NCBI GenBank assembly: GCA_949825065.1 | Contig: OX463846.1 | Span: 947,778-1,011,777 of the forward strand | Length of the DNA stretch: 64,000 nt | Direction: 5' to 3' | From: Odontocerum albicorne | Lineage: Eukaryota; Arthropoda; Insecta; Trichoptera; Odontoceridae | Part shown: positions 1 through 64,000 of the stretch, piece after piece | How positions within the stretch are numbered: the stretch's first letter is position 1 | How the letters are laid out: every line of letters starts with the position of its first letter | Position numbers and translations under genes: made by a program | The notes under the pieces: generated by a model | The model's database searches: none | What the model saw: only the letters and a program-made list of their open reading frames with translations | Told to the model about the DNA's origin: nothing

Positions 1-420
1 AATCGCGACAGAACACGTGTATGAATGACGGAGACGACGCTCTACAAAGCCGAAGTTAGCCGATTATGGCCGACAGTCTCCTTCTTAAGCCCGATGTGTA
101 TTACTTATCGCCGGGTACTGTACCTATAAAGTTACTTTAAGAAAATCTTTGAAAATTTTCCTGCTTATTTGTTACTTTTGTACAAATTGTTCCAGAAATG
201 TCAACATCTGTTGATTCCATCATCATCTGTCACTGTGGATTTTGTCAGCTACGTTCCAGGCTCGTATACATAGAGTAAGGATATATTATTCAACAGAGGT
301 GCGTGCGTGAAGCGGTGCTTAGCATTTTACGATATTCTACAAACCCAAGTAATGCTGAAATTACACAACGTACGAATTTCTGAAAAAAACATCACTTTTA
401 AGAGAGATAGTTTTGTAACT
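1..420. other. Unassigned sequence
   Basis: No open frame of useful length, no tandem repeat and no recognisable transposon terminus. I see nothing here beyond ordinary AT-rich noncoding sequence leading into the AT-rich MITE. Confidence 0.5.
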
Positions 421-424
421 GAAA

Positions 425-825
425 AAACAGAGGCGTGAGACTCTCGCGCGGTAGAAGTGAAACTTCTTAGCTCCTAGGAAAAGTTGATTTTATGTTTTTT
501 TTTTCTTTTGTTAACGATTTTTATTATTGTTTTTTTTAGGATTAGGAAATGGTTTTGTGGAGTTTAATTCAAGAAAATCTCTCTTAATTAAATAAATCAT
601 TCAAGAAAATCTCTCTTAATTAAATTTTTAAAAAAATATATTGTTAATAATAAATTATAATTTTAATAATATAATACGCTTAATAATATTAAATTAATAT
701 TTTTTAATATTAAATATATTAATATTTTTATATTATTATTAATTATTCAATAAATTATTTTTAAATTATTATTTAATTATTTATTTATTATTATTTTATT
801 TTTATTATATTTTTAATAATACATA

Positions 826-856
<31 letters not shown>

Positions 857-1335
857 TAATTAAGTATATTATAATTAGTCATAATGTAATAATAATATAA
901 TTATTAATATTATAATAAAATATATATATTATTACAATTATATATTAAATATAAATTATGTATTAAATAAAATAATTTAATATAAAATGAAAATAATAAA
1001 TATATCCGAGTATAACAAAAAAAAATTTTTTTTATATAACAAAAAATATTTTTAAAAATAATACATAACAAAAAAAAAATTTTATATTCAATAATAAATA
1101 ATATTAATTTTAAAGATAAATAATTATTTTAATAATAATATAATACACTTAATAATATTAAAATAATATTAATTATTACTAATAATAAATAATTATTAAT
1201 ATTAAAATAATAAATAATAATTTATCAATGAATAAAATATTTAAAAATAATTGAATAATAATATAATACACCGTTTCACTTTTCGTGACGTTCAGGCCAA
1301 TTTGCTCTACCGCGCCTATAGAAGTTTCACTTAAA
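425..1335. mobile_element. AT-rich MITE, copy 1
   Basis: Nonautonomous element with an extremely AT-rich core (about 600-1260) between more GC-rich ends. The left end has a GCGCGGTAGAAGTGAAAC-like sequence and the right end has GAAGTTTCACTT, so AAGTGAAACTTCT recurs inverted near both ends. A second copy with the same ends and the same AT-rich core lies at 40773-41631, which fixes the boundaries by comparison. No coding capacity. Superfamily not recognised. The exact termini and target duplication are not certain. Confidence 0.65.
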
Positions 1336-1369
1336 AAAAACTTACTCGATGGGATGAATATGTATTAGA

Positions 1370-1815
1370 GCTTAATGGCGAGAGAAGAAGGATTGTTGAG
1401 GATAATCAGAGTGGAATGAGTAAGGATCAGACGTGGCGAAAAAAATAAATAACAAACTTCATTAAATTATCCAATAGTGACAGAGCTATTTGTCCAGATG
1501 ATGTTCACACTGAAATAATACAACTTATTAATTCAAACTATTTGGATGTTACACAGGACTTATATACAAGACGGACAAAATATCTGACGGCAGGTTGAGA
1601 TCAAAATTCATAAGCGATTATAACAAGAAAATTAAAGCTTAAAAATGGCATAAATGTCGAACAATAAGTTTAATGAATCACACGTTAAATATGCATTTAT
1701 TAAAACAATCCATAATACTATAAATTATTCAAGAAACGTGAAACAGACATTACTGACACTTAATTTTATTTTCGTGATGGTTTAAGTGCCCAAAAAGCAT
1801 TATTTTTCAATCGTT
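1370..1815 (+). mobile_element. Reverse transcriptase remnant of a non-LTR retrotransposon
   Basis: Broken plus-strand frames keep the order of a LINE reverse transcriptase N-terminal half. First comes a segment reading about ICPDDVHTEIIQLINSN, resembling the conserved 'GPDxIPxEIL' region. Then, after stops and frame changes, comes FRDGLSAQKALFF, resembling the 'QFGFRxGxGTREALF' motif. Several stops interrupt it, so it is a pseudogene. It could belong to the same family as any of the 3'-end fragments in this window, because no other fragment overlaps this part of the protein. The assignment rests on motif order read by eye. Confidence 0.5.
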
Positions 1816-1843
1816 TTAGTTTCGCGACCCTCACAAAAGATAA

Positions 1844-2056
1844 AAAAAACTAAAATTAAGAGATCGTGACCCCCTTGCAAAATCTAAATGTCTTGTTCAT
1901 ACATATGCAAGTGGCCGCACAAATTGTGCACTTCACAAAGACGATAAGTCTTATCAGTTAAGGATATATGATATGCCGTTTTACGTCACCAACAAGAGAG
2001 TTAAACAATTTGAACTTACTGCGACTATGTTCGACGCTACCCACTACACACCATAA
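1844..2056 (+). pseudogene. Unidentified 70-codon open frame without an early ATG
   Basis: Open from just after a stop at 1841 to TAA at 2054-2056. The product has mixed, protein-like composition, with segments such as CLVHTYASGRTNC and YQLRIYDMPFYVTNK. The only ATGs are late (1973 and 2027), so as it stands it could be only an internal exon or a decayed coding segment. It ends where the 26-bp array begins. I do not recognise the family. It could be a second, unrelated piece of the retroelement just upstream, a captured host exon, or chance. Confidence 0.3.
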
Positions 2057-2730
2057 CTAGGTATACAATAGATAAACCATAACTAGATGTATAATGGATA
2101 AACCATAACTAGATTTATAATAGTCAAACCATAACTACGATAGATATGTTATTTATAGTTAAGGCATTAACGTTGTGGAGGTTTAAAGACATTGTAATTT
2201 ATTTTTATCAAACACGGTTTATTCCACTTTTTTGTGACGGTAAAACCCTACCGGTTTCAAGGCTTTCACCTCATCTTCAGGGGAGCACAAACAAGACTGA
2301 GTTTTGTTCGAACTGGTACCGAGATACACGCTTCAACGGTTGGGGGCTGGTGAACAGTTATATTCGTACCCCAACCGTTGAAGCGTGTATATCGGCACCA
2401 GTTCGAACAGCATTTAGTCTTGTTTGTACTCCCCTGAAGATGAGGTGAAGGCCTTGAAACCGGTAGGGTTATACCATCACAAAAAAAGTGGAATAAACAG
2501 TGTTTGATAAAAATAAATTACATAACTAGATATATAATAGATAAACCATAACTAGATGTATAATAGATAAACCATAACTAGATATATAATAGATAAACCA
2601 TAACTAGGTGTATAATAGATAAACCATAACTATATATATAATAGATAAACAATAACTAGGTGTATAATAGATAAACCATAACTAGATATATTATAGATAA
2701 ACCATAACTAGATATATAATAGATAAACAG
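2051..2730. repeat. 26-bp minisatellite, interrupted by a foldback element
   Basis: Units of the type CCATAACTAGATGTATAATA plus six bases start at 2051 and 2077 and run to about 2140. They resume at 2521 and continue to about 2730, giving roughly 12 units in all. The foldback element FB1 (2143-2520) sits between the two halves, so the array is older than the insertion. Confidence 0.85.
2143..2520. mobile_element. Foldback element FB1, copy 1 (long inverted repeats)
   Basis: The left arm (about 2209-2345) is repeated inverted on the right (about 2363-2507), so the element can fold into a near-complete hairpin around a short loop near 2350. Key arm words are TTTATTCCAC, CCTACCGGTTTCAAGG and TTCACCTCATCTTCAGGGG. 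The outer left end reads TTATTTATAGTTAAGGCATT and is shared with the other FB1 copies. The right end is shorter, stopping at AAATTAC. It is nested in the 26-bp array, and CATAACTA occurs on both sides. The 100-codon frame here is an artefact of the palindrome. Confidence 0.75.
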
Positions 2731-3995
2731 TCGTAATCATGGAAGTTAACCATGTATAATAATAGCAAAGACTTTGAAGTATAATTTTAATGTTATTAAT
2801 TTGGTTCTCTCAGGAAATATCTATTATTTTCCTTTTCGTACTCCCGACGACTCCCCCCCCCCCCTCCTTCATATTTCACAACGACCTATAGGCTAAGAAG
2901 CGATTGGTTAGCTGCTTAGTGCGAATATATTGGTTTCAAGATGCCTGAAATAAAAAAAACTTCCATAAAATGCAACATCTGCGACTTATGCGTCTTCTGC
3001 AAAAAGAATACTTTAAGCAGAGAGACATTCAAATTATAGGCAACCTCTATTTCTGTCAGATAGCCAACATTAAGAATGGAGGGGTCAGTGAGGAGATTTA
3101 AATTAGACGTGATATTAGACAAGGGTGCATTTCGGTAATGAAACATTCAAATAGTATTTCGTTTTGTATGTTCAAGTAGAAAAAATAAAACAAATGAAAA
3201 AAATTAGATGCAGCCATAGAAATTGTTACGAAATATTGTAGTTTCCACTATAAATTACTTAATTTCTGGATAATACTCGTATTATGAAAATAAGACAAGT
3301 TGTGGCTTATCATACAATGGAATTTTGATCCAAAGGGGGCTAAGGGAAAAGGCTTTCGTTTTAAAGAGACAAAGGAAAATTCTATGATGAAACCCATGAT
3401 ATATACACACCTTAAGAGATCTTTACGTTTACTTTGTAAGTTGATCCCTTTTCTTAAGGACATCAGCGCAATTGGGAACGAGAAATACCGATCCCTTGTG
3501 ATATTTAATATAAACAAGACGTGCTTTCTCGTCTTTGATTGGGAGACCTACACAAATAGAAGTTCTTATCTCTAAGTTAAGTTAATTGAAAGTCCTCGAA
3601 TAATGGTGAGTTTCAAAACCAATAAAGGTGCGGTATTGATGTATTTTAAATATTTACATTTACTGATTGTTTGATCTGAAAAAGCCGTGATATCTAAATA
3701 TTTACGTAGGTGTTACAAGGAATACTCGACGAAACGTCCTAGAGACAAAATTAACATCCATGCAAACTCATACTATTTCACTTTCTTTTAGGGAAATATC
3801 AAGATTTTCTGTAAATATTATTCTTGTATGGAGTAATGAAGTGAGAGTGTTAGTAAGAAAAGAAACTTTGTTTAAAGTTACATTTATTTATAATAATTCA
3901 AAGGAAGATAAAAATTAAAGGACAATTCCAAGTAGTTTTACATGGGGTGGTCCAATTATAAGTGCCGGAACATTTTGAAAGGCCGAAGGTCGGCT
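2731..3995. other. Unassigned sequence
   Basis: Contains a run of 12 C (2853-2864) and overlapping unrecognised frames of about 90 codons on both strands at 3248-3575. Neither frame has family features or a plausible exon context. An isolated TACTCGTA word lies at 3274-3281. Confidence 0.4.
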
Positions 3996-4003
3996 GCCTA
4001 GAA

Positions 4004-4278
4004 CAGGGGTCGGCAAACTACGGCCCGCGAGCTAAGAATAGATTTTACAATTACATTTTTTTTAATTTCAAATTACGCGCTATAACAGAACGGTCCATCG
4101 TTGAGTTGAGGAGTTGCGAGATACGACCGTATGTAGTGCTCATATAACTTTGCATTCGGTGGCCTCTACTGTGACGCCACGTAATTATAATTCGGCAGCA
4201 TATGAGTTTGCCTCTTGGCCCATAGAGCCGTAAATATTTATTATTTGGCCCTTTTCAAAAAATGTTTGCCGACCCCTA
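4004..4278. mobile_element. hAT-type MITE (275 bp)
   Basis: Starts CAGGGGTCGGCAAAC and ends GTTTGCCGACCCCTA, an inverted match over 15 bases with one terminal mismatch. The flanks are GCCTAGAA (3996-4003) and GTCTAGAA (4279-4286), an 8-bp target duplication with one change. The C-A-G terminus and 8-bp duplication are hallmarks of hAT transposons. The short length and lack of a transposase make it a nonautonomous copy. Confidence 0.9.
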
Positions 4279-4286
4279 GTCTAGAA

Positions 4287-5325
4287 CTTAAACCACTGAT
4301 GCATGAAGTAGCAAAATATGTCATCAGCTTCAGCAATGCGGTGGACTGAAAATTTTTATATTGTAGCCAGTTCTATTCCCAGGCGCGAGCTCTTGTTATA
4401 TTTGGCATCGTGACGGCGTGCTCTGTGATGATAACACTGGCTATATAGTATACCAGAGAGATTAACGGAAGTCTCTAGATCTTAACGCTGTCACTGGCCA
4501 ACGAGAGACGTTCGTCTATGAAAAAAGACCCAGGGTAGGTCAACCAATGTTTCTCAAGCCTCAAAGGGTCACATTTTACCCCTTCCACCACTGGATGGGA
4601 AAGTAAATCATATCACTACAAGTGACTCCTTGCATTCAACCTCGTCTACAATCTCCTGATCGAAACATCGAAATAAAATTCGAGCGAAAGTTTTTTTATA
4701 ATGAAATCATGCCCTTTTTAACAGTAGAAATTTAAAATTGTCAACCAGCTTCAAAACAGGCTGATTATTTGTGTATGGGGCTTGATATATTCCCTTAATG
4801 GGTCCTTTGTCAGGTGGCTTTCCTTATCGCAGATCCTACGGTGACCACGGTGTCATACCTGGTTGCTGGATTTTGACAACATGGATTTGTATGCAAATTA
4901 ATCTTGGTCCGAGAAAGAAAACATCCGCTTTGAATCATCAAAAATAGCTGCAAAAGCTACAGACAACAGGTATTTGCTTTCTCTAAGCTATTTAGCATTT
5001 TTATTTCTATCCCTTTAACATATCTGAACTGGCAATTCAGAAATATTGAAGAGCATGATCGAAAGACAAGACGTGTTCAGTCTAATTGATCGAGCTTTCG
5101 AGTTAAGCCTTCCTTCTACCATTCGTGAACATGCAACAACACTTCTAGATCTTTCTTAGCAAACTTAGACTAGACCACATACTCGTAGATCAACATATTA
5201 GAATATTTCATTTTTCATTGAACTTAGAACCATTTGAGTAGGCGCAGAATCGCACGTAAAGAGTCATTGAAACGAGAGTATTTTTTCTATAAGATCTCTA
5301 CTAAACTAGGTCCTTTTTCTATGCA
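4287..5325. other. Unassigned sequence
   Basis: No coding signal. A hAT-like terminal word (CAATGTTTCTCAAGCC, 4545) is present, but I found no matching inverted end. A TACTCGTA word lies at 5180-5187. Confidence 0.4.
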
Positions 5326-5329
5326 TATA

Positions 5330-5425
5330 TGTACACGTGATTCTACCTTATATTTCGAGGCTCTCTTCAGGAAGAATGACCTCAGTATATTACAAGAGCA
5401 TTATTTATGTCCAACAGGCGTCATA
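5330..5425. mobile_element. Foldback family FB2 fragment
   Basis: The FB2 arm sequence around CGAGGCTCTCTTCAGGAAGA is present, but this copy is degraded and lacks its second arm nearby. A further FB2 terminal word (CCGAAACCTTTGATGAA) lies at about 5651-5667, across the TTAGG-like repeat. Confidence 0.5.
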
Positions 5426-5487
5426 TGCCATCGGAAGTTTGTGTAGCCTATTTTTTCAAAGGGAAAAAATTAAAAAGAGGTTGTTTA

Positions 5488-5650
5488 GTATTTTATATTG
5501 TAATATAGAGTAAAAAAAGTTAGATTAGGTTAGGTTATATTGTAATATAGAGTAAAAAAAGTTAGGTTAGGTTATATTGCAATATGGAGTTTAAAAAGTT
5601 AGGTTAGGTTAGGATATATTGTAATATAATATAAAGTAAAAAAGTTAGAA
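5488..5650. repeat. Short repeat with TTAGGT tracts
   Basis: About four irregular units (37-42 bp) carry ATTGTAATATAGAGTAAAAA followed by GTTAGGTTAGGTTA. TTAGG is the usual insect telomere motif, but tracts this short occur widely inside insect chromosomes, so this is not evidence of a telomere. Confidence 0.65.
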
Positions 5651-5726
5651 CCGAAACCTTTGATGAAAAATAAATGTATATTTTTTCCTTGAACTATAAA
5701 AGTGCTAATTTCACCTTTATATAGAT

Positions 5727-5940
5727 ATGTTGTTTATAGTTAAGGCATTAACGTTGTGGAGGTTTAAATACATTGTAATTTATTTTTATCAAACACTGTT
5801 TATTCCACTTTTTTGTGACGGTATAATCCTACCGGTTTCAAGGCTTTCACCTCATCTTCAGGGGAGTGCAAGACTTGAAACCGGTAGGGTTATACCGTCA
5901 CAAAAAAAGTGGAATAAACAGTGTTTGATAAAAATAAATG
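5727..5940. mobile_element. Foldback element FB1, copy 2
   Basis: Same left end and arm as the copy at 2143. The arm from about 5790 to 5860 returns inverted from about 5872 to 5938, with almost no loop. The middle part present in copy 1 is missing, so this is an internally deleted palindrome. The 83-codon frame reading into it is a shadow. Confidence 0.75.
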
Positions 5941-6246
5941 TATATAGATATTGTTTTTTCATATGTTCTTTTCAGTGATGATATTATTCAAATAACACAT
6001 GTGACAACCTGGATGAATTTAAACAGGAATTCCTAGTTAGTAAGCCAGCAGGTCTACGGTACATAAGCATTGTATTTATTCATGATGGGGGAAAGGGAAT
6101 AAGTTATTTATATTATTATTAAATATATAAATACCTTTACAATCCCGCTGCTGTATTATTGTATATTTCCTTATAATGTAAAATAAAATAAGAAATGCCA
6201 CGTTTTTCTAACGATATACTCGCACAAATCAGTAATATACTCATGT

Positions 6247-6707
6247 CTTATTCTTCTCCCTGGCTCCATCCCAACTCACTGTCTGCGAAGACTGTTGGGG
6301 TCAGCTCTCCTCGTCCCCAGGTTGTATGCTCTTCTGTCCCGGACTACGTCCCCCAGGCCGTGCCTCTGCATTAGGTTATCTTTTTGCACCACCCATGAAT
6401 TATTTGGTATTCCTCTGGTTGTTATTCGAGGAAGATCCATGAAGATTGCCTAGTTCACAATGTGATCGGGTGCTCTGTGTCCAACTTACCTATACCATCT
6501 CAATCGCCTCTCCTCCATCTTGCTGTTGATGTCTGTAAAACCTAGGCTTCCACGAATGCGTGAGCTTTTTATTTTGTCTCTAAGGGACACACCAGTTGAC
6601 CATCTTAACAGGCGCATTTCAGCAGTTTCTACTATAGTTGCCTAGAGTAAGAGTTATACATCGTCCAGCATTCGGAGCCATAGAGGAGTGCGGGTCTGAC
6701 AATTGTT
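6247..6707 (-). mobile_element. LINE-A, 5'-truncated copy with target duplication
   Basis: Minus-strand 3' end of a non-LTR retrotransposon: the same C-terminal reverse transcriptase region and 3' end (reading GGAGCCAGGGAGAAGAA) as the plus-strand copy at 13865-14596. It is flanked by a perfect 16-bp direct repeat, AGTAATATACTCATGT, at 6231-6246 and 6708-6723. A truncated 5' end plus a long target duplication is the signature of target-primed reverse transcription. The reading frame is broken. Confidence 0.9.
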
Positions 6708-6757
6708 AGTAATATACTCATGTAAAATAAATAAATAAATGTTTAATATAACATAGG

Positions 6758-7040
6758 CTACAGTAATATCCGAATTGTCCGAAAGTTTTGTTACGTATAC
6801 TCGTATAGCCTACAGTAATATCCGAATTGTCCGAAAGTTTTGTTAGGTATACTCGTATAGCCTACAGTAATATACGAATTGTTCGAAAGTTTTGTTAGGT
6901 ATACTCGTATAGCCTACAGTAATATCCGAATTGTTCGAAAGTTTTGTTAGGTATACTCGTATAGCCTACAGTAATATCCGAATTGTTCGAAAGTTTTCTT
7001 AGGTATACTCGTATAGCCTACAGTAATATCCGAATTGTCC
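6758..7040. repeat. 52-bp minisatellite carrying TACTCGTA
   Basis: Units begin CTACAGTAATATCCGAATTG at 6758, 6810, 6862, 6914, 6966 and 7018 (partial), about 5.4 copies. Each complete unit contains TACTCGTA (first at 6798-6805), the same 8-bp word that is scattered through the window. Confidence 0.9.
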
Positions 7041-7511
7041 TATCTTTGATTATTCGACATTCCGGACTATCCGTATGTAGTCGAAATATAAAAACATAAT
7101 ATGTAACATCAACTTGAAGAACAAACTGATTTCATAATTAAGTTTACCTAAATACTATAATTCTCTCTTTATCCATTTTTATACGTAAAAATTTTTTTTT
7201 GTTAAGATAATTCTTTAAGCTGTTTATTATTTTCTATGTAAAGTACATACTATGTGAAAATGTATTTCGGTTTAGTAGGCACATGTTTTTAAGTAATAAA
7301 ACAAAGCGTTTTCAGTTTAATAACTTGTTTCCGGCAGTTCCGGACCTGTCATTCTCGGTTATCCGACCTTACCGCAATCTCGTTTACGTTGGATAATCAG
7401 ACTCAACTGTAATGTTATTTAAGAATACGTATTGTATAATTAATAAAGAAACGTGAATTAAATTTTAAATATCCTGTTTAGAGCACATAATTCGCTTTAA
7501 TTACTTCAAAC
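7041..7511. other. Unassigned sequence
   Basis: AT-rich, with no open frame, repeat or transposon end that I can support. Confidence 0.4.
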
Positions 7512-7832
7512 CTCCTAGTAATAGAGTATTTCCTCATTGAAACAAAACTCCTATTAATAGAGTATTTCCTCATTGAAACAAAACTCCTAGTAATAGAGTA
7601 TTTCCTCATTGAAACAAAACTCCTAGTAATAGAGTATTTCCTCATTGAAACAAAACTCCTAGTAATAGAGTATTTCCTCATTGAAACAAAACTCCTAGTA
7701 ATAGAGTATTTCCTCATTGAAACAAAACTCCTAGTAATAGAGTATTTCCTCATTGAAACAAAACTCCTAGTAATCGAGTATTTCCTCATTGAAACAAAAC
7801 TCCTAGAAATGGAATATTTCCTCATTGAAAAC
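7512..7832. repeat. 36-bp minisatellite
   Basis: About nine units of CTCCTAGTAATAGAGTATTT plus 16 bases, starting at 7512 and 7548, with changes concentrated in the last copies. Because 36 is divisible by three, the minus strand stays open for 140 codons (a 12-residue repeat). This is an artefact and not a gene. Confidence 0.9.
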
Positions 7833-8152
7833 AAAATATTGTACTCGGAAAATAGAATAGTTTGTGATTCGAATTGAAATTTGTTTACCGACGAGTACAA
7901 TAGTTTGTTTTGTGTTCGAATATATAAAGTAAATACAGGAAAGGTAAAAAGGCTAAACGCTTGGAGGGAATGGCCGGCGATACTTTAAGGACGTGATGTT
8001 TTCCATTGGCCTTTCACCCGGTGATATTTTATTAACTGGAAGAATCCACAAATGGTTAAAGGACTTTTTGACTATTTTCATATTTTTTTTTAAATTCGCT
8101 TGACTTTTTTGTTCTTGGATTTTGAAAGATCTATTTTCATCACTTCTTATTG

Positions 8153-8240
8153 TGTAAATGTACAAGTGGTGTGTAAATGTACAGTATTGTGTAAATGTAC
8201 AGTATTGTGTAAATGTACAGTAGTGTGTAAATGTATAATA
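8153..8240. repeat. 18-bp tandem repeat
   Basis: Five copies of GTGTAAATGTACAGTATT with small changes. Confidence 0.85.
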
Positions 8241-8369
8241 CAAGTGGTTAAATGACCATCAAAAATTTTGATCTTAGTTTATCGAAGTGTCAAATCGTAT
8301 AAAAGTTTTTTTTTAAATACTGTCTATTGGTAATGAAATTTAAAACCGTTTAATAAGCGTACATTTATT

Positions 8370-8560
8370 CGATATTGTATTGCAGTGTATTATATTGTAT
8401 TGCATAATATTCTATTGTGTTGTATTCGATTGCATTATCTTGTATTATATTGTATTGTGTAGTAATTTATTATATTGTATTGAACTGTATTGTATTCTTT
8501 GTGTTTAATTGTATTGTTTTGTATTGCATAATATTCAATATAAATTGTATAACATGGCAC
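8370..8560. repeat. Degenerate TATTG microsatellite
   Basis: Interrupted runs of TATTG/TATTGTATTG with single-base changes. Low complexity explains the short plus-strand frame here. Confidence 0.7.
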
Positions 8561-8640
8561 AGCGTTAAACCCATTCTGGTAAGAGAGAAGTCAATTTGAA
8601 GAAAAAACCATGAAATGATCTAAACGCCCATTAAATGTAT

Positions 8641-9092
8641 TATATACGAGTACAACACAACTTCCCGAGCTTATTTCTATATATACGAGTACAACACAAC
8701 CTTCCGAGCTTATTTCTATATACACGAGTACAACACAACCTTCCGAGCTTATTTCTATATATACGAGTACAACACAACCTTCCGAGCTTATTTCTATATA
8801 CACGAGTTTAACACAACTTTCCGAGCTTATTTCTATATATACGAGTACAACACAACCTTCCGAGCTTATTTCTATATACACGAGTTTAACACAACTTTCC
8901 GAGCTTATTTCTATATATACGAGTACAACACAACTTTCCGAGCTTATTTCTATATACTATATACGAGTACAACACAACCTCCCGAGCCACAACCTTCTAT
9001 ATACTATATACGAGTACAACACAACCTTCCGAGCTTATTTCTATATACTATATACGAGTACAACACAACCTTCCGAGCTTATTTCTATATTT
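8641..9092. repeat. 39-bp minisatellite with TACGAGTA
   Basis: About 11 units contain ACGAGTACAACACAACCTTC then GAGCTTATTTCTATAT. The period is 39 bp (8646 to 8685). The last units are longer because ACTATATACG-type bases are inserted. Many units carry TACGAGTA and others carry CACGAGTTT, which may be its decayed form. The 13-residue repeat frame on the minus strand is an artefact. Confidence 0.9.
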
Positions 9093-10095
9093 GCAATTGA
9101 TTAATTAAAATGTCTAAAAATAAATACAACTGCTTAATTTTGGTTTTGTCACAATTTTTATTCGTGGCTGAAAACTTTCAGTTAGAAATGAGCGTTCTAC
9201 CACAAGACTACAAAATTAATGTGATAAATTAATGTTTTCAAGTTCTTCTCTCAGCATTAAGGGTGATCTTTTTGCTGATATTACACAATCAGGATCCGCT
9301 GAAAAAGCAAAACAATCGTATGAAATATTCGCAGCTTATTTCGATCCCCGTACTTAGGGGCGCCGGCACTACCTTTTATCCTTGTGACTTACATAATTAT
9401 CGCGTTAGAACGTTCCCCATCAAATAACGTACAATTAATTAAATTTATTAGTCTGTGTTCCTCCAAGGCGGCAGCTTACTTCGAAGGCTTTCAGCATTTA
9501 TAAATTTCAAATTCGTCCTCCTGTTTCTAAGGAAACTGTCATTTTAAGGGTACACATATACAAATAATACGTAACAGTTCTTGGAATATATATGAAATAC
9601 CAACCCTCTCTTGTTTCGTTTTTAATTTACTTCATTTGAAATTAAATTTTCGACTCCGACAATTTTTAATATTATACGATTCAGCTCGAATAGATATTCT
9701 AAGATGTTCTTTTCATTATAAACGTCTGAGATATTTCGTTTGGCTTTGTTCCGCTTATTTAATTATTTTTAATTTAATTTCGTATACACAAACCTTTTGA
9801 AAAATAACATATATCTTTTTGTGATATATTATATGAACGTATATACGTATGCGCAAAAATAATCCAACGGCCATCACATATTTTTTTTCAGAATATTGAA
9901 TAATAAATAACTATGTTATTCCATTAATTACATTTATCCCCGCTACACTAAAATCATATTTTTGTCAATTTCTCTTTAATTGTCGCTTTGATTTGATTAT
10001 GGAGTGTCATGCTTGCCATATACGAAAAAACCATGAACATTTTAAAAACGTCGACATCACAAGCCAAACCATTCAGTAAAACACTCTGACAGACC
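9093..10095. other. Unassigned sequence
   Basis: A somewhat less AT-rich patch around 9270-9400 gives no recognisable protein. I see no repeat or element boundary. Confidence 0.35.
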
Positions 10096-10380
10096 TTATA
10101 CGATCTGTACTAGAATATTTAACAATAAATTATTTTGTTTTCTGCAAATTACATTAATCCCCGATACACACGTTTCTACCTCCAATCTCGATGGTATCGT
10201 CAAGCGGAATGATCCCAGTTTGATATGAGAGATATGATCAGACTGATGTAATATTACTATATAGTGAACCACCCACATCAAACGTGTACGTGTGGTTTTT
10301 AACGAAAAAAATTCAATTTTAGTGTTGTAAATAAATCAAAATATTTTAAATTAATATTTCTTATGAATTCGACAATGCTT
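10096..10380. mobile_element. Foldback family FB2 fragment (outer and inner arm pieces)
   Basis: The part at 10110-10265 matches the outer FB2 arm (AATTACATTAATCCCCGATA, then ACACGTTTCTACC). The part at 10330-10380 matches an inner FB2 segment (ATATTTCTTATGAATTCGAC) that is also in the full copy at 34201-34895. The piece between is reduced, so this is a deleted copy. Confidence 0.55.
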
Positions 10381-10410
10381 TAAGTATTTGGAATATCAGA
10401 AAAACATACA

Positions 10411-10806
10411 TCAATCTTGTTTATGGAATAATATCAAGTCCGTTAAATGTTTATGGAATAATATCAAGTTCGTTAAATGTTTATGGAATAATATCAAGTT
10501 CGTTACATGTTTATGGAATAATATCAATTCCGTAAATGTTTATGGAATAATATCAAGTCTGTTAAATGTTTATGGAATAATATCAAGTCCGTTAAATGTT
10601 CATGGAATAATATCAATTCCGTAAATGTTAATGGAATAATATCAAGTCTGTTAAATGTTTATGGAATAATACCAAGTCCGTTAAATGTTCATGGAATAAT
10701 ATCAAGTTCGTTAAATGTTTATGGAATAATATCAATTCCGTAAATGTTTATGGAATAATATCAAGTCAGTTAAATGTTCATGGAATAATATCAAGTCCGT
10801 TAAATT
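10411..10806. repeat. 30-bp minisatellite
   Basis: About 13 units of TTATGGAATAATATCAAGTC plus CGTTAAATGT. The period is 30 bp (10421, 10451), with some 29-bp units that lose one T. The 78-codon frame is an artefact. Confidence 0.9.
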
Positions 10807-10859
10807 ACTCTTGTAAAGGTTAAATTACATTTTATTTTAATTTCCATTGCATTCAAGCC

Positions 10860-11060
10860 TTCGCGTGATATTTTGAAAGAACGAAATGTAAAGAGTCAAA
10901 GAAATCGTAACAGCTGTGTGAGAAGGTTGCTACAGAAAAGGGACACGTGGTAGGAGGTTGGGTAATATCGACCTGATGAACAGATACGAGTATATGATGA
11001 TGGAGACCCGATCCTTTAAGAATGCGGAGATGAATAGATGAAAGTATTATTTAAAATGAT
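10860..11060 (+). mobile_element. LINE-C 3' fragment (degraded)
   Basis: Short tract reading about RNVKSQRNRNSCVRRLL, with a downstream AGAAGGTTGC-type sequence. It resembles the C-terminal region seen better in the LINE-C fragments at 22180-22960. Very decayed. A TACGAGTA word lies at 10985-10992. Confidence 0.35.
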
Positions 11061-11092
11061 GAAGAAAGAAAATGGTGAATCGTGAGTTTCAT

Positions 11093-11410
11093 GAATGTAT
11101 ACGAATCGAATAGAGTGAGCTTCGTGAATGTACACGAATCGAATAGTGAGCTTCGTGAATGTACATGAATCGAATAAAGTGAGCTTCGTGAATGTACACG
11201 AATCGAATAGTGAGCTTCGTGAATGTACACGAATCGAATAAAGTGAGCTTCGTGAATGTACACGAATCGAATAGTGAGCTTCGTGAATGTACACGAATCG
11301 GATAAAGTGAGCTTCGTGAATGTACACGAATCGAATAGAGTGAGCTTCGTGAATGTATACGAATCGAATAGAGTGAGCTTCGTGAATGTACACGAATCGA
11401 ATAGAATGCA
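11093..11410. repeat. 31/33-bp minisatellite made of small hairpins
   Basis: About ten units of GTGAGCTTCGTGAATGTACA plus CGAATCGAATA. Units of 31 and 33 bp alternate through most of the array, so the real repeat is a dimer of about 64 bp. Every unit contains the inverted repeat TTCGTG-6 bases-CACGAA. Frames of 131 and 70 codons on the minus strand are artefacts. Confidence 0.9.
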
Positions 11411-11992
11411 TTTTAAAAATATATGAGCGAGACTTATGCCAAATTTTCTACCTAACCCTCATGGAAGATGGCCGGTGGTATGGAAATGAAACACTTAAAT
11501 AGAATTAAAACTTTAGAACTAACAAGACAAAGTATTCTTATATTTAAAATAAATGAACTAATTTATTTAGCGTAGCTCTAGACACCGCCATTCAACAATA
11601 TTCATTTTAAATTATACTCGTATATTGAAACGTTTCAAGTCGTGTTATCAACCATTTAATTCATAATTTGTGTGTTCAACATTTTCTACTTGTTACATAA
11701 AATATAAAACTTAAAAGGGTTCGTGTTGTTTCTAACAGGAAAAAATAATGAAATAGACACAAGTTTGAAACTTTCACGGTTAATCATGATATTGGTATTA
11801 AATGTTAATTATACAATTACTTAACGCGCTATTGCTGGGAAGGCTTTGCGTGATCATGTAAGGAACACCACAATCCGAGAGGTCTGTGAGGTCCAAGATG
11901 TGGTCAGATGAGGACGACAGCGTCGACGATACAGGTACTAACATGTACAGAGAATGAATTCCATAAGAATTCCATACATAGCTCTGCATGGG
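11411..11992. other. Unassigned sequence
   Basis: No coding signal. TACTCGTA lies at 11615-11622. The tract from about 11820 leads into a LINE fragment and may be its degraded upstream part. Confidence 0.35.
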
Positions 11993-12094
11993 GTGCCGGA
12001 TGGACGGCGTCCGCCAGGGAGACCCCCGAAACGATGGAGAGATAGCTGGAGCTCAGCATCACAGGAGGACAATCCTGCAGTAACAGACTCTTGA
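11993..12094 (+). mobile_element. LINE C-terminal fragment (GRPPKRW motif)
   Basis: An open plus-strand stretch reads GRRPPGRPPKRWRDSWSS and stops at 12092. This basic 'GRRxxGRPxxRWxDxW' segment is typical of the very end of some non-LTR retrotransposon polyproteins. It is followed by an AAGAAGAAG tail, consistent with a 3' end. A similar but distinct fragment lies at 20220-20485. Confidence 0.6.
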
Positions 12095-12257
12095 GAGTCT
12101 ACAGAAAGTTTAAGAAGAAGAAGAAAAATTACTTAGTAATAATAAAACAACTCAATTTACTCTCCAACAACGTTTGGAAATTTTTATTCCTTTGCAACGA
12201 TATCAATAAATTGAATCAAGAGTATTTTAAACGGCCGGAATAAAAACAATCGTTCCC

Positions 12258-12885
12258 TTAACCCTTCCCTTACGGTGATAAAAATAATACGCATGTTACG
12301 GTGTTGGGTAGTGAGTACGCAATAAAAAATTAGCGATTTTAAATCGGAAAAATAAGAACATTCATAGATAATCCCCTTAATTAATTATAATTGAAGTTAA
12401 AAATTATAATAATTGAGATTTATTTGCTGAAAACATTAAAAAACCATCTGGCACCGCTCACGGAACGGGCGTACGTCCAACCTATTTGCAAGCTTAGAAG
12501 CTACTAGCGGCAAGGGAATACAGTCGCATACCCCGGCGCTTACGCATATGCTTGCGGCGTTGAGGCAATTCAGGTTCTCGCTATTCAGTCTAGTATGCAA
12601 GAGTGAGATGCGAATATAGTGTCGCGCTTCCCGCATACTATTCACCTATCGTCGAGACGAGGCAGCGCCGCGTTTAAATGCAAATTTGTTTACGATCTTT
12701 ACAAAACACCTCGATGTAGTCGATAAATTCTGATTATTATTAATATTATTTTTTAAATCAATGCGTAAATATATTATGGAGGAATACCTAAAATCTTAAC
12801 CTTGTATTTATAATATATATAGAGATATTGATGGTTATTAGAAGCAACGTGTAGAAGATACCCAACACAGGGAAGGAAAGGTTAA
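12258..12885. mobile_element. TTAA-flanked MITE, copy 1
   Basis: Begins TTAACCCTTCCCTTACGGTG and ends CACAGGGAAGGAAAGGTTAA, imperfect inverted ends each including TTAA. The core carries a GC-richer patch (12450-12680) and an octamer-like word ATTTAAATGCAAAT. A second copy in inverse orientation at 16371-17011 has similar length and matching interior, confirming the boundaries. TTAA targets with C-rich ends suggest the piggyBac superfamily. No transposase is present. Confidence 0.75.
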
Positions 12886-13270
12886 AGAAAACACTTTATC
12901 GCACAATAATTCAAGCTGTAATTATCACAATAAACATTGAACATCTCCCTTCCTAAATTCAATAATATTTAAGTATTTAATAATTGAGTAAGCAAGATTT
13001 TTATTTATTTTTCAGAATGAATACGAGTGAGTTTTTATTTTTTTAATATATTTCTTACATAAATTATATTGCAATACGCAAAAACATATAAATCTTTCAG
13101 AAAAAATTTCTGCTTTGCATTTTTATTCGGAAACGAAACGATCGTAGAATTATATTCAAAAGGAAAGCAATTATTTTTCCAAAGCAAGAATCCTTCAAAA
13201 ATGTCGAGGAATTTCCTCAAAACATTTTCTTAAAACGTAATCAACATTTAAGTTTCGTAAGATAAATGTA
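12886..13270. other. Unassigned sequence
   Basis: AT-rich, with no supported feature. A 61-codon minus-strand frame lacks any recognisable feature. Confidence 0.35.
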
Positions 13271-13445
13271 TTTACGTTATTTGAATACCCGTGAAAATTA
13301 ATATCAACTCACTAAATAAAACCTCTCTCCCTTGCAAGTTGGCACGAGACTCCGCACATTTCGTTTTCGTTGAAAAACGTGTCAGTAACCGAAACTGAAA
13401 AAAGCCACGTATACGTATTAAATTTTTTTTTATATTATATATAAC

Positions 13446-13770
<325 letters not shown>

Positions 13771-13864
13771 GTGTGGAAATAATATCGAAGATTGTGATCA
13801 AATACAAAAAAATAAGTTTCGCTGATCTATGAAATTAAAAATAATTGTTGGATAAAATCTTTCT

Positions 13865-14596
13865 ATAAATTTAAAAGAATGATCTATGAAATAAAAAATA
13901 AATGTTGAAAGAACACAGAGTATCTGTACCTATCATTTGAGAACACAAATGCTGTCACTCTCGTAATGCAAATGGATGGAGAAATATTGCCAAATTGAGG
14001 CTCCTTTAAGTATCTTGGGTCACTCATCCATAGCGATGGAGGATGTGCAGCAGATGTATCACATAGAATTAGTGTGGGATGGATGAAGTTTAGATCAATG
14101 ACGGGAGTTCTATGTGATCCGAAAATGTCAGTAAAGTTAAAAGGAAAAGTATACCAAACGATTGTCAGACCCCGCACTCCTCTATGGCTCCGAATGCTGG
14201 ACGATGTATAACTCTTACTCCAGGCAACTAGAAACTGCTGAAATGCGCATGCTAAGATGGTGAGCTGGTGTGTCCCTAAGAGACAGGAGGCCTAGATGTT
14301 ACAGATATCAACAGTAAGATGGAGGAGAGGCGGATGGATTGAGATGGTGTGGACATGTTGAACGCAGAGCACCCTGTCACATTGTGAACCAGGCAATCTC
14401 CATGGACCTTCCTCAAATAACAACCAGAGGAAAACCAAAAAATTCGTGGGTGGTGCAAAAAGATAAACTGATGCAGAGGCACGGCCTAGGGGACGTAATC
14501 CGGGACAGAAAAGTATACAACCTGAGGACGAGGAGAGCTGACCCTAACAGTCTTCGCAGACAGTGAGTTGGGATGGAGCCAGGGAGAAGAAATTGA
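13865..14596 (+). mobile_element. LINE-A, C-terminal half and 3' end
   Basis: Plus-strand frames read the end of a LINE reverse transcriptase: KYLGSLIHSDGG, then HRISVGWMKFRSMTGVLCD, then LRWCGHVERR, then the final basic stretch. Frameshifts and stops break it. The 3' end is the same GGAGCCAGGGAGAAGAA as at 6247. ATAAAATCTTTCT at 13852-13864 and 14597-14609 is a probable 13-bp target duplication. This is the longest LINE-A copy in the window. The clade is uncertain, perhaps RTE-like. Confidence 0.85.
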
Positions 14597-14609
14597 ATAA
14601 AATCTTTCT

Positions 14610-15005
14610 TTTTTGATGAAGATTAAAGCATTTCTTCTGCATTTTCACATATTATTTACAAATGGAAACATAAATATTTATTAACTTTATTGCGTCGAAT
14701 AAACGAATTAGTTCCTTGCTAGCATTAATTTATTTGCTTTCTACCTAATAAAAATAATATACAGAAAAAAAAATTCTCCAGCCGTCGGAACAGCGGAGCG
14801 GTGAAGCGGTGGAGAATAGCGAGGAATGGAAATACGACAAAAGGAAAAACGGTAAACAATAAATCATCCCTAGCTCGGGAATCTCTGGAGGGATTTCATA
14901 ACTTAAATTATACGTAATAATGGATGCTTTACTTGTGTTATCGCGGGAGCCTCAAACCCTCAGACCCTAAGATTCTTAGACCAGGGAGGTAGTTGCGAGT
15001 GTTTC
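14610..15005. other. Unassigned sequence
   Basis: Nothing recognised. A GC-richer patch at about 14780-14850 holds no open frame. Confidence 0.35.
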
Positions 15006-15009
15006 CCGT

Positions 15010-15155
15010 GTGTTTCGAGACAAATAAAGATGAATCATTTATCAAAGGTTTCGGCTTACATTTTGTGAACCTTCTCCACCTGAAGATAGCCTCGAGGTAG
15101 GAAGTAGAAACACGTGTAGCAGAAATAAATTGTATTAGTTGAATAACAAAGTTTT
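15010..15155. mobile_element. FB2-related fragment
   Basis: Contains ATCAAAGGTTTCGGCTT, CCTGAAGATAGCCTCGAGG and GAAACACGTGTAGCAG in the order seen in an FB2 arm, but diverged and without its partner arm. Confidence 0.45.
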
Positions 15156-15264
15156 TTTATAAATACTCAGATAAGAATCGTTTTAAATTATTTATATTTT
15201 TCTTTTTTTGTATATTTATTAATATTTAACTTAACTTTATTTTTCTTTAATCAACTATAATAAT

Positions 15265-16252
15265 AAGAATAAAAAAAGACTTATATAGCGACGTTTAGAT
15301 AGCACGAAAAAATTATATATGGTAGCGACGTTTAGATAGCACGAAAAATTTATATAGCGACGTTTAGAGAGCAAACTCCTCAAGAGTACTCGAACTCAGG
15401 ACTAAACCCACTATTATTCTTCCGTGGTTGCAGTCCTAAGACTGGTTTGCAGCAATTTGAACTCTTCTCCTCCATTCCCCCCTGTCCTGTACGGCTCTTT
15501 TTAAGTCTGTGTATGTTGAGCAGCGCACGTCCACCAACAGGTCCTCCAGGTACTCTCGGCGTGGGCGTCCCCTAGAGTTTGTCCCCTCGGTCATGCCCTC
15601 CATTATGGCATGCAAGAGGCCCTCTTGTCGTATTATATGACCGATCCATCTTGCACGCCTTTCGGACAGGATCCTGAGCAGGTGCCTTCCTCCTTCGATT
15701 CGTTGGAGAACCTCTTCATTTGTGATGCGGTCTCTCCAGGAAATTCCTAATAGTCTTCTATAGGACCACATCTCAAAAGCCTCTAGTCTTCGTCTATCTC
15801 TTTCGGATAGGCACCATGTCTCGCAGCCGTTCATCAAGATACTCCATACATAGGTCTTGATGAGGAGTATTCTCAGTTTAAGGTCTATATTATTTGATTC
15901 TATTATTTTCGACCTTTTATTAAATGCAAGTCTAGCCTGATGTATACGGCTGTCGACCTCGCTCTTGGACCGACCGTCCCATGTTATTTTGCTCCCGAGG
16001 TAGACAAACTCCTTATTATTAACAGATTATAAATACAATACAATAAATGTGTATAAGTTGGGTGTAATGATAGGAAGGTGGGGACTATGGCCAATAAATT
16101 TGGTTATTTCCCACATCTGAATATCTTCGGAAAAACATATATGGTAATAACATCACAGAAAATGTATTAAGTGAAGACGAACTACAAAGAAACCTTTGTA
16201 GATCTTCCGATATATGATATTAACACATTCGGCTTTAGGTGTAGTGTGTAGA
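15265..16252 (-). mobile_element. SINE2 copy split by LINE-E
   Basis: SINE2 occupies 15265-15418 and 16013-16252. Read on the minus strand, it runs from a segment ending GATCTTCCGATATATGA to one near TATATAGCGACGTTTAGA. In better copies a B-box-like GGTTCGAATCCCG suggests tRNA origin. The LINE-E fragment (15419-16012) interrupts it, with TATTATT on both sides as a probable target duplication. Part of the left piece is locally triplicated (GCGACGTTTAGATAGCAC at about 15290-15370). Confidence 0.7.
15419..16012 (-). mobile_element. LINE-E 3' fragment, copy 1
   Basis: Minus-strand C-terminal part of a LINE polyprotein. An open stretch reads CETWCLSERDRRRLEAFE, RRLLGISWRDRITNEEVLQR, RARWIGHIIRQEGLL and GTNSRGRPRREYLEDLL. 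These are the post-palm 'YGCETW', 'ISWxDRxTNEEVL', 'RWIGHxxR' and 'GRPRxEY' blocks common to many insect LINEs. It ends near the CCGTGGTTGCAG (minus CTGCAACCACGG) 3' end shared with the copy at 38675. It is 5'-truncated and sits within SINE2. Confidence 0.85.
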
Positions 16253-16370
16253 GTAAATATACCATCAAAAAAAATTATAAGACCTCCAAGAAAGTGTCGT
16301 CTTCAAGCCTCAATAATTTCACATTTGTTTTTATTTATTCATGTTGTCCGTTAGTTTTTATTATTTTAAA

Positions 16371-17011
16371 TTACCCCATCCTTCCCTGTGATGTGTAACC
16401 AGTACACATTGCTTCTAAAATCTATAAATATAATTAATACTGGGTTCAGACTTTTGGTTTTCCTCCGTAATACATTTACGCATAGAATGAAAAAATAATA
16501 TTAATAATAATTAACACTTATCGGCCAAATCAGAGATATTTTGTGAAAATCGGGAATAAATTCACCAATACAGTCAAACGTGCCAGTGTGTAACGTAGGT
16601 ATATTCATTCTAAAAAATCGCTATGGGTGAGGAAGCGACACTATTCACATCTCACTCTTACTCTACTTCGGTATATGGAAACGTAAGAAATAGAACCTGT
16701 TCGCAATTGTGTTTCTTTCTTCGAGGTACAACAGTCCGAGACCGATTCCCGTCTCAGCTCTCAGTAGCTCTAGAGTATCCATTTTAGGTGGTTTCTTCGC
16801 CCGTTTTGTGAACGTCGGCCGATGTTTTTTTTTCATGTTTTCGGCAATTAAATTTCAATTATTATCACTTTTGACTTAAAATTTAATTAATTTAAGCGAT
16901 TGGGTATGAATACTCTTATTTTTCGATTTTAAATCGCTCATTTTTACATGTGTATTAAATACACAGCACCGGAACGCGCGATTTTTTTTAGCATAGGAAG
17001 GGAAAGGTTAA
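16371..17011. mobile_element. TTAA-flanked MITE, copy 2 (inverted)
   Basis: Reverse-orientation copy of the element at 12258. Its right end reads GGAAGGGAAAGGTTAA (to 17011) and its left end reads TTACCCCATCCTTCCCTGTG. Shared interior landmarks include CGACACTATTCACATCTCAC and CGATTTTAAATCGCTCA. The left TTAA has become TTAC. Length is close to copy 1 (641 against 628 bp). Confidence 0.75.
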
Positions 17012-17144
17012 CTATGTCCACTTTCTTCAATATACAAGTGTAAAAGTTGACATTTACATGCAAACAAGAGGAATACACAATTTGGCAAATATCACATTTA
17101 AACTCATGTGTACTTACACCCAGATTTTTTTTAAGTCTTACTGT

Positions 17145-17180
17145 ATACAATGAGAGTGTAATACAATAGAAAAGTAAGAC
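17145..17180 (+). mobile_element. SINE1 3' tail fragment
   Basis: Contains CTGTATACAATGAGAGTGTA, close to the terminal part of SINE1 (compare 24895-24930). Only the tail is recognisable. Confidence 0.5.
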
Positions 17181-17492
17181 CCTCCCCATAATATTAGATT
17201 CCACCCCTGTCTCAGCGTGTAGCCAAAGCTCAAATCAAAACATGTACTAGTTAGGGGGAAGTTTAGCGGGCAAGTTGTCTGATGTAATCATTCAAAAGTC
17301 GATAAGCGTATACTTAAATTCAGAAAAACATTTCATTGGGCTTTTAAAAGTTTTAAGTTAAAAGGCGAGGGTGAATCTTAAATGGTACTCGCTAAATTCC
17401 AATACACCAAACGGCCGGGAACGAGAAAATGTTTTATATTTTTAACCGGAAAAAGGAAACTGTTAAATATGTTTTAAATGTTGTCAATCCAA
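17181..17492. other. Unassigned sequence
   Basis: No feature supported. Confidence 0.35.
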
Positions 17493-18215
17493 GATTTTTA
17501 GATACTTGTATTATACTAATGATTTTTAGATACTTGTTTTATACTAATAATTTTTAGATACTTGTATTACACTAATGATTTTAAGATACTTGTATTATAC
17601 TAATGATTTTTAGATACTTGTATTATACTAAAGATTTTTAGATACTTGTATTATACTAATGATTTTTAGATACGTGTATTATGCTATCGATTTTTAGATA
17701 CTTGTATTATACTTATGATTTTTAGATACTTGTATTATACTAATGATTTTAAGATACTTGTATAATACTAATGATTTTTTAGATACTTGTATTATACTAA
17801 AGATTTTTAGATACTTGTATTATACTTAAGATTTTAAGATACTTGTATTATACTAATGATTTATAGATACTTGTATTATACTAAAGATTTTTAGATACTT
17901 GTATTATTCTAATGATTTTTAGATACTTAAATAAATAAATAAATATTAGGTTTATTGACAGCAACATAGTATGTACAAGATCACACCTGAATAACACTTC
18001 TAAAAACACATAAATTGCAGACAATACATCAGACACAGAAGCTATCAAAAGGTCTGGGCTCATCTAATAGCATCCCTCGGCCAAGATTTAATATAATACT
18101 TAAGATTTTAAGATACTTGTATTATACTAATGATTTTTAGATACTTGTATTATACTAATGATTTTTAGATACTTGTATTATAGTATTTTTTTATGTACTG
18201 GTATTATACTAATGA
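17493..18215. repeat. 28-bp minisatellite, interrupted
   Basis: About 20 units of GATTTTTAGATACTTGTATT plus ATACTAAT (28 bp), from 17493 to about 17934 and again from about 18095 to 18215. A LINE-like tail (17935-18090) separates the two parts. Each unit contains TACTTGTA, one C-to-T step from TACTCGTA. Confidence 0.9.
17935..18090 (-). mobile_element. Repeat family D, 3' end fragment, copy 1
   Basis: Minus-strand element ending in TATTTATTTATTTA. Its body contains GAGCCCAGACCTTTTGATAG and TTGCTGTCAATAAACC. Related copies lie at 18633-18860, 18948-19030 and 55310-55420. The A/T tail and repeated 3' end fit a LINE or SINE. No coding motif was recognised. It is inserted into the 28-bp array. 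Confidence 0.55.
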
Positions 18216-18632
18216 TTTTTAATGAAGGACGGTTGAAATGTAAATCTAAGTAAATCAAAATACATTTAGATTTTTTTTCATCTCAATCACTGTATTTTAT
18301 ATACATTTTGTGTAAAGTGTTAAAGGTGAGATCAAAATGTATTGAAATAAGCGCGAGGAGGGATGTGGGGACCTCTTTTTGTATATTGACGTTGCTGACG
18401 GTAGCAACGTCTTATACTTGGAAAACATATTGTTTTACATTGCTGATAACTAACTATTCGAGCTGCAGAAATATTTGTCTATTTAAACTGAACATAAGTA
18501 AAACTTGCCCAAAGCCTTAGCTTTGTTCCACGGGCTGTCCGTATAAAATAGGAACTCGAAGATTGACATCTTCAACATTTTAGAAAATGTCTTTAAATTC
18601 AGTATTTTGAACTTTCTTAGTAATTTAAACAA
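18216..18632. other. Unassigned sequence
   Basis: A 70-codon frame at 18308-18520 has no recognisable feature. Nothing else is supported. Confidence 0.35.
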
Positions 18633-19030
18633 ATAAATAGATATAGGTGTATTGACAGCAACATAGTACGTACATAATATATTTAAATAACACTTAAAAA
18701 ACACATAAATTGCAGAGAATACATTAAAGGCAGAAGCTATTGAAAGGTCTGGGCTCATCTAATAACATCCCCTCGGTCAAGATACACCCCACCAGTATAG
18801 GGCGAGCCCAGCCACGGGGACACCAGATGTTTTTCAACCCACACCCTTGCACATGTAGGATAAGAAGAAGAAAGAAAAAAATAGGAAATAAATAAATGGC
18901 AGAAAAATAAACAAATCCACATATACCGCTACAGATTAATTCAAACGAACAAATAAAGGTTCCTTGACAGCAACACAATGTGTACATAACATATGTTATA
19001 ATAAACTCATCCCAAGTATCGCACATACAT
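18633..19030 (-). mobile_element. Repeat family D, copy 2 and partial copy
   Basis: Same 3' body as at 17935 (GAGCCCAGACCTTTCAATAG on the minus strand), here extended upstream to a GC-richer part near 18780-18850 (GGGCTGGGCTCGCCC on the minus strand). A second partial tail (CCTTGACAGCAACACAATGT) lies at 18960-18980. The extension shows family D was longer than the first copy. Confidence 0.55.
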
Positions 19031-19652
19031 CTCAAAACAAACTGTTATATATGTTATAATAAACTCATCCCAAATATCGCACATACTCGTACATCTCAAA
19101 ACAAACTGTTATATATGTTATAATAAACTCATCCCAAGTATCGCACATACATTTCAAAACAAACTGTTCTATATGTTATAATAAACTCATCCCAAGTATC
19201 GCTTATACTCGTACATCTCAAAACAAACTGTTATAATAAACTCATCCCAAGTATTGCACATACTCGTACATCTCAAAACAAACTGTTTACATCTCAAAAC
19301 AAACTGTTATATATGTTATAATAAACTCATCCCAAGTATTGCACATACGAGTACATCTCAAAACAAACTGTTATAATAAACTCATCCCAAGTATTGCACA
19401 TACTCGTACATCTCAAAACAAACTGTTTACATCTCAAAACAAACTGTTATATATGTTATAATAAACTCATCCCAAGTATCGCTTATACTCGTACATCTCA
19501 AAACAAACTGTTATAATAAACTCATCCCAAGTATTGCACATACTCGTACATCTCAAAACAAACTGTTTACATCTCAAAACAAACTGTTATATATGTTATA
19601 ATAAACTCATCCCAAGTATTGCACATACGAGTACATCTCAAAACAAACTGTT
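18985..19652. repeat. 58/64-bp array with presence/absence of a 6-bp insert
   Basis: The basic unit runs GTTATATATGTTATAATAAA, CTCATCCCAAGTATCGCACA, then TACATCTCAAAACAAACT (58 bp). In many units the TA before CATCTC is replaced by TACTCGTA or TACGAGTA (64 bp). Shortened units and a 21-bp piece are mixed in. A block of 280 bp is repeated (landmarks at 19201 and 19481, and at 19341 and 19621), so there is a higher-order repeat. Confidence 0.9.
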
Positions 19653-20219
19653 GAAAAAACAATTAGAGTTAGTTGTTTCGGCTTAATAAATATTTATTTT
19701 TATTGTTTTTTATACGTGTATATAATTATTTTTAAGGTTTGTATGTAATTAGATTAACCTGGTTATTGAAACTTTATCAAATAAATAAATAAATAACCTA
19801 GACTGGAATATATGTCACCGTGGAAGCGGATAGCACCTTGAATGCAAACTTTACTAGCGAATTTGCACCTTCATTAAAGTTATCTGTCATTCACGCTAAG
19901 GAAGCGGGCGTCCTGGAACTTTTTCTCATTAAAGACTGACTGAACCTGCCAATCGTCAAGAAAGTTTAATCTTCTTGCCATCGGAACTTTTAGTTTGATT
20001 TAACAAAACGGTGTATTTGCTAAACTGCAACAGCTTGCGCCACAATAAACCAATACACCAATGGTTGGAAATCATACTCGATCATGAGCACATCTCCTTT
20101 CACTGTAACAAATCAAAACAAAAATATTTATGTACAAATATCCGGCAAAACGTGGGCAATAATTGCCTTGTTTTTTGGATCCTGAACACAATGTGGAACA
20201 TGGTAATTTTAACACCTAA
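19653..20219. other. Unassigned sequence
   Basis: A 70-codon frame at 20011-20223 is not recognised. No other feature. Confidence 0.35.
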
Positions 20220-20485
20220 TTAAAATACCAAGATTAACGTTATGATTTTCTTATGTAACATCATCATCCTGTCGTGTAGCTCAAGATCGAGCATCGTGAC
20301 TCCCATGATAGCCCTTGATGCTCCTCTCCATCCATATCTGCACCCTACGGTTCGAGGAGCAGTTGTTAAAACTAATATTTTTGCGTCTCTTTCTTGGTCA
20401 GTCCAGTGCATTGGGGTTCGTCCTCTTGTACGTCGTCTTTCCTTGCTTCCAGTGGCCATGAGCCTCTCCAAATATTCTTCTTGAG
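20220..20485 (-). mobile_element. LINE C-terminal fragment (RTRGRTPMHWTDQ)
   Basis: The minus strand reads RRRTRGRTPMHWTDQERD followed by about 45 residues. This matches the 'GRxRGRPxxRWTDxI' block at the end of some non-LTR retrotransposon proteins. The upstream part is missing because the 69-bp array begins within about 60 bp. Confidence 0.6.
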
Positions 20486-20544
20486 CACGAGTAATTCGTA
20501 TAAAGAATTGTACGACTCGTAAGCACTCTGTCGATAATTGGTTG

Positions 20545-21600
20545 TGATCTCAGTTTTTCGAGAATGAAGGCATTGGTTTACCTTGCCCTCCATGGGGTTT
20601 ATAGGATCCTTCTTCAGCATCACATTTCGAGAATGAAGGCATTAGTTTACCTTTCCTTCCATGGGGTTTGTAGTATCCTTCTCCAGAATCACATTTCGAG
20701 AATGAAGGCATTGGTTTACCTTGCCCTCCATGGAGTTTGTAGCATCGTTCTCCAGCATCACATTCCGAGAATGAAGGCATTAGTTTACCTTTCCCTCCAT
20801 GGGGTTTGTAGTATCCTTCTCCAGCATCACATTTCGAGAATGAAGACATTAGTTTACCTTTCCCTCCATGGGGTTTATTGTATCCTTCTCCAGCATCACA
20901 TTTCGAGAATGAAGGCATTGGTTTAGCTTGCCCTCCAAAGGGGTTTGTAGCATCGTCCTCCAGCATCACATTTTGAGAATGAAGGCATTAATTTATCTTC
21001 CCCTCCATGGGATGTGTAGTATCCTTCTCCAGCATCACATTTCGAGAATGAAGGCATTGGTTTAGCTGGCCTTCCATGGAGTTTGTAGCATCGTTCTCCA
21101 GCATCACATTTCGAGAATGAAGGCATATGTTCACCTTGCCCTCCATGGGGTTTGTAGTATCCTTCTCCAGCATCACATTTCTAGAATGAAGGCATTAATT
21201 TACCTTTCCCTCCATGGGGTTTGTAGTATCCTTCTCCAGCATCATATTTCGAGAATGAAGGCATTGGTTTACCTTGCCCTACATGGGGTTTGTAGCATCC
21301 TTCTCCAGCATCACATTTCGAGAATGAAGGCATTGGTTTACCTTACCCTACATGGGGTTTGTAGTATCCTTCTCAAGCATCACATTTCGAGAATGAAGGC
21401 ATTGGTTTACCCTGCCCTCCATGGAGTTTGTTAGCATCTTTTTCCAGCATCACATTTCGATAATGAAGGCTTTGATTTACCTTGCCCTCCATGAAGTTTG
21501 TAGCATCCTTCTCCAGCATCACATTTCAATAATGAAGGTATTGGTTTACCTTGCCCTCCATGGAGTTTTGTAGCATCCTTCTCCAGCATCACATTTCAAA
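20545..21600. repeat. 69-bp minisatellite
   Basis: About 15 units with ACATTTCGAGAATGAAGGCA, a central CTCCATGGGGTTTGTAG and a CCTTCTCCAGCATC end. The period is 69 bp (20557 to 20626). Because 69 is divisible by three, both strands keep long open frames (23-residue repeats). Substitutions fall evenly across codon positions by eye, which argues against coding. The array abuts a LINE 3' fragment. Confidence 0.9.
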
Positions 21601-22175
21601 TGCATGTATTCTACGTTTTTCGCTTGCTCTGAGAGTACACAACTCCGCACCGGGCATAAACCTTGCGAAGACAGACATATGTATACTAATAGTTTATAAA
21701 AACATTTTTTTAGCAGTTCCCTGTGGAAGTACTAGTCATATCCTTGAGAAAACGTTACAAGGATTCAGGGAATTAAACCGATAATAAACGTAGCTTCAAT
21801 TTCCACACAAGTAAGACTTTGCAAACTGGAGTTCCGATAACAAATACACTACTTACTTACCACACAAACGAGAGCTAACTTCCAAGTTAAAGAATAGGCT
21901 ATCTCCGTAGTTACGTTATTAAGCCGCTTGTATTCGCTTAGAAGGTTTCGGATCCGATTCCCGTTGATACCAAAAAATAAAAAGAGTGCCAGTCTGGGTA
22001 AAGAATTCATAGGAAAAAATATTCCAAAGCTGCGATTCCTAGCCTAGGGTTCGTGATAGCAATTTTTCCTAATTTTCAAGGAGAGAGTATCTGAATTGAG
22101 TAATCGAAGCATTATAAGTTTGATGATTTTCCGACAACTAATTTATATTAAAAATGATTTTCAACAATATTTACA
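21601..22175. other. Unassigned sequence
   Basis: No supported feature. The segment at 21601-21790 reads open for 77 codons with the last repeat unit but has no recognisable motif. Confidence 0.35.
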
Positions 22176-22179
22176 TAAG

Positions 22180-22960
22180 AAGACTATGATTTGGGCATGT
22201 AGAACGAATGAATGAAGAAATACTAACTAAACAAATATATAGTGCATATCGGTTTAGAAGGTGTGGTTGAGGAAAACCAAAGAAGTTGTGGTTGAATGAA
22301 GTGAATTATATTTTGAAAGAAGGAAGAACGAACGAATGAAATGTATAGTTCAAATGTGAGGTAAATAAATGGTAGAGGAAGACCAAGGAAGTATGGTTGA
22401 TAAAGTGAATGAAATAAGGAAACGTAGTGTCAGAGAAATCGTAGTTGTGTGAGAAGGTATATATATGGGCGTGGAAAAGCAAAGGATATGTGTCGAGATT
22501 GAACATTCTGGCGCTCTGTATTATCTGCCTACCCTGACAGGGATATGACACGATGGTATGTATGTATATCTCAATAAAAAATTACATAAAAACCGGCCGC
22601 AAGTGAAGTCAGATCTAAAGAATAATCTTTCATATATTAACGATGAAGAACTGCAAGTGACGTACCTACTCCAGTAGTCATAAAACCGAAAGTACGATTT
22701 GTAAGGCAGAAGGTAACACTGTCTACCAGTCACGCTCTTCAGCATATTGTATGTTGTAAAAAAGATGTGAGTCAAAGGTATAAGAGAGAAAAACCAAGGA
22801 AGTATGTTTGTATCAAGTGAGTGATATTTTGAAAGAAGGGAATGGAGAAAGTCATAGAAATCCTCATAGTTATATGAGAAGGTGTTTGGATGTAGAAGAT
22901 GCAAAGAATGTGTGTCGATATAGGAAATTCTGGCGCTTTGTTCTCTCTGCCTACTCTGAC
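22180..22960 (+). mobile_element. LINE-C 3' fragments, two in tandem
   Basis: Two related plus-strand pieces (about 22180-22540 and 22760-22960). The first keeps an FGHVERMNEE-like block. The second reads VSDILKEGNGE, YMRRCLDVEDAKNVCR and FWRFVLSAYSD. These resemble the 'VLKEGHVKSxRTPRRACMxRLMxVxEAKEVCRDRxxWRSVLSAY' C-terminus of a widespread insect LINE. Both are frame-broken. Other pieces of the family lie at 27690, 29030, 36240, 40360, 51805 and 55470. Confidence 0.75.
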
Positions 22961-22973
22961 AGGATTATTTCGC

Positions 22974-23990
22974 CAAGCACGCTAACTAATACCTAGTTGG
23001 GTTGGGAAATTAAATACCAAGCACGCTAACTAATACCTATCTGGGATGGGAAATTAAATACCAAGCACGCCTACTAATAACTAGCTGGGATGGGAAATTA
23101 AATACCAAGCACGCTAACTAATACCTAGCTGAGATGGGAAATGTAATACCAAGCACGCTAACTGATACCTAGCTGAAATGGGAAATTTAATACCAAGCAC
23201 GCTAACTAATACCTAGCTGGGATGGGAAATTTAATACCAAGCACGCTAACTAATGCCTAGCTGAGATGGGAAATGTAATACCAAGCACGCTAACTGATAC
23301 CTAGCTGAAATGGGAAATTTAATACCAAGCACGCTAACTAATACCTAGCTGAGATGGGAAATTTAATACCAAGCACGCTAACTAATACCTAGCTGGGATG
23401 GAAAATTAAATACCAAGCACGCTAACTAATACCTAGCTGAGATGGGAAATGTAATACCAAGCACGCTAACTGATACCTAGCTGAAATGGGAAATTTAATA
23501 CCAAGCACGCTAACTAATACCTAGCTGGGATGGGAAATTTAATACCAAGCACGCTAACTAATGCCTAGCTGAGATGGGAAATGTAATACCAAGCACGCTA
23601 ACTGATACCTAGCTGAAATGGGAAATTTAATACCAAGCACGCTAACTAATACCTAGCTGAGATGGGAAATTTAATACCAAGCACGCTAACTAATACCTAG
23701 CTGGGATGGAAAATTAAATACCAAGCACGCTAACTAATACCTAGCTGAGATGGGAAATGTAATACCAAGCACGCTAACTAATACCTAGCTGAGATGGGAA
23801 ATGTAATACCAAGCACGCTAACTGATACCTAGCTGAAATGGGAAATTTAATACCAAGCACGCTAACTAATACCCAGCTGGGATGGGAAATCAAATACCAA
23901 GCACGCTAATTAATACCTAGCTGGGAAGCACGCTAACTAATACCTTGCTGGGATGTGAAATTAAATACCAAGTACGCTAACTGATAGATA
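22974..23990. repeat. 44-bp satellite with a 308-bp higher-order repeat
   Basis: About 23 units of GCTAACTAATACCTAGCTGG plus 24 bases ending CCAAGCAC. Diagnostic variants recur seven units apart: the ACTGATACC variant lies at about 23162 and 23471 and at about 23293 and 23601 (308-309 bp), and the GGAAAATTAAAT variant at about 23400 and 23708. A heptamer block was therefore duplicated as a unit. Confidence 0.92.
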
Positions 23991-24721
23991 GATACAAATA
24001 CCTCTCTATCCAATAACGTATTTGTAAATTTCTCAATCAACTTTCAACAAAAATCTGACGTTTTTTTAACTGTTTACGCCACATCACATATGTTCACTTG
24101 TTATGTTCATCCTTTGTTCCTGCGTCAAATTTGATGATTAATTTCCCGACACAAGCTGAATGTGGTTTTCATAATAATAATAATAATAACTAACACGTTC
24201 GTATTATCGCAAAAGATTGAAGAGAAAATTCTTAATAAAAATATAAATCCAAGTCAGGGGGAACTCCCGGCGCTAGCACTAAACTTCGCATTAGGTAATT
24301 TTCGATTGGCTTAAGTCAGGAGTATGGAACCCGCGGCATTGCAGGCCATTAAGTGCAGTCTTTTGAATGAATCCAAATTTGGCTGAATAAATACTTGTAT
24401 TTTTATGAATGTATTTTTGTCCATCTTTTATTATGTTTGTTTTAATCCTAAAATAAACATAATTAAGTTAGCGAAAAGTAAAAGAATTCAATACTTTCTT
24501 GCGAATCTAAATTCTCCTACATGACCTAACTCAAGACGCCCTTAAGGTCACAAATTATAGATACACATCTAGACGATCAGCTGAAACTACGGACCTCCAT
24601 GCTGCAACCAGATATTCAAAATTCTTTTCTACAAAAACTAGTCACAACAAGGTCATTAAAAAGTTAGCTTAATTTAGAATTTACAAACTTTTTCTAATTT
24701 ATATTTCTGTTACGTCAAAAT
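23991..24721. other. Unassigned sequence
   Basis: Includes a short AAT-type microsatellite at about 24172-24188. No coding or element signal. Confidence 0.35.
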
Positions 24722-24727
24722 AAACCG

Positions 24728-24935
24728 ACCTCTTCCGTGACCTAGTTGAGATCCGGAGGTTGTGGGTTCAAATCCTGCTGGAAACAATTTTTTTCAAAAA
24801 GGTTTCCAGTATAGTTTACATGTAAGGCCTCTTTAATATATTTCTGATTGATTGGAAGTGATAACCATATGGCAATAAGCCCGCCAGGCTGTAATGTATA
24901 CAACGAAAGTGTAATATAATACAATACTATAGATT
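24728..24935 (+). mobile_element. SINE1, plus-strand copy
   Basis: tRNA-related head (GACCTCTTCCGTGACCTAGT) with a B-box-like GGGTTCAAATCC at 24764-24775, though the spacer before it is shortened. A body follows, and then the tail GGCAATAAGCCCGCCAG (24871-24887) and a CAACGAAAGTGTAATA end. The 17-base tail word is identical to that in LINE-B at 34145-34161, pointing to LINE-B as its mobilising partner. Confidence 0.85.
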
Positions 24936-24938
24936 AAG

Positions 24939-25055
24939 CCAAAAATAAATCGGCAAACGTCGACAATAAAATAAATCGGCAAACATCGGCAATAAAATAA
25001 ATCGGCAAACGTCGACAATAAAATAAATCGACAAACGTCAACAATAAAACTAATT
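24939..25055. repeat. 26-bp tandem repeat (about 4.5 copies)
   Basis: Units AATAAAATAAATCGGCAAAC plus GTCGAC start at 24965 and 24991. The array directly follows the SINE1 tail, so it may have grown from it. Confidence 0.85.
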
Positions 25056-25887
25056 TGTGTCTTAATTGATTTTAAGCCCAATTATTGTAGATTACATTAT
25101 TTAGTATTATATTTAGTATAGAAATAAGATTTTTACAAAATAATGTACGAGTATATTTTGAAGTTCACCTAATTGAAGGTTCTTGAATGCGGTCTTATTA
25201 GCTTAAAGCTTACTTAATGCGGCCTTCTAACATGAAAAGGTTCCCCTCCCCTGGTTTAAGTTCTCGTTGATCAATGTTCAGCTTGGGAAACATTTCACTA
25301 AAGAGAATAACTTAGTTAGCGATACAACACAGAACGCAAAACATTTCACTATGAAAATTTGAATTAAAATATACCCTTAAAAAAATTATTTCGCTCTCTT
25401 ACTTAAGTGTCTTTCTTTTGAAATTAATCGTATTTTTATGATAAGAGTCGAATCGCAACCGAAAAAAAAACTCAGTCGATCGATATTATATTCAAATTAT
25501 CCGAAATATTCTGTGTACATTTTTAATCTCTTCAGACCTGAATTAATTCTTAGGTTTTGAAAAATATTCTTGTTTATGAGCGCATTATTTACACTAAATG
25601 TAACATTGTGTCGTATTAGTTTAGATAGATGGCGCTCGAAACGTTCAAAGTCGATAATACAATATCGACTATTATCATTAGGAATAAAAATATACCATTA
25701 AATGGTTTACAAAGTGCATATGAAATATACATACCCATTATAATGGACGCCAGGTCTGAAGAGGCTAAGTGAACTTTTAAAACAATTTCGTGTCCGGAAC
25801 ATCTATCATGCCACGTATTTTCAGTAGGAGGTAACAAAGAAGGCAACGATCAGGTCCTGCCCAGAGCATGTAGTCCAAATTTATTTT
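25056..25887. other. Unassigned sequence
   Basis: TACGAGTA lies at 25146-25153. Short unrecognised frames only. Confidence 0.35.
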
Positions 25888-25980
25888 CGAACAAACCTGC
25901 ACATGTTGTGAACGAACCTGCACATGTTGTGAACGAACCTGCACATGTTGTGAACGAACAAACCTGCACGTGTTGTGAGT
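25888..25980. repeat. 21-bp tandem repeat
   Basis: Four copies of AACCTGCACATGTTGTGAACG with small changes. Confidence 0.85.
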
Positions 25981-26067
25981 TCTGTATATCCCCACAATCA
26001 CATTCAGTGCAGCTTTTGTTTAATTACAGATTCCTGGTGGTGTTAAGAAATTAAGAATATTCAGGGA

Positions 26068-26140
26068 TTATTTATTTATGATGCCCGCCCATTCAAAACA
26101 TTATTTATTTACGATGCCCGCACATTCAAAACATTATCGT
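26068..26140. repeat. 36-bp direct duplication
   Basis: Two copies of TTATTTATTTA(T/C)GATGCCCG plus CATTCAAAACA. Confidence 0.8.
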
Positions 26141-26162
26141 ATTCCCTACACAGTCCCCAACC

Positions 26163-26312
26163 CGAATGTTTACCGTTAGAAGCGTGTATGTCGGTACCAG
26201 TATAAACAGAATTCAGTCTTGTTTGTGCTCCCTTGATGATAATGTGAAAGCCTTGAAACCTTAGGCTTATACCGTTACAAAAAGTGGAATAAAAAGTGTT
26301 TCAATTGTATAA
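26163..26312. mobile_element. FB1 right half
   Basis: Only the right-arm side is present: ACCCGAATGTTTACCGTTAG through GATGATAATGTGAAAGCCTT to TACAAAAAGTGGAATAAAAA. The inverted left arm is missing. A SINE2 fragment follows at once. Confidence 0.65.
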
Positions 26313-26317
26313 TACAA

Positions 26318-26400
26318 TAAAAAGGATAATTTTGTATAGCGCCATTAAGAGAGCAAACTCTCATCAAAAGAGCTCCACTTCGAAACTGAAGCCCAATATT
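26318..26400 (-). mobile_element. SINE2 fragment
   Basis: Contains GGATAATTTTGTATAGCGCC and AAGAGAGCAAACTC, the conserved end of SINE2 (compare 28290 and 49190). The rest is absent. Confidence 0.6.
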
Positions 26401-26449
26401 ACTAAACAAATCACGTTTGACAGCTATAGCATCGCCTGAGCAAATCACG

Positions 26450-26660
26450 TATTACACTTTACATGTACACCGCACAACCCTGTGGGATTACTGCCATGTG
26501 GCAACTTCTTCCAATGAACTAAAAAGATGCTTATGAGCCCTTTAGTGAAAATCACACTGAAAACATTTCTTTTTTTTAAATCGGGTTTCCAATAGGAATC
26601 GAACCCGCAACTTCCGGGTCAGAAGACAGGTTTCTTACCAACTAGGCCAAGAATTCACAA
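26450..26660 (-). mobile_element. SINE1, full minus-strand copy
   Basis: Minus strand: head TTGGCCTAGTTGGTAAGAAA, B-box-like GGGTTCGATTCC (26595-26606 on the plus strand), body with TTTCAGTGTGATTTTC, then a degraded tail (CATGGCAGTAATCCCACAGG). This copy has both A-box-like and B-box-like regions, so it is the best view of the tRNA-derived head. The tail is more diverged than in the copy at 24728. Confidence 0.85.
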
Positions 26661-26734
26661 TGATTTCGAGACAAGCGCAGCTGTCGTCTTTAGAGCTCGT
26701 TCAAATTCGTATACAATATTTCTTATAAGTGCTT

Positions 26735-26925
26735 TATGAAAAAAAAAAAAAAAAAGGTGCCAGAGATCACGATCAAGCTTTTTGTAAACCGTAAAAAAGG
26801 TGGTGGAGCGCTACTCTAATGCGCTTCACCGCAAAAAAGGTGCCGGAGCTTACTTCTTGTCAAGCTTTTTGTATGCCGTAAAAAAGGTGGTGGAGCGCCG
26901 CACCACCGCAAAAAAAAAACAACAC
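26735..26925. repeat. Diverged tandem duplication with AAAAAAGGTG motifs
   Basis: Two copies of about 90-100 bp, each containing AAAAGGTGCC(A/G)GAG, CAAGCTTTTTGTA and AAAAAAGGTGGTGGAGCGC. The source is not known. Confidence 0.65.
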
Positions 26926-27452
26926 TGGTTATAACTGACATTAATTCTAAACTAATGCTTATTGAAATAATATATGTAGCTTAAAATTAAAAAAAAATCA
27001 AATTAAGATATAAATAGTCTCTTCCCTTCTTTCAAAAAAATATTTTCAAATAATTCAATTAACATCTTGGTTTAGGATTTCAATGGGACAATTCCTCGCC
27101 TGAAAATAGTGGTGAGCACCTGCCACCTCTCATCTTCCCTCGGGGTCCGAACAATGGAATGAAAGATCGAGCAATTCACGAGAGAATCGAGGTTTCCCTT
27201 CTGCTCTTTATGAATGAACCTCTTTTTAACGATGGAGGAATCGTAACTTCCCTAACGCATCTTTTTATCACGTTCTGAAGCAAAAAGAGCTTTTCATTTT
27301 TCTGAACAAGACAGAAAATTTGTGAAAAATAGAATTCAAAGGCTGGAAAGGGGTGTTCAAATTTTGTTGTATTTTTATTGTCGTTTGTTTTTTTTATGAA
27401 ACGAGAATTCAAGATGTTAACAAGAATGATAAAAATGTAATTTCGATAATAC
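26926..27452. other. Unassigned sequence
   Basis: A somewhat GC-richer patch at 27090-27250 has no supported product. Confidence 0.35.
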
Positions 27453-27454
27453 GA

Positions 27455-27680
27455 TAATGGCGATAGAGAAGCGTGAAAGTGATGGCGATAGAGAAACGTG
27501 AAAGTGGTTGCGATAGAGAAGCGTGAAAGTGATGGCGATATAGAAGCGTGAAAGTGATGGCGATAGAGAAGCGTGAAAGTGATGGCGATAGCGAAGCGTG
27601 AAAGTGATGGCGATAGAGACGCGTGAAAGTGATGGCAATAGAGAAGCGTGAAAGTGATGGCGTAAGAGAAGCGTGAAAAA
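27455..27680. repeat. 25-bp minisatellite
   Basis: About nine units of GCGATAGAGAAGCGTGAAAG plus TGATG, with starts at 27485, 27510 and 27535. Minus-strand frames through it are by-products. Confidence 0.9.
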
Positions 27681-27689
27681 ATTATATTT

Positions 27690-28260
27690 TGGTGTTCAAA
27701 GGAAGCTAAGAGCATGTTGAAAAGCTCTTCTAGTTAGATAGTGTTTTCTCAGATGATGGAAGAATAACGAAGGATATTGAACAGCGCATAGTAATAGGAA
27801 ACAAATCCGATGGACACTAAAATATATATACTCGACCCGGGTTGTATCAAAATCTGCTGAGATAAAAGTTCTTAAAAGTATTTTAGTATCAACTTTTGAA
27901 AATGTTGTAGAAATGCATGCACTTACGTGTACGTGGGGTGAAATGTATAACAGATTATGGAATGAAGTGATCAGGAATGGATGGGAATTTAAAGCTAATG
28001 CATTCATTAAGTTAAAGAAAAGCACTCTGAGATGGTTTGGACACGTAGAATGGATAAATAAAGTAGTTGAAGTAGTAGACTGAGTAGAAGACGTCGTAGA
28101 GGAAGATCAAGGAAAGGACGGTTGGATCAAGTGAATGGTATTTCGAAAGAAGGAAATTATAATAAAGAATTAAATAACTCCTAAGAGCTGTACGTAAAAG
28201 ATATGCGACGTAGATTGGAAAGTCTAGTAAAGGTATTTCCACTCTACTCAACATGATAGG
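27690..28260 (+). mobile_element. LINE-C, longer degraded fragment
   Basis: Plus-strand frames resemble the LINE-C region before the tail: FSDDGRITKDIEQRIVIGNK, then LRWFGHVEWINK, then a stretch like 'VEEDQGKDGWIK'. Stops and shifts are frequent. It extends further 5' than the copies at 22180, so the two could be aligned to extend the family. It stops directly before a SINE2 copy. Confidence 0.65.
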
Positions 28261-28289
28261 GAAACAGCGTGATGATATGTATAATGATG

Positions 28290-29015
28290 ATAAAAGGATA
28301 ATTTATATAGCGCCGTTTAGAGAGCAAACTATTCTCAAGTGAGCTCTAACTCGGATATCGAACCCACTATTATTGGCGGGTTAAAAATTGTACAAAATAA
28401 AAAATAAATGAAGTGTAACGATAAGCAGGTGGTATATCATGTACTTTATTGTAACAATAAGAAGGTGGTACATCATGTACTTTATTGTAACGATAGGAAG
28501 GTGGTACATCATGTATTTTATTGTAACGATAGGAAGGTGGTACATCATGTACTTTATTGTAACGATAGGAAGGTGGTACATCATGTACTTTATTGTAACG
28601 ATAGGAAGGTGGTACACCATGTACTTTATTGTAACGATAGGAAGGTGGTACATCATGTTCTTTATTGTAACGATAGGAAGGTGGTACATCATGTACTTTA
28701 TTGTAACGATAGGAAGGTGGTACATCATGTACTTTATTGTAACGATAGGAAGGTGGTACATCATGTACTTTATTGTTACGATTGGAAGGTGGTACATCAT
28801 GTACTTTATTGTAACGATAGGAAGGTGGTACATCATGTACTTTATTGTAACGATAGGAAGGTGGTACATCATATACTTTATTGGGATTTGCATGTTTAGA
28901 AAAACGTATTTGTTAGGAAAATCGCAGAAACTTACCAAGAGAAAATGAACTATGAAAAACTTTTGTAGATGTTTCGATATGTGATTGTAGCATTTTCAGT
29001 TTTATATGGAGTGCA
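28290..29015 (-). mobile_element. SINE2 copy carrying a 36-bp array
   Basis: Left part (28290-28378) has TATATAGCGCCGTTTAGAGA and ATATCGAACCCACTATTAT. The right part (28870-29015) has GTTTAGAAAAACGTATTTGT and AGATGTTTCGATATGTGATT. Between them the SINE word ATAGGAAGGTGG has been amplified into the array at 28425-28880. Compare the unexpanded copies at 16066 and 50880. Confidence 0.75.
28425..28880. repeat. 36-bp minisatellite derived from SINE2
   Basis: About 12.5 units of GGTGGTACATCATGTACTTT plus ATTGTAACGATAGGAA. Frames of 163-185 codons are open on both strands only because the period is 12 codons. The unit contains the palindrome GTACATCATGTAC, so each copy can form a small hairpin. Confidence 0.92.
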
Positions 29016-29029
29016 GTGTATGTATGTAA

Positions 29030-29205
29030 ATAAATAAAAGACAATGTAGACCAAGGTAATACTTTCAGCTGAGGGTAAACCGTGTAGGAAATAGAAAAGC
29101 ATATGTGACGAGATATAGGGTTTTGAAAGAAGCAAAGAAGTATAGGATTTGTCTTCTCTGTCTACCCTGAAAAGGAGATGGCGTAATGTTGTGTTATTAC
29201 GGTTC
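29030..29205 (+). mobile_element. LINE-C 3' end fragment
   Basis: Ends with TTCTCTGTCTACCCTGAAAA, the same 3' region as TCTCTGCCTACTCTGACAGG at 22945. Upstream, only the region near GACCAAGGTAATAC is recognisable. Confidence 0.55.
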
Positions 29206-29540
29206 ATTACTTGTATACACAGTTTTACTTTTCTCTTGATATTTAAAAATAAAGCATCAAATTATCCGGAAAATAAAAACGCAAAGTAAATACGGGAGAA
29301 AAATTACCATACAAAGCGGGGGTGCTTATTTCTGCGAGGGTTACACAAGTATGACGAGAAATTTTAATATCACAATATATGGGGATGAAAAGGGGAAGAA
29401 TTGAACATAAATACCGAGTCAAATACACAACATCGAGGTTCAGCTGGGGACGCAAATGAGCTTTTTTAAATTTTATTACTTATACAAAGTCATTAAAAAC
29501 TGCGCGTATACTGTACAGTTTTACAATTTCGTTGTATGTC

Positions 29541-29745
29541 ATTTATAGTTAAGGCATTAACAATGTGGAGGTTTAAATGTATTGTCATTTTTTTTATCAA
29601 AAACCCTACCGGTTTCAAGGTTTTCACCTCATCATCAAGACATCTTGTTTGTGCTTCCCTGATGGTGAGGGAAAACCCTTGAAACCGGCAGGGTTATACC
29701 ATTACATAAAGTGGAATAAACAGTGTGTGATGAAACAAATATTTA
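29541..29745. mobile_element. Foldback element FB1, short copy
   Basis: Left end CATTTATAGTTAAGGCATTA, arm ACCCTACCGGTTTCAAGG, loop with GACATCTTGTTTGTGC, and inverted arm CCTTGAAACCGGCAGGGTTA ending in GTGGAATAAACAG. Part of the left arm is deleted. Confidence 0.7.
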
Positions 29746-29789
29746 TTTTGTTTATTTACTTGACATGATGATGGTGGTGGAGACATTCC

Positions 29790-30210
29790 CAACATGATGG
29801 CTACATTGCCAATTCTTGTGAACGGCGTCGATGAGAGGTGCACGGACGATCACCAACACTCTGCCTCACTGCATCAATCTTTTCTGCCATACGTTGGCTA
29901 CGTTGTTGCCCAGACTTTGCTTTATTTTCCAGTGTATGCAATTTTTCAAAATTATTCATTACACGCTGAATGGTTGACTTGCTTGGCACATTATTAAAAT
30001 AAAAAAAACACGCAATCATCTTCGCGTATTCAAAATTGAACAATTATTTAAATAAAATGTGTTAATAACTTCCACACGTTGTTGCGGAGCTAGATGCTCC
30101 AAAATAAGTTGTTATCGACCACTCTCCACGACTGTTAAATATGAATTGACAAATAATAGCCAAATCAAAATGGCGGTCACACAAAATCGGCCTGATACGT
30201 AAAACGCACC
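29790..30210 (-). mobile_element. DUF4817-type transposase N-terminal remnant
   Basis: The minus strand reads (frame 29801-30043) PSKSTIQRVMNNFEKLHTLE, KSGQQRSQRMAEKIDAVRQS and PCTSHRRRSQELA. This is the helix-turn-helix N-terminal region of a transposase family common in insects (often labelled DUF4817), distantly related to Tc1/mariner and IS630. The upstream noncoding part reaches a GTGCGTTTTACGTATCAGG-type end near 30210. No catalytic DDE domain follows, so it is a truncated, nonfunctional copy. Confidence 0.7.
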
Positions 30211-30224
30211 CTGTATATTGCATT

Positions 30225-30986
30225 GTAATAGTCTCTCGTTGTGTACAGTACAAACTGGCGGGCTTATTGCCATATGACAATATTTTCTTCTTCTTTCTGG
30301 CACTGTCGCAACTCATTGCCTAGGTAGGATGTTGGGGTCAGCTCTTCTCGTTCTCAGGCTGTATATTCTTCGGTTCTGGGTGTTGCTTTCATCTAGGCCG
30401 TTTTTCTGCAGGATTTTGGAGCATTGAATCATCCAGAAGTTCTTTAGTCTTCCTCTGGACGGCTCTTGAGGAAGATCCACAGACATTGCCTGATTTACAG
30501 TATGGTCTGATGGTCTCCGTCTTATGTGCCCGTACCATCTCAGCTGTCGCTCTTCCAGCTTACTATTTATGTCAGTGACCCCCAGGTACCCACAAATGCG
30601 TGAGCTCTTAATTGTATATTTCAGTGATACTCCTGCCGACCACCTAAGCATTCGCTTTTCTGCTGTTTCAAGTTGCCTGAGTGTTCAAGTGTTCTATACA
30701 TAATTGCGGATCTACCAATAGTCTGGTATAGCTCTCCTTTCAGTTTTATAGGCATTTTTGGGTCACACAAGACTCCTGTTACCGATCTGAATTTCATCCA
30801 TCCCACACTTATTCTATGGTCAACATATGACAATATATTCAAATGAACTAGAAACATGTTCAAGAGGCCTTATGTAAAGACTAGACAGGAATCGTTTTAA
30901 AGAAAATATGGATTCCAACGGGGATCGAATCTGCAACCCCCGAGTTGGGAGGCTTGTAAATGTCTTACCAACTAGGCCACAGAGGT
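30225..30986 (-). mobile_element. SINE1 copy split by LINE-A
   Basis: SINE1 occupies 30225-30287 (tail, with CAAACTGGCGGGCTTATTGC on the plus strand) and 30824-30986 (body and tRNA-like head, B-box-like region at 30920-30934, head ending TTACCAACTAGGCCACAGAG). LINE-A lies between. Joined, the two pieces give a complete SINE1 order, so this is a nested insertion and not a chimeric transcript. Confidence 0.88.
30288..30823 (-). mobile_element. LINE-A, 5'-truncated copy inside SINE1
   Basis: Minus strand: HRISVGWMKFRSVTGVLCD, MPIKLKGELYQTI, LEERQLRWYGHIRRRPSD, then SLRTRRADPN and the AGAAAGAAGAAG end. It is flanked by CATATGACAATATTTTC (30271-30287) and CATATGACAATATATTC (30824-30840), a 17-bp target duplication with one mismatch. 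The frame is shifted in the middle. Confidence 0.9.
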
Positions 30987-31027
30987 TATATAATATATCA
31001 TTTATCTTTAGAAACGTTAATTTAAAT

Positions 31028-31324
31028 CAGTAATTCCCCAAGTGGGCGCTAAGGTTCAAGTGTCATGGGGAACGCTGGAAGGCAAGAAAGTGGATGGGAG
31101 GTGGTAGGTTGGTGAAAAGGGGAAAAGAATAAAAATGAATACCACGAATAAAGTCGTATGCTAGAAAAGTTAGTTTTAATTTTTTTGTTAATTAAAGAAT
31201 TCCATTTATTTACATAAATAGTTAAATCACAATTAAATCTACATAAATTAATTTTGAAATAATGGGCGCTGGGGAAATTTATGCTCTGAAAGGGGGTGGT
31301 AGTCCGAAAAAGTGGGAAACACTA
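31028..31324. mobile_element. Probable hAT-type MITE (297 bp)
   Basis: Starts CAGTAATTCCCCAAGTGGGC and ends AAAAAGTGGGAAACACTA. Inverted similarity is clear but imperfect. Flanks ATTTAAAT and ATCAAAAT agree at 6 of 8 positions. GGGCGCT occurs near both ends. An older insertion than the copies at 4004 and 50449. Confidence 0.65.
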
Positions 31325-31879
31325 ATCAAAATAAGTTTACATTTCATCCTCCCTAGTATCGTAATAATATTTTCAACATATCAGAAATTCACTAAAAGCC
31401 ATCGATGTGTATTAATTTGATAGAAACAATATGTTTAGCTGCTAGACACGATACAAAAATCGCATACAATTTCCTGTGCAAGTATTTAAGGCCATTTATT
31501 TCTACAACAATTTATTTTAGTTAATGTTATTGCCTGACTAGTCCACCTACAGTATTAGCTGGGACGACCAAGGTCTGAGTGAATGTGATGGAATACAAGT
31601 AGCCTGAACGAGTGGACTTGTTTTCGCTAAATAATAAGTGTAAGAATTGTTATCTAGTTATAAGTAGTATGTAGGTCTTAATTATTTCTAAGATCTCATA
31701 TATTAAGATTGAATAAATAAAATAAAATGATATGTAGGAAAATAAGATTAAGAAAGTTCATAAATAAGATTAGTTAAGTAATAAATTTGTATATAAGTAA
31801 AGCCTTGACAAATGTTTGTACAATAATTTACTTTGTTTAATAAAAAAAAAAAAAAGTTATTGTTATTTGGAGTTCCACT
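31325..31879. other. Unassigned sequence
   Basis: Ends in an A-run (31842-31855) followed by a short T-rich tract. No recognisable element head. It could be the 3' tail of an unknown retroelement. Confidence 0.35.
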
Positions 31880-32095
31880 CATATTTTTATTGTATTACAC
31901 TTTCGTTGAATACAATACAGTCTGGGGTGCTTATTGTCATTTAACAATCTCTTCCAATCATACAAAAAATGTTGAAGAAGCCTTAAGAGGAAAGTCAGAC
32001 TAGAAACCTTTTAAAACAAAAATAGACCATGGGAAATTAAACCCTCAATCTTCGGGTTGAAACCCCGGAGACTGCGGGTTAACATTTCGTTATAA
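31880..32095 (-). mobile_element. SINE1 copy, head truncated
   Basis: Tail CAGTCTGGGGTGCTTATTGT and CAATCTCTTCCAATCA, then body GACTAGAAACC. The head region shows TCAATCTTCGGGTTGAAACC but loses the tRNA-like start and runs into FB2. Confidence 0.7.
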
Positions 32096-32099
32096 TTTT

Positions 32100-33185
32100 A
32101 TTAATTAAGAATTATTTCAATATTTAACAATAAATTACTTTGCTACCCCACTAATTACATTAATTCCCGATACACATGTTTCTACCTTCTATCCCGAGGC
32201 TCTCTTCAGGAAGATTGATCCTAGTGTATTATGAGACCAGTTCTTATATCAAACTGGTGTCATGTTATTGTCAAAAAATAATATGACACCAGTCATACGA
32301 CATATAAACACTGCTCTCATATCGAACAGGAATCATTCCGCTTGAAGAGAACCTCTGCATAGAAGGTAGAAACACACGGTGGGTGAATTATTGTAATTTG
32401 TTGTTAAAGGGATATTCTAGTCTAGAAATTTGAAAATAATTTTTTTTTGCATAATATTAAAGTTTAGACCTTTAAAATATGTTCTCAAAAGAATTTTTTT
32501 TTAATTCTGAATATTTACGAAGTTATAGCTATAAATGAGACAGAAATCAAGCCGCATCTGTATGACTCCGACAATAATCTCAAAACTTTGAACGCGTTTT
32601 TCTCGAAAACTACTTTTTTCAACCTGGTCGACATAAAATCTCAAGTTTTATTCAACAAATTGCCTTCAAATTTGGTATAAAACTTTAATAAATATTTTTA
32701 TATCGTCCCTACTTTCATCAAAATAATTTTTCTAATTATTTAAAAAAAAATTAATATATGAAAAAAGGGTAAAAAAAAATTAAAAAAATCAGACAACCGC
32801 AATTTTACGATTTTTCATCTTTGGTACGAACTATAACGACATTATTTTTCATTAAGAAACTGTGTATGATTTTTGTTTCAAGTTTACAAAAGTGCTTCAA
32901 TCATGTCGATCAGTTTACCCCTTTTTTTTTACGAAACGATATAACAGCTGATAACATCTTGAATTTTACATTTTTTTTACAAAAATTTTTTTGTACATTC
33001 TCAAATCATCAATAAAAAAACTGTAAAAAATGCATGCGAAAATGTTTTTAGTTTTTTTTTTTATTAAGTCTTAAAAGACGCCCGAAATTCACGCCTCTAA
33101 AGTAACATAACATAGAATAGCCCCTTAAATATTCTAATATTTCCACAAAGTTAAAACCGAAAACCTTGACGAATTTCATTTCCTT
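32100..33185. mobile_element. Foldback element FB2 containing a TTAA element
   Basis: The left arm (about 32110-32270: ACAATAAATTACTTTG, ACACATGTTTCTACCTTCTA, CGAGGCTCTCTTCAGGAAG) returns inverted at 32283-32407 (GACACCAGTCATACGAC, GAACCTCTGCATAGAAGG, GTAATTTGTTGTTAA). It continues at 33125-33185 (TTAAATATTCTAATATTTCC, ACAAAGTTAAAACCGAAA). The TTAA element at 32404-33128 sits within the terminal part of the right arm. Confidence 0.75.
32404..33128. mobile_element. TTAA-flanked nonautonomous element nested in FB2
   Basis: Bounded by TTAA at 32404-32407 and 33125-33128. The left end reads AGGGATATTCTAGTC and the right reads CATAGAATAGCCCC, inverted with a few changes. Removing it restores the FB2 arm as GTTAAATATT. 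A related truncated copy is at 35985-36235. TTAA specificity suggests a piggyBac-like mover. No transposase remains. Confidence 0.75.
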
Positions 33186-33690
33186 TTATTTTTAAAATAT
33201 GTAATGGTTAATTTTAAACATATTTTTTACTCAAAAACATCTTATTTTCAGTATGGTCGTTATGTACTTATGTATTTTATTTCTGTCGGTATAATGTAAG
33301 CCTTGTGGTGGTAATGTTGCCCTATCTCCCGTGTCGGCTTTTTATCCATATCGGCCATTCGGCTTTTTGTGCTAAACCCATCTTACGGTGTTCATGGTTT
33401 AACTTTTTTTTTTAAACGTCCTATTAAGAGTTTTATTCAGAGTTTCAAAGGCGAATATGACATTGTGACGCGAGTAGTTAACTTAAGTAAGATTTACGAG
33501 CAAAAACATGGCAATTACCCATAATAATGACGTTACTTTGTCGCTTAATAGGTTAAGGGTAGTTATGGGTAGTGCCATTCTATACAGGGGGGTTTGTTTC
33601 CTTCAATCGCGGGATTGTGTCAAGAAGTTATCAAAAATAATCTACATTTAATTCCTGAAGAATTATCCTGAAAACTACTGTGAACAAATG
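33186..33690. other. Unassigned sequence
   Basis: No feature I can support. Contains T-runs and one GGGGGG tract near 33588. Confidence 0.35.
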
Positions 33691-33790
33691 GATGTTTATT
33701 TCATCAAAGGTTTCGACTTTAACTTTGTGGAAATCTATATGAGAATACTTAACAATGAATTACTTTGTTATTCCACTAAACACATTAATG
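33690..33790. mobile_element. FB2 outer arm fragment
   Basis: TTCATCAAAGGTTTCGACTT, AACTTTGTGGAAATCTATAT and AACAATGAATTACTTTGTTA, the outer end of FB2 in the left-arm orientation. It is cut off by the start of LINE-B. Confidence 0.6.
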
Positions 33791-33794
33791 CATG

Positions 33795-34200
33795 CAGTGA
33801 GACTCTGGAATCAGTTAAAAACCAATATAAGACTCACTCCGTCCTTGGCACGCTTTAAGAAGCAAGTGAAAAAACTCTTAATTTCTAGTCAGTAAAATAA
33901 CGTGTTTCATTCGTTATTTTTCTTTTCCTTTCCTCTCCACCTTCCTTTTCTTTTGATTGATGATATCTCACTTTATATGAAAAATAATGTTTGGGTGATT
34001 GTCCGTCTTTGTGGGGTTCGTGGGCATGTGCTCACGTAAGTGTTTATGGATTTCGTGGGGATGGATAGTAATTTGAATGATTTATGCTACCACATAACTT
34101 GCTTCATTGACTTTTGTCTGGTTGGTTGGAAGAGATTGCCGCCTGGCAATAAGCCCGCCAGATTGTATTTGCCACAAAAAGTGTTAAATAAATAAATAAA
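33795..34200 (+). mobile_element. LINE-B C-terminus and 3' end
   Basis: The plus strand reads about VRLWNQLKTNIRLTP and SLARFKKQVKKLLIS then stop, the 'LWNxLP...SLxxFKKxLK' C-terminus of CR1/Jockey-like LINEs. The 3' UTR has GATGATATCTCACTTTATAT, GGTTGGAAGAGATTGCCGCC, GGCAATAAGCCCGCCAG (34145-34161) and a TAAATAAATAAAT tail. This tail matches SINE1. Confidence 0.85.
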
Positions 34201-34895
34201 TTAATTAATCCCTTTCTATTCTACGTTCTATCGCGAGGCTCTCCTCTTCAGGTGGAATAATCTCGATTTGTTATGAAAGCAGGGCTTATAATATTATATT
34301 ATTTATCAGACTGTTGTCATGTTACTTAACTATAGACAAACCACGTAAAAAGTTCCCGTTTGTCATATTTACGGAAAGATTTCAATTTGAATAAATTAAT
34401 TAAAATATTTTACACAGATATTTCTTAGAATTCGACAATATTAATACGGAGGACAAATGTTTGAGAAGTGAGAAACCTTTTGTGTTATTTGGTAATTTAT
34501 TGCTTTTTGCTTTTACTTATGACTTTGTGTATCTCTAATATTTCTAAGATATATGGAAAATTTGAACCTTACTATCTTTGAAATTATAATTTGTCTCTGT
34601 CATTTAGTTTGTAACTGATGATTTATTAAAATATTTTTTTCCTCCGCATTAATATTGACGAATTCTAGGGAATATTTTTCTAAAATCTTATAATTTATTT
34701 ATTAAATTTTAAATAATTCCGTAAATATTCCACACATACTTTTGACGTAGGTGTTCCATGTTATAGTCAAGTAACATGACGTTAGTTTGTTTTCATAACA
34801 AATTGGGATTACTCCGCCTGAAGAGGACCTTGGGAAATACGTGTAGAAGAGATTAATGTTACTAATGGAATAACCAAGAAATATATTGTTATAAG
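34201..34895. mobile_element. Foldback element FB2, most complete copy
   Basis: A large palindrome. Outer arms are near 34210-34345 (CGCGAGGCTCTCCTCTTCAG, CTGTTGTCATGTTACTTAAC) and 34745-34890 (AGTCAAGTAACATGACG, CGCCTGAAGAGGACC). Inner arms are near 34395-34450 (TTCTTAGAATTCGACAATAT) and 34645-34700 (ATATTGACGAATTCTAGGGA). The loop is about 200 bp. Both arm pairs line up around one centre near 34545, so it is one element with arms of roughly 240 bp. It has no coding capacity. Confidence 0.75.
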
Positions 34896-35130
34896 TTTTA
34901 TCAAACACTGTTTATTCCACTTTCTGTAACGGTATAACCCTACCGATTTCACGGCTTTCACCTCATCATCAGGAGAGCACAAAAACAAGACTATGTGCTC
35001 CCCTGATGATGATGTGAAAGCCTTGAAACCGGCACTGAAAAGCCTTGAAATAAACAGTTTTTGATAAAACAAATTACGATGTCTTTAAACCTCCACAATG
35101 TTAATGCCTTAACTATAAATAAAATAAAAG
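34896..35130. mobile_element. Foldback element FB1, adjacent to FB2
   Basis: The left arm TCAAACACTGTTTATTCCAC to CACCTCATCATCAGGAGAGC returns inverted as GCTCCCCTGATGATGATGTG to AACAGTTTTTGATAAAAC. It then extends into the complete right end ATGTCTTTAAACCTCCACAA and GTTAATGCCTTAACTATAAA. This copy shows that the FB1 right end is the inverse of the left end seen at 2146. Confidence 0.75.
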
Positions 35131-35273
35131 AAATACATCATTTATGTTTTTTTTATTATATTAATTTCTTTGTGCACATTGTTAAACACGGTACTTCTAG
35201 CGGGCTTATAGTTAAACAGCATTTTCTTTCAACGAACCAGCTCATCTAAGATACATTAAATTGATTTGATTAA

Positions 35274-35435
35274 TGACAGGTTTTACAAAAAAATGAACAT
35301 TATATAAACAAATAAATGGCTAATACCAATCAATAACGACAGGTTTTACAAAAAATATGACAATACGACAGGTTTTACAAAAAAATGAACATTATATAAA
35401 CAAATAAATGGCTAATATCAATCAATAATGGTAGA
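35274..35435. repeat. Irregular tandem repeat (about 2.5 copies)
   Basis: GACAGGTTTTACAAAAAAATG followed by ACATTATATAAACAAATAA occurs twice in full (35274 and 35367), with a shortened copy between. Confidence 0.8.
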
Positions 35436-35679
35436 ACTAGAAGACAGGAATTTGTTGAAGGATAAGGAAGGGAATCAAAGGAAAATTAAGATGAAATAGT
35501 ATTCTGGGTGATTTTACGATTCTCACATCCGATAAATCTTGGAAGTTATCTATATATCTACTATCACTGTGTGAACCGCAAGTGAAGATGTGCTGTGAAA
35601 GATAGATATTGAAACGAGTCTCTCATATTTTGATCGTAGAGAACTTTCATGTTTTAAAAAAAGAAAAAAAATTCACGAA

Positions 35680-35925
35680 GATATGAATTGGAATTTTAAA
35701 GCACGCGAAATAAGTATGACAGAATGTAATAATTCCCTGCCTGATTTTAAGTTATTGAAGTATGTTTCGAAACTCTGACACGTGGTCGTACTTCCTCGGG
35801 TTAAACATGAATCGGAGGCAAGCGAGTCTCTCCATCGTCTTATGCAACACCTCTTTGTTAGCATCCAAGTAACATACGTCACCATAATCAAGAAATGGAA
35901 GCATAAGACATTGGTACAATAATAT
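35680..35925 (-). mobile_element. LINE reverse transcriptase fragment (LINE-B-like)
   Basis: Minus strand, allowing for shifts: LPFLDYGDVCYLDANKE, then RLACLRFMF and PRKYDHVSEFRN. These match the 'PILDYxDVxYxDxxxxxLxxLQxLQNxCxRFIFxxRKxDHV' region seen in LINE-B at 60012-60230, but they are clearly diverged from it, so it may be a sister family. Confidence 0.7.
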
Positions 35926-35984
35926 TAAATTAAAAACAGATGTTCACATCTATACATATACAAATACTAGTATTGTCAAAGCCT

Positions 35985-36235
35985 TAAGGGAGTATTCTAC
36001 TCTGAAACTTTGTAAAAATCGTTTTTTTCGCATATTCTTAAAGCTTTAAGAATATTTTCTCAAACGGATTTTTTTTCAATTCTCAATATTTACGAAGTTA
36101 TAACTGTAAATGAGGCAGCAATTACGCCGCACCGGAATGACTCAGACAATAATCTCCAAACTTTAAACTCTTTTTTCGACCTCGTCGACATAAAATCTCA
36201 AGTTTTATCCAACCGATTGCCTTCAAATTTAATGT
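35985..36235. mobile_element. Truncated copy of the TTAA element
   Basis: Starts TTAAGGGAGTATTCTACTCT and keeps landmarks of the element at 32404 (ATTTACGAAGTTATAACTG, GACATAAAATCTCAAGTTTT). It lacks the right end, being cut at LINE-C. Confidence 0.7.
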
Positions 36236-36239
36236 ATGC

Positions 36240-36590
36240 AGAGATAACGAAGCGTCAGACTTTCCTGCCTTAATACACATCTTTCGATTCTTCTACATTC
36301 ACATACCTTCTCACAGAACTGCTACGATTTCTCTGACTTTATTACGTTTCCATCTTTCAAAATACCATTCACTTGATCCTAACATACTTTTGTTGCGCTT
36401 GCTCTACCACTCACATTTTCCCTGTATAAATATATAGTATTTCTTCGTATTTCCTTAGTGTTTCTTAGTTCAGTTAGTATTTTTTCATTCATTCGTTCTA
36501 CATGCCCAAACAATATCAGTGTAATTTTGTTCATTTCACTCAGCTCATAAGCCATAAGCTTGCAATCATCCCTAAACAATACAAAACCCC
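36240..36590 (-). mobile_element. LINE-C fragment
   Basis: The minus-strand frame reads ILFGHVERMNEKILTE, then further 3' degraded sequence with the CTCTGACTTTATTACG and ACATCTTTCGATTCTTCTAC segments of the LINE-C tail (plus-strand text). Confidence 0.65.
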
Positions 36591-36734
36591 TTGCATATTT
36601 TTAGTTAAATATAACCTTTGTCGGTTCTACTGTTAAGACTACCCATTGAGCTCAACATACACCCCAGTCTACGCTTCATACTCGTGGCATTTTGAATATT
36701 AAGAAGATGTTGATGATAGTTAGATTACCAGTTT

Positions 36735-36876
36735 CACTGTTTACGAGCAAGTGTTATTCAATACTAACTGCAATTACGAGCAAGTGTTATTCAATACTAA
36801 CTGCAATTACGAGCAAGTGTTATTCATTACTAACTGCAATTACGAGGAAGTGTTATTCAATACTAACTGCAATTAA
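36735..36876. repeat. 33-bp tandem repeat, four copies
   Basis: Units TTACGAGCAAGTGTTATTCA plus ATACTAACTGCAA. Divisible by three, hence the 65-codon frame. Confidence 0.9.
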
Positions 36877-37202
36877 GTTAATAGTATAAATAGGCCAAAA
36901 CCCATACGACGGTTGTCATCAAAGAAAAAATACGAGAATTGAATTTTGAATACAAGAGAGCGAGAGAGGAACACTTGGATTCTCTCTGAAAGTAATTCGA
37001 AATTTGGATCTCGGTGGGTCCGTGATAAATGAAAAGATAGAAACTATACTGAACGAATTTTAAATACCTAGCTAACAATTTTTGAACCGGTATAAAAGGG
37101 GACGATGTATAAATGATTTATATAAACAAATTTTACATTTATGAACATATATTTTCATAAATGTAGAATTTGTTTTACTTCCGTGAATATTTAACGGGTT
37201 GC

Positions 37203-37427
37203 AACTATAGTTCGAAAATTCTAGGATGAGTCCTGTGACAGCTCACAAATTTGCCCCAATACAACCTTGTAACGATGTTCAGTAATTTTAATTATTTTAT
37301 CAACTTTAATATAAGCCTCAATTCTAATAAATAGCAAGTTATTTAGGTAAATACATTACGTAAGGTTGTATTGGGGCAAATTTGTGAGCTGTCACAGGAC
37401 TCATCCTAGAATTTCCGAACTATAGTT
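37203..37427. mobile_element. MITE with 66-bp near-perfect terminal inverted repeats
   Basis: The left repeat (37203-37268) and right repeat (37362-37427) match with about one difference. Outer word AACTATAGTTCG, inner word CAATACAACCTT. The middle is about 93 bp. The terminal ACTATAGT is itself palindromic, so a TA duplication cannot be separated from the ends. The high identity of the arms suggests recent movement or arm homogenisation. Confidence 0.85.
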
Positions 37428-37533
37428 AAGTTAATTCATTGTATATTCATGCTGAAAAATATCTTTCTACAAGCTCAAATTCAACTTTCCAAAAATCGAA
37501 GAAATATTTTTTTATATTTTTAAGGGTAATAAG

Positions 37534-38269
37534 CAAGGCTGTGGAGTCGGAATCGGAGTCGGAGTCATGGAGTCGGAACATTTTAGGCGGAGTCGGAGTC
37601 GGAAAAAATCGACCGACTCCGACTCCGTTTAATTATTTTAACATTTTCTTTAACTCATCCAATGCTGAGAACACGCCTGGCGTGTCCATGTGAACATCTG
37701 CTTCATGCTCAAAACACGCGCGGCGTGTCCATGCCTGTATATTGTTAGTGTATTATATCAGCATACGATATTCGTTCATTACTTCGGAAGATGCTGCCGT
37801 ATTGTATTGTTTATATATTTGTATTGTTTATATATAATGCGTATTGTTTATATATTTTTATTGTTTATATATAATAAATAATTTAATTTGTATTGTTTAT
37901 ATATAATGCGTATTGTTTATATATTTTTTTATTAAATTGTTTCATTTGTGTACGAATATAATTAATTTTTTATTTATAACTGTATCCATTATTAATAAGT
38001 CAATATAAATACATTAGGTTGACGCAGTAAATTATAAAATTAAATAAAAATTGAAGTCAGAGTCAAGAGTTGGAGTCGGAGTCGGAGTCTGAGTCTGAGT
38101 CTGAGTCTGAATCTGAATCTGAATCTGAATCTGAGTCTGAGTCTGAGTCTGAGTCTGAGTCTGAGTCTGAGTCTGAGTCTGAGTCTGAGTCGGAGTCGGT
38201 GTCGGTGTCGGAGTATAAAATAAAGCCAGAGTCGGAGTCGGTAAATTTTCATCCGACTCCACAGCCCTG
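37534..38269. mobile_element. hAT nonautonomous element with internal GAGTCK microsatellite
   Basis: Starts CAAGGCTGTGGAGTCGG and ends CCGACTCCACAGCCCTG. Both sides carry GTAATAAG (37526-37533, 38270-38277), a perfect 8-bp target duplication. The subterminal GGAGTCGGAGTCGG motif is inverted at the other side. The interior has AT-rich TTGTTTATATAT repeats (37800-37925). No transposase. Confidence 0.92.
38064..38215. repeat. GAGTCT/GAGTCG hexanucleotide microsatellite
   Basis: About 25 hexamers, mostly GAGTCT with GAATCT and GAGTCG variants, inside the hAT element. It evidently grew from the subterminal GGAGTC repeats of the element. Frames rich in S/E on one strand and Q/T or L/R on the other are artefacts. 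Confidence 0.95.
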
Positions 38270-38514
38270 GTAATAAGTTTAAATGGTTTCCTGATACAAT
38301 CCAATAAGGGGATGATATTTAGTAAGGAACAAAACCCATAACAAACTTTGTCACTTATCTCATACTTGACTTAAGTATAATTTGTCAAACTTTCAACGTA
38401 TATACAAGTTCTTATAAAACGACATTATAAGAAGAAGAAGAAAACAATAACGTTCTATTCTATTATATACTTCAGTTATATTATATAAAGACTAACTTGG
38501 CGGGAGCAATATCA

Positions 38515-38640
38515 AATATATGAAAATTATGTGAAAAATCTGACTGGAACGCTTTTTAAGGTATCATTGGGAACTGAGCTTAAACCTTCAGTGAGGAGGA
38601 CAGGCGTTCTACCGACATAACCACTGAGATCATCTTTAAA
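38515..38640 (-). mobile_element. SINE1 head-side fragment
   Basis: Minus strand: GATCTCAGTGGTTATGTCGG (tRNA-like start), a diverged B-box region, then a body with AAGCGTTCCAGTCAGATTTT. The tail is missing. Confidence 0.65.
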
Positions 38641-38674
38641 AAAAATTAATTCGTGATTGCTGCCAACGCAATTC

Positions 38675-39384
38675 TCTCTCCGTGGTTGCAGTTCTAAGAC
38701 TGATTTGCAGCAATTTCAACTCTTCTCCTCCATTCCTCCCTGTCCTGTGCGGCTCTTTTTAAATATGTATATGTTGAGCAGCGCACGTCCACCAACAGGT
38801 CCTCCAGGTACTCTCGGCGTGGGCGTCCCCTAGAGTTTGTCCCCTCGGTCATACCCTCCATTATGGCATGCAAGAGGCCCTCTTGTCGTATTATATGACC
38901 GATCCATCCTGCACGCCTTTCGGACAGGATCCTGAGCAGGTGCCTTCCTCCTTCGATTCGTTGGAGAACCTCTTCATTTGTGATGTGGTCTCTCCAGGAA
39001 ATTCCTAATAGTCTTCTATAGAAACACATCTCAAAAGCCTCTAGTCTTCGTCTATCTCTTTCGGATAGGCACCATGTCTCGCAGCCGTACATCAAGATAC
39101 TCCATACATAGGTCTTGATGAGGAGTATTCTCAGTTTTAGGTCTATATTATTAGATTCTATTATTTTCGACCTTTTATTAAATGCAAGTCTAGCCTGATG
39201 TATACGGCTGTCGACCTCGCTCTTGGACCGACCGTCCCATGTTATTTTGCTCCCGAGGTAGACAAACTCCTTGGTGTTCTTTAGTGGTTTACCCGACAAC
39301 ACTATTCTCATCTGGTGTTGCGCTCGGCCTACAGTCAGCAGCTTTGTTTTGTCTTTATTTATCTTCATACTGTAGTTATTACAA
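38675..39384 (-). mobile_element. LINE-E 3' fragment, copy 2 (233-codon open frame)
   Basis: The longest intact LINE frame in the window. Minus strand: NYSMKINKDKTKLL and EFVYLGSKITWDGRSKSE (the end of the palm/thumb), YGCETWCLSERDRRR, ISWRDHITNEEVLQRI, WIGHIIRQEGLL, GRPRREYLEDLLVD, ending in WRRRVEIAANQS. There are no internal stops and it is nearly identical to 15419 over the shared part, so both copies are fairly recent. The 5' end is truncated at the LINE-B junction. No endonuclease domain is present, so it is not autonomous. Confidence 0.88.
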
Positions 39385-39662
39385 TTACAAACCAATAAAA
39401 GACTCGCTCCGTCCTTGGCATACTTTAAGAAGCAACTGAAAAAACTCTTAATTTCTAATCAGTAAAATAACGTGTTTCATTCCTGATTATTTTTTTCTTT
39501 TCCTTTCCTCTCCACCGTCCCTTCCTTTCCTTTTGATTGATGATATCTCACTTTATATGAAAAAAGAATGTTCGGGTGATTGTCCGTCTTTGTGGAGTTC
39601 GTGGGCATGTGCTCACATATGTGTTTAAGGATTTCGTAGGGATGGATAGTCATTTGATAAGT
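39385..39662 (+). mobile_element. LINE-B 3' fragment without its tail
   Basis: Same plus-strand text as 33820-34070 (CCAATAAAAGACTCGCTCCG, CTTTAAGAAGCAACTGAAAA), ending at GGGATGGATAGTCATTTGA and lacking the GGCAATAAGCCCGCC tail. It abuts LINE-E head to head. Confidence 0.8.
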
Positions 39663-40355
39663 CTTCAGTGGTTTTCTTACCAAATATGTTTTTTTTAATA
39701 TTCATATATGTACAATAGATACGAGAAAGTAAGTAATCTTGTGGTCACAGACACTATCTTCCAATCCTCAAGCTCAACTTATATGTACTTATTTTGTAAT
39801 GTTTTTAATAATGGATTTAAGGCCTAAGTGCACCATTGAATTTTATTTTTTCTCTAAACGGTACTATATAAATAATCCTTTTATTTTTATTATTACATTA
39901 TTAAAACATAGCACTTAAAAACATAGCACCTAAAAACATAGCGACTATAAAAAAATATTTTGTTAAATCTTCTAACTTGATCTTTAATTTTAACTCCAAA
40001 AAGGAATCACCCTGGGGTAAAATTTACTGTAACGTTTACTCTGCATGTATTGTCTCAGCTATTAAAGGGATTAATTAGATTTAATCTCGGTCGGAAAGAT
40101 TAGTTAATTACTCAAGTTTTCTTTTTCAGTGGTTTTGTTTCATGGGGAGGGTAGTATTATTGCGATTCCGTATGCATTCCATCCCCTAGAACCTTGAGGG
40201 AAGAATCTAAGTGAAAACCATTAAATAGGTAAAGGGGTAGTACGAGTGTAAGAGGGGATTATGGTCAAGTACTCTACAGGAGTTAAATATTTTAAGAATT
40301 TCATTAGCACTAGTACACAGGTGTCCGTAAACCGATTCGTTCGTAAGACCCATTG
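39663..40355. other. Unassigned sequence
   Basis: A short ACATAGCAC(T/C)TAAAA repeat (about 39907-39945). Nothing else supported. Confidence 0.35.
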
Positions 40356-40359
40356 TACA

Positions 40360-40690
40360 TACATACCATCATACCGTCTCTCTGTCGGGGTAGGCAAAGA
40401 GGGGAGTACGCTAGACTTTTCTATCGTGACGCTAAACTTTCACCATTTCTACAATCATGCACCTTCTCATACAACCGCTGTGATTTATCTGATTTTTAAC
40501 ATTTGCTACTTTCACAATGTCATACGTTTGATTCAATCATACTTCCTTTATAATCTTTCTACCACAGCTTCCACTCACATGAGCACTGTGTATTTGTTTT
40601 CTTACAATTTTTTCGCTCATTTTTATCCATATGCCCAAACTATTTTCGACAAACGAAGATCGATTCAATGAAAAATTTTCTCGAGAAAAC
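40360..40690 (-). mobile_element. LINE-C fragment
   Basis: The plus text TCTCTGTCGGGGTAGGCAAA is the inverse of the TGCCTACCCTGACAGG 3' end at 22530. The minus strand continues through a degraded body towards CATATGGATAAAAATGAGCG, matching the 'FGHxERMxE' neighbourhood. The plus-strand 136-codon frame here is a shadow. Confidence 0.6.
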
Positions 40691-40772
40691 TAACGTAAAC
40701 CAAAAATTAAGATCATTAATTAATTAAATATTACACAATAATAACATGAATGTAGCAATAACAAAAAAAAAA

Positions 40773-41631
40773 GATGCGTGAGACTCTCGCGCAGTAGAAG
40801 TGAAACTTTTTAGCTCCCTCCATAACTTGATTTTATGCATTGCTTTTTTTCCATTTGTTAACGTTTTTTTTTAGGATTAGGAAATGGTTATGTGGAATTT
40901 AATTCAAGAAAATCTCTCTTAATTAAATTAAATATGGTTATGAGGAATTTAATTTAAGAAAATCTCTCTTAATTAAATAAAAAGGTATTCTTTTTTTTAT
41001 TTTTAATAATAATAATTTTAATAATAAATAATAATATAATACACGAAATAATATTAAATTTATACTTTTTAACATTAAATATATTAATATTTTTATGTTA
41101 TTATTAATTGTTAAATTAATTATTTTTAAATAATTATTTATTTATTATTAAATTAAATTTATTATTTTATTGATAATACGAGTACATTATTAATAATATT
41201 GTTATATTATTTATTAATTATAATAAAATAATAATATAATTATTAATATTACAATAACACACATTTATTATTATAAGTATGTATTAAATATAAATTATAT
41301 ATTAAATAAATATTAAAATAAATATTAAATAAAATAAAATAATTTAATATAAAATAAAATTTATAAATGTTAAATATATATAATAATAATTTTAATAATA
41401 ATATAATATACGTAATAATATTGAAATAATATTAAATATTATTAATAATAAATAATTATTAATATTAAAATAATTAATAATAATTTATTAATAAATAAAA
41501 TGTTTAATAATAATATATAATAATTTTATAGGAATTGAATAATAATAAAATAATAATATAATACACCGTTTCACTTTTCGTGACGTTCAGGACAATTTGC
41601 CCTACCGCGCCTACCGAAGTTTCACTTCAAT
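40773..41631. mobile_element. AT-rich MITE, copy 2
   Basis: Same ends as 425-1335 (GCGTGAGACTCTCGCGCAGT at left, CGTGACGTTCAGGACAATTT and CCGAAGTTTCACTT at right) with a similarly AT-rich core. Within the core, TACGAGTA (41177-41184) stands where copy 1 has plain TA (820-821). Confidence 0.7.
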
Positions 41632-41985
41632 AAAATTTTAAAATGACAAAAAATACACTATAATCAACTTGAACCAATTAATGAATAGACTCGAAATTCA
41701 AGTATCATATAGTAAAATATTGTGCACAGCTTCAGGAATATCCAAATATCCAACAGCTGATATATCACAAATTATTTTGAAACTTCTTACAGAAAGGAAT
41801 AGCATGTCTGGCAGCAACAGTAGCGCACGAGCGACTCTGAATTTATTTAGTGACACTAATGAGCTGCATTTTATAAATGTAAACAATATAATTATATTTT
41901 AGTACTAAACCTATCATATCACTTTCGAGACCTCTCGTCTTCTTTTCTTATAATTTCCATCATCATAATCAGTGCCGCATTTGTA
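41632..41985. other. Unassigned sequence
   Basis: A 77-codon plus frame and a 62-codon minus frame overlap here. The plus frame (SGISKYPTADISQIILKLLT) looks protein-like, but I do not recognise it. Confidence 0.35.
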
Positions 41986-42430
41986 TGAGCAGTTTGCAAC
42001 TAGGCAGTATGGGTAGCCTTAGGTCATGGTTTACAGGTGGTCATGGTTTACAAGTACCCCTAGGCAGTTTGCAGCTAGGCAGTATGGGTAGCCTTAGGTC
42101 ATGGTTTACAGGTGGTCATGGTTTACAAGTACCCCTAGGCAGTTTGCAACTAGGCAGTATGGGTAGCCTTAGGTCATGGTTTACAGGTGGTCATGGTTTA
42201 CAAGTACCCCTAGGCAGTTTGCAACTAGGCAGTATGGGTAGCCTTAGGTCATGGTTTATAGGTGGTCATGGTTTACAAGTACCCCTAAGCAGTTTGCAAC
42301 TAGGCAGTATGAGTAGCCTTAGGTCACGGTTTACAGGTGGTCATGGTTTACAAGTACCCCTAGGCAGTTTGCAACTAGGCAGTATAGGTAGCATAAGGTC
42401 ATGGTTTACAGGTGGTCATCAAACAACTAC
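41986..42430. repeat. 75-bp minisatellite
   Basis: About 5.9 units of AGTTTGCAACTAGGCAGTAT, GGGTAGCCTTAGGTCATGG and so on. TTTACAGGTGGTCATGG is followed by a second GTTTACAAG, so the unit contains an older internal duplication. The 149-codon frame with a 25-residue repeat is most simply an artefact of the period. Confidence 0.9.
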
Positions 42431-43100
42431 GTGATTATTTCAAATACGAGTATATACATCACATCCTGTGTGGACCCGTCTAGCCGTGATGGCACACCGA
42501 TTGTATTTATTACATATTTTTATAACTTATTTGTGAGTCTTTTGACGCTCCTTTTAGCTTAAACTCCTTAGGCAAATGCCTAGGTTTGCCTGTTTACAAG
42601 CACGACTCTGGTCATAATAGTTATTTTGTTTATTCAAAGGATGTTTCGTGTTTCTCTATCGCAACACTAAATATAAAAGGGCATCCACCATAAAACTATT
42701 GGAGAAAATAATTAACGAAGGTAAAATGGTTAGACCTTTATATGGTATAAGGTTTTGCATTCTGATTTTTTTATTTCAAGGTTCAAAACAGGAAATTTGC
42801 TCAGCTCCGTCAGTAAGGCTTTCATTTTGTGTTATTTTTTATTCAGGTTATTTTTTCAGAATTTTTAAGCTGAAGTAACATGGCACGTGTCAATGTCGAC
42901 CTTTCATTTTTCAAAAATAGGTTTTTCGAGAAATCAGATAAATGGATTAAAAGTTTACGACTTTTTTATTTTTATACGGGACATAGTCGACCTCTGTATC
43001 TTATTTGGTTTAATGTACGTCTTCCATTCCAGAAATTGCGGGTTTGACTTATTGTGTTATTCATTTTGCAAAAGAGATGTAGTCTAGTTTTCTCTTAAAG
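42431..43100. other. Unassigned sequence
   Basis: TACGAGTA at 42445-42452. Two short frames without recognisable features. Confidence 0.35.
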
Positions 43101-43104
43101 CCTA

Positions 43105-46100
43105 TTTATTATTTTTTTATTACTTTAATACTTTTCTTATAAACAGTATAGCCTGGTGGGCGTATTGCCACGATAAAGATGTCCAACCAACCAGTATAGC
43201 CTGGTGGGCGTATTGCCACGATAAAGATGTCCAACCAACCAGTATAGCCTGGTGGGCGTATTGCCACGATAAAGATGTCCAACCAACCAGTATAGTCTGG
43301 TGGGCGTATTGCCACGATAAAGATGTCCAACCAACCAGTATAGCTTGGTGGGCGTTTTGCCACGATAAAGATGTCCAACCAATCTGTATAGCTTGGTGGG
43401 CGTTTTACCACGATAAAGATGTCCAACCAACCAGTATAGTCTGGTGGGCGTATTGCCACGATAAAGATGTCCAACCAACCAGTATAGCTTGGTGGACGTT
43501 TTGCCACGATAAAGATGTCCAACCAACCAGTATAGCCTGGTGGGCGTATTGCCACGATAAAGATGTCCAACCAACCAGTATAGCTTGGTGGGCGTTTTGC
43601 CACGATAAAGATGTCCAACCAACCAGTATAGCTTGGTGGGCGTTTTGCCACGATAAAGGTGTCCAACCAACCAGTATAGCCTGGTGGGCGTATTGCCACG
43701 ATAAAGATGTCCAACCAACCAGTATAGCTTGGTGGACGTTTTGCCACGATAAAGATGTCCAACCAACCAGTATAGCTTGGTGGGCGTATTGCCACGATAA
43801 AGATGTCCAACCAACCAGTATAGCTTGGTGGACGTTTTGCCACGATAAAGATGTCCAACCAACCAGTATAGCTTAGTGGGCGTATTGCCACGATAAAGAT
43901 GTCCAACCAACCAGTATAGCTTGGTGGACGTTTTGCCACGATAAAGATGTCCAACCAACCAGTATAGCTTGGTGGGCGTATTGCCACGATAAAGATGTCC
44001 AACCAACCAGTATAGCTTGGTGGACGTTTTGCCAGGATAAAGATGTCCAACCAACCAGTATAGCTTGGTGGGCGTATTGCCACGATAAAGATGTCCAACC
44101 AACCAGTATAGCTTGGTGGACGTTTTGCCAGGATAAAGATGTCCAACCAACCAGTATAGCTTGGTGGGCGTATTGCCACGATAAAGATGTCCAACCAACC
44201 AGTATAGCTTGGTGGACGTTTTGCCAGGATAAAGATGTCCAACCAACCAGTATAGCTTGGTGGGCGTATTGCCACGATAAAGATGTCCAACCAACCAGTA
44301 TAGCTTGGTGGGCGTATTGCCACGATAAAGATGTCCAACCAACCAGTATAGCTTGGTGGACGTTTTGCCACGATAAAGATGTCCAACCAACCAGTATAGC
44401 TTGGTGGGCGTATTGCCACGATAAAGATGTCCAACCAACCAGTATAGCTTGGTGGACGTTTTGCCAGGATAAAGATGTCCAACCAACCAGTATAGCTTGG
44501 TGGGCGTATTGCCACGATAAAGATGTCCAACCAACCAGTATAGCTTGGTGGGCGTATTGCCACGATAAAGATGTCCAACCAACCAGTATAGCTTGGTGGA
44601 CGTTTTGCCACGATAAAGATGTCCAACCAACCAGTATAGCTTGGTGGACGTTTTGCCACGATAAAGATGTCCAACCAACCAGTATAGCTTGGTGGACGTT
44701 TTGCCACGATAAAGATGTCCAACCAACCAGTATAGCTTGGTGGGCGTATTGCCACGATAAAGATGTCCAACCAACCAGTATAGCTTGGTGGACGTTTTGC
44801 CAGGATAAAGATGTCCAACCAACCAGTATAGCTTGGTGGGCGTATTGCCACGATAAAGATGTCCAACCAACCAGTATAGCTTGGTGGGCGTATTGCCACG
44901 ATAAAGATGTCCAACCAACCAGTATAGCTTGGTGGGCGTATTGCCACGATAAAGATGTCCAACCAACCAGTATAGCTTGGTGGGCGTATTGCCACGATAA
45001 AGATGTCCAACCAACCAGTATAGCTTGGTGGGCGTATTGCCACGATAAAGATGTCCAACCAACCAGTATAGCTTGGTGGGCGTATTGCCACGATAAAGAT
45101 GTCCAACCAACCAGTATAGCTTGGTGGGCGTATTGCCACGATAAAGATGTCCAACCAACCAGTATAGCTTGGTGGACGTTTTGCCACGATAAAGATGTCC
45201 AACCAACCAGTATAGCTTGGTGGGCGTATTGCCACGATAAAGATGTCCAACCAACCAGTATAGCTTGGTGGACGTTTTGCCACGATAAAGATGTCCAACC
45301 AACCAGTATAGCTTGGTGGGCGTATTGCCACGATAAAGATGTCCAACCAACCAGTATAGCTTGGTGGACGTTTTGCCAGGATAAAGATGTCCAACCAACC
45401 AGTATAGCTTGGTGGGCGTATTGCCACGATAAAGATGTCCAACCAACCAGTATAGCTTGGTGGGCGTATTGCCACGATAAAGATGTCCAACCAACCAGTA
45501 TAGCTTGGTGGGCGTATTGCCACGATAAAGATGTCCAACCAACCAGTATAGCTTGGTGGGCGTATTGCCACGATAAAGATGTCCAACCAACCAGTATAGC
45601 TTGGTGGGCGTATTGCCACGATAAAGATGTCCAACCAACCAGTATAGCTTGGTGGGCAGATTGCCACGATAAAGATGTCCAACCAACCAGTATAGCTTGG
45701 TGGGCGTATTGCCACGATAAAGATGTCCAACCAACCAGTATAGCTTGGTGGACGTTTTGCCACGATAAAGATGTCCAACCAACCAGTATAGCTTGGTGGG
45801 CGTATTGCCACGATAAAGATGTCCAACCAACCAGTATAGCTTGGTGGACGTTTTGCCACGATAAAGATGTCCAACCAACCAGTATAGCTTGGTGGGCGTA
45901 TTGCCACGATAAAGATGTCCAACCAACCAGTATAGCTTGGTGGACGTTTTGCCAGGATAAAGATGTCCAACCAACCAGTATAGCTTGGTGGGCGTATTGC
46001 CACGATAAAGATGTCCAACCAACCAGTATAGCTTGGTGGGCGTATTGCCACGATAAAGATGTCCAACCAACCAGTATAGCTTGGTGGGCGTATTGCCACG

Positions 46101-46970
46101 ATAAAGATGTCCAACCAACCAGTATAGCTTGGTGGGCGTATTGCCACGATAAAGATGTCCAACCAACCAGTATAGCTTGGTGGGCGTATTGCCACGATAA
46201 AGATGTCCAACCAACCAGTATAGCTTGGTGGGCGTATTGCCACGATAAAGATGTCCAACCAACCAGTATAGCTTGGTGGGCGTATTGCCACGATAAAGAT
46301 GTCCAACCAACCAGTATAGCTTGGTGGGCGTATTGCCACGATAAAGATGTCCAACCAACCAGTATAGCTTGGTGGGCGTATTGCCACGATAAAGATGTCC
46401 AACCAACCAGTATAGCTTGGTGGGCGTATTGCCACGATAAAGATGTCCAACCAACCAGTATAGCTTGGTGGGCGTATTGCCACGATAAAGATGTCCAACC
46501 AACCAGTATAGCTTGGTGGGCGTATTGCCACGATAAAGATGTCCAACCAACCAGTATAGCTTGGTGGGCGTATTGCCACGATAAAGATGTCCAACCAACC
46601 AGTATAGCTTGGTGGGCGTATTGCCACGATAAAGATGTCCAACCAACCAGTATAGCTTGGTGGGCGTATTGCCACGATAAAGATGTCCAACCAACCAGTA
46701 TAGCTTGGTGGGCGTATTGCCACGATAAAGATGTCCAACCAACCAGTATAGCTTGGTGGGCGTATTGCCACGATAAAGATGTCCAACCAACCAGTATAGC
46801 TTGGTGGGCGTATTGCCACGATAAAGATGTCCAACCAATCAGAAAGATGTTAAATAGGTTCGAAGTGAAAACGAGACTGGAATCCTTTTAAAAAAACCGT
46901 ATTACAAGGAGCATCGAACTTGTACTCTCCGGGATGGAAGGCTGGTATCTTATGAACTAGGCCACAGAGG
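43105..46970 (-). mobile_element. SINE1 copy expanded by an internal 48-bp array
   Basis: On the right, 46836-46970 carries the SINE1 body and head in minus orientation (GAGACTGGAATCCTTTT, then TGAACTAGGCCACAGAGGTC). On the left the array starts at a SINE1-like tail junction (AAACAGTATAGCCTGGTGGG). The repeated unit corresponds to the SINE1 segment between body and tail. The whole structure is a SINE stretched by about 3.7 kb. Confidence 0.8.
43141..46836. repeat. 48-bp satellite, about 77 units
   Basis: The unit reads CAGTATAGCTTGGTGGGCGT, ATTGCCACGATAAAGATGTC, CAACCAAC (48 bp: 43144, 43192). Two main variants, GGTGGGCGTATTGCC and GGTGGACGTTTTGCC, alternate in much of the middle, some of the second kind with CAGGAT. 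The last 900 bp are uniform and the first 600 bp most diverse. Two minus-strand frames of 1241 and 1233 codons stay open through the array in different phases. Two phases open at once, with the unit derived from a SINE tail, make coding very unlikely. Confidence 0.95.
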
Positions 46971-46974
46971 TCGT

Positions 46975-47035
46975 CATTCAGGTAGGTTGGAAGAGATTGA
47001 AAATCCGCTAGATTAGACTATATACAATATAATTG
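46975..47035 (+). mobile_element. SINE1/LINE-B tail fragment
   Basis: Contains GGTTGGAAGAGATTG and CCGCTAGATTAGACTATATA, a diverged tail in plus orientation just after the array-bearing SINE1. Confidence 0.5.
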
Positions 47036-47750
47036 TTATTCAATATGGCATTGTAGTAATTTTATTTGATGTATTTTAGTAGGGGTTTGGGGTGTTAAAC
47101 AACCCCAAGTTCTTTTCAAAAGGAAATTTTAACCCGTTATAATTAATGAATTTATATAACACTTTTCAACGATGAATGGTGATTCGGACATTTTGAAGAG
47201 CGGATGGATGGAAGACATCATTGGGAGATGATATTGTCTTCAGCCTCGTTAATAAAGCCTTTGGGTTTGAAACCAGTAGAGTAGGTACATAAGTCGTCGT
47301 CGTGTGTCTTGATAATCATCCCGTTTTTGGGAGCTCTCGATAGACGTGACTTCCATTTGGATGATGCAGGACTTCAACCCCTTGTAGGCAGGCATGGAGT
47401 CATCTGTAATGCTTTTTAGGATAAATAGTCCATTTTATTCCGAAAAATTTGCTCTAGAAGCACGGACACGGACAAGTTCCAGTATATAGAATGGATGTCT
47501 CTGGAAATTCCATTAAATTTAAAATTTCCAGAAATGTTGATCAAATGTAATACAATAAGATTGATATATGTAATAATTCATTTCGCAGTTTTAATGCATC
47601 ACTAAATACACCACACAATGAATCATATACTTGATTATTCATCCTTAGATGATGTTCTCCAACCAATGAGAAGCTTACTATATAGTATATCCAGCGACGG
47701 GTGATATGTATCAAAGAGCAACAATTGCTCATTAATATTACAAATAATTC
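47036..47750. other. Unassigned sequence
   Basis: A moderately GC-rich part (47280-47420) shows no frame or element end that I recognise. Confidence 0.35.
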
Positions 47751-47754
47751 ATTA

Positions 47755-49125
47755 ATATCACTTAATACGTAACCTAACATTAAAATCGCTTAATACGTAA
47801 CCTAACATTAATATCGCTTAATACGTAACCTAACATTAATATCGCTTAATACGTAACCTAACATTAAAATCGCTTAATACGTAACCTAACATTAATATCG
47901 CTTAATACGTAACCTAACATTAATATCGCTTAATACGTAACCTAACATTAATATCGCTTAATACGTAACCTAACATTAATATCACTTAATACGTGACCTA
48001 ACATTAATATCGCTTAATACGTAACCTAACATTAATATCGCTTAATACGTAACCTAACATTAATATCACTTAATACGTGACCTAACATTAATATCACTTA
48101 ATACCTAACCTGACATTAATATCACTTAATACGTAACCTAACATTAATATCACTTAATACGTGACCTAACATTAATATCACTTAATACGTAACCTAACAT
48201 TAATATCGCTTAATACGTAACCTAACATTAATTTCACTTAATACGTAACCTAACATTAATATCACTTAATACGTGACCTAACATTAATATCACTTAATAC
48301 GTAACCTAACATTAATATCGCTTAATACGTAACCTAACATTAATATCACTTAATACGTAACCTAACATTAATATCACTTTATACGTAACCTAACATTAAT
48401 ATCAGTTAATACGTGACCTAACATTAATATCACTTAATACCTAACCTGACATTAATATCACTTAATACGTAACCTAACATTAATATCACTTAATACGTGA
48501 CCTAACATTAATATCACTTAATACGTAACCTAACATTAATATCGCTTAGTACGTAACCTAACATTAATATCACTTTATACGTAACCTAACATTAATATCA
48601 CTTAATACGTGACCTAACATTAATATCACTTAATACCTAACCTGGCATTAATATCACTTAATACGTAACCTAACATTAATATCGCTTAATACGTAACCTA
48701 ACATTAATATCACTTAATACGTTACCTAACATTAATATCGCTTAATACGTAACCTAACATGTATATCACTTAATACGTAACCTAACATTAATATCACTTA
48801 ATACGTAACCTAACATTAATATCACTTAATACGTAACCTAACATTAATATCACTTAATACGTAACCTAACATTAATATCACTTAATACGTGACCTAACAT
48901 TAATATCACTTAATACGTAACTTAACATTAATATCACTTAATACGTGGCCTAATATTAATATCACTTAATACCTAACCTAACATTAATATAACTCAATAC
49001 GTAACCTAACATTAATATCACTTAATACGTAACTTAACATTAATATCACTGAATACGTGACCTAACATTAATATCACTTAATACCTAACCTGACATTAAT
49101 ATAACTTAATACGTAACCTAACATT
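47755..49125. repeat. 28-bp satellite, about 49 units
   Basis: Units CTTAATACGTAACCTAACAT plus TAATATC(G/A). The period is 28 bp (47761, 47789). Two sites vary between copies (ATCGCTT or ATCACTT; CGTAACC or CGTGACC), with the G form dominant at the left and the A form at the right. CCTAACATTAA is only superficially telomere-like. Confidence 0.93.
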
Positions 49126-49189
49126 TTGTCATTCACATTTCATATGTTATTTTTTTGCTTAAAGTTATAAAGTTTATCAATATAATAAT

Positions 49190-49265
49190 AAAAACGGGAC
49201 ACGTTATATAGCGCCGTTCAGAGACCAAACTCTACTCGAGGGTACTCCACTATCATTGACAAATT
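49190..49265 (-). mobile_element. SINE2 fragment
   Basis: TTATATAGCGCCGTTCAGAG and GGTACTCCACTATCATTGAC match the conserved end of SINE2. FB1 follows directly, the reverse of the order at 26163-26400. Confidence 0.65.
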
Positions 49266-49565
49266 AGGAATATTACTAAATATATTATTTATAGTTAAAG
49301 CATTAACGTTGTAGAGGTTTAAAGACATTGCAATTTGTTTTAACAATCTCGGCTGCTCGACGAGGTCATCCCATGTCTCCCTCAACCCACAGTCACCAAC
49401 CCGAATGTTTATCGTTAGAAGCATGTATCTCGGTACCAGTTCGAACAGAACTCAGTCTTGTTTGTGGTCCCTTGATGATGAGGTGAAAGCCTTGAAACCG
49501 GTAGGACTATATCGTTACAAAAAGTGGAATAAACAATGTTTGATAAAACAAATTACAAATATTAC
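49266..49565. mobile_element. FB1 copy with a different middle
   Basis: Left end TTATTTATAGTTAAAGCATT, then a middle not seen in the palindromic copies (CTCGGCTGCTCGACGAGG, CAACCCACAGTCACCAACCC), then the right arm ATGATGAGGTGAAAGCCTTG to CAATGTTTGATAAAACAAAT. Most of the left arm is absent. The middle may be part of the original internal region of the family. Confidence 0.7.
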
Positions 49566-49734
49566 AAAATGTATTATATAATATATTATTTGAGTGTTAG
49601 GATAGAAAAAAAGTAGCCACGGCCATTAGATAACGTACTGCGCCGTATCGGGACACATTCATTAAAACCACAGAAAGGTAAATTACATATTATGGATACA
49701 AATCATAATTTAAAAGAAAGTAGGGTTAAACTTT

Positions 49735-50412
49735 AACAGACGTTACAAAAGTTATACAAAACGATACATTTAGAATCATTAAAGTTATACAAAACAATAC
49801 ATTTAGAATCATTAAAGTTATATAGTACAAAACAATACATTTAGAATCATTAAAGTTATGCAAAACAATACATTTAGAATCATTAAAGTTATATAGTACA
49901 AAACAATACATTAAGAATCATTAAAGTTATACAAAACAATACATTTAGAATCAATTAAGTTATACAAAACAATACATTTAGAATCATTAAAGTTGTACAA
50001 AACAATAAATTTAGAATCATTCAAGTTATACAAAACAATAAATTTAGAATCATTAAATTTATACAAAACAATACATTTAAAATCATTAAAGTTGTACAAA
50101 ACAATAAATTTAGAATCATTCAAGTTATACAAAACAATAAATTTAGAATCATTAAAGTTGTACAAAACAATACATTTAGAATCATTAAAGTTATACAAAA
50201 CAATACATTTAGAATCATTAAATTTATACAAAACAATACATTTAGAATCATTAAAGTTGTACAAAACAATAAATTAAGATTCATTAAAGTTGTACAAAAC
50301 AATACATTTAGAATCATTAAAGTTGTACAAAACAATAAATTTAGAATCATTAAAGTTATACAAAACAATAAATTTAGAATCATTCAAGTTATACAATACA
50401 TTTAGATTCATT
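49735..50412. repeat. 33-bp minisatellite
   Basis: About 20 units of AATCATTAAAGTTATACAAA plus ACAATACATTTAG, with small expansions (ATATAGTAC) and A/T changes. Frames on both strands are period artefacts. It ends a few bases before a SINE2 copy. Confidence 0.92.
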
Positions 50413-50420
50413 AAAGATTA

Positions 50421-51055
50421 GCAATAATAATAAATGTACCGTTTAGAGCAGTGCTCCGCAACCGGTGTGCCGTGGCACACTGGTGTGCCGTGAGTCGGAT
50501 ACAGGTGTGCCGCGGTCAAATTCAATGTACGAGTATTTGACATTTTACAATTTTTCATTATGTATTTAATACACAATAACTGGTGCCAACTGTTGAAAAC
50601 TGCGTAGTGTGCTTTGTACACACCATGGCCGCACCAAATTAGTCATAGACAAAGAAAAATGACCCTTATGCGCGTCGCTGAAGACTCATGCCTAATTTAA
50701 TACCTATATATTTTAGCTTTTGGTGTGCCGCGGAATTCTAGGAAGAATTTTGGTGTGTCGTAGGTGAGAAAAGGTTGCAGAGCACTGGTTTAGAGAACAG
50801 ACTCTTCTCAAAGATGCTCATAGTCGGGATTCGAACCCATTAGTATTGACAGATTCATAAGTTAAGAGCAAGGATAGGAAGGTGGTGACTGCGGCCATCA
50901 GATAAGATATTTCCCTACATCTGCATATGTTTAGAAATATATATTTGGTAAGAAAACGGCAGAAAACTTAACAAGTGAAGATAATCTACAAAGGAACCTT
51001 TGTAAATCTTCCGATATGTGATAGAAACACATTCGGCTTTAGGTGTAATTTAGTG
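50421..51055 (-). mobile_element. SINE2 copy split by a hAT MITE
   Basis: SINE2 text at 50421-50448 and 50796-51055: GCAATAATAATAAATGTACC, then after the insertion CGGGATTCGAACCCA (50825-50839, an inverted B-box), GGATAGGAAGGTGGTGACTG and CTTCCGATATGTGATAGAAA. This is the best B-box-containing SINE2 copy in the window. Confidence 0.8.
50449..50787. mobile_element. hAT-type MITE (339 bp) with perfect target duplication
   Basis: Starts CAGTGCTCCGCAACC and ends GGTTGCAGAGCACTG (14 of 15 inverted). GTTTAGAG flanks both sides (50441-50448, 50788-50795). Subterminal GGTGTGCCG(T/C)GG motifs repeat near both ends. TACGAGTA lies inside (50528-50535). Confidence 0.95.
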
Positions 51056-51590
51056 TATTTCATTTATTTAATTAACGACACAATAGTGTATTTTATATAC
51101 AAATGAACATATGACAAGTTATACGAGTACAGTACTAAAAATTATTGATAAAAAATACAAAACTTTGTCTTAAACTAACATGGATACAAAAAGCAGTAGT
51201 AATAATAAATTACAAAGTCATTGTTTAAAATTATTTAATATTAATATGTATAACATATTTAAGTTCAATATAATGTATATCACAAAATATTACCAAGAAG
51301 ACTTACGTAATTGTCGAAGACTTGTTTTATAATGGTAAAGAACTTAGATTTGTTTTAAGTGGAACAACGCTTACATAGAACAACGATTTTTCGAGAATTT
51401 TATGGATAGATCTTGAGATATAGAAAACACATGGGCTCACTTGTAGAACGAGATGTAAGTTGCTTTGCAGAATCGAAACCTTCCACATGTTGATGCAGGG
51501 TTACTCAACTCCAGAGGCAAAGTATTTTCCTTAATGTTTCTTTTTATACTAGGTTATTTATATTAATAAAGGAGAGCACAAAGTTAGTAG
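51056..51590. other. Unassigned sequence, possibly a LINE 3' UTR
   Basis: AT-rich, with TACGAGTA at 51122-51129. It may be the untranslated end of the minus-strand LINE fragment that follows, but no boundary is clear. Confidence 0.35.
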
Positions 51591-51790
51591 CTATTTCTAA
51601 ATAGTGTGTAGTGTTCATGTCGCATCGGAAATTTCGATAAAATCTCCCAAAAAAGGTTGTCTTCTGCTGCTTCTTAATGCTGTTTATCCCCTCCCCCATA
51701 CTATAGCTAGGTAGACTATTCTACGCCACAGGACGAACAACGCACAAACGCATCATGCGCAAAAGTGGCGACATGATTTAGGTTATACAT
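51590..51790 (-). mobile_element. LINE C-terminal fragment
   Basis: Minus strand: RMMRLCVVRPVA, stop, NSLPSYSMGEGINSIKKQ, the 'WNSLPxxI...SINxFKKxLK' end of a CR1/Jockey-like LINE. Diverged from LINE-B. Confidence 0.55.
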
Positions 51791-51804
51791 AATATATGCA
51801 ATAG

Positions 51805-51905
51805 GTGTTGACCAGGAGATGGATGTGTGTCGTCAAGTCTGGCATTATTATCTTATGTTTGCCCACCTTGACAAGGAACAAACTTAATGATATGTACGTG
51901 TATGC
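51805..51905 (+). mobile_element. LINE-C 3' end fragment
   Basis: GATGGATGTGTGTCGTCAAG, TTGCCCACCTTGACAAGGAA, matching the 'DVxxxVCRDxxFW' and terminal region of LINE-C. Confidence 0.5.
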
Positions 51906-52396
51906 TCACAAGCACGTAGTGAACAAATCTATTTTTAACTTGTTGGGGGGGGGGGACTTGATGAATTGGCTTTGTCTCCGCTGAAAATGGAATATGAGAT
52001 GAGCTTTCCATTAAATCAGAATGCTTTGTAGACGAACCATAATTTTCTTTCTAAATGCAATCCACCACGTCTATCCAACGGCAGCGGCATGCGCTCGGAA
52101 TTGTAAATGATTGCGGCCATTTTAATAAATTTCAAATGGTTGTGAATTTAATGCATGGAATATGGAAATTATTCCAATCAGTGCGAAAGTTTGTTTGCAT
52201 TACGTTTCACTCTGTCCTGTATTTTATACCAGATGGACAGACCTTGTGGGAATATAAAAAATAATGATTCAAAGAGATTTCAATTAAATGCGTATTTTGT
52301 TCATCACAGGTACTCGCATGAATAGCCGGCGCCAGATTATTTTGCGCCCAAAACATGGTGAGATACTTGCACTCGAAAAGAAGCCACCTTCGATTT
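51906..52396. other. Unassigned sequence
   Basis: A run of 11 G near 51945-51955. A 69-codon frame at 52055-52264 has no recognised family. Confidence 0.35.
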
Positions 52397-53640
52397 TAAG
52401 TGTATTTCAGGATTTAATTTTTGTATGTGTTTTGTCTTCTCTAATTGCATAATTCTCTTTATGTCCTGGTAAACATTAAGTGTATTTCAGGATTGAATAT
52501 TGGTATGTGTTTTGTCTTCTCTAATTGCATAATTCTCTTTATGTCCTGGTAAACATTAAGTGTATTTCAGGATTGAATATTGGTATGTGTTTTGTCTTCT
52601 CTAATTACATAATTCTCTGTATGTCCTGGTAAACATTAAGTGTATTTCAGGATTGAATATTGGTATGTGTTTTGTGCTCTCTAATTACATAATTCCCTTT
52701 ATGTCCTGGTAAACATTAAGTGTATTTCAGGATTGAATATTGGTATGTGTTTTGTGCTCTCTAATTACATACTCGTAATTCCCTTTATGTCCTCGCAAAC
52801 ATTAAGTGTATTTCAGGATTGAATTTTTGTATGTGTTTTGTCTTCTCTAATTACATAATTATCTTTATTTCCTCGCAAACATTAAGTGTATTTCAGGATT
52901 GAATATTGGTATGTATTTTGTCTTCTCTAATTTCATAATTCCCTTTTTGTCCTCGCAAATATTAAGTGTATTTCAGGATTGAATATTGGTGTGTGTTTTT
53001 TCTTCTCTAATTACATAATTCCCTTTATGTCCTCGCAAACATTAAGTGTATTTCAGGATTGAATATTGGTATGTATTATGTCTTCTCTAATTACATAATT
53101 CCCTTTATATCCTGGAAAACATTAAGTGTATTTCAGAATTGAATACTGGTGTGTATTTTGTCTTCTCTAATTGAAGAGTAAAACTTATAAACCACATAAC
53201 AACCATGTTTTTTTACTTTTCATTTTTTGTGGAAAAACAGTCGATCAACAAGCGATAATATACCCATAAATGGCATATAACATATGTGAACTATAAAAAT
53301 AGTTTTATACAATTTGTATGTTTTTTTATTTTTCACAAATAAAACGTTTTAGTAGAAAATGTGCAGTTTTTTCTTATAACTGTTTACATATTTTTTGGCT
53401 CTTGAGGGGTTTATGAATTTAACTCTTCAATTACATAATTCCCTTTGTACCCTAGCAAATATTAAGTATATTTCAGGATTGAATATTATTATGTGTTTTG
53501 TTTCACTCATTTAATTATTAAGTCCTAGAAAGGCATTAGATATTTTTTCATTATTTGATACAAGTATTTGTTTTGTTTCCACTTTAAATCTAAGACATTA
53601 GATATTTTTCAGGATTGAATATTCGTGCGTGTTTTATCTT
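52397..53640. repeat. 80-bp minisatellite, interrupted by a MITE
   Basis: About ten units of ATTAAGTGTATTTCAGGATT, GAATATTGGTATGTGTTTTG, TCTTCTCTAATTACATAATT, CCCTTTATGTCCTGGTAAAC (80 bp: 52475, 52555) to 53172. It continues, diverged, from 53429 to about 53640. One unit carries TACTCGTA (52770-52777) where its neighbours have TA. Confidence 0.92.
53173..53428. mobile_element. MITE with AATT target duplication inside the 80-bp array
   Basis: Starts GAAGAGTAAAACTTATAAACC and ends GGTTTATGAATTTAACTCTTC, inverted with a few changes. AATT is present on both sides (53169-53172, 53429-53432). The neighbouring array units give the empty site CTCTAATTACATAATT, which is exactly restored when the element and one AATT are removed. 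The superfamily is not clear. Confidence 0.85.
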
Positions 53641-53825
53641 CTCTTCGTTTGTTTTTGTATTCGTGTTCAATTTTTACGATATACGACTTTTAAATTAAGA
53701 ACAACTTTAGTAAATATGATATTAGATAGCTGACCATCGATAAAATGACCGATAATAATGGAGCTGTGACGTGCGTACAACTCGTTATATGCACTATAAT
53801 CTAACAAGTATACTGACATTTGTTA

Positions 53826-53930
53826 ATGTCTTTTAACCAAAAAAATCCAGACTAGAAAGAATAAAAACCGAGCCATCAACTTCTGAATTGGAAGAAAGAC
53901 GTCTTAACAACTAGGTCACAAAGATCAAAT
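53826..53930 (-). mobile_element. SINE1 head-side fragment
   Basis: Minus strand: GATCTTTGTGACCTAGTTGT, then the body with GGTTTTTATTCTTTCTAGTC. The B-box is decayed and the tail is missing. Confidence 0.65.
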
Positions 53931-54068
53931 ATTTTTTTATGACTTAAATTTTTAATTTACTTACAGAATATAAAAATAATTAAAAATTACTTATGAGAAC
54001 GAAAAGCTCTGTATTAAAAAAATACAAATTTCCACGCCATTGTGATATTTATTTAGCGTTATATTATA

Positions 54069-54511
<443 letters not shown>

Positions 54512-55095
54512 GTATTTATTTATTTAACACTTTTATGGCAAATAGAATCTGGCAGATTTATTGCTAGGCGGCAATCTCTTCCAACCAACCAGACAAAAGT
54601 AAATGAAGCAAGTTACGTGGTCGCATAAATCATTCAAATGACTATCCATCCCCACGAAATCCATAAATACGTACGTGAGCATATGCCCACGAACCCCATT
54701 AAGACGGACAATCACCCGAACATTATTTTCCATATAAAGTTAGATATCATCAATCAAAAGGAAAGGAAGGGATGGTGGAGAGGAAAGGAAAAAGAAATCA
54801 GGAATGAAACACGTTATTTTACTGACTAGAAATTAAGAGTTTTTTCAGTTGCTTCTTAAAGCATGCCAAGGACGGAACGAGTCTTATATTGGTTTGTAAC
54901 TGATTCCAGAGTCTCACTGCATAGATAGAAAATGACGACGTAAAAAAAAGAGGAGCGATGAACTGGAAAGGCCAATAGACAATCTCTGTTTGAGCGTAGC
55001 GCTAATCCATGATTGGAAAGACGCTGAAAATTTTCGGCGTGATAAGAGGGGGTGGCGGGACAGTTAAGAATATTATACAATAGAGACAGTATGTG
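54512..55095 (-). mobile_element. LINE-B C-terminus and 3' end
   Basis: Minus strand: YNILNCPATPSY, RLSNHGLALRSNRDCLL and FPVHRSSFF, then SETLESVTNQYKTR with shifts. The 3' UTR is as at 33795, including the AAATCTGCCAGATTCTA-type tail and a TTAAATAAATAAA end at 54512. The frame is broken in the last third. Confidence 0.82.
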
Positions 55096-55309
55096 AATTT
55101 GGCATTTAATTATTTTGTATTTATTAAAGTATTTTGTATACTAAAGAATTCAACGTGACAGAATGCTATTTTTTTACATACAACATTCAACCATTAGGGG
55201 ATGCGGCTCTACCACACCATCTATAGACGCCACTCCACTGATGTATATGTACGAGTATATCCGAATATTACACATATATTTGAAGTCAAAGAAAAAGAAA
55301 ATATTTTAA

Positions 55310-55420
55310 AGAAAGAAGCTATCAAAAGATCTGAGGTCATCTCATAACATCCTTCATTCGAGATACACACTCACTTATAGAGGGCGAGCTCGACCGCGAA
55401 GACATCACATATTTTACAGA
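55310..55420 (-). mobile_element. Repeat family D fragment
   Basis: GAAGCTATCAAAAGATCTGA and AGAGGGCGAGCTCGACCG match the family D body (compare 18730-18820). No tail. Confidence 0.55.
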
Positions 55421-55469
55421 AAAATCATGTTACTTTAAAAAAAAAAAAGATTTAAACACACGTATATAC

Positions 55470-55800
55470 ATACATATCTTCACGCCTTGTCCCTTGCGGA
55501 GTAAACAAAGAGAACAGATTTCCAAACTTTTCTTTCCACGTATATAAAATTCGCCTCATCCACAATCATGCATCTTGTCATTAATATATTATTTATACTT
55601 AACCTACTTTCAAAATCTGGTCCATTTAATCCAGCCACGCTTTTCTGAGTATATCCCTCCCGCGTATACCTTACACTTCAAACTTGTATACCCTTTGAAT
55701 CATTCTTTGTCATTCATTTTCTCCACATGTCCTATCTTCATCTTACTTAAAGCATTCATTTCATCCATGCAATACTTCTGATGTCTTCTTTCATACATTT
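55470..55800 (-). mobile_element. LINE-C fragment
   Basis: The plus text GCCTTGTCCCTTGCGGAGTA then AAACAAAGAGAACAG is the inverse of the LINE-C terminal region (CTCTxTxTACxxxGACAxGG). The body continues to TTTCTCCACATGTCC, the inverse of the 'GHxER' neighbourhood. Confidence 0.55.
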
Positions 55801-56129
55801 GAATGTAATCACACTTGTAGCATAACAGAAAATAAAATAAAAACAATTAAACTAAAGATTTCCATATGTCTCTAAAGATTGGGAAAGAGAAGGAAAATGG
55901 TAAAAGACCAAAAAATAGAAATTGTGGCGAAACATATTTCGTCATTGAAGAGAGATATAATATTTTTTAAGTCACTGTTCGAAGCAAACGAACGAGAAAT
56001 ATTTAAGAATGATTAATTAATAAGAATTCTAGATTATCGCTGAAAGTTTTCGCACAAAAATAATTGTTATCTAAATCAATCATTCAATTTTACTTTCAAG
56101 TTTTAATGTACGGCTTTAACTTAATTAAT
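55801..56129. other. Unassigned sequence
   Basis: AT-rich. Leads into the 35-bp array without a clear boundary element. Confidence 0.35.
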
Positions 56130-58615
56130 TAATCAAAGCGTTTATCAACTTTTACATAATCAATTGATTCGAACATTTATCAACTTTTACTTAATCAATT
56201 GATTCGAGAATTTATCAACTTTTATTTAATTGACTCGAGCATTTATCAACTTTAACTTAATCAATTGATTCGAGCATTTATCAACTTTTACTTAATCAAT
56301 TGATTCGAGCATTTATCAACTTTTATTTAATTGACTCGAGCATTTATCAACTTTAACTTAATCAATTGATTCGAGCATTTATCAACTTTTACTTAATCAA
56401 TTGATTCGAGCATTTATCAACTTTTACTTAATCAATTGATTCGAGCATTTATCAACTTTTATTTAATTGACTCGAGCATTTATCAACTTTAACTTAATCA
56501 ATTGATTCGAGCATTTATCAACTTTTACTTAATCAATTGATTCGAGCATTTATCAACTTTTATTTAATTGACTCGAGCATTTATCAACTTTTACATAATC
56601 AATTGACTCGAGCATTTATCAACTTTAACTTAATCAATTGATTCGAGCATTTATCAACTTTTACTTAATTGATTCGAGCATTTATCAACTTATACTTAAT
56701 TAATTGATTCGAGCATTTATCAACTTTTACTTAATCAATTGATTCGAGCATTTATCAACTTTTACTTAATCAATTGATTCGAGCATTTATCAACTTTTAC
56801 TTAATTGATTCGAGCATTTATCAACTTTTACTTAATTAATTGATTCGAGCATTTATCAACTTTTACTTAATCAATTGATTCGAGCATATATCAACTTTTA
56901 CTTAATCAATTGATTCGAGCATTTATCAACTTTTACATAATCAATTGATTCGAGCATTTATCAACTTTTACTTAATCAATTGATTCGAGCATTTATCAAC
57001 TTTTACTTAATCAATTGATTCGAGCATTTATCAACTTTTACTTAATCAATTGATTCGAGCATTTATCAACTTTTACTTAATCAATTGATTGGAGCATTTA
57101 TCAACTTTTACTTAATTAATTGATTCGAGCATTTATCAACTTTTACTTAATCAATTTATTCGAGCATTTATCAACTTTTACTTATCAATTGATTCGAGCA
57201 TTTATCAACTTTTACTTAATCAATTGATTCGAGCATTTATCAACCTTTACTTAATTGATTCGAGCATTTATCAACTTTTACTTAATCAATTGATTCGAGC
57301 ATATATCAACTTTTACTTAATCAATTGATTCGAGCATTTATCAACTTTTACTTAATCAATTGATTCGAGAATTTATCAACTTTTATTTAATTGACTCGAG
57401 CATTTATCAACTTTAACTTAATCAATTGATTCGAGCATTTATCAACTTTTACTTAATCAATTGATTCGAGCATTTATCAACTTTTATTTAATTGACTCGA
57501 GCATTTATCAACTTTAACTTAATCAATTGATTCGAGCATTTATCAACTTTTACTCAATCAATTGATTCGAGCATTTATCAACTTTTATTTAATTGACTCG
57601 AGCATTTATCAACTTTAACTTAATCAATTGATTCGAGCATTTATCAACTTTTACTTAATCAATTGATTCGAGCATTTATCAACTTTTATTTAATTGACTC
57701 GAGCATTTATCAACTTTTACAAAATCAATTGACTCGAGCATTTATCAACTTTAACTTAATCAATTGATTCGAGCATTTATCAACTTTTACTTAATTGATT
57801 CGAGCATTTATCAACTTATACTTAATTAATTGATTCGAGCATTTATCAACTTTTACTTAATCAATTGATTCGAGCATTTATCAACTTTTACTTAATCAAT
57901 TGATTCGAGCATTTATCAATTTTTACTTAATTGATTCGAGCATTTATCAACTTTTACTTAATTAATTGATTCGAGCATTTATCAACTTTTACTTAATCAA
58001 TTGATTCGAGCATATATCAACTTTTACTTAATCAATTGATTCGAGCATTTATCAACTTTTACATAATCAATTGATTCGAGCATTTATCAACTTTTACTTA
58101 ATCAATTGATTCGAGCATTTATCAACTTTTACTTAATCAATTGATTCGAGCATTTATCAACTTTTACTTAATCAATTGATTCGAGCATTTATCAACTTTT
58201 ACTTAATCAATTGATTCGAGCATTTATCAACTTTTACTTAATTAATTGATTCGAGCATTTATCAACTTTTACTTAATTGATTCGAGCATTTATCAACTTT
58301 TACTTAATCAATTGATTCGAGCATATATCAACTTTTACTTAATCAATTGATTCGAGCATTTATCAACTTTTACTTAATCAATTGATTCGAGCATTTATCA
58401 ACTTTTACTTAATTGATTCGAGCATTTATCAACTTATACTTAATTAATTGATTCGAGCATTTATCAACTTTTACTTAATCAATTGATTCGAGCATTTATC
58501 AACTTTTACTTAATCAATTGATTCGAGCATTTATCAACTTTTACATAATCAATTGATTCGAACATTTATCAACTTTTACATAATCAATTGATTCGAACAT
58601 TTATCAACTTTTCAT
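56130..58615. repeat. 35-bp satellite with a 1.13-kb segmental duplication
   Basis: About 72 units of ATTGATTCGAGCATTTATCA plus ACTTTTACTTAATCA, with shorter 30-31-bp forms lacking TCAA. Rare variants recur 1126 bp apart (GCATATATC at 56885 and 58011; CTTATACTT at 56689 and 57815), so a block of about 32 units was duplicated in one step. Both ends carry GAACATTTATC variants. Confidence 0.93.
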
Positions 58616-59325
58616 ACTTAACTACGAGTGGATTTTACTAACTCCATTCTTTGAAATAACGGGTTGTCCGGAAAATTTATGTCGAATTTTAAAGTCAAAT
58701 TGAATCGTTAAATTGCACCCAATTCTTTCGGACGGTGGTTTCCGATATGTTTAGTATCTCAAACTGTACATATCTTTTTTTTTTTGATCTTTGATCGACA
58801 CCGTAGTGTTTTAGTGTAATATATACATTTTACATTGTTGTTTATCAGTCTTAAAATGTTGAACTGTTTTATACATGTTTTTTTATACTTGGTGTGTTTG
58901 GTCCTTGTACGAATTAGTACTAAAATGTACAAAGAACCTGAAATAATAAATGCATAAATGGAGTTTAATAAATAAATGGAGTAACATTGGAAACGCCCGC
59001 TTTAGTATTCCAATAACTGGAAGCGAAACTCACGGTATCATTATGAAATTTTTATTGTACGGTGTTAAAAACAATTCAAGAGTAACGTGACAAAAGATAT
59101 TTTTAATAAATCATCGCAATATACAATATATATATCAGGTAAAAATACGATTTACGCTGAAAAGGTGCCAAAGAATTTCTAATATTGTATGTTTCTGAAT
59201 AATCACCGGAATACAAAGAAAATAAATGATACGCACATATTTCTATGACATTCGCGAAACAAAATTTGTTTCCAGTTTTGTATTCAGAATAACAATATTA
59301 AACGACGGAGGTATACAAAATACAG
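58616..59325. other. Mostly unassigned; one mariner-like terminus
   Basis: GGGTTGTCCGGAAAATTTAT at about 58660 resembles the terminus of a Tc1/mariner-type element, but no second end or coding part was found. The rest shows nothing. Confidence 0.35.
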
Positions 59326-59430
59326 GTTGTCCCAAATAAATCTATACACACATTGAATCACTATAAATTCAGTGTTTATAAAGGTCTAAATGTTTTTCAG
59401 CTATTACGAGTAGTTCCTCTTCAACTTTTT
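59326..59430. mobile_element. Mariner-like terminal fragment
   Basis: TACAGGTTGTCCCAAATAAA followed by CTATAAATTCAGTGTTTATA, parallel to the left end of the element at 60282. It is cut by LINE-B. Confidence 0.55.
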
Positions 59431-59432
59431 AT

Positions 59433-60230
59433 TTTACACTTTTATTACAAATACAATCTGGCGGGGCTGCAGGCGGCAATCTCTTCCAAACCAACTAGAC
59501 AAAAGTAAATGAAGCAAGTTACGTGGTCGCAAAAATCATTCAAATGACTATCCATCCCCACGAAATCCATAAATACATACGTGAGCGTACGTACACCCAT
59601 GAACCCCACAAAGACGGACAATCACCCGAAGATTATTATTCATATAAAGTGAGATATCATCAATCAAAAGGTAAGGAAGGGATGGTGGAGAGGAAAGGAA
59701 AAGAAAAATCAGGAATGAAACACGTTATTTTACTGACTAGAAATTAAGAGTGTTTTTCAGTCGCTTCTTAAAGCATGCCAAGAATTATTGGTTTGTAACT
59801 GATTCCAGAGTCTCACTACATGGGCATTATAAAGGACGACGTTAAAAAAGAGGAGCGGTGAACAGGAAAGACCAGTAGACAATCTCTGTTTGAGCGTAGC
59901 GCTAATCCATGATTGGAAAGACGCTTAAATAAATCGTTGACATAAGAGGGGGTGACGGGACAGTTAAGGATATTATACAATAAATACAATATGTGAATTT
60001 GGCGTCTATTTCTAATATTCAACCAGTTCAATGCCTTCTGGTATGAAGTAACATGATCGCACTTTCATAGGCTGAAAATAAATCTTAGACACACATTTTG
60101 AAGACGCTGTAATTTGCCCAGCTGTTCCTCTGTAACATCCAAGTAACATACGTCCGCATAGTCCAGAATTGGAAAGAGCAGAGATATGTACTCGTACAGA
60201 CAATGAAAATAAATAATACAAACAAATTTC
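59433..60230 (-). mobile_element. LINE-B, longest fragment here
   Basis: Minus strand, with two frame changes: LLFPILDYADVCYLDVTEEQ, LGKLQRLQNVCLRFIF, LNWLNIRNRRQIHILYLLYN, LSNHGLALRSNRDCLL, FPVHRSSFL, then the LKKLLISSQ end and the 3' UTR with the CCCGCCAGATTGTATTTG tail at 59447-59464 (slightly rearranged). This covers the region after the catalytic palm of a CR1/Jockey-like reverse transcriptase. TACTCGTA at 60190-60197 adds six bases in frame. Confidence 0.85.
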
Positions 60231-60281
60231 AAAAAAAAATAATCATTGAACATTGTATGATAGGCTATGGGCAATTAATTA

Positions 60282-60803
60282 TACAGAATGTCCCAAATAA
60301 AATGACACAATGTAAATTACTATAAATTCAACATTTACTAATGTATATCTAAAATTAATACTTCAAATAAAGAAGACATGCGTTGATTTTTTCTAGTTAT
60401 CGCAAATGCTCAAATGCATGGCAGTTCTGATCAATGCACTGCTGACAACGTTAAATCGCAAACATTAGGAATTATTTGTTTTGTTATTTGGGCGTATTCT
60501 CTCTCAATTCATCAACTGTTTCATGAACTTTATATTTGACGAGTCCCCATAAAATGTCCAGTACCGTTATGTCAAATGTTTCAATGCTATCAAATCCATC
60601 TGTTTAGTAAACTTTCATCAAGACATGATGGCGCGTCTCTCCACTACATCACGATGGTAGTGGAGAGATGCGCCATCTTTCAGGAAATAAAAGTCCTTTT
60701 CATCCCTAAACTCCTCACGTGGTACTCGTATGACGAATTCCTGTTGCAAGTTCAAGGAAACGGCACTGTGTAAAAGTGTTTATACATTTTTGGACACCCT
60801 TTA
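60282..60803 (-). mobile_element. Decayed mariner/DUF4817-type transposon
   Basis: Ends TACAGAATGTCCCAAATAAA and (inverted) TTTGGACACCCTTTAC. Minus-strand frames keep ILWGLVKYKVHETVDELREN and CHAFEHLR, the 'DFFLWGxxKxxVY...LDELxxxI...xxxHxEHL' end of a Tc1/mariner-related transposase. Stops are frequent and the catalytic core is missing. It may be the same family as the N-terminal remnant at 29790. Confidence 0.65.
60627..60677. other. Strong hairpin
   Basis: GATGGCGCGTCTCTCCACTAC (60627-60647) is inverted at 60657-60677 with one mismatch, around a 9-base loop. It lies inside the mariner-like element and on its side without terminal repeats. It probably arose by a local inverted duplication. 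Confidence 0.8.
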
Positions 60804-60805
60804 CA

Positions 60806-61574
60806 TTTGTTACACGCTTTTAAAATATTATATCTTCTTATTACAAAAAATCGTTGAGATTCAAATTCAAAATTCACAGCGATAATATCGGAGTTTACAA
60901 TATTTTCGATTCGTAGATTTTATAATATTGTGGAAACAATTTTACAATATGTCCACATTAAAGGTAATGCTGTCATGATGTACAAATATATTATATTAAA
61001 TTTAATATCGTCGTGCGAAGTGCAAACTATACAATCTCAACATTGCCACATTTACGAGTATATAGTCGGCGCCCCAAGGCAGTTGCCAACTTAAATATTA
61101 TTATTGATATTCCCCTTTAAATACGCAATTTGAACAATATTTATTTTTTTACATTTAGTTTTTAATTGTATAGCAAGATATCTAATGAAACTGTAGAAAA
61201 ACTTTAAAATGTTTTTGGTTGGATATCCGATTTCATCTATATTTTTTTTATTTTAAATGGTTTCAATAAAACAGTCAAATCTATCAAAGAAAATAAATAA
61301 AATAATAGACAAGACGAATTATTTTCTGGAAAATCAATTAATTTACATATATCATATATATTTAGTCCATGTATGTTATACTTGTAAAGGTGGTACTTGT
61401 AAAAAATAGATTGAATTTAATTAAAATGGGTGGCAATCAAAATATATTTCTGCCTAAATCAAATATTCTGAAATGACGATAAATCAAGGATTAAAACTTT
61501 CAGTCGGCTCTGATTTATGGACTTTTCATATTACACAACCGGAATGGATTCCAAGCTTTAATCCTAGGTTTATA
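60806..61574. other. Unassigned sequence
   Basis: TACGAGTA at 61053-61060, followed by a GC-rich CGGCGCCCCAAGGC word that may be a transposon edge. Nothing else. Confidence 0.35.
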
Positions 61575-61725
61575 TGACTTACCGACAGATGTGGCGACCC
61601 CCCACAGCCTGGTGAAGGGCTCCAAAAAGTCCCATAAGATCATGCAGGAGCCATCCCCGTACCTCCAAAATCCGGAAGCCTTTCGATCCATGTTAGAATT
61701 GCTTTTACATCAAATCTCACAAAGT
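61575..61725 (+). other. GC-richer open segment, possible exon
   Basis: An island of higher GC in very AT-rich surroundings. One plus frame reads VKGSKKSHKIMQEPSPYLQN and PEAFRSMLELLLHQ. A CCGACAG preceding 61590 could be an acceptor, but it lacks a pyrimidine tract, and no clear donor ends the segment. The family is not recognised. It may be an exon of a real gene, or a transposon piece. Confidence 0.25.
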
Positions 61726-62635
61726 TTTTATTACTTCACCATTTTAATTGATAAACGAACATATAACATTATCAATTTAATCACTTTTTTGTTTTTTTTT
61801 TTTTTTTGTTGATTGTCTAATATTTTTTCATGTAAATTAATTAATATTTTCTTGATTTAGTTTTTTTTTGACACAGCAAAAACACTTTTATGAAAACTAT
61901 TTTGTTTACATTTTAACTTTATAGCACTTATTATTGTTTAATTTATACATAATGTTTTATTTAGTTATATTTAAAACTTAAACTCACATTGTTTCAACGA
62001 TTGATATCACTTTATCATCTTAATTAAAAACATTTACATTTTAATTAGATTTTGCGATAAAAGCGGACAAAATTAATGGTAAGCGTTTATGAGAGAGTAA
62101 AGATGGGAAACTGATAAGAGACTGAGGGTGAAAGAGGAAACAAAGTTATGGAGTGTTCAACAATTTCGTAACATTTTTACAACAGGCGCTACTTTTGTTT
62201 TCTACTTGAAAAGGCGTCAATTTTTTCCCTTTGATAAAGCTCAAGGGAGAGAACAGCAAGGAAAATAACCGTTAAATTTAATGTTGTGTGAATTGTAAAA
62301 GTTATTCGTGTCTTCGTTACAAAATGATTTGCTGTTGTGTAACACGATGGTTATATATTTTAGTATAGAGGGAAAAAATATATCAAAATATTATGCTTAA
62401 AATATTTTCATATGCAATGTCTTTAATATCGTTGATATAATACGAGTATTATAAAATCTGCTCGAGGGAAACGATTTCTTTTCTAGAAATTCTACTTAGA
62501 ATAAAACATGTATTTATTTACGCATTATGACGCGCTGACGGTTAATGTTAGAGCTTACTCGCATACGTGTGTGTAATATTTGTAATAGATTCGTTTGTGC
62601 CAAACTTGTATTATTATTCTTTTATGTATATGTTT
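61726..62635. other. Unassigned sequence
   Basis: Strongly AT-rich, with T-runs near 61790-61810. TACGAGTA at 62441-62448. No supported gene. Confidence 0.35.
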
Positions 62636-62700
62636 AAACATGCTAAATCTGGCGAGCTTATTGCTATACATCAATCTCTTCCAAACAATCAGCAAACTTA
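62636..62700 (-). mobile_element. SINE1/LINE-B tail fragment
   Basis: AAATCTGGCGAGCTTATTGC and CAATCTCTTCCAAACAATCA match the shared tail, minus orientation. Neither a SINE head nor LINE coding sequence is attached. Confidence 0.6.
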
Positions 62701-62844
62701 CCTCGTATATCGATTCATTTGTTTTTTTTTTTTTCATTTTTTCTGAACATACACTGATGAGGAGAAGTACCCGATCACTTTCTTCCCTTGGTAAGTTTTC
62801 TACTGTTTTCTTACCAAATATGTTATTCTGAACATATCTAGATG

Positions 62845-62940
62845 CCCAATGGCCAAAGTACCCAATGGCCGAAGTACCCGATGGCCGAAGTACCCAATGG
62901 CCGAAATACCCAATGGTCAAAATACCCAATGGCCGAAGCT
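62845..62940. repeat. 16-bp tandem repeat
   Basis: About six units of TGGCCGAAGTACCCAA with small changes. Confidence 0.88.
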
Positions 62941-63044
62941 ACCGTCTTCCTACGCTTACAATAAACTTATTATTTTTGCGATATATAATATTGAATCGGC
63001 TTCAACAAGTATCGGCTAGTAAACAAATATAGAAACAAAGTAAA

Positions 63045-64000
63045 CATATGAATATGATTCATACTGGCCATGTTCGCGCTGAAGTACTGCGGAAACATAT
63101 GAATATGATTCATACTGGCCATGTTCGCGCTGAAGTACTGCGGAAACATATGAATATGATTCATACTGGCCATGTTCGCGCTGAATTACTGCGGAAACAT
63201 ATGAATAGGATTCATACTGGTCATGTTCGCGCTGAAGTACTGCGGAAACATATGAATAGGATTCATACTGGTCATGTTCGCGCTGAAGTACTGCGGAAAC
63301 ATATGAATAGGATTCATACTGGCCATGTTCGCGCTGAAGTACTGCGGAAACATATGAATAGGATTCATACTGGCCATGTTCGCGCTGAAATACTGCGGAA
63401 ACATATGAATAGTATTCATACTGGCCATGTTCGCGCTGAAATACTGCGGAAACATATGAATAGTATTCATACTGGCCATGTTCGCGCTGAAATACTGCGG
63501 AAACATATGAATAGGATTCATACTGGCCATGTTCGCGCTGAAGTACTGCGGAAACATATGAATAGGATTCATACTGGCCATGTTCGCGCTGAAGTACTGC
63601 GGAAACATATGAATAGTATTCATACTGGCCATGTTCGCGCTGAAATACTGCGGAAACATGTTAATAGGATTCATACTGGCCATGTTCGCGCTGAAGTACT
63701 GCGGAAACATATGAATAGGATTCATACTGGTCATGTTCGCGCTGAAGTACTGCGGAAACATATGAATAGGATTCGTACTGGTCATGTTCGCGCTGAAGTA
63801 CTGCGGAAACATATGAATAGGATTCATACTGGTCATGTTCGCGCTGAAGTACTGCGGAAACATATGAATAGGATTCATACTGGCCATGTTCGCGCTGAAG
63901 TACTGCGGAAACATATGAATAGGATTCGTACTGGCCATGTTCGCGCTGAAGTACTGCGGAAACATATTAATATGATTCATACTGGCCATGTTCGCGCTGA
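63045..64000. repeat. 51-bp satellite running off the window
   Basis: About 18.7 units of CATGTTCGCGCTGAAGTACT, GCGGAAACATATGAATAGGA, TTCATACTGGC (51 bp). Variants (GGTCATG/GGCCATG, GTACTG/ATACTG, AGGATT/AGTATT) are shuffled. The minus-strand frame with a 17-residue repeat is a period artefact. The array continues past 64000. Confidence 0.93.

Follow-up and report, generated by a model that had tools for sequence, protein, structure and literature searches.

Copies of an eight-base word in the window

The window, by which we mean the whole 64,000-nucleotide stretch of Odontocerum albicorne DNA analyzed here, contains 37 exact copies of an 8-bp word, 17 in the form TACTCGTA and 20 in the form TACGAGTA, where third-, second-, and first-order background models predict 3.4, 2.6, and 1.7 copies of both forms together. 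Putative scars that occur singly and match TACTCGTA exactly are found on the plus strand at 3274..3281, 5180..5187, 11615..11622, 60189..60196, and 60723..60730, and those that match TACGAGTA exactly are found on the minus strand at 10985..10992, 25146..25153, 41177..41184 (in AT-rich surroundings), 42445..42452, 55250..55257, 59405..59412, 61053..61060, and 62441..62448. Two more TACGAGTA copies on the minus strand, at 50528..50535 and 51122..51129, and one TACTCGTA copy at 52770, in a single unit of an 80-bp array on the plus strand (52396..53172), have relatives that lack the word.

The remaining copies lie in three arrays. Exact matching and array analysis place five TACTCGTA copies (6798..7013, plus strand), one per 52-bp unit, in a minisatellite at 6753-7040, where one scar was probably multiplied along with the array. 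Eight TACGAGTA copies (8645..9060, minus strand) occur in a 39-bp array at 8641-9090, whose remaining units have CACGAGTA or CACGAGTT. The third array (19084..19633, no strand assigned) also has eight exact copies and shows three states at one and the same position: TACTCGTA in six copies, TACGAGTA at 19346 and 19626, and plain TA in the unit at 18991-19046. The preliminary description, made from the sequence alone, had listed 16 single loci and three arrays; all are present, although its position 60190 is really 60189 and the third array begins at 19084, not 19085. Since the word was multiplied together with arrays, the raw copy count overstates the number of events.

Related sequences with and without the word

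An alternation between the word and plain TA in related sequences had also been claimed, and seven sites, including a weak one, show it: empty and occupied versions differ there by 6 bp at a TA. Four of these sites are in the window. Besides the array at 19084-19633, they comprise 52770, where eight other unit alignments have TA; 50528, where a dispersed relative in one of our sampled loci (L numbers), 91% identical at L012:8789-8921, is shorter by exactly 6 bp; and 51122, where 6 bp are absent from a dispersed relative (L002:2492-2677, 85% identical) that also has a single substitution next to the gap. At 51122, a more distant relative in L004 (76%) aligns with 5 bp missing. The further pairs, whose absence had been named as a possible refutation, are at L027:751, with three neighbors that have TA and a fourth that has TATAGTA; at L031:1022, with two relatives that have TA and a third that has TT; and at L030:555, the weak case, with 67% identity. 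In the one assembly, donor, scar, and empty site were not seen together at any position.

Genome-wide abundance of the word

The excess stands when the whole assembly is counted. In 1,287,057,991 bases, the two orientations of the word occur 190,749 and 190,753 times (381,502 copies), and the same pattern read backwards, our control, occurs 15,070 and 15,081 times (30,151), a roughly thirteenfold ratio and an excess of about 350,000 copies. Dispersed scars number about 263,000 genome-wide. When 8-mers, taken with their reverse complements, are ranked by distinct contexts over third-order expectation, the word is first of 61,443 in 254 kb (73 vs. 7.3) and, without the window, first of 59,580 in 190 kb (48 vs. 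4.3). The 190 kb of nonwindow DNA holds 61 copies, while each of the 11 other permutations of CTCG between TA and TA occurs 1-16 times. Those 61 copies, spread over 19 loci, represent 43 independent flank contexts, so the excess is not confined to a few duplicated families. Four-base scars were seen in 101 distinct contexts vs. 6.5 expected, in a sample to which the window and loci retrieved for other words also contributed. The flank-context, neighbor-word, and footprint-length samples used below likewise include such DNA, and the nonwindow ranking and count are therefore cleaner.

A DD34D mariner with matching ends

No donor was found in the window, as the preliminary description had stated: neither of the two TACGAGG words in the window continues as donor sequence, and 121 mariner proteins gave no match to the window at 1e-4. 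Outside the window, by contrast, we found a DD34D mariner, 1.33 kb long, whose ends read TA-CGAGGC(A/G)TATCCAGAAAG and have the general TA-CGAGG...CCTCG-TA form that had been predicted (a TA-target element with CTCG or CGAG ends). Its copies at L016:1818-3154 and L010:6715-7649 have left ends TACGAGGCATATCCAGAAAG and right ends TACGAGGCGTAGCCAGAAAG and TACGAGGCGTATCCAGAAAG, and in both of them TA stands on either side of the inverted ends, that is, a single TA duplication as is typical of mariners. The L016 copy measures 1,337 bp including both TA, with 32-bp inverted ends at 90.6%, in keeping with a mariner size of about 1.3 kb and inverted repeats of 28-32 bp. A third, one-ended copy is at L004:9252. 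Three copies of the family differ by 2.0-2.6% substitutions, gaps excluded.

The donor transposase contains the Pfam domains Transposase_1 (PF01359, 4.5e-24) and HTH_48 (PF17906, 1.1e-06), a Mos1-type combination, and aligns with Mos1 (5.5e-48) over residues 21-353 with all three catalytic Asp residues in register, the second and third of which are separated by 34 residues (counted by eye), hence DD34D. Frames of 354 aa are free of internal stops in 84 of 115 scored copies, which are the best of 101,854 candidates and not a random sample. Among 120 listed of 1,436 protein homologues, the named ones include Cacopsylla (83%), Ignelater (88% over 75% of the query), Pseudoatta (87% over 50%), and Uroleucon (64%).

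Ends of this donor are abundant, with 20,499 matches genome-wide at no more than two mismatches in 24 bp (control, 0) and 23,235 at no more than three (control, 20), although the latter count can include related CGAGG-ended mariners. Resident copies number roughly 10,000. Among 100 listed ends, exact matches only, five pairs within 6 kb span 871-1168 bp. An inverted-end scan of the sampled DNA returned two TACGAG...CTCGTA elements, both of one family; its sole other row, with a TACTCG start at window 5180-7897 and 4 of 14 mismatches, looks like chance.

The donor resembles the aphid Macrosiphinimar mariners and, judged by its TIR sequence, is probably a member of this known tribe. Aphid Macrosiphinimar elements (Apismar1.1 and Mpmar1.1, irritans DD34D) have the terminal inverted repeat (TIR) CGAGGCGTGTCCAGAAAGTAAGTGTACT, 1,334 bp, and 354-355 aa (PMC5490172), compared with about 1.33 kb and 354 aa for the donor, whose left end shares 26 of 28 TIR bases (by eye), i.e., two differences. 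Rpmar33 of Rhodnius prolixus has the TIR CGAGGCATGTCCAGAAAGTAAGTGTA (PMC4678618). Complete copies number one to six in aphid lineages (PMC5490172) and eight for Rpmar33 (PMC4678618), whereas this genome has some 20,500 donor ends and some 263,000 dispersed scars. Neither of the two texts mentions the word "footprint."

Many mariner clusters have CGAGG ends (PMC4678618, PMC5490172), and it is possible, though we doubt it, that several CGAGG-ended families made the scars in roughly equal parts, instead of mainly the Macrosiphinimar-like one. Our sample does hold a second CGAGG-ended copy (L001:3027-3948) and a CGTGG/CTAGG-ended copy (L006:3491-4397), the three-mismatch end count may include relatives, and an 8-bp scar is not assignable to one family. 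However, both elements returned by the inverted-end scan belong to one family, as does the copy at L004:9252, the L001 copy is deleted with a mutated right end, and the stricter end count is still 20,499.

Target preference, scar length, and decay

Scars and resident donors have a target preference in common. At 62 independent sites, the scar flanks show a palindromic preference for, reading outward, T/C, then A/T, then T, and at least five of six flank positions are matched in 52 of 101 distinct scar contexts vs. 883 of 5,503 other TANNNNTA contexts. As this rule was drawn from the scars themselves, the donors are its fair test: the full one-sided preference is found for 11 of 25 donors, 79 of 206 scar sides, and 9,280 of 57,383 TA overall (16%). 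The four-base overhang and high past activity that had been put forward gain support from this shared preference and from the 6-bp empty/occupied differences, with excision itself as the presumed step.

Like the little-diverged donors, the scars look young too, since the 24 single-mutant neighbors of the word show little excess (189 vs. 169-191 expected). Signs of decay are weak and model-bound, with 89 transitions vs. 68 expected and 100 of the other 16 single mutants vs. about 123. In the 300-kb sample, the three-base product TACGATA/TATCGTA shows no enrichment (30 vs. 39 expected), and no other footprint length or double or nested form is clearly enriched. Single occurrences of TACGAGGCTA and TACGACTCGTA were seen in the same 300 kb, vs. 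0.2 and 0.05 expected.

An exact, abundant, and little-decayed word might also have spread by selection or slippage, as a functional binding site or a microsatellite, and one overlapping pair, TACTCGTACTCGTA, does occur at C1:25700-25713 (among the first 100 places listed). We consider this extremely improbable, because repeats that contain the word also exist in empty TA versions, because the word has the TA target preference of the resident transposon, and because no TACTCGTACTCGTA was found in the 300-kb sample.

Comparison with Minos and other Tc1/mariner elements

Tc1/mariner elements target TA; the Tc1 footprint is two bases. Mos1, whose transposase is homologous to that of the donor, leaves three bases, as against four for the donor here. 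A footprint of two or three bases is a usual, but not a defining, mariner property, and the scars described here are four-base. Sleeping Beauty likewise targets TA and leaves a TA-n-TA footprint, C(A/T)GTA, in both orientations by end joining (PMC3878927), but its scar is three-base and it belongs to another family.

The closest likeness in scar form is to Minos, a Tc1-like element of Drosophila hydei, which has a 6-bp footprint (PMC10992017, PMC3386967) and ends that begin TA-CGAGCCCCAACC (a primer sequence in PMC3680223), hence CGAG, and which would yield an identical footprint word. Even Minos scars vary, as excision alleles have 4, 8, and 6 extra bases (PMC6980720). Minos nonetheless differs in its end sequence after CGAG and in its 255-bp TIRs (PMC10992017), and the searches made here found no CGAG-ended Minos. 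The Minos end word at no more than two mismatches gives 3,433 places vs. 1,861 for the control, and the listed matches (100 places, fewest mismatches first) start at one mismatch. In all four copies read (L030-L033), the commonest one-mismatch end word lacks an inverted partner over a distance of about 1.4 kb; three of the four share sequence on both sides of it (by eye), so that this word lies inside another repeat. Relatives of the Minos transposase are 27-43% identical, and the top family ends in CACT(A/G)GCGG (three flanks, two copies). A Minos-like source is thus very unlikely. The end-word search and these four copies gave no element with Minos ends, TACGAGCCCCAACC. Among DDE_3 candidates (150 of 17,761 scored), the three loci examined resemble Tc1 and have ends of the CAGACGTGG type.

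No report of a four-base scar from a DD34D mariner emerged from the literature, judged by titles and abstract openings, and the papers listed as matches to the word itself are unrelated by title. In a paper on bamboo Ppmar2 (PMC6696609), TACTCGTA is present inside a mutated end sequence and is not a scar.

Probable origin of the scars

The word consists of TA, the mariner's first four bases, and TA, in either orientation. We are confident that TACTCGTA/TACGAGTA is the excision scar of mariners with CGAG-starting ends, probably chiefly the little-diverged resident DD34D family; each extra copy is most likely a scar left by a mariner that cut itself out. A mariner would insert at a TA and duplicate it, and its transposase would later cut in such a way as to leave behind, on each side, the four terminal bases of one end. 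The host would join both broken ends, and the mismatched CGAG/CTCG middle would be resolved either way, to TACGAGTA or to TACTCGTA. The element would re-insert elsewhere, so that scars accumulate while copy number changes little. Since Tc1/mariner overhangs measure 2-3 nt according to a review (PMC3878927) and the three-base product is not enriched, the donor family would have to cut one base deeper inside the element than expected.

About 263,000 dispersed scars and roughly 10,000 resident copies would correspond to about 26 sealed excisions per copy. This high ratio of scars to donors counts against the excision reading, as does the fact that other CGAGG or CGAGG-like mariners, such as those at L001 and L006, may be responsible for some of the scars. 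The ratio would also be expected if an aberrant transposase inserted the 6 bp directly, by abortive strand transfer, and the full element was never present. We hold such direct insertion to be highly improbable, as known Tc1/mariner footprints come from end joining after excision (PMC3878927), and if copy number holds steady and a scar is left by every jump, a ratio of about 26 to 1 needs no new mechanism.

Implications

The DD34D mariner tribe and the 6-bp footprint of Minos were known; what differs here is, probably, a four-base mariner scar, which flags a mariner whose cut probably departs from the usual 2-3 nt. A caution also follows: an 8-mer in genomic excess is not necessarily a regulatory motif. 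Excision scars are normally observed singly, in experiments. If the extra copies are scars, as is most likely, the past jumps in this genome could be counted, and with no other 8-mer as over-represented as this one in the sampled DNA, a single assembly could reveal how many cut-and-paste events took place, which targets were preferred, and how the breaks were repaired. A further reading, to which we lean neither for nor against, is that the genome keeps a near-complete and little-decayed tally of mariner jumps, about a quarter million four-base scars made by a cut one base deeper than in known relatives. About 26 end-joined excisions per retained copy would then imply that nearly all germline mariner breaks undergo template-free repair, and the scar-to-copy ratio would be a genome-wide gauge of repair choice and transposition rate. 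If so, the question of how mariners amplify, and how often a break is copied back instead of joined, becomes countable.

Results

The excess of the word TACTCGTA and its reverse complement TACGAGTA, that is, CGAG or CTCG between two TAs, is real. In the 64 kb of the window, which spans C11:947778-1011777 of the assembly, these are found as 17 and 20 exact matches, respectively, where a third-order model predicts ~3.4 copies for both together. Three minisatellite arrays carry 21 of these copies, and the other 16 are the single loci listed in the preliminary description, all of which are present, with one position off by one base. The excess is genome-wide, with 381,502 copies in the 1.287-Gb assembly against 30,151 for a reversed control (the word's pattern read backwards). 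When distinct contexts are counted, the word and its reverse complement rank first among 61,443 8-mers in 254 kb (73 contexts versus a third-order expectation of 7.3), and first among 59,580 in the 190 kb that exclude the window (48 versus 4.3). Any other arrangement of C, T, C, and G between two TAs (11 are possible) occurs 1-16 times in these 190 kb, versus 61 for the word.

The raw count of 381,502 takes in copies multiplied within arrays. The number of independent events was estimated from 19 ten-kilobase loci outside the window, placed at round coordinates across seven contigs, where 61 copies of the word represent 43 independent flank contexts. Subtraction of a background of ~4 per 190 kb, scaled from the distinct-context expectation, gives an estimate of ~263,000 dispersed scars genome-wide (~183,000 to 365,000, the Poisson range on 43 contexts).

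The window is dense in minisatellites, with 96 rows from Tandem Repeats Finder, of which some overlap; they lie, among others, at 43144-46842, 56114-58612, 47750-49125, and 63042-64000, and one, a 48-bp unit repeated 77 times, reads open in several frames. On the minus strand, a single reverse-transcriptase-type LINE is represented by two fragments, 15436-16026 and 38694-39458, the latter with closest database relatives 55-64% identical.

The alternation of the word with plain TA, which had been noted in the window, is borne out. We compared the 123 occurrences in ~290 kb by BLASTN with those ~290 kb themselves. A scar is spanned by 326 alignments, mostly inside arrays; in 226 of them, the aligned partner also has the word, in one orientation or the other. 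Relatives with plain TA, 6 bp shorter, exist at seven sites: window 52770, where one unit of an 80-bp array has the word; the window array 19084-19633; window 50528 (versus locus L012); window 51122 (versus L002, one substitution adjoining the gap); L031:1022 (versus L011 and L001, another L001 relative having TT); L027:751 (versus three neighbors, a fourth having TATAGTA); and, weakly (67%), L030:555 (versus L015). In the array at 19084-19633, TA, TACTCGTA, and TACGAGTA are all found at one position, as we would expect from a CGAG/CTCG heteroduplex resolved either way. The array L006:9-1065 contains no clean empty unit; one site alternates between TACTCGTA, TACTCATA, and TACACATA, apparently a scar decaying within the array.

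A scan of sampled DNA for inverted ends starting with TACGAG or TACTCG yielded two elements of the TACGAG type and a single TACTCG row, which resembles chance (4/14 mismatches). The candidate donor, a mariner lying outside the window, is 1337 bp including both TAs at L016:1818-3154, where inverted ends of 32 bp enclose a single 354-aa open frame; an internally deleted copy spans 935 bp (L010:6715-7649), and a third is interrupted by the locus end (L004:9252-end). The three copies are 2.0-2.6% apart in substitutions, gaps excluded (BLAST identities of 93-97%, gaps counted). The protein matches Mos1 (5.5e-48) and the Pfam families Transposase_1 and HTH_48, and 84 of the 115 scored genomic copies, the best of 101,854 candidates, are stop-free inside. 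Genome-wide, the end word TACGAGGCATATCCAGAAAG is found at 23,235 places with up to three mismatches, which may include near relatives (control, 20), and TACGAGGCRTATCCAGAAAGTAAG at 20,499 with up to two (control, 0), so that there are roughly 10,000 elements, provided most retain both ends.

The scar, TA-CGAG-TA, equals the donor's first four bases flanked by two target TAs. At 62 independent sites, scar flanks favor, outward from TA, T/C, then A/T (C very rare), then T, symmetrically on both sides, and at least five of six flank positions are matched in 52 of 101 distinct scar contexts versus 883 of 5,503 other TANNNNTA contexts. Since this rule was derived from the scars themselves, donor flanks (20 from the first exact matches listed for contig C1 and five from the sample) provide an independent test, and they have the scars' preference: a full one-sided match is seen for 11/25 donors and 79/206 scar sides, versus 9,280 of 57,383 (16%) for all TAs.

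The three-base form TACGATA/TATCGTA shows no excess in 300 kb (30 copies, where 39 are expected), and double and nested forms show no clear enrichment there; the first 100 matches listed for the word do, however, include an overlapping pair, TACTCGTACTCGTA. Other TA-n-TA words are over-represented in the sampled genome: TACCAACTA/TAGTTGGTA (13-15 distinct contexts versus ~2), whose flank score of -2.77 is clearly unlike that of scars, and TACAGCGTA (8 versus 1.3-1.5), with a slightly positive score of 0.4. TACACGTA/TACGTGTA is slightly enriched (15 versus 10.9) and may be a scar from elements ending in CACG or CGTG; apart from it and the scar word, no TA-4-TA word among the 106 words that have 15 contexts or more has a mean flank score above zero.

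The 24 one-base neighbors of the word have 189 distinct contexts versus 169-191 expected (eight transitions, 89 versus 68; sixteen transversions, 100 versus ~123). Hence the scars show little decay, in line with the low donor divergence; the decay figure hangs on the composition model and could be zero.

Discussion

The excision footprints of a TA-target element put forward in the preliminary description are thus supported, with a CGAG-ended mariner as candidate donor. The element would insert at TA, which is duplicated, and excision would leave four end bases behind, the break being end-joined and the mismatch then resolved either way. Because the excised element would re-insert elsewhere, scars would accumulate at a roughly level copy number, and ~26 scars per resident copy would reflect the balance of end joining and template repair, plus losses. 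A review gives Tc1/mariner overhangs as 2 or 3 bp (PMC3878927), and we found no report of a four-base scar for a DD34D mariner among the papers listed by our searches. Four bases has a precedent in the superfamily, since the Tc1-like Minos leaves a 6-bp footprint (PMC10992017, PMC3386967) and starts with TACGAG (PMC3680223).

Donor ends and size agree with those given for the aphid Macrosiphinimar mariners (PMC5490172) and for Rpmar33 from Rhodnius (PMC4678618). Among the protein relatives listed, identity rises to 94% (one contig), with 83% in a psyllid and, over partial length, 87-88% for ant and click beetle proteins, so horizontal spread of the family is possible. Mariners with TTAGG-type inverted ends are also common in the sample (L006:6709-8022, L011:6017-7083, L017:1132-2422). 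A family of Tc1-like elements whose ends read TACACT(A/G)GCGGTCATTGAAATGTACTCAG is present at C17:41.70 Mb and C1:29.08 Mb (L037-L039) and, from the match pattern, probably on C9, C37, and other contigs; its transposase match is interrupted by a short gap that may represent an intron.

Because a CGAGG start is common to many mariner clusters, as reported in PMC4678618, and the sample includes a second CGAGG-ended copy at L001:3027-3948 as well as a copy whose ends are CGTGG/CTAGG (L006:3491-4397), other mariner families may share the same scar. Most likely, the source of the scars is a mariner of a known tribe, marked by its unusual four-base scar and by the extraordinary number of scars.
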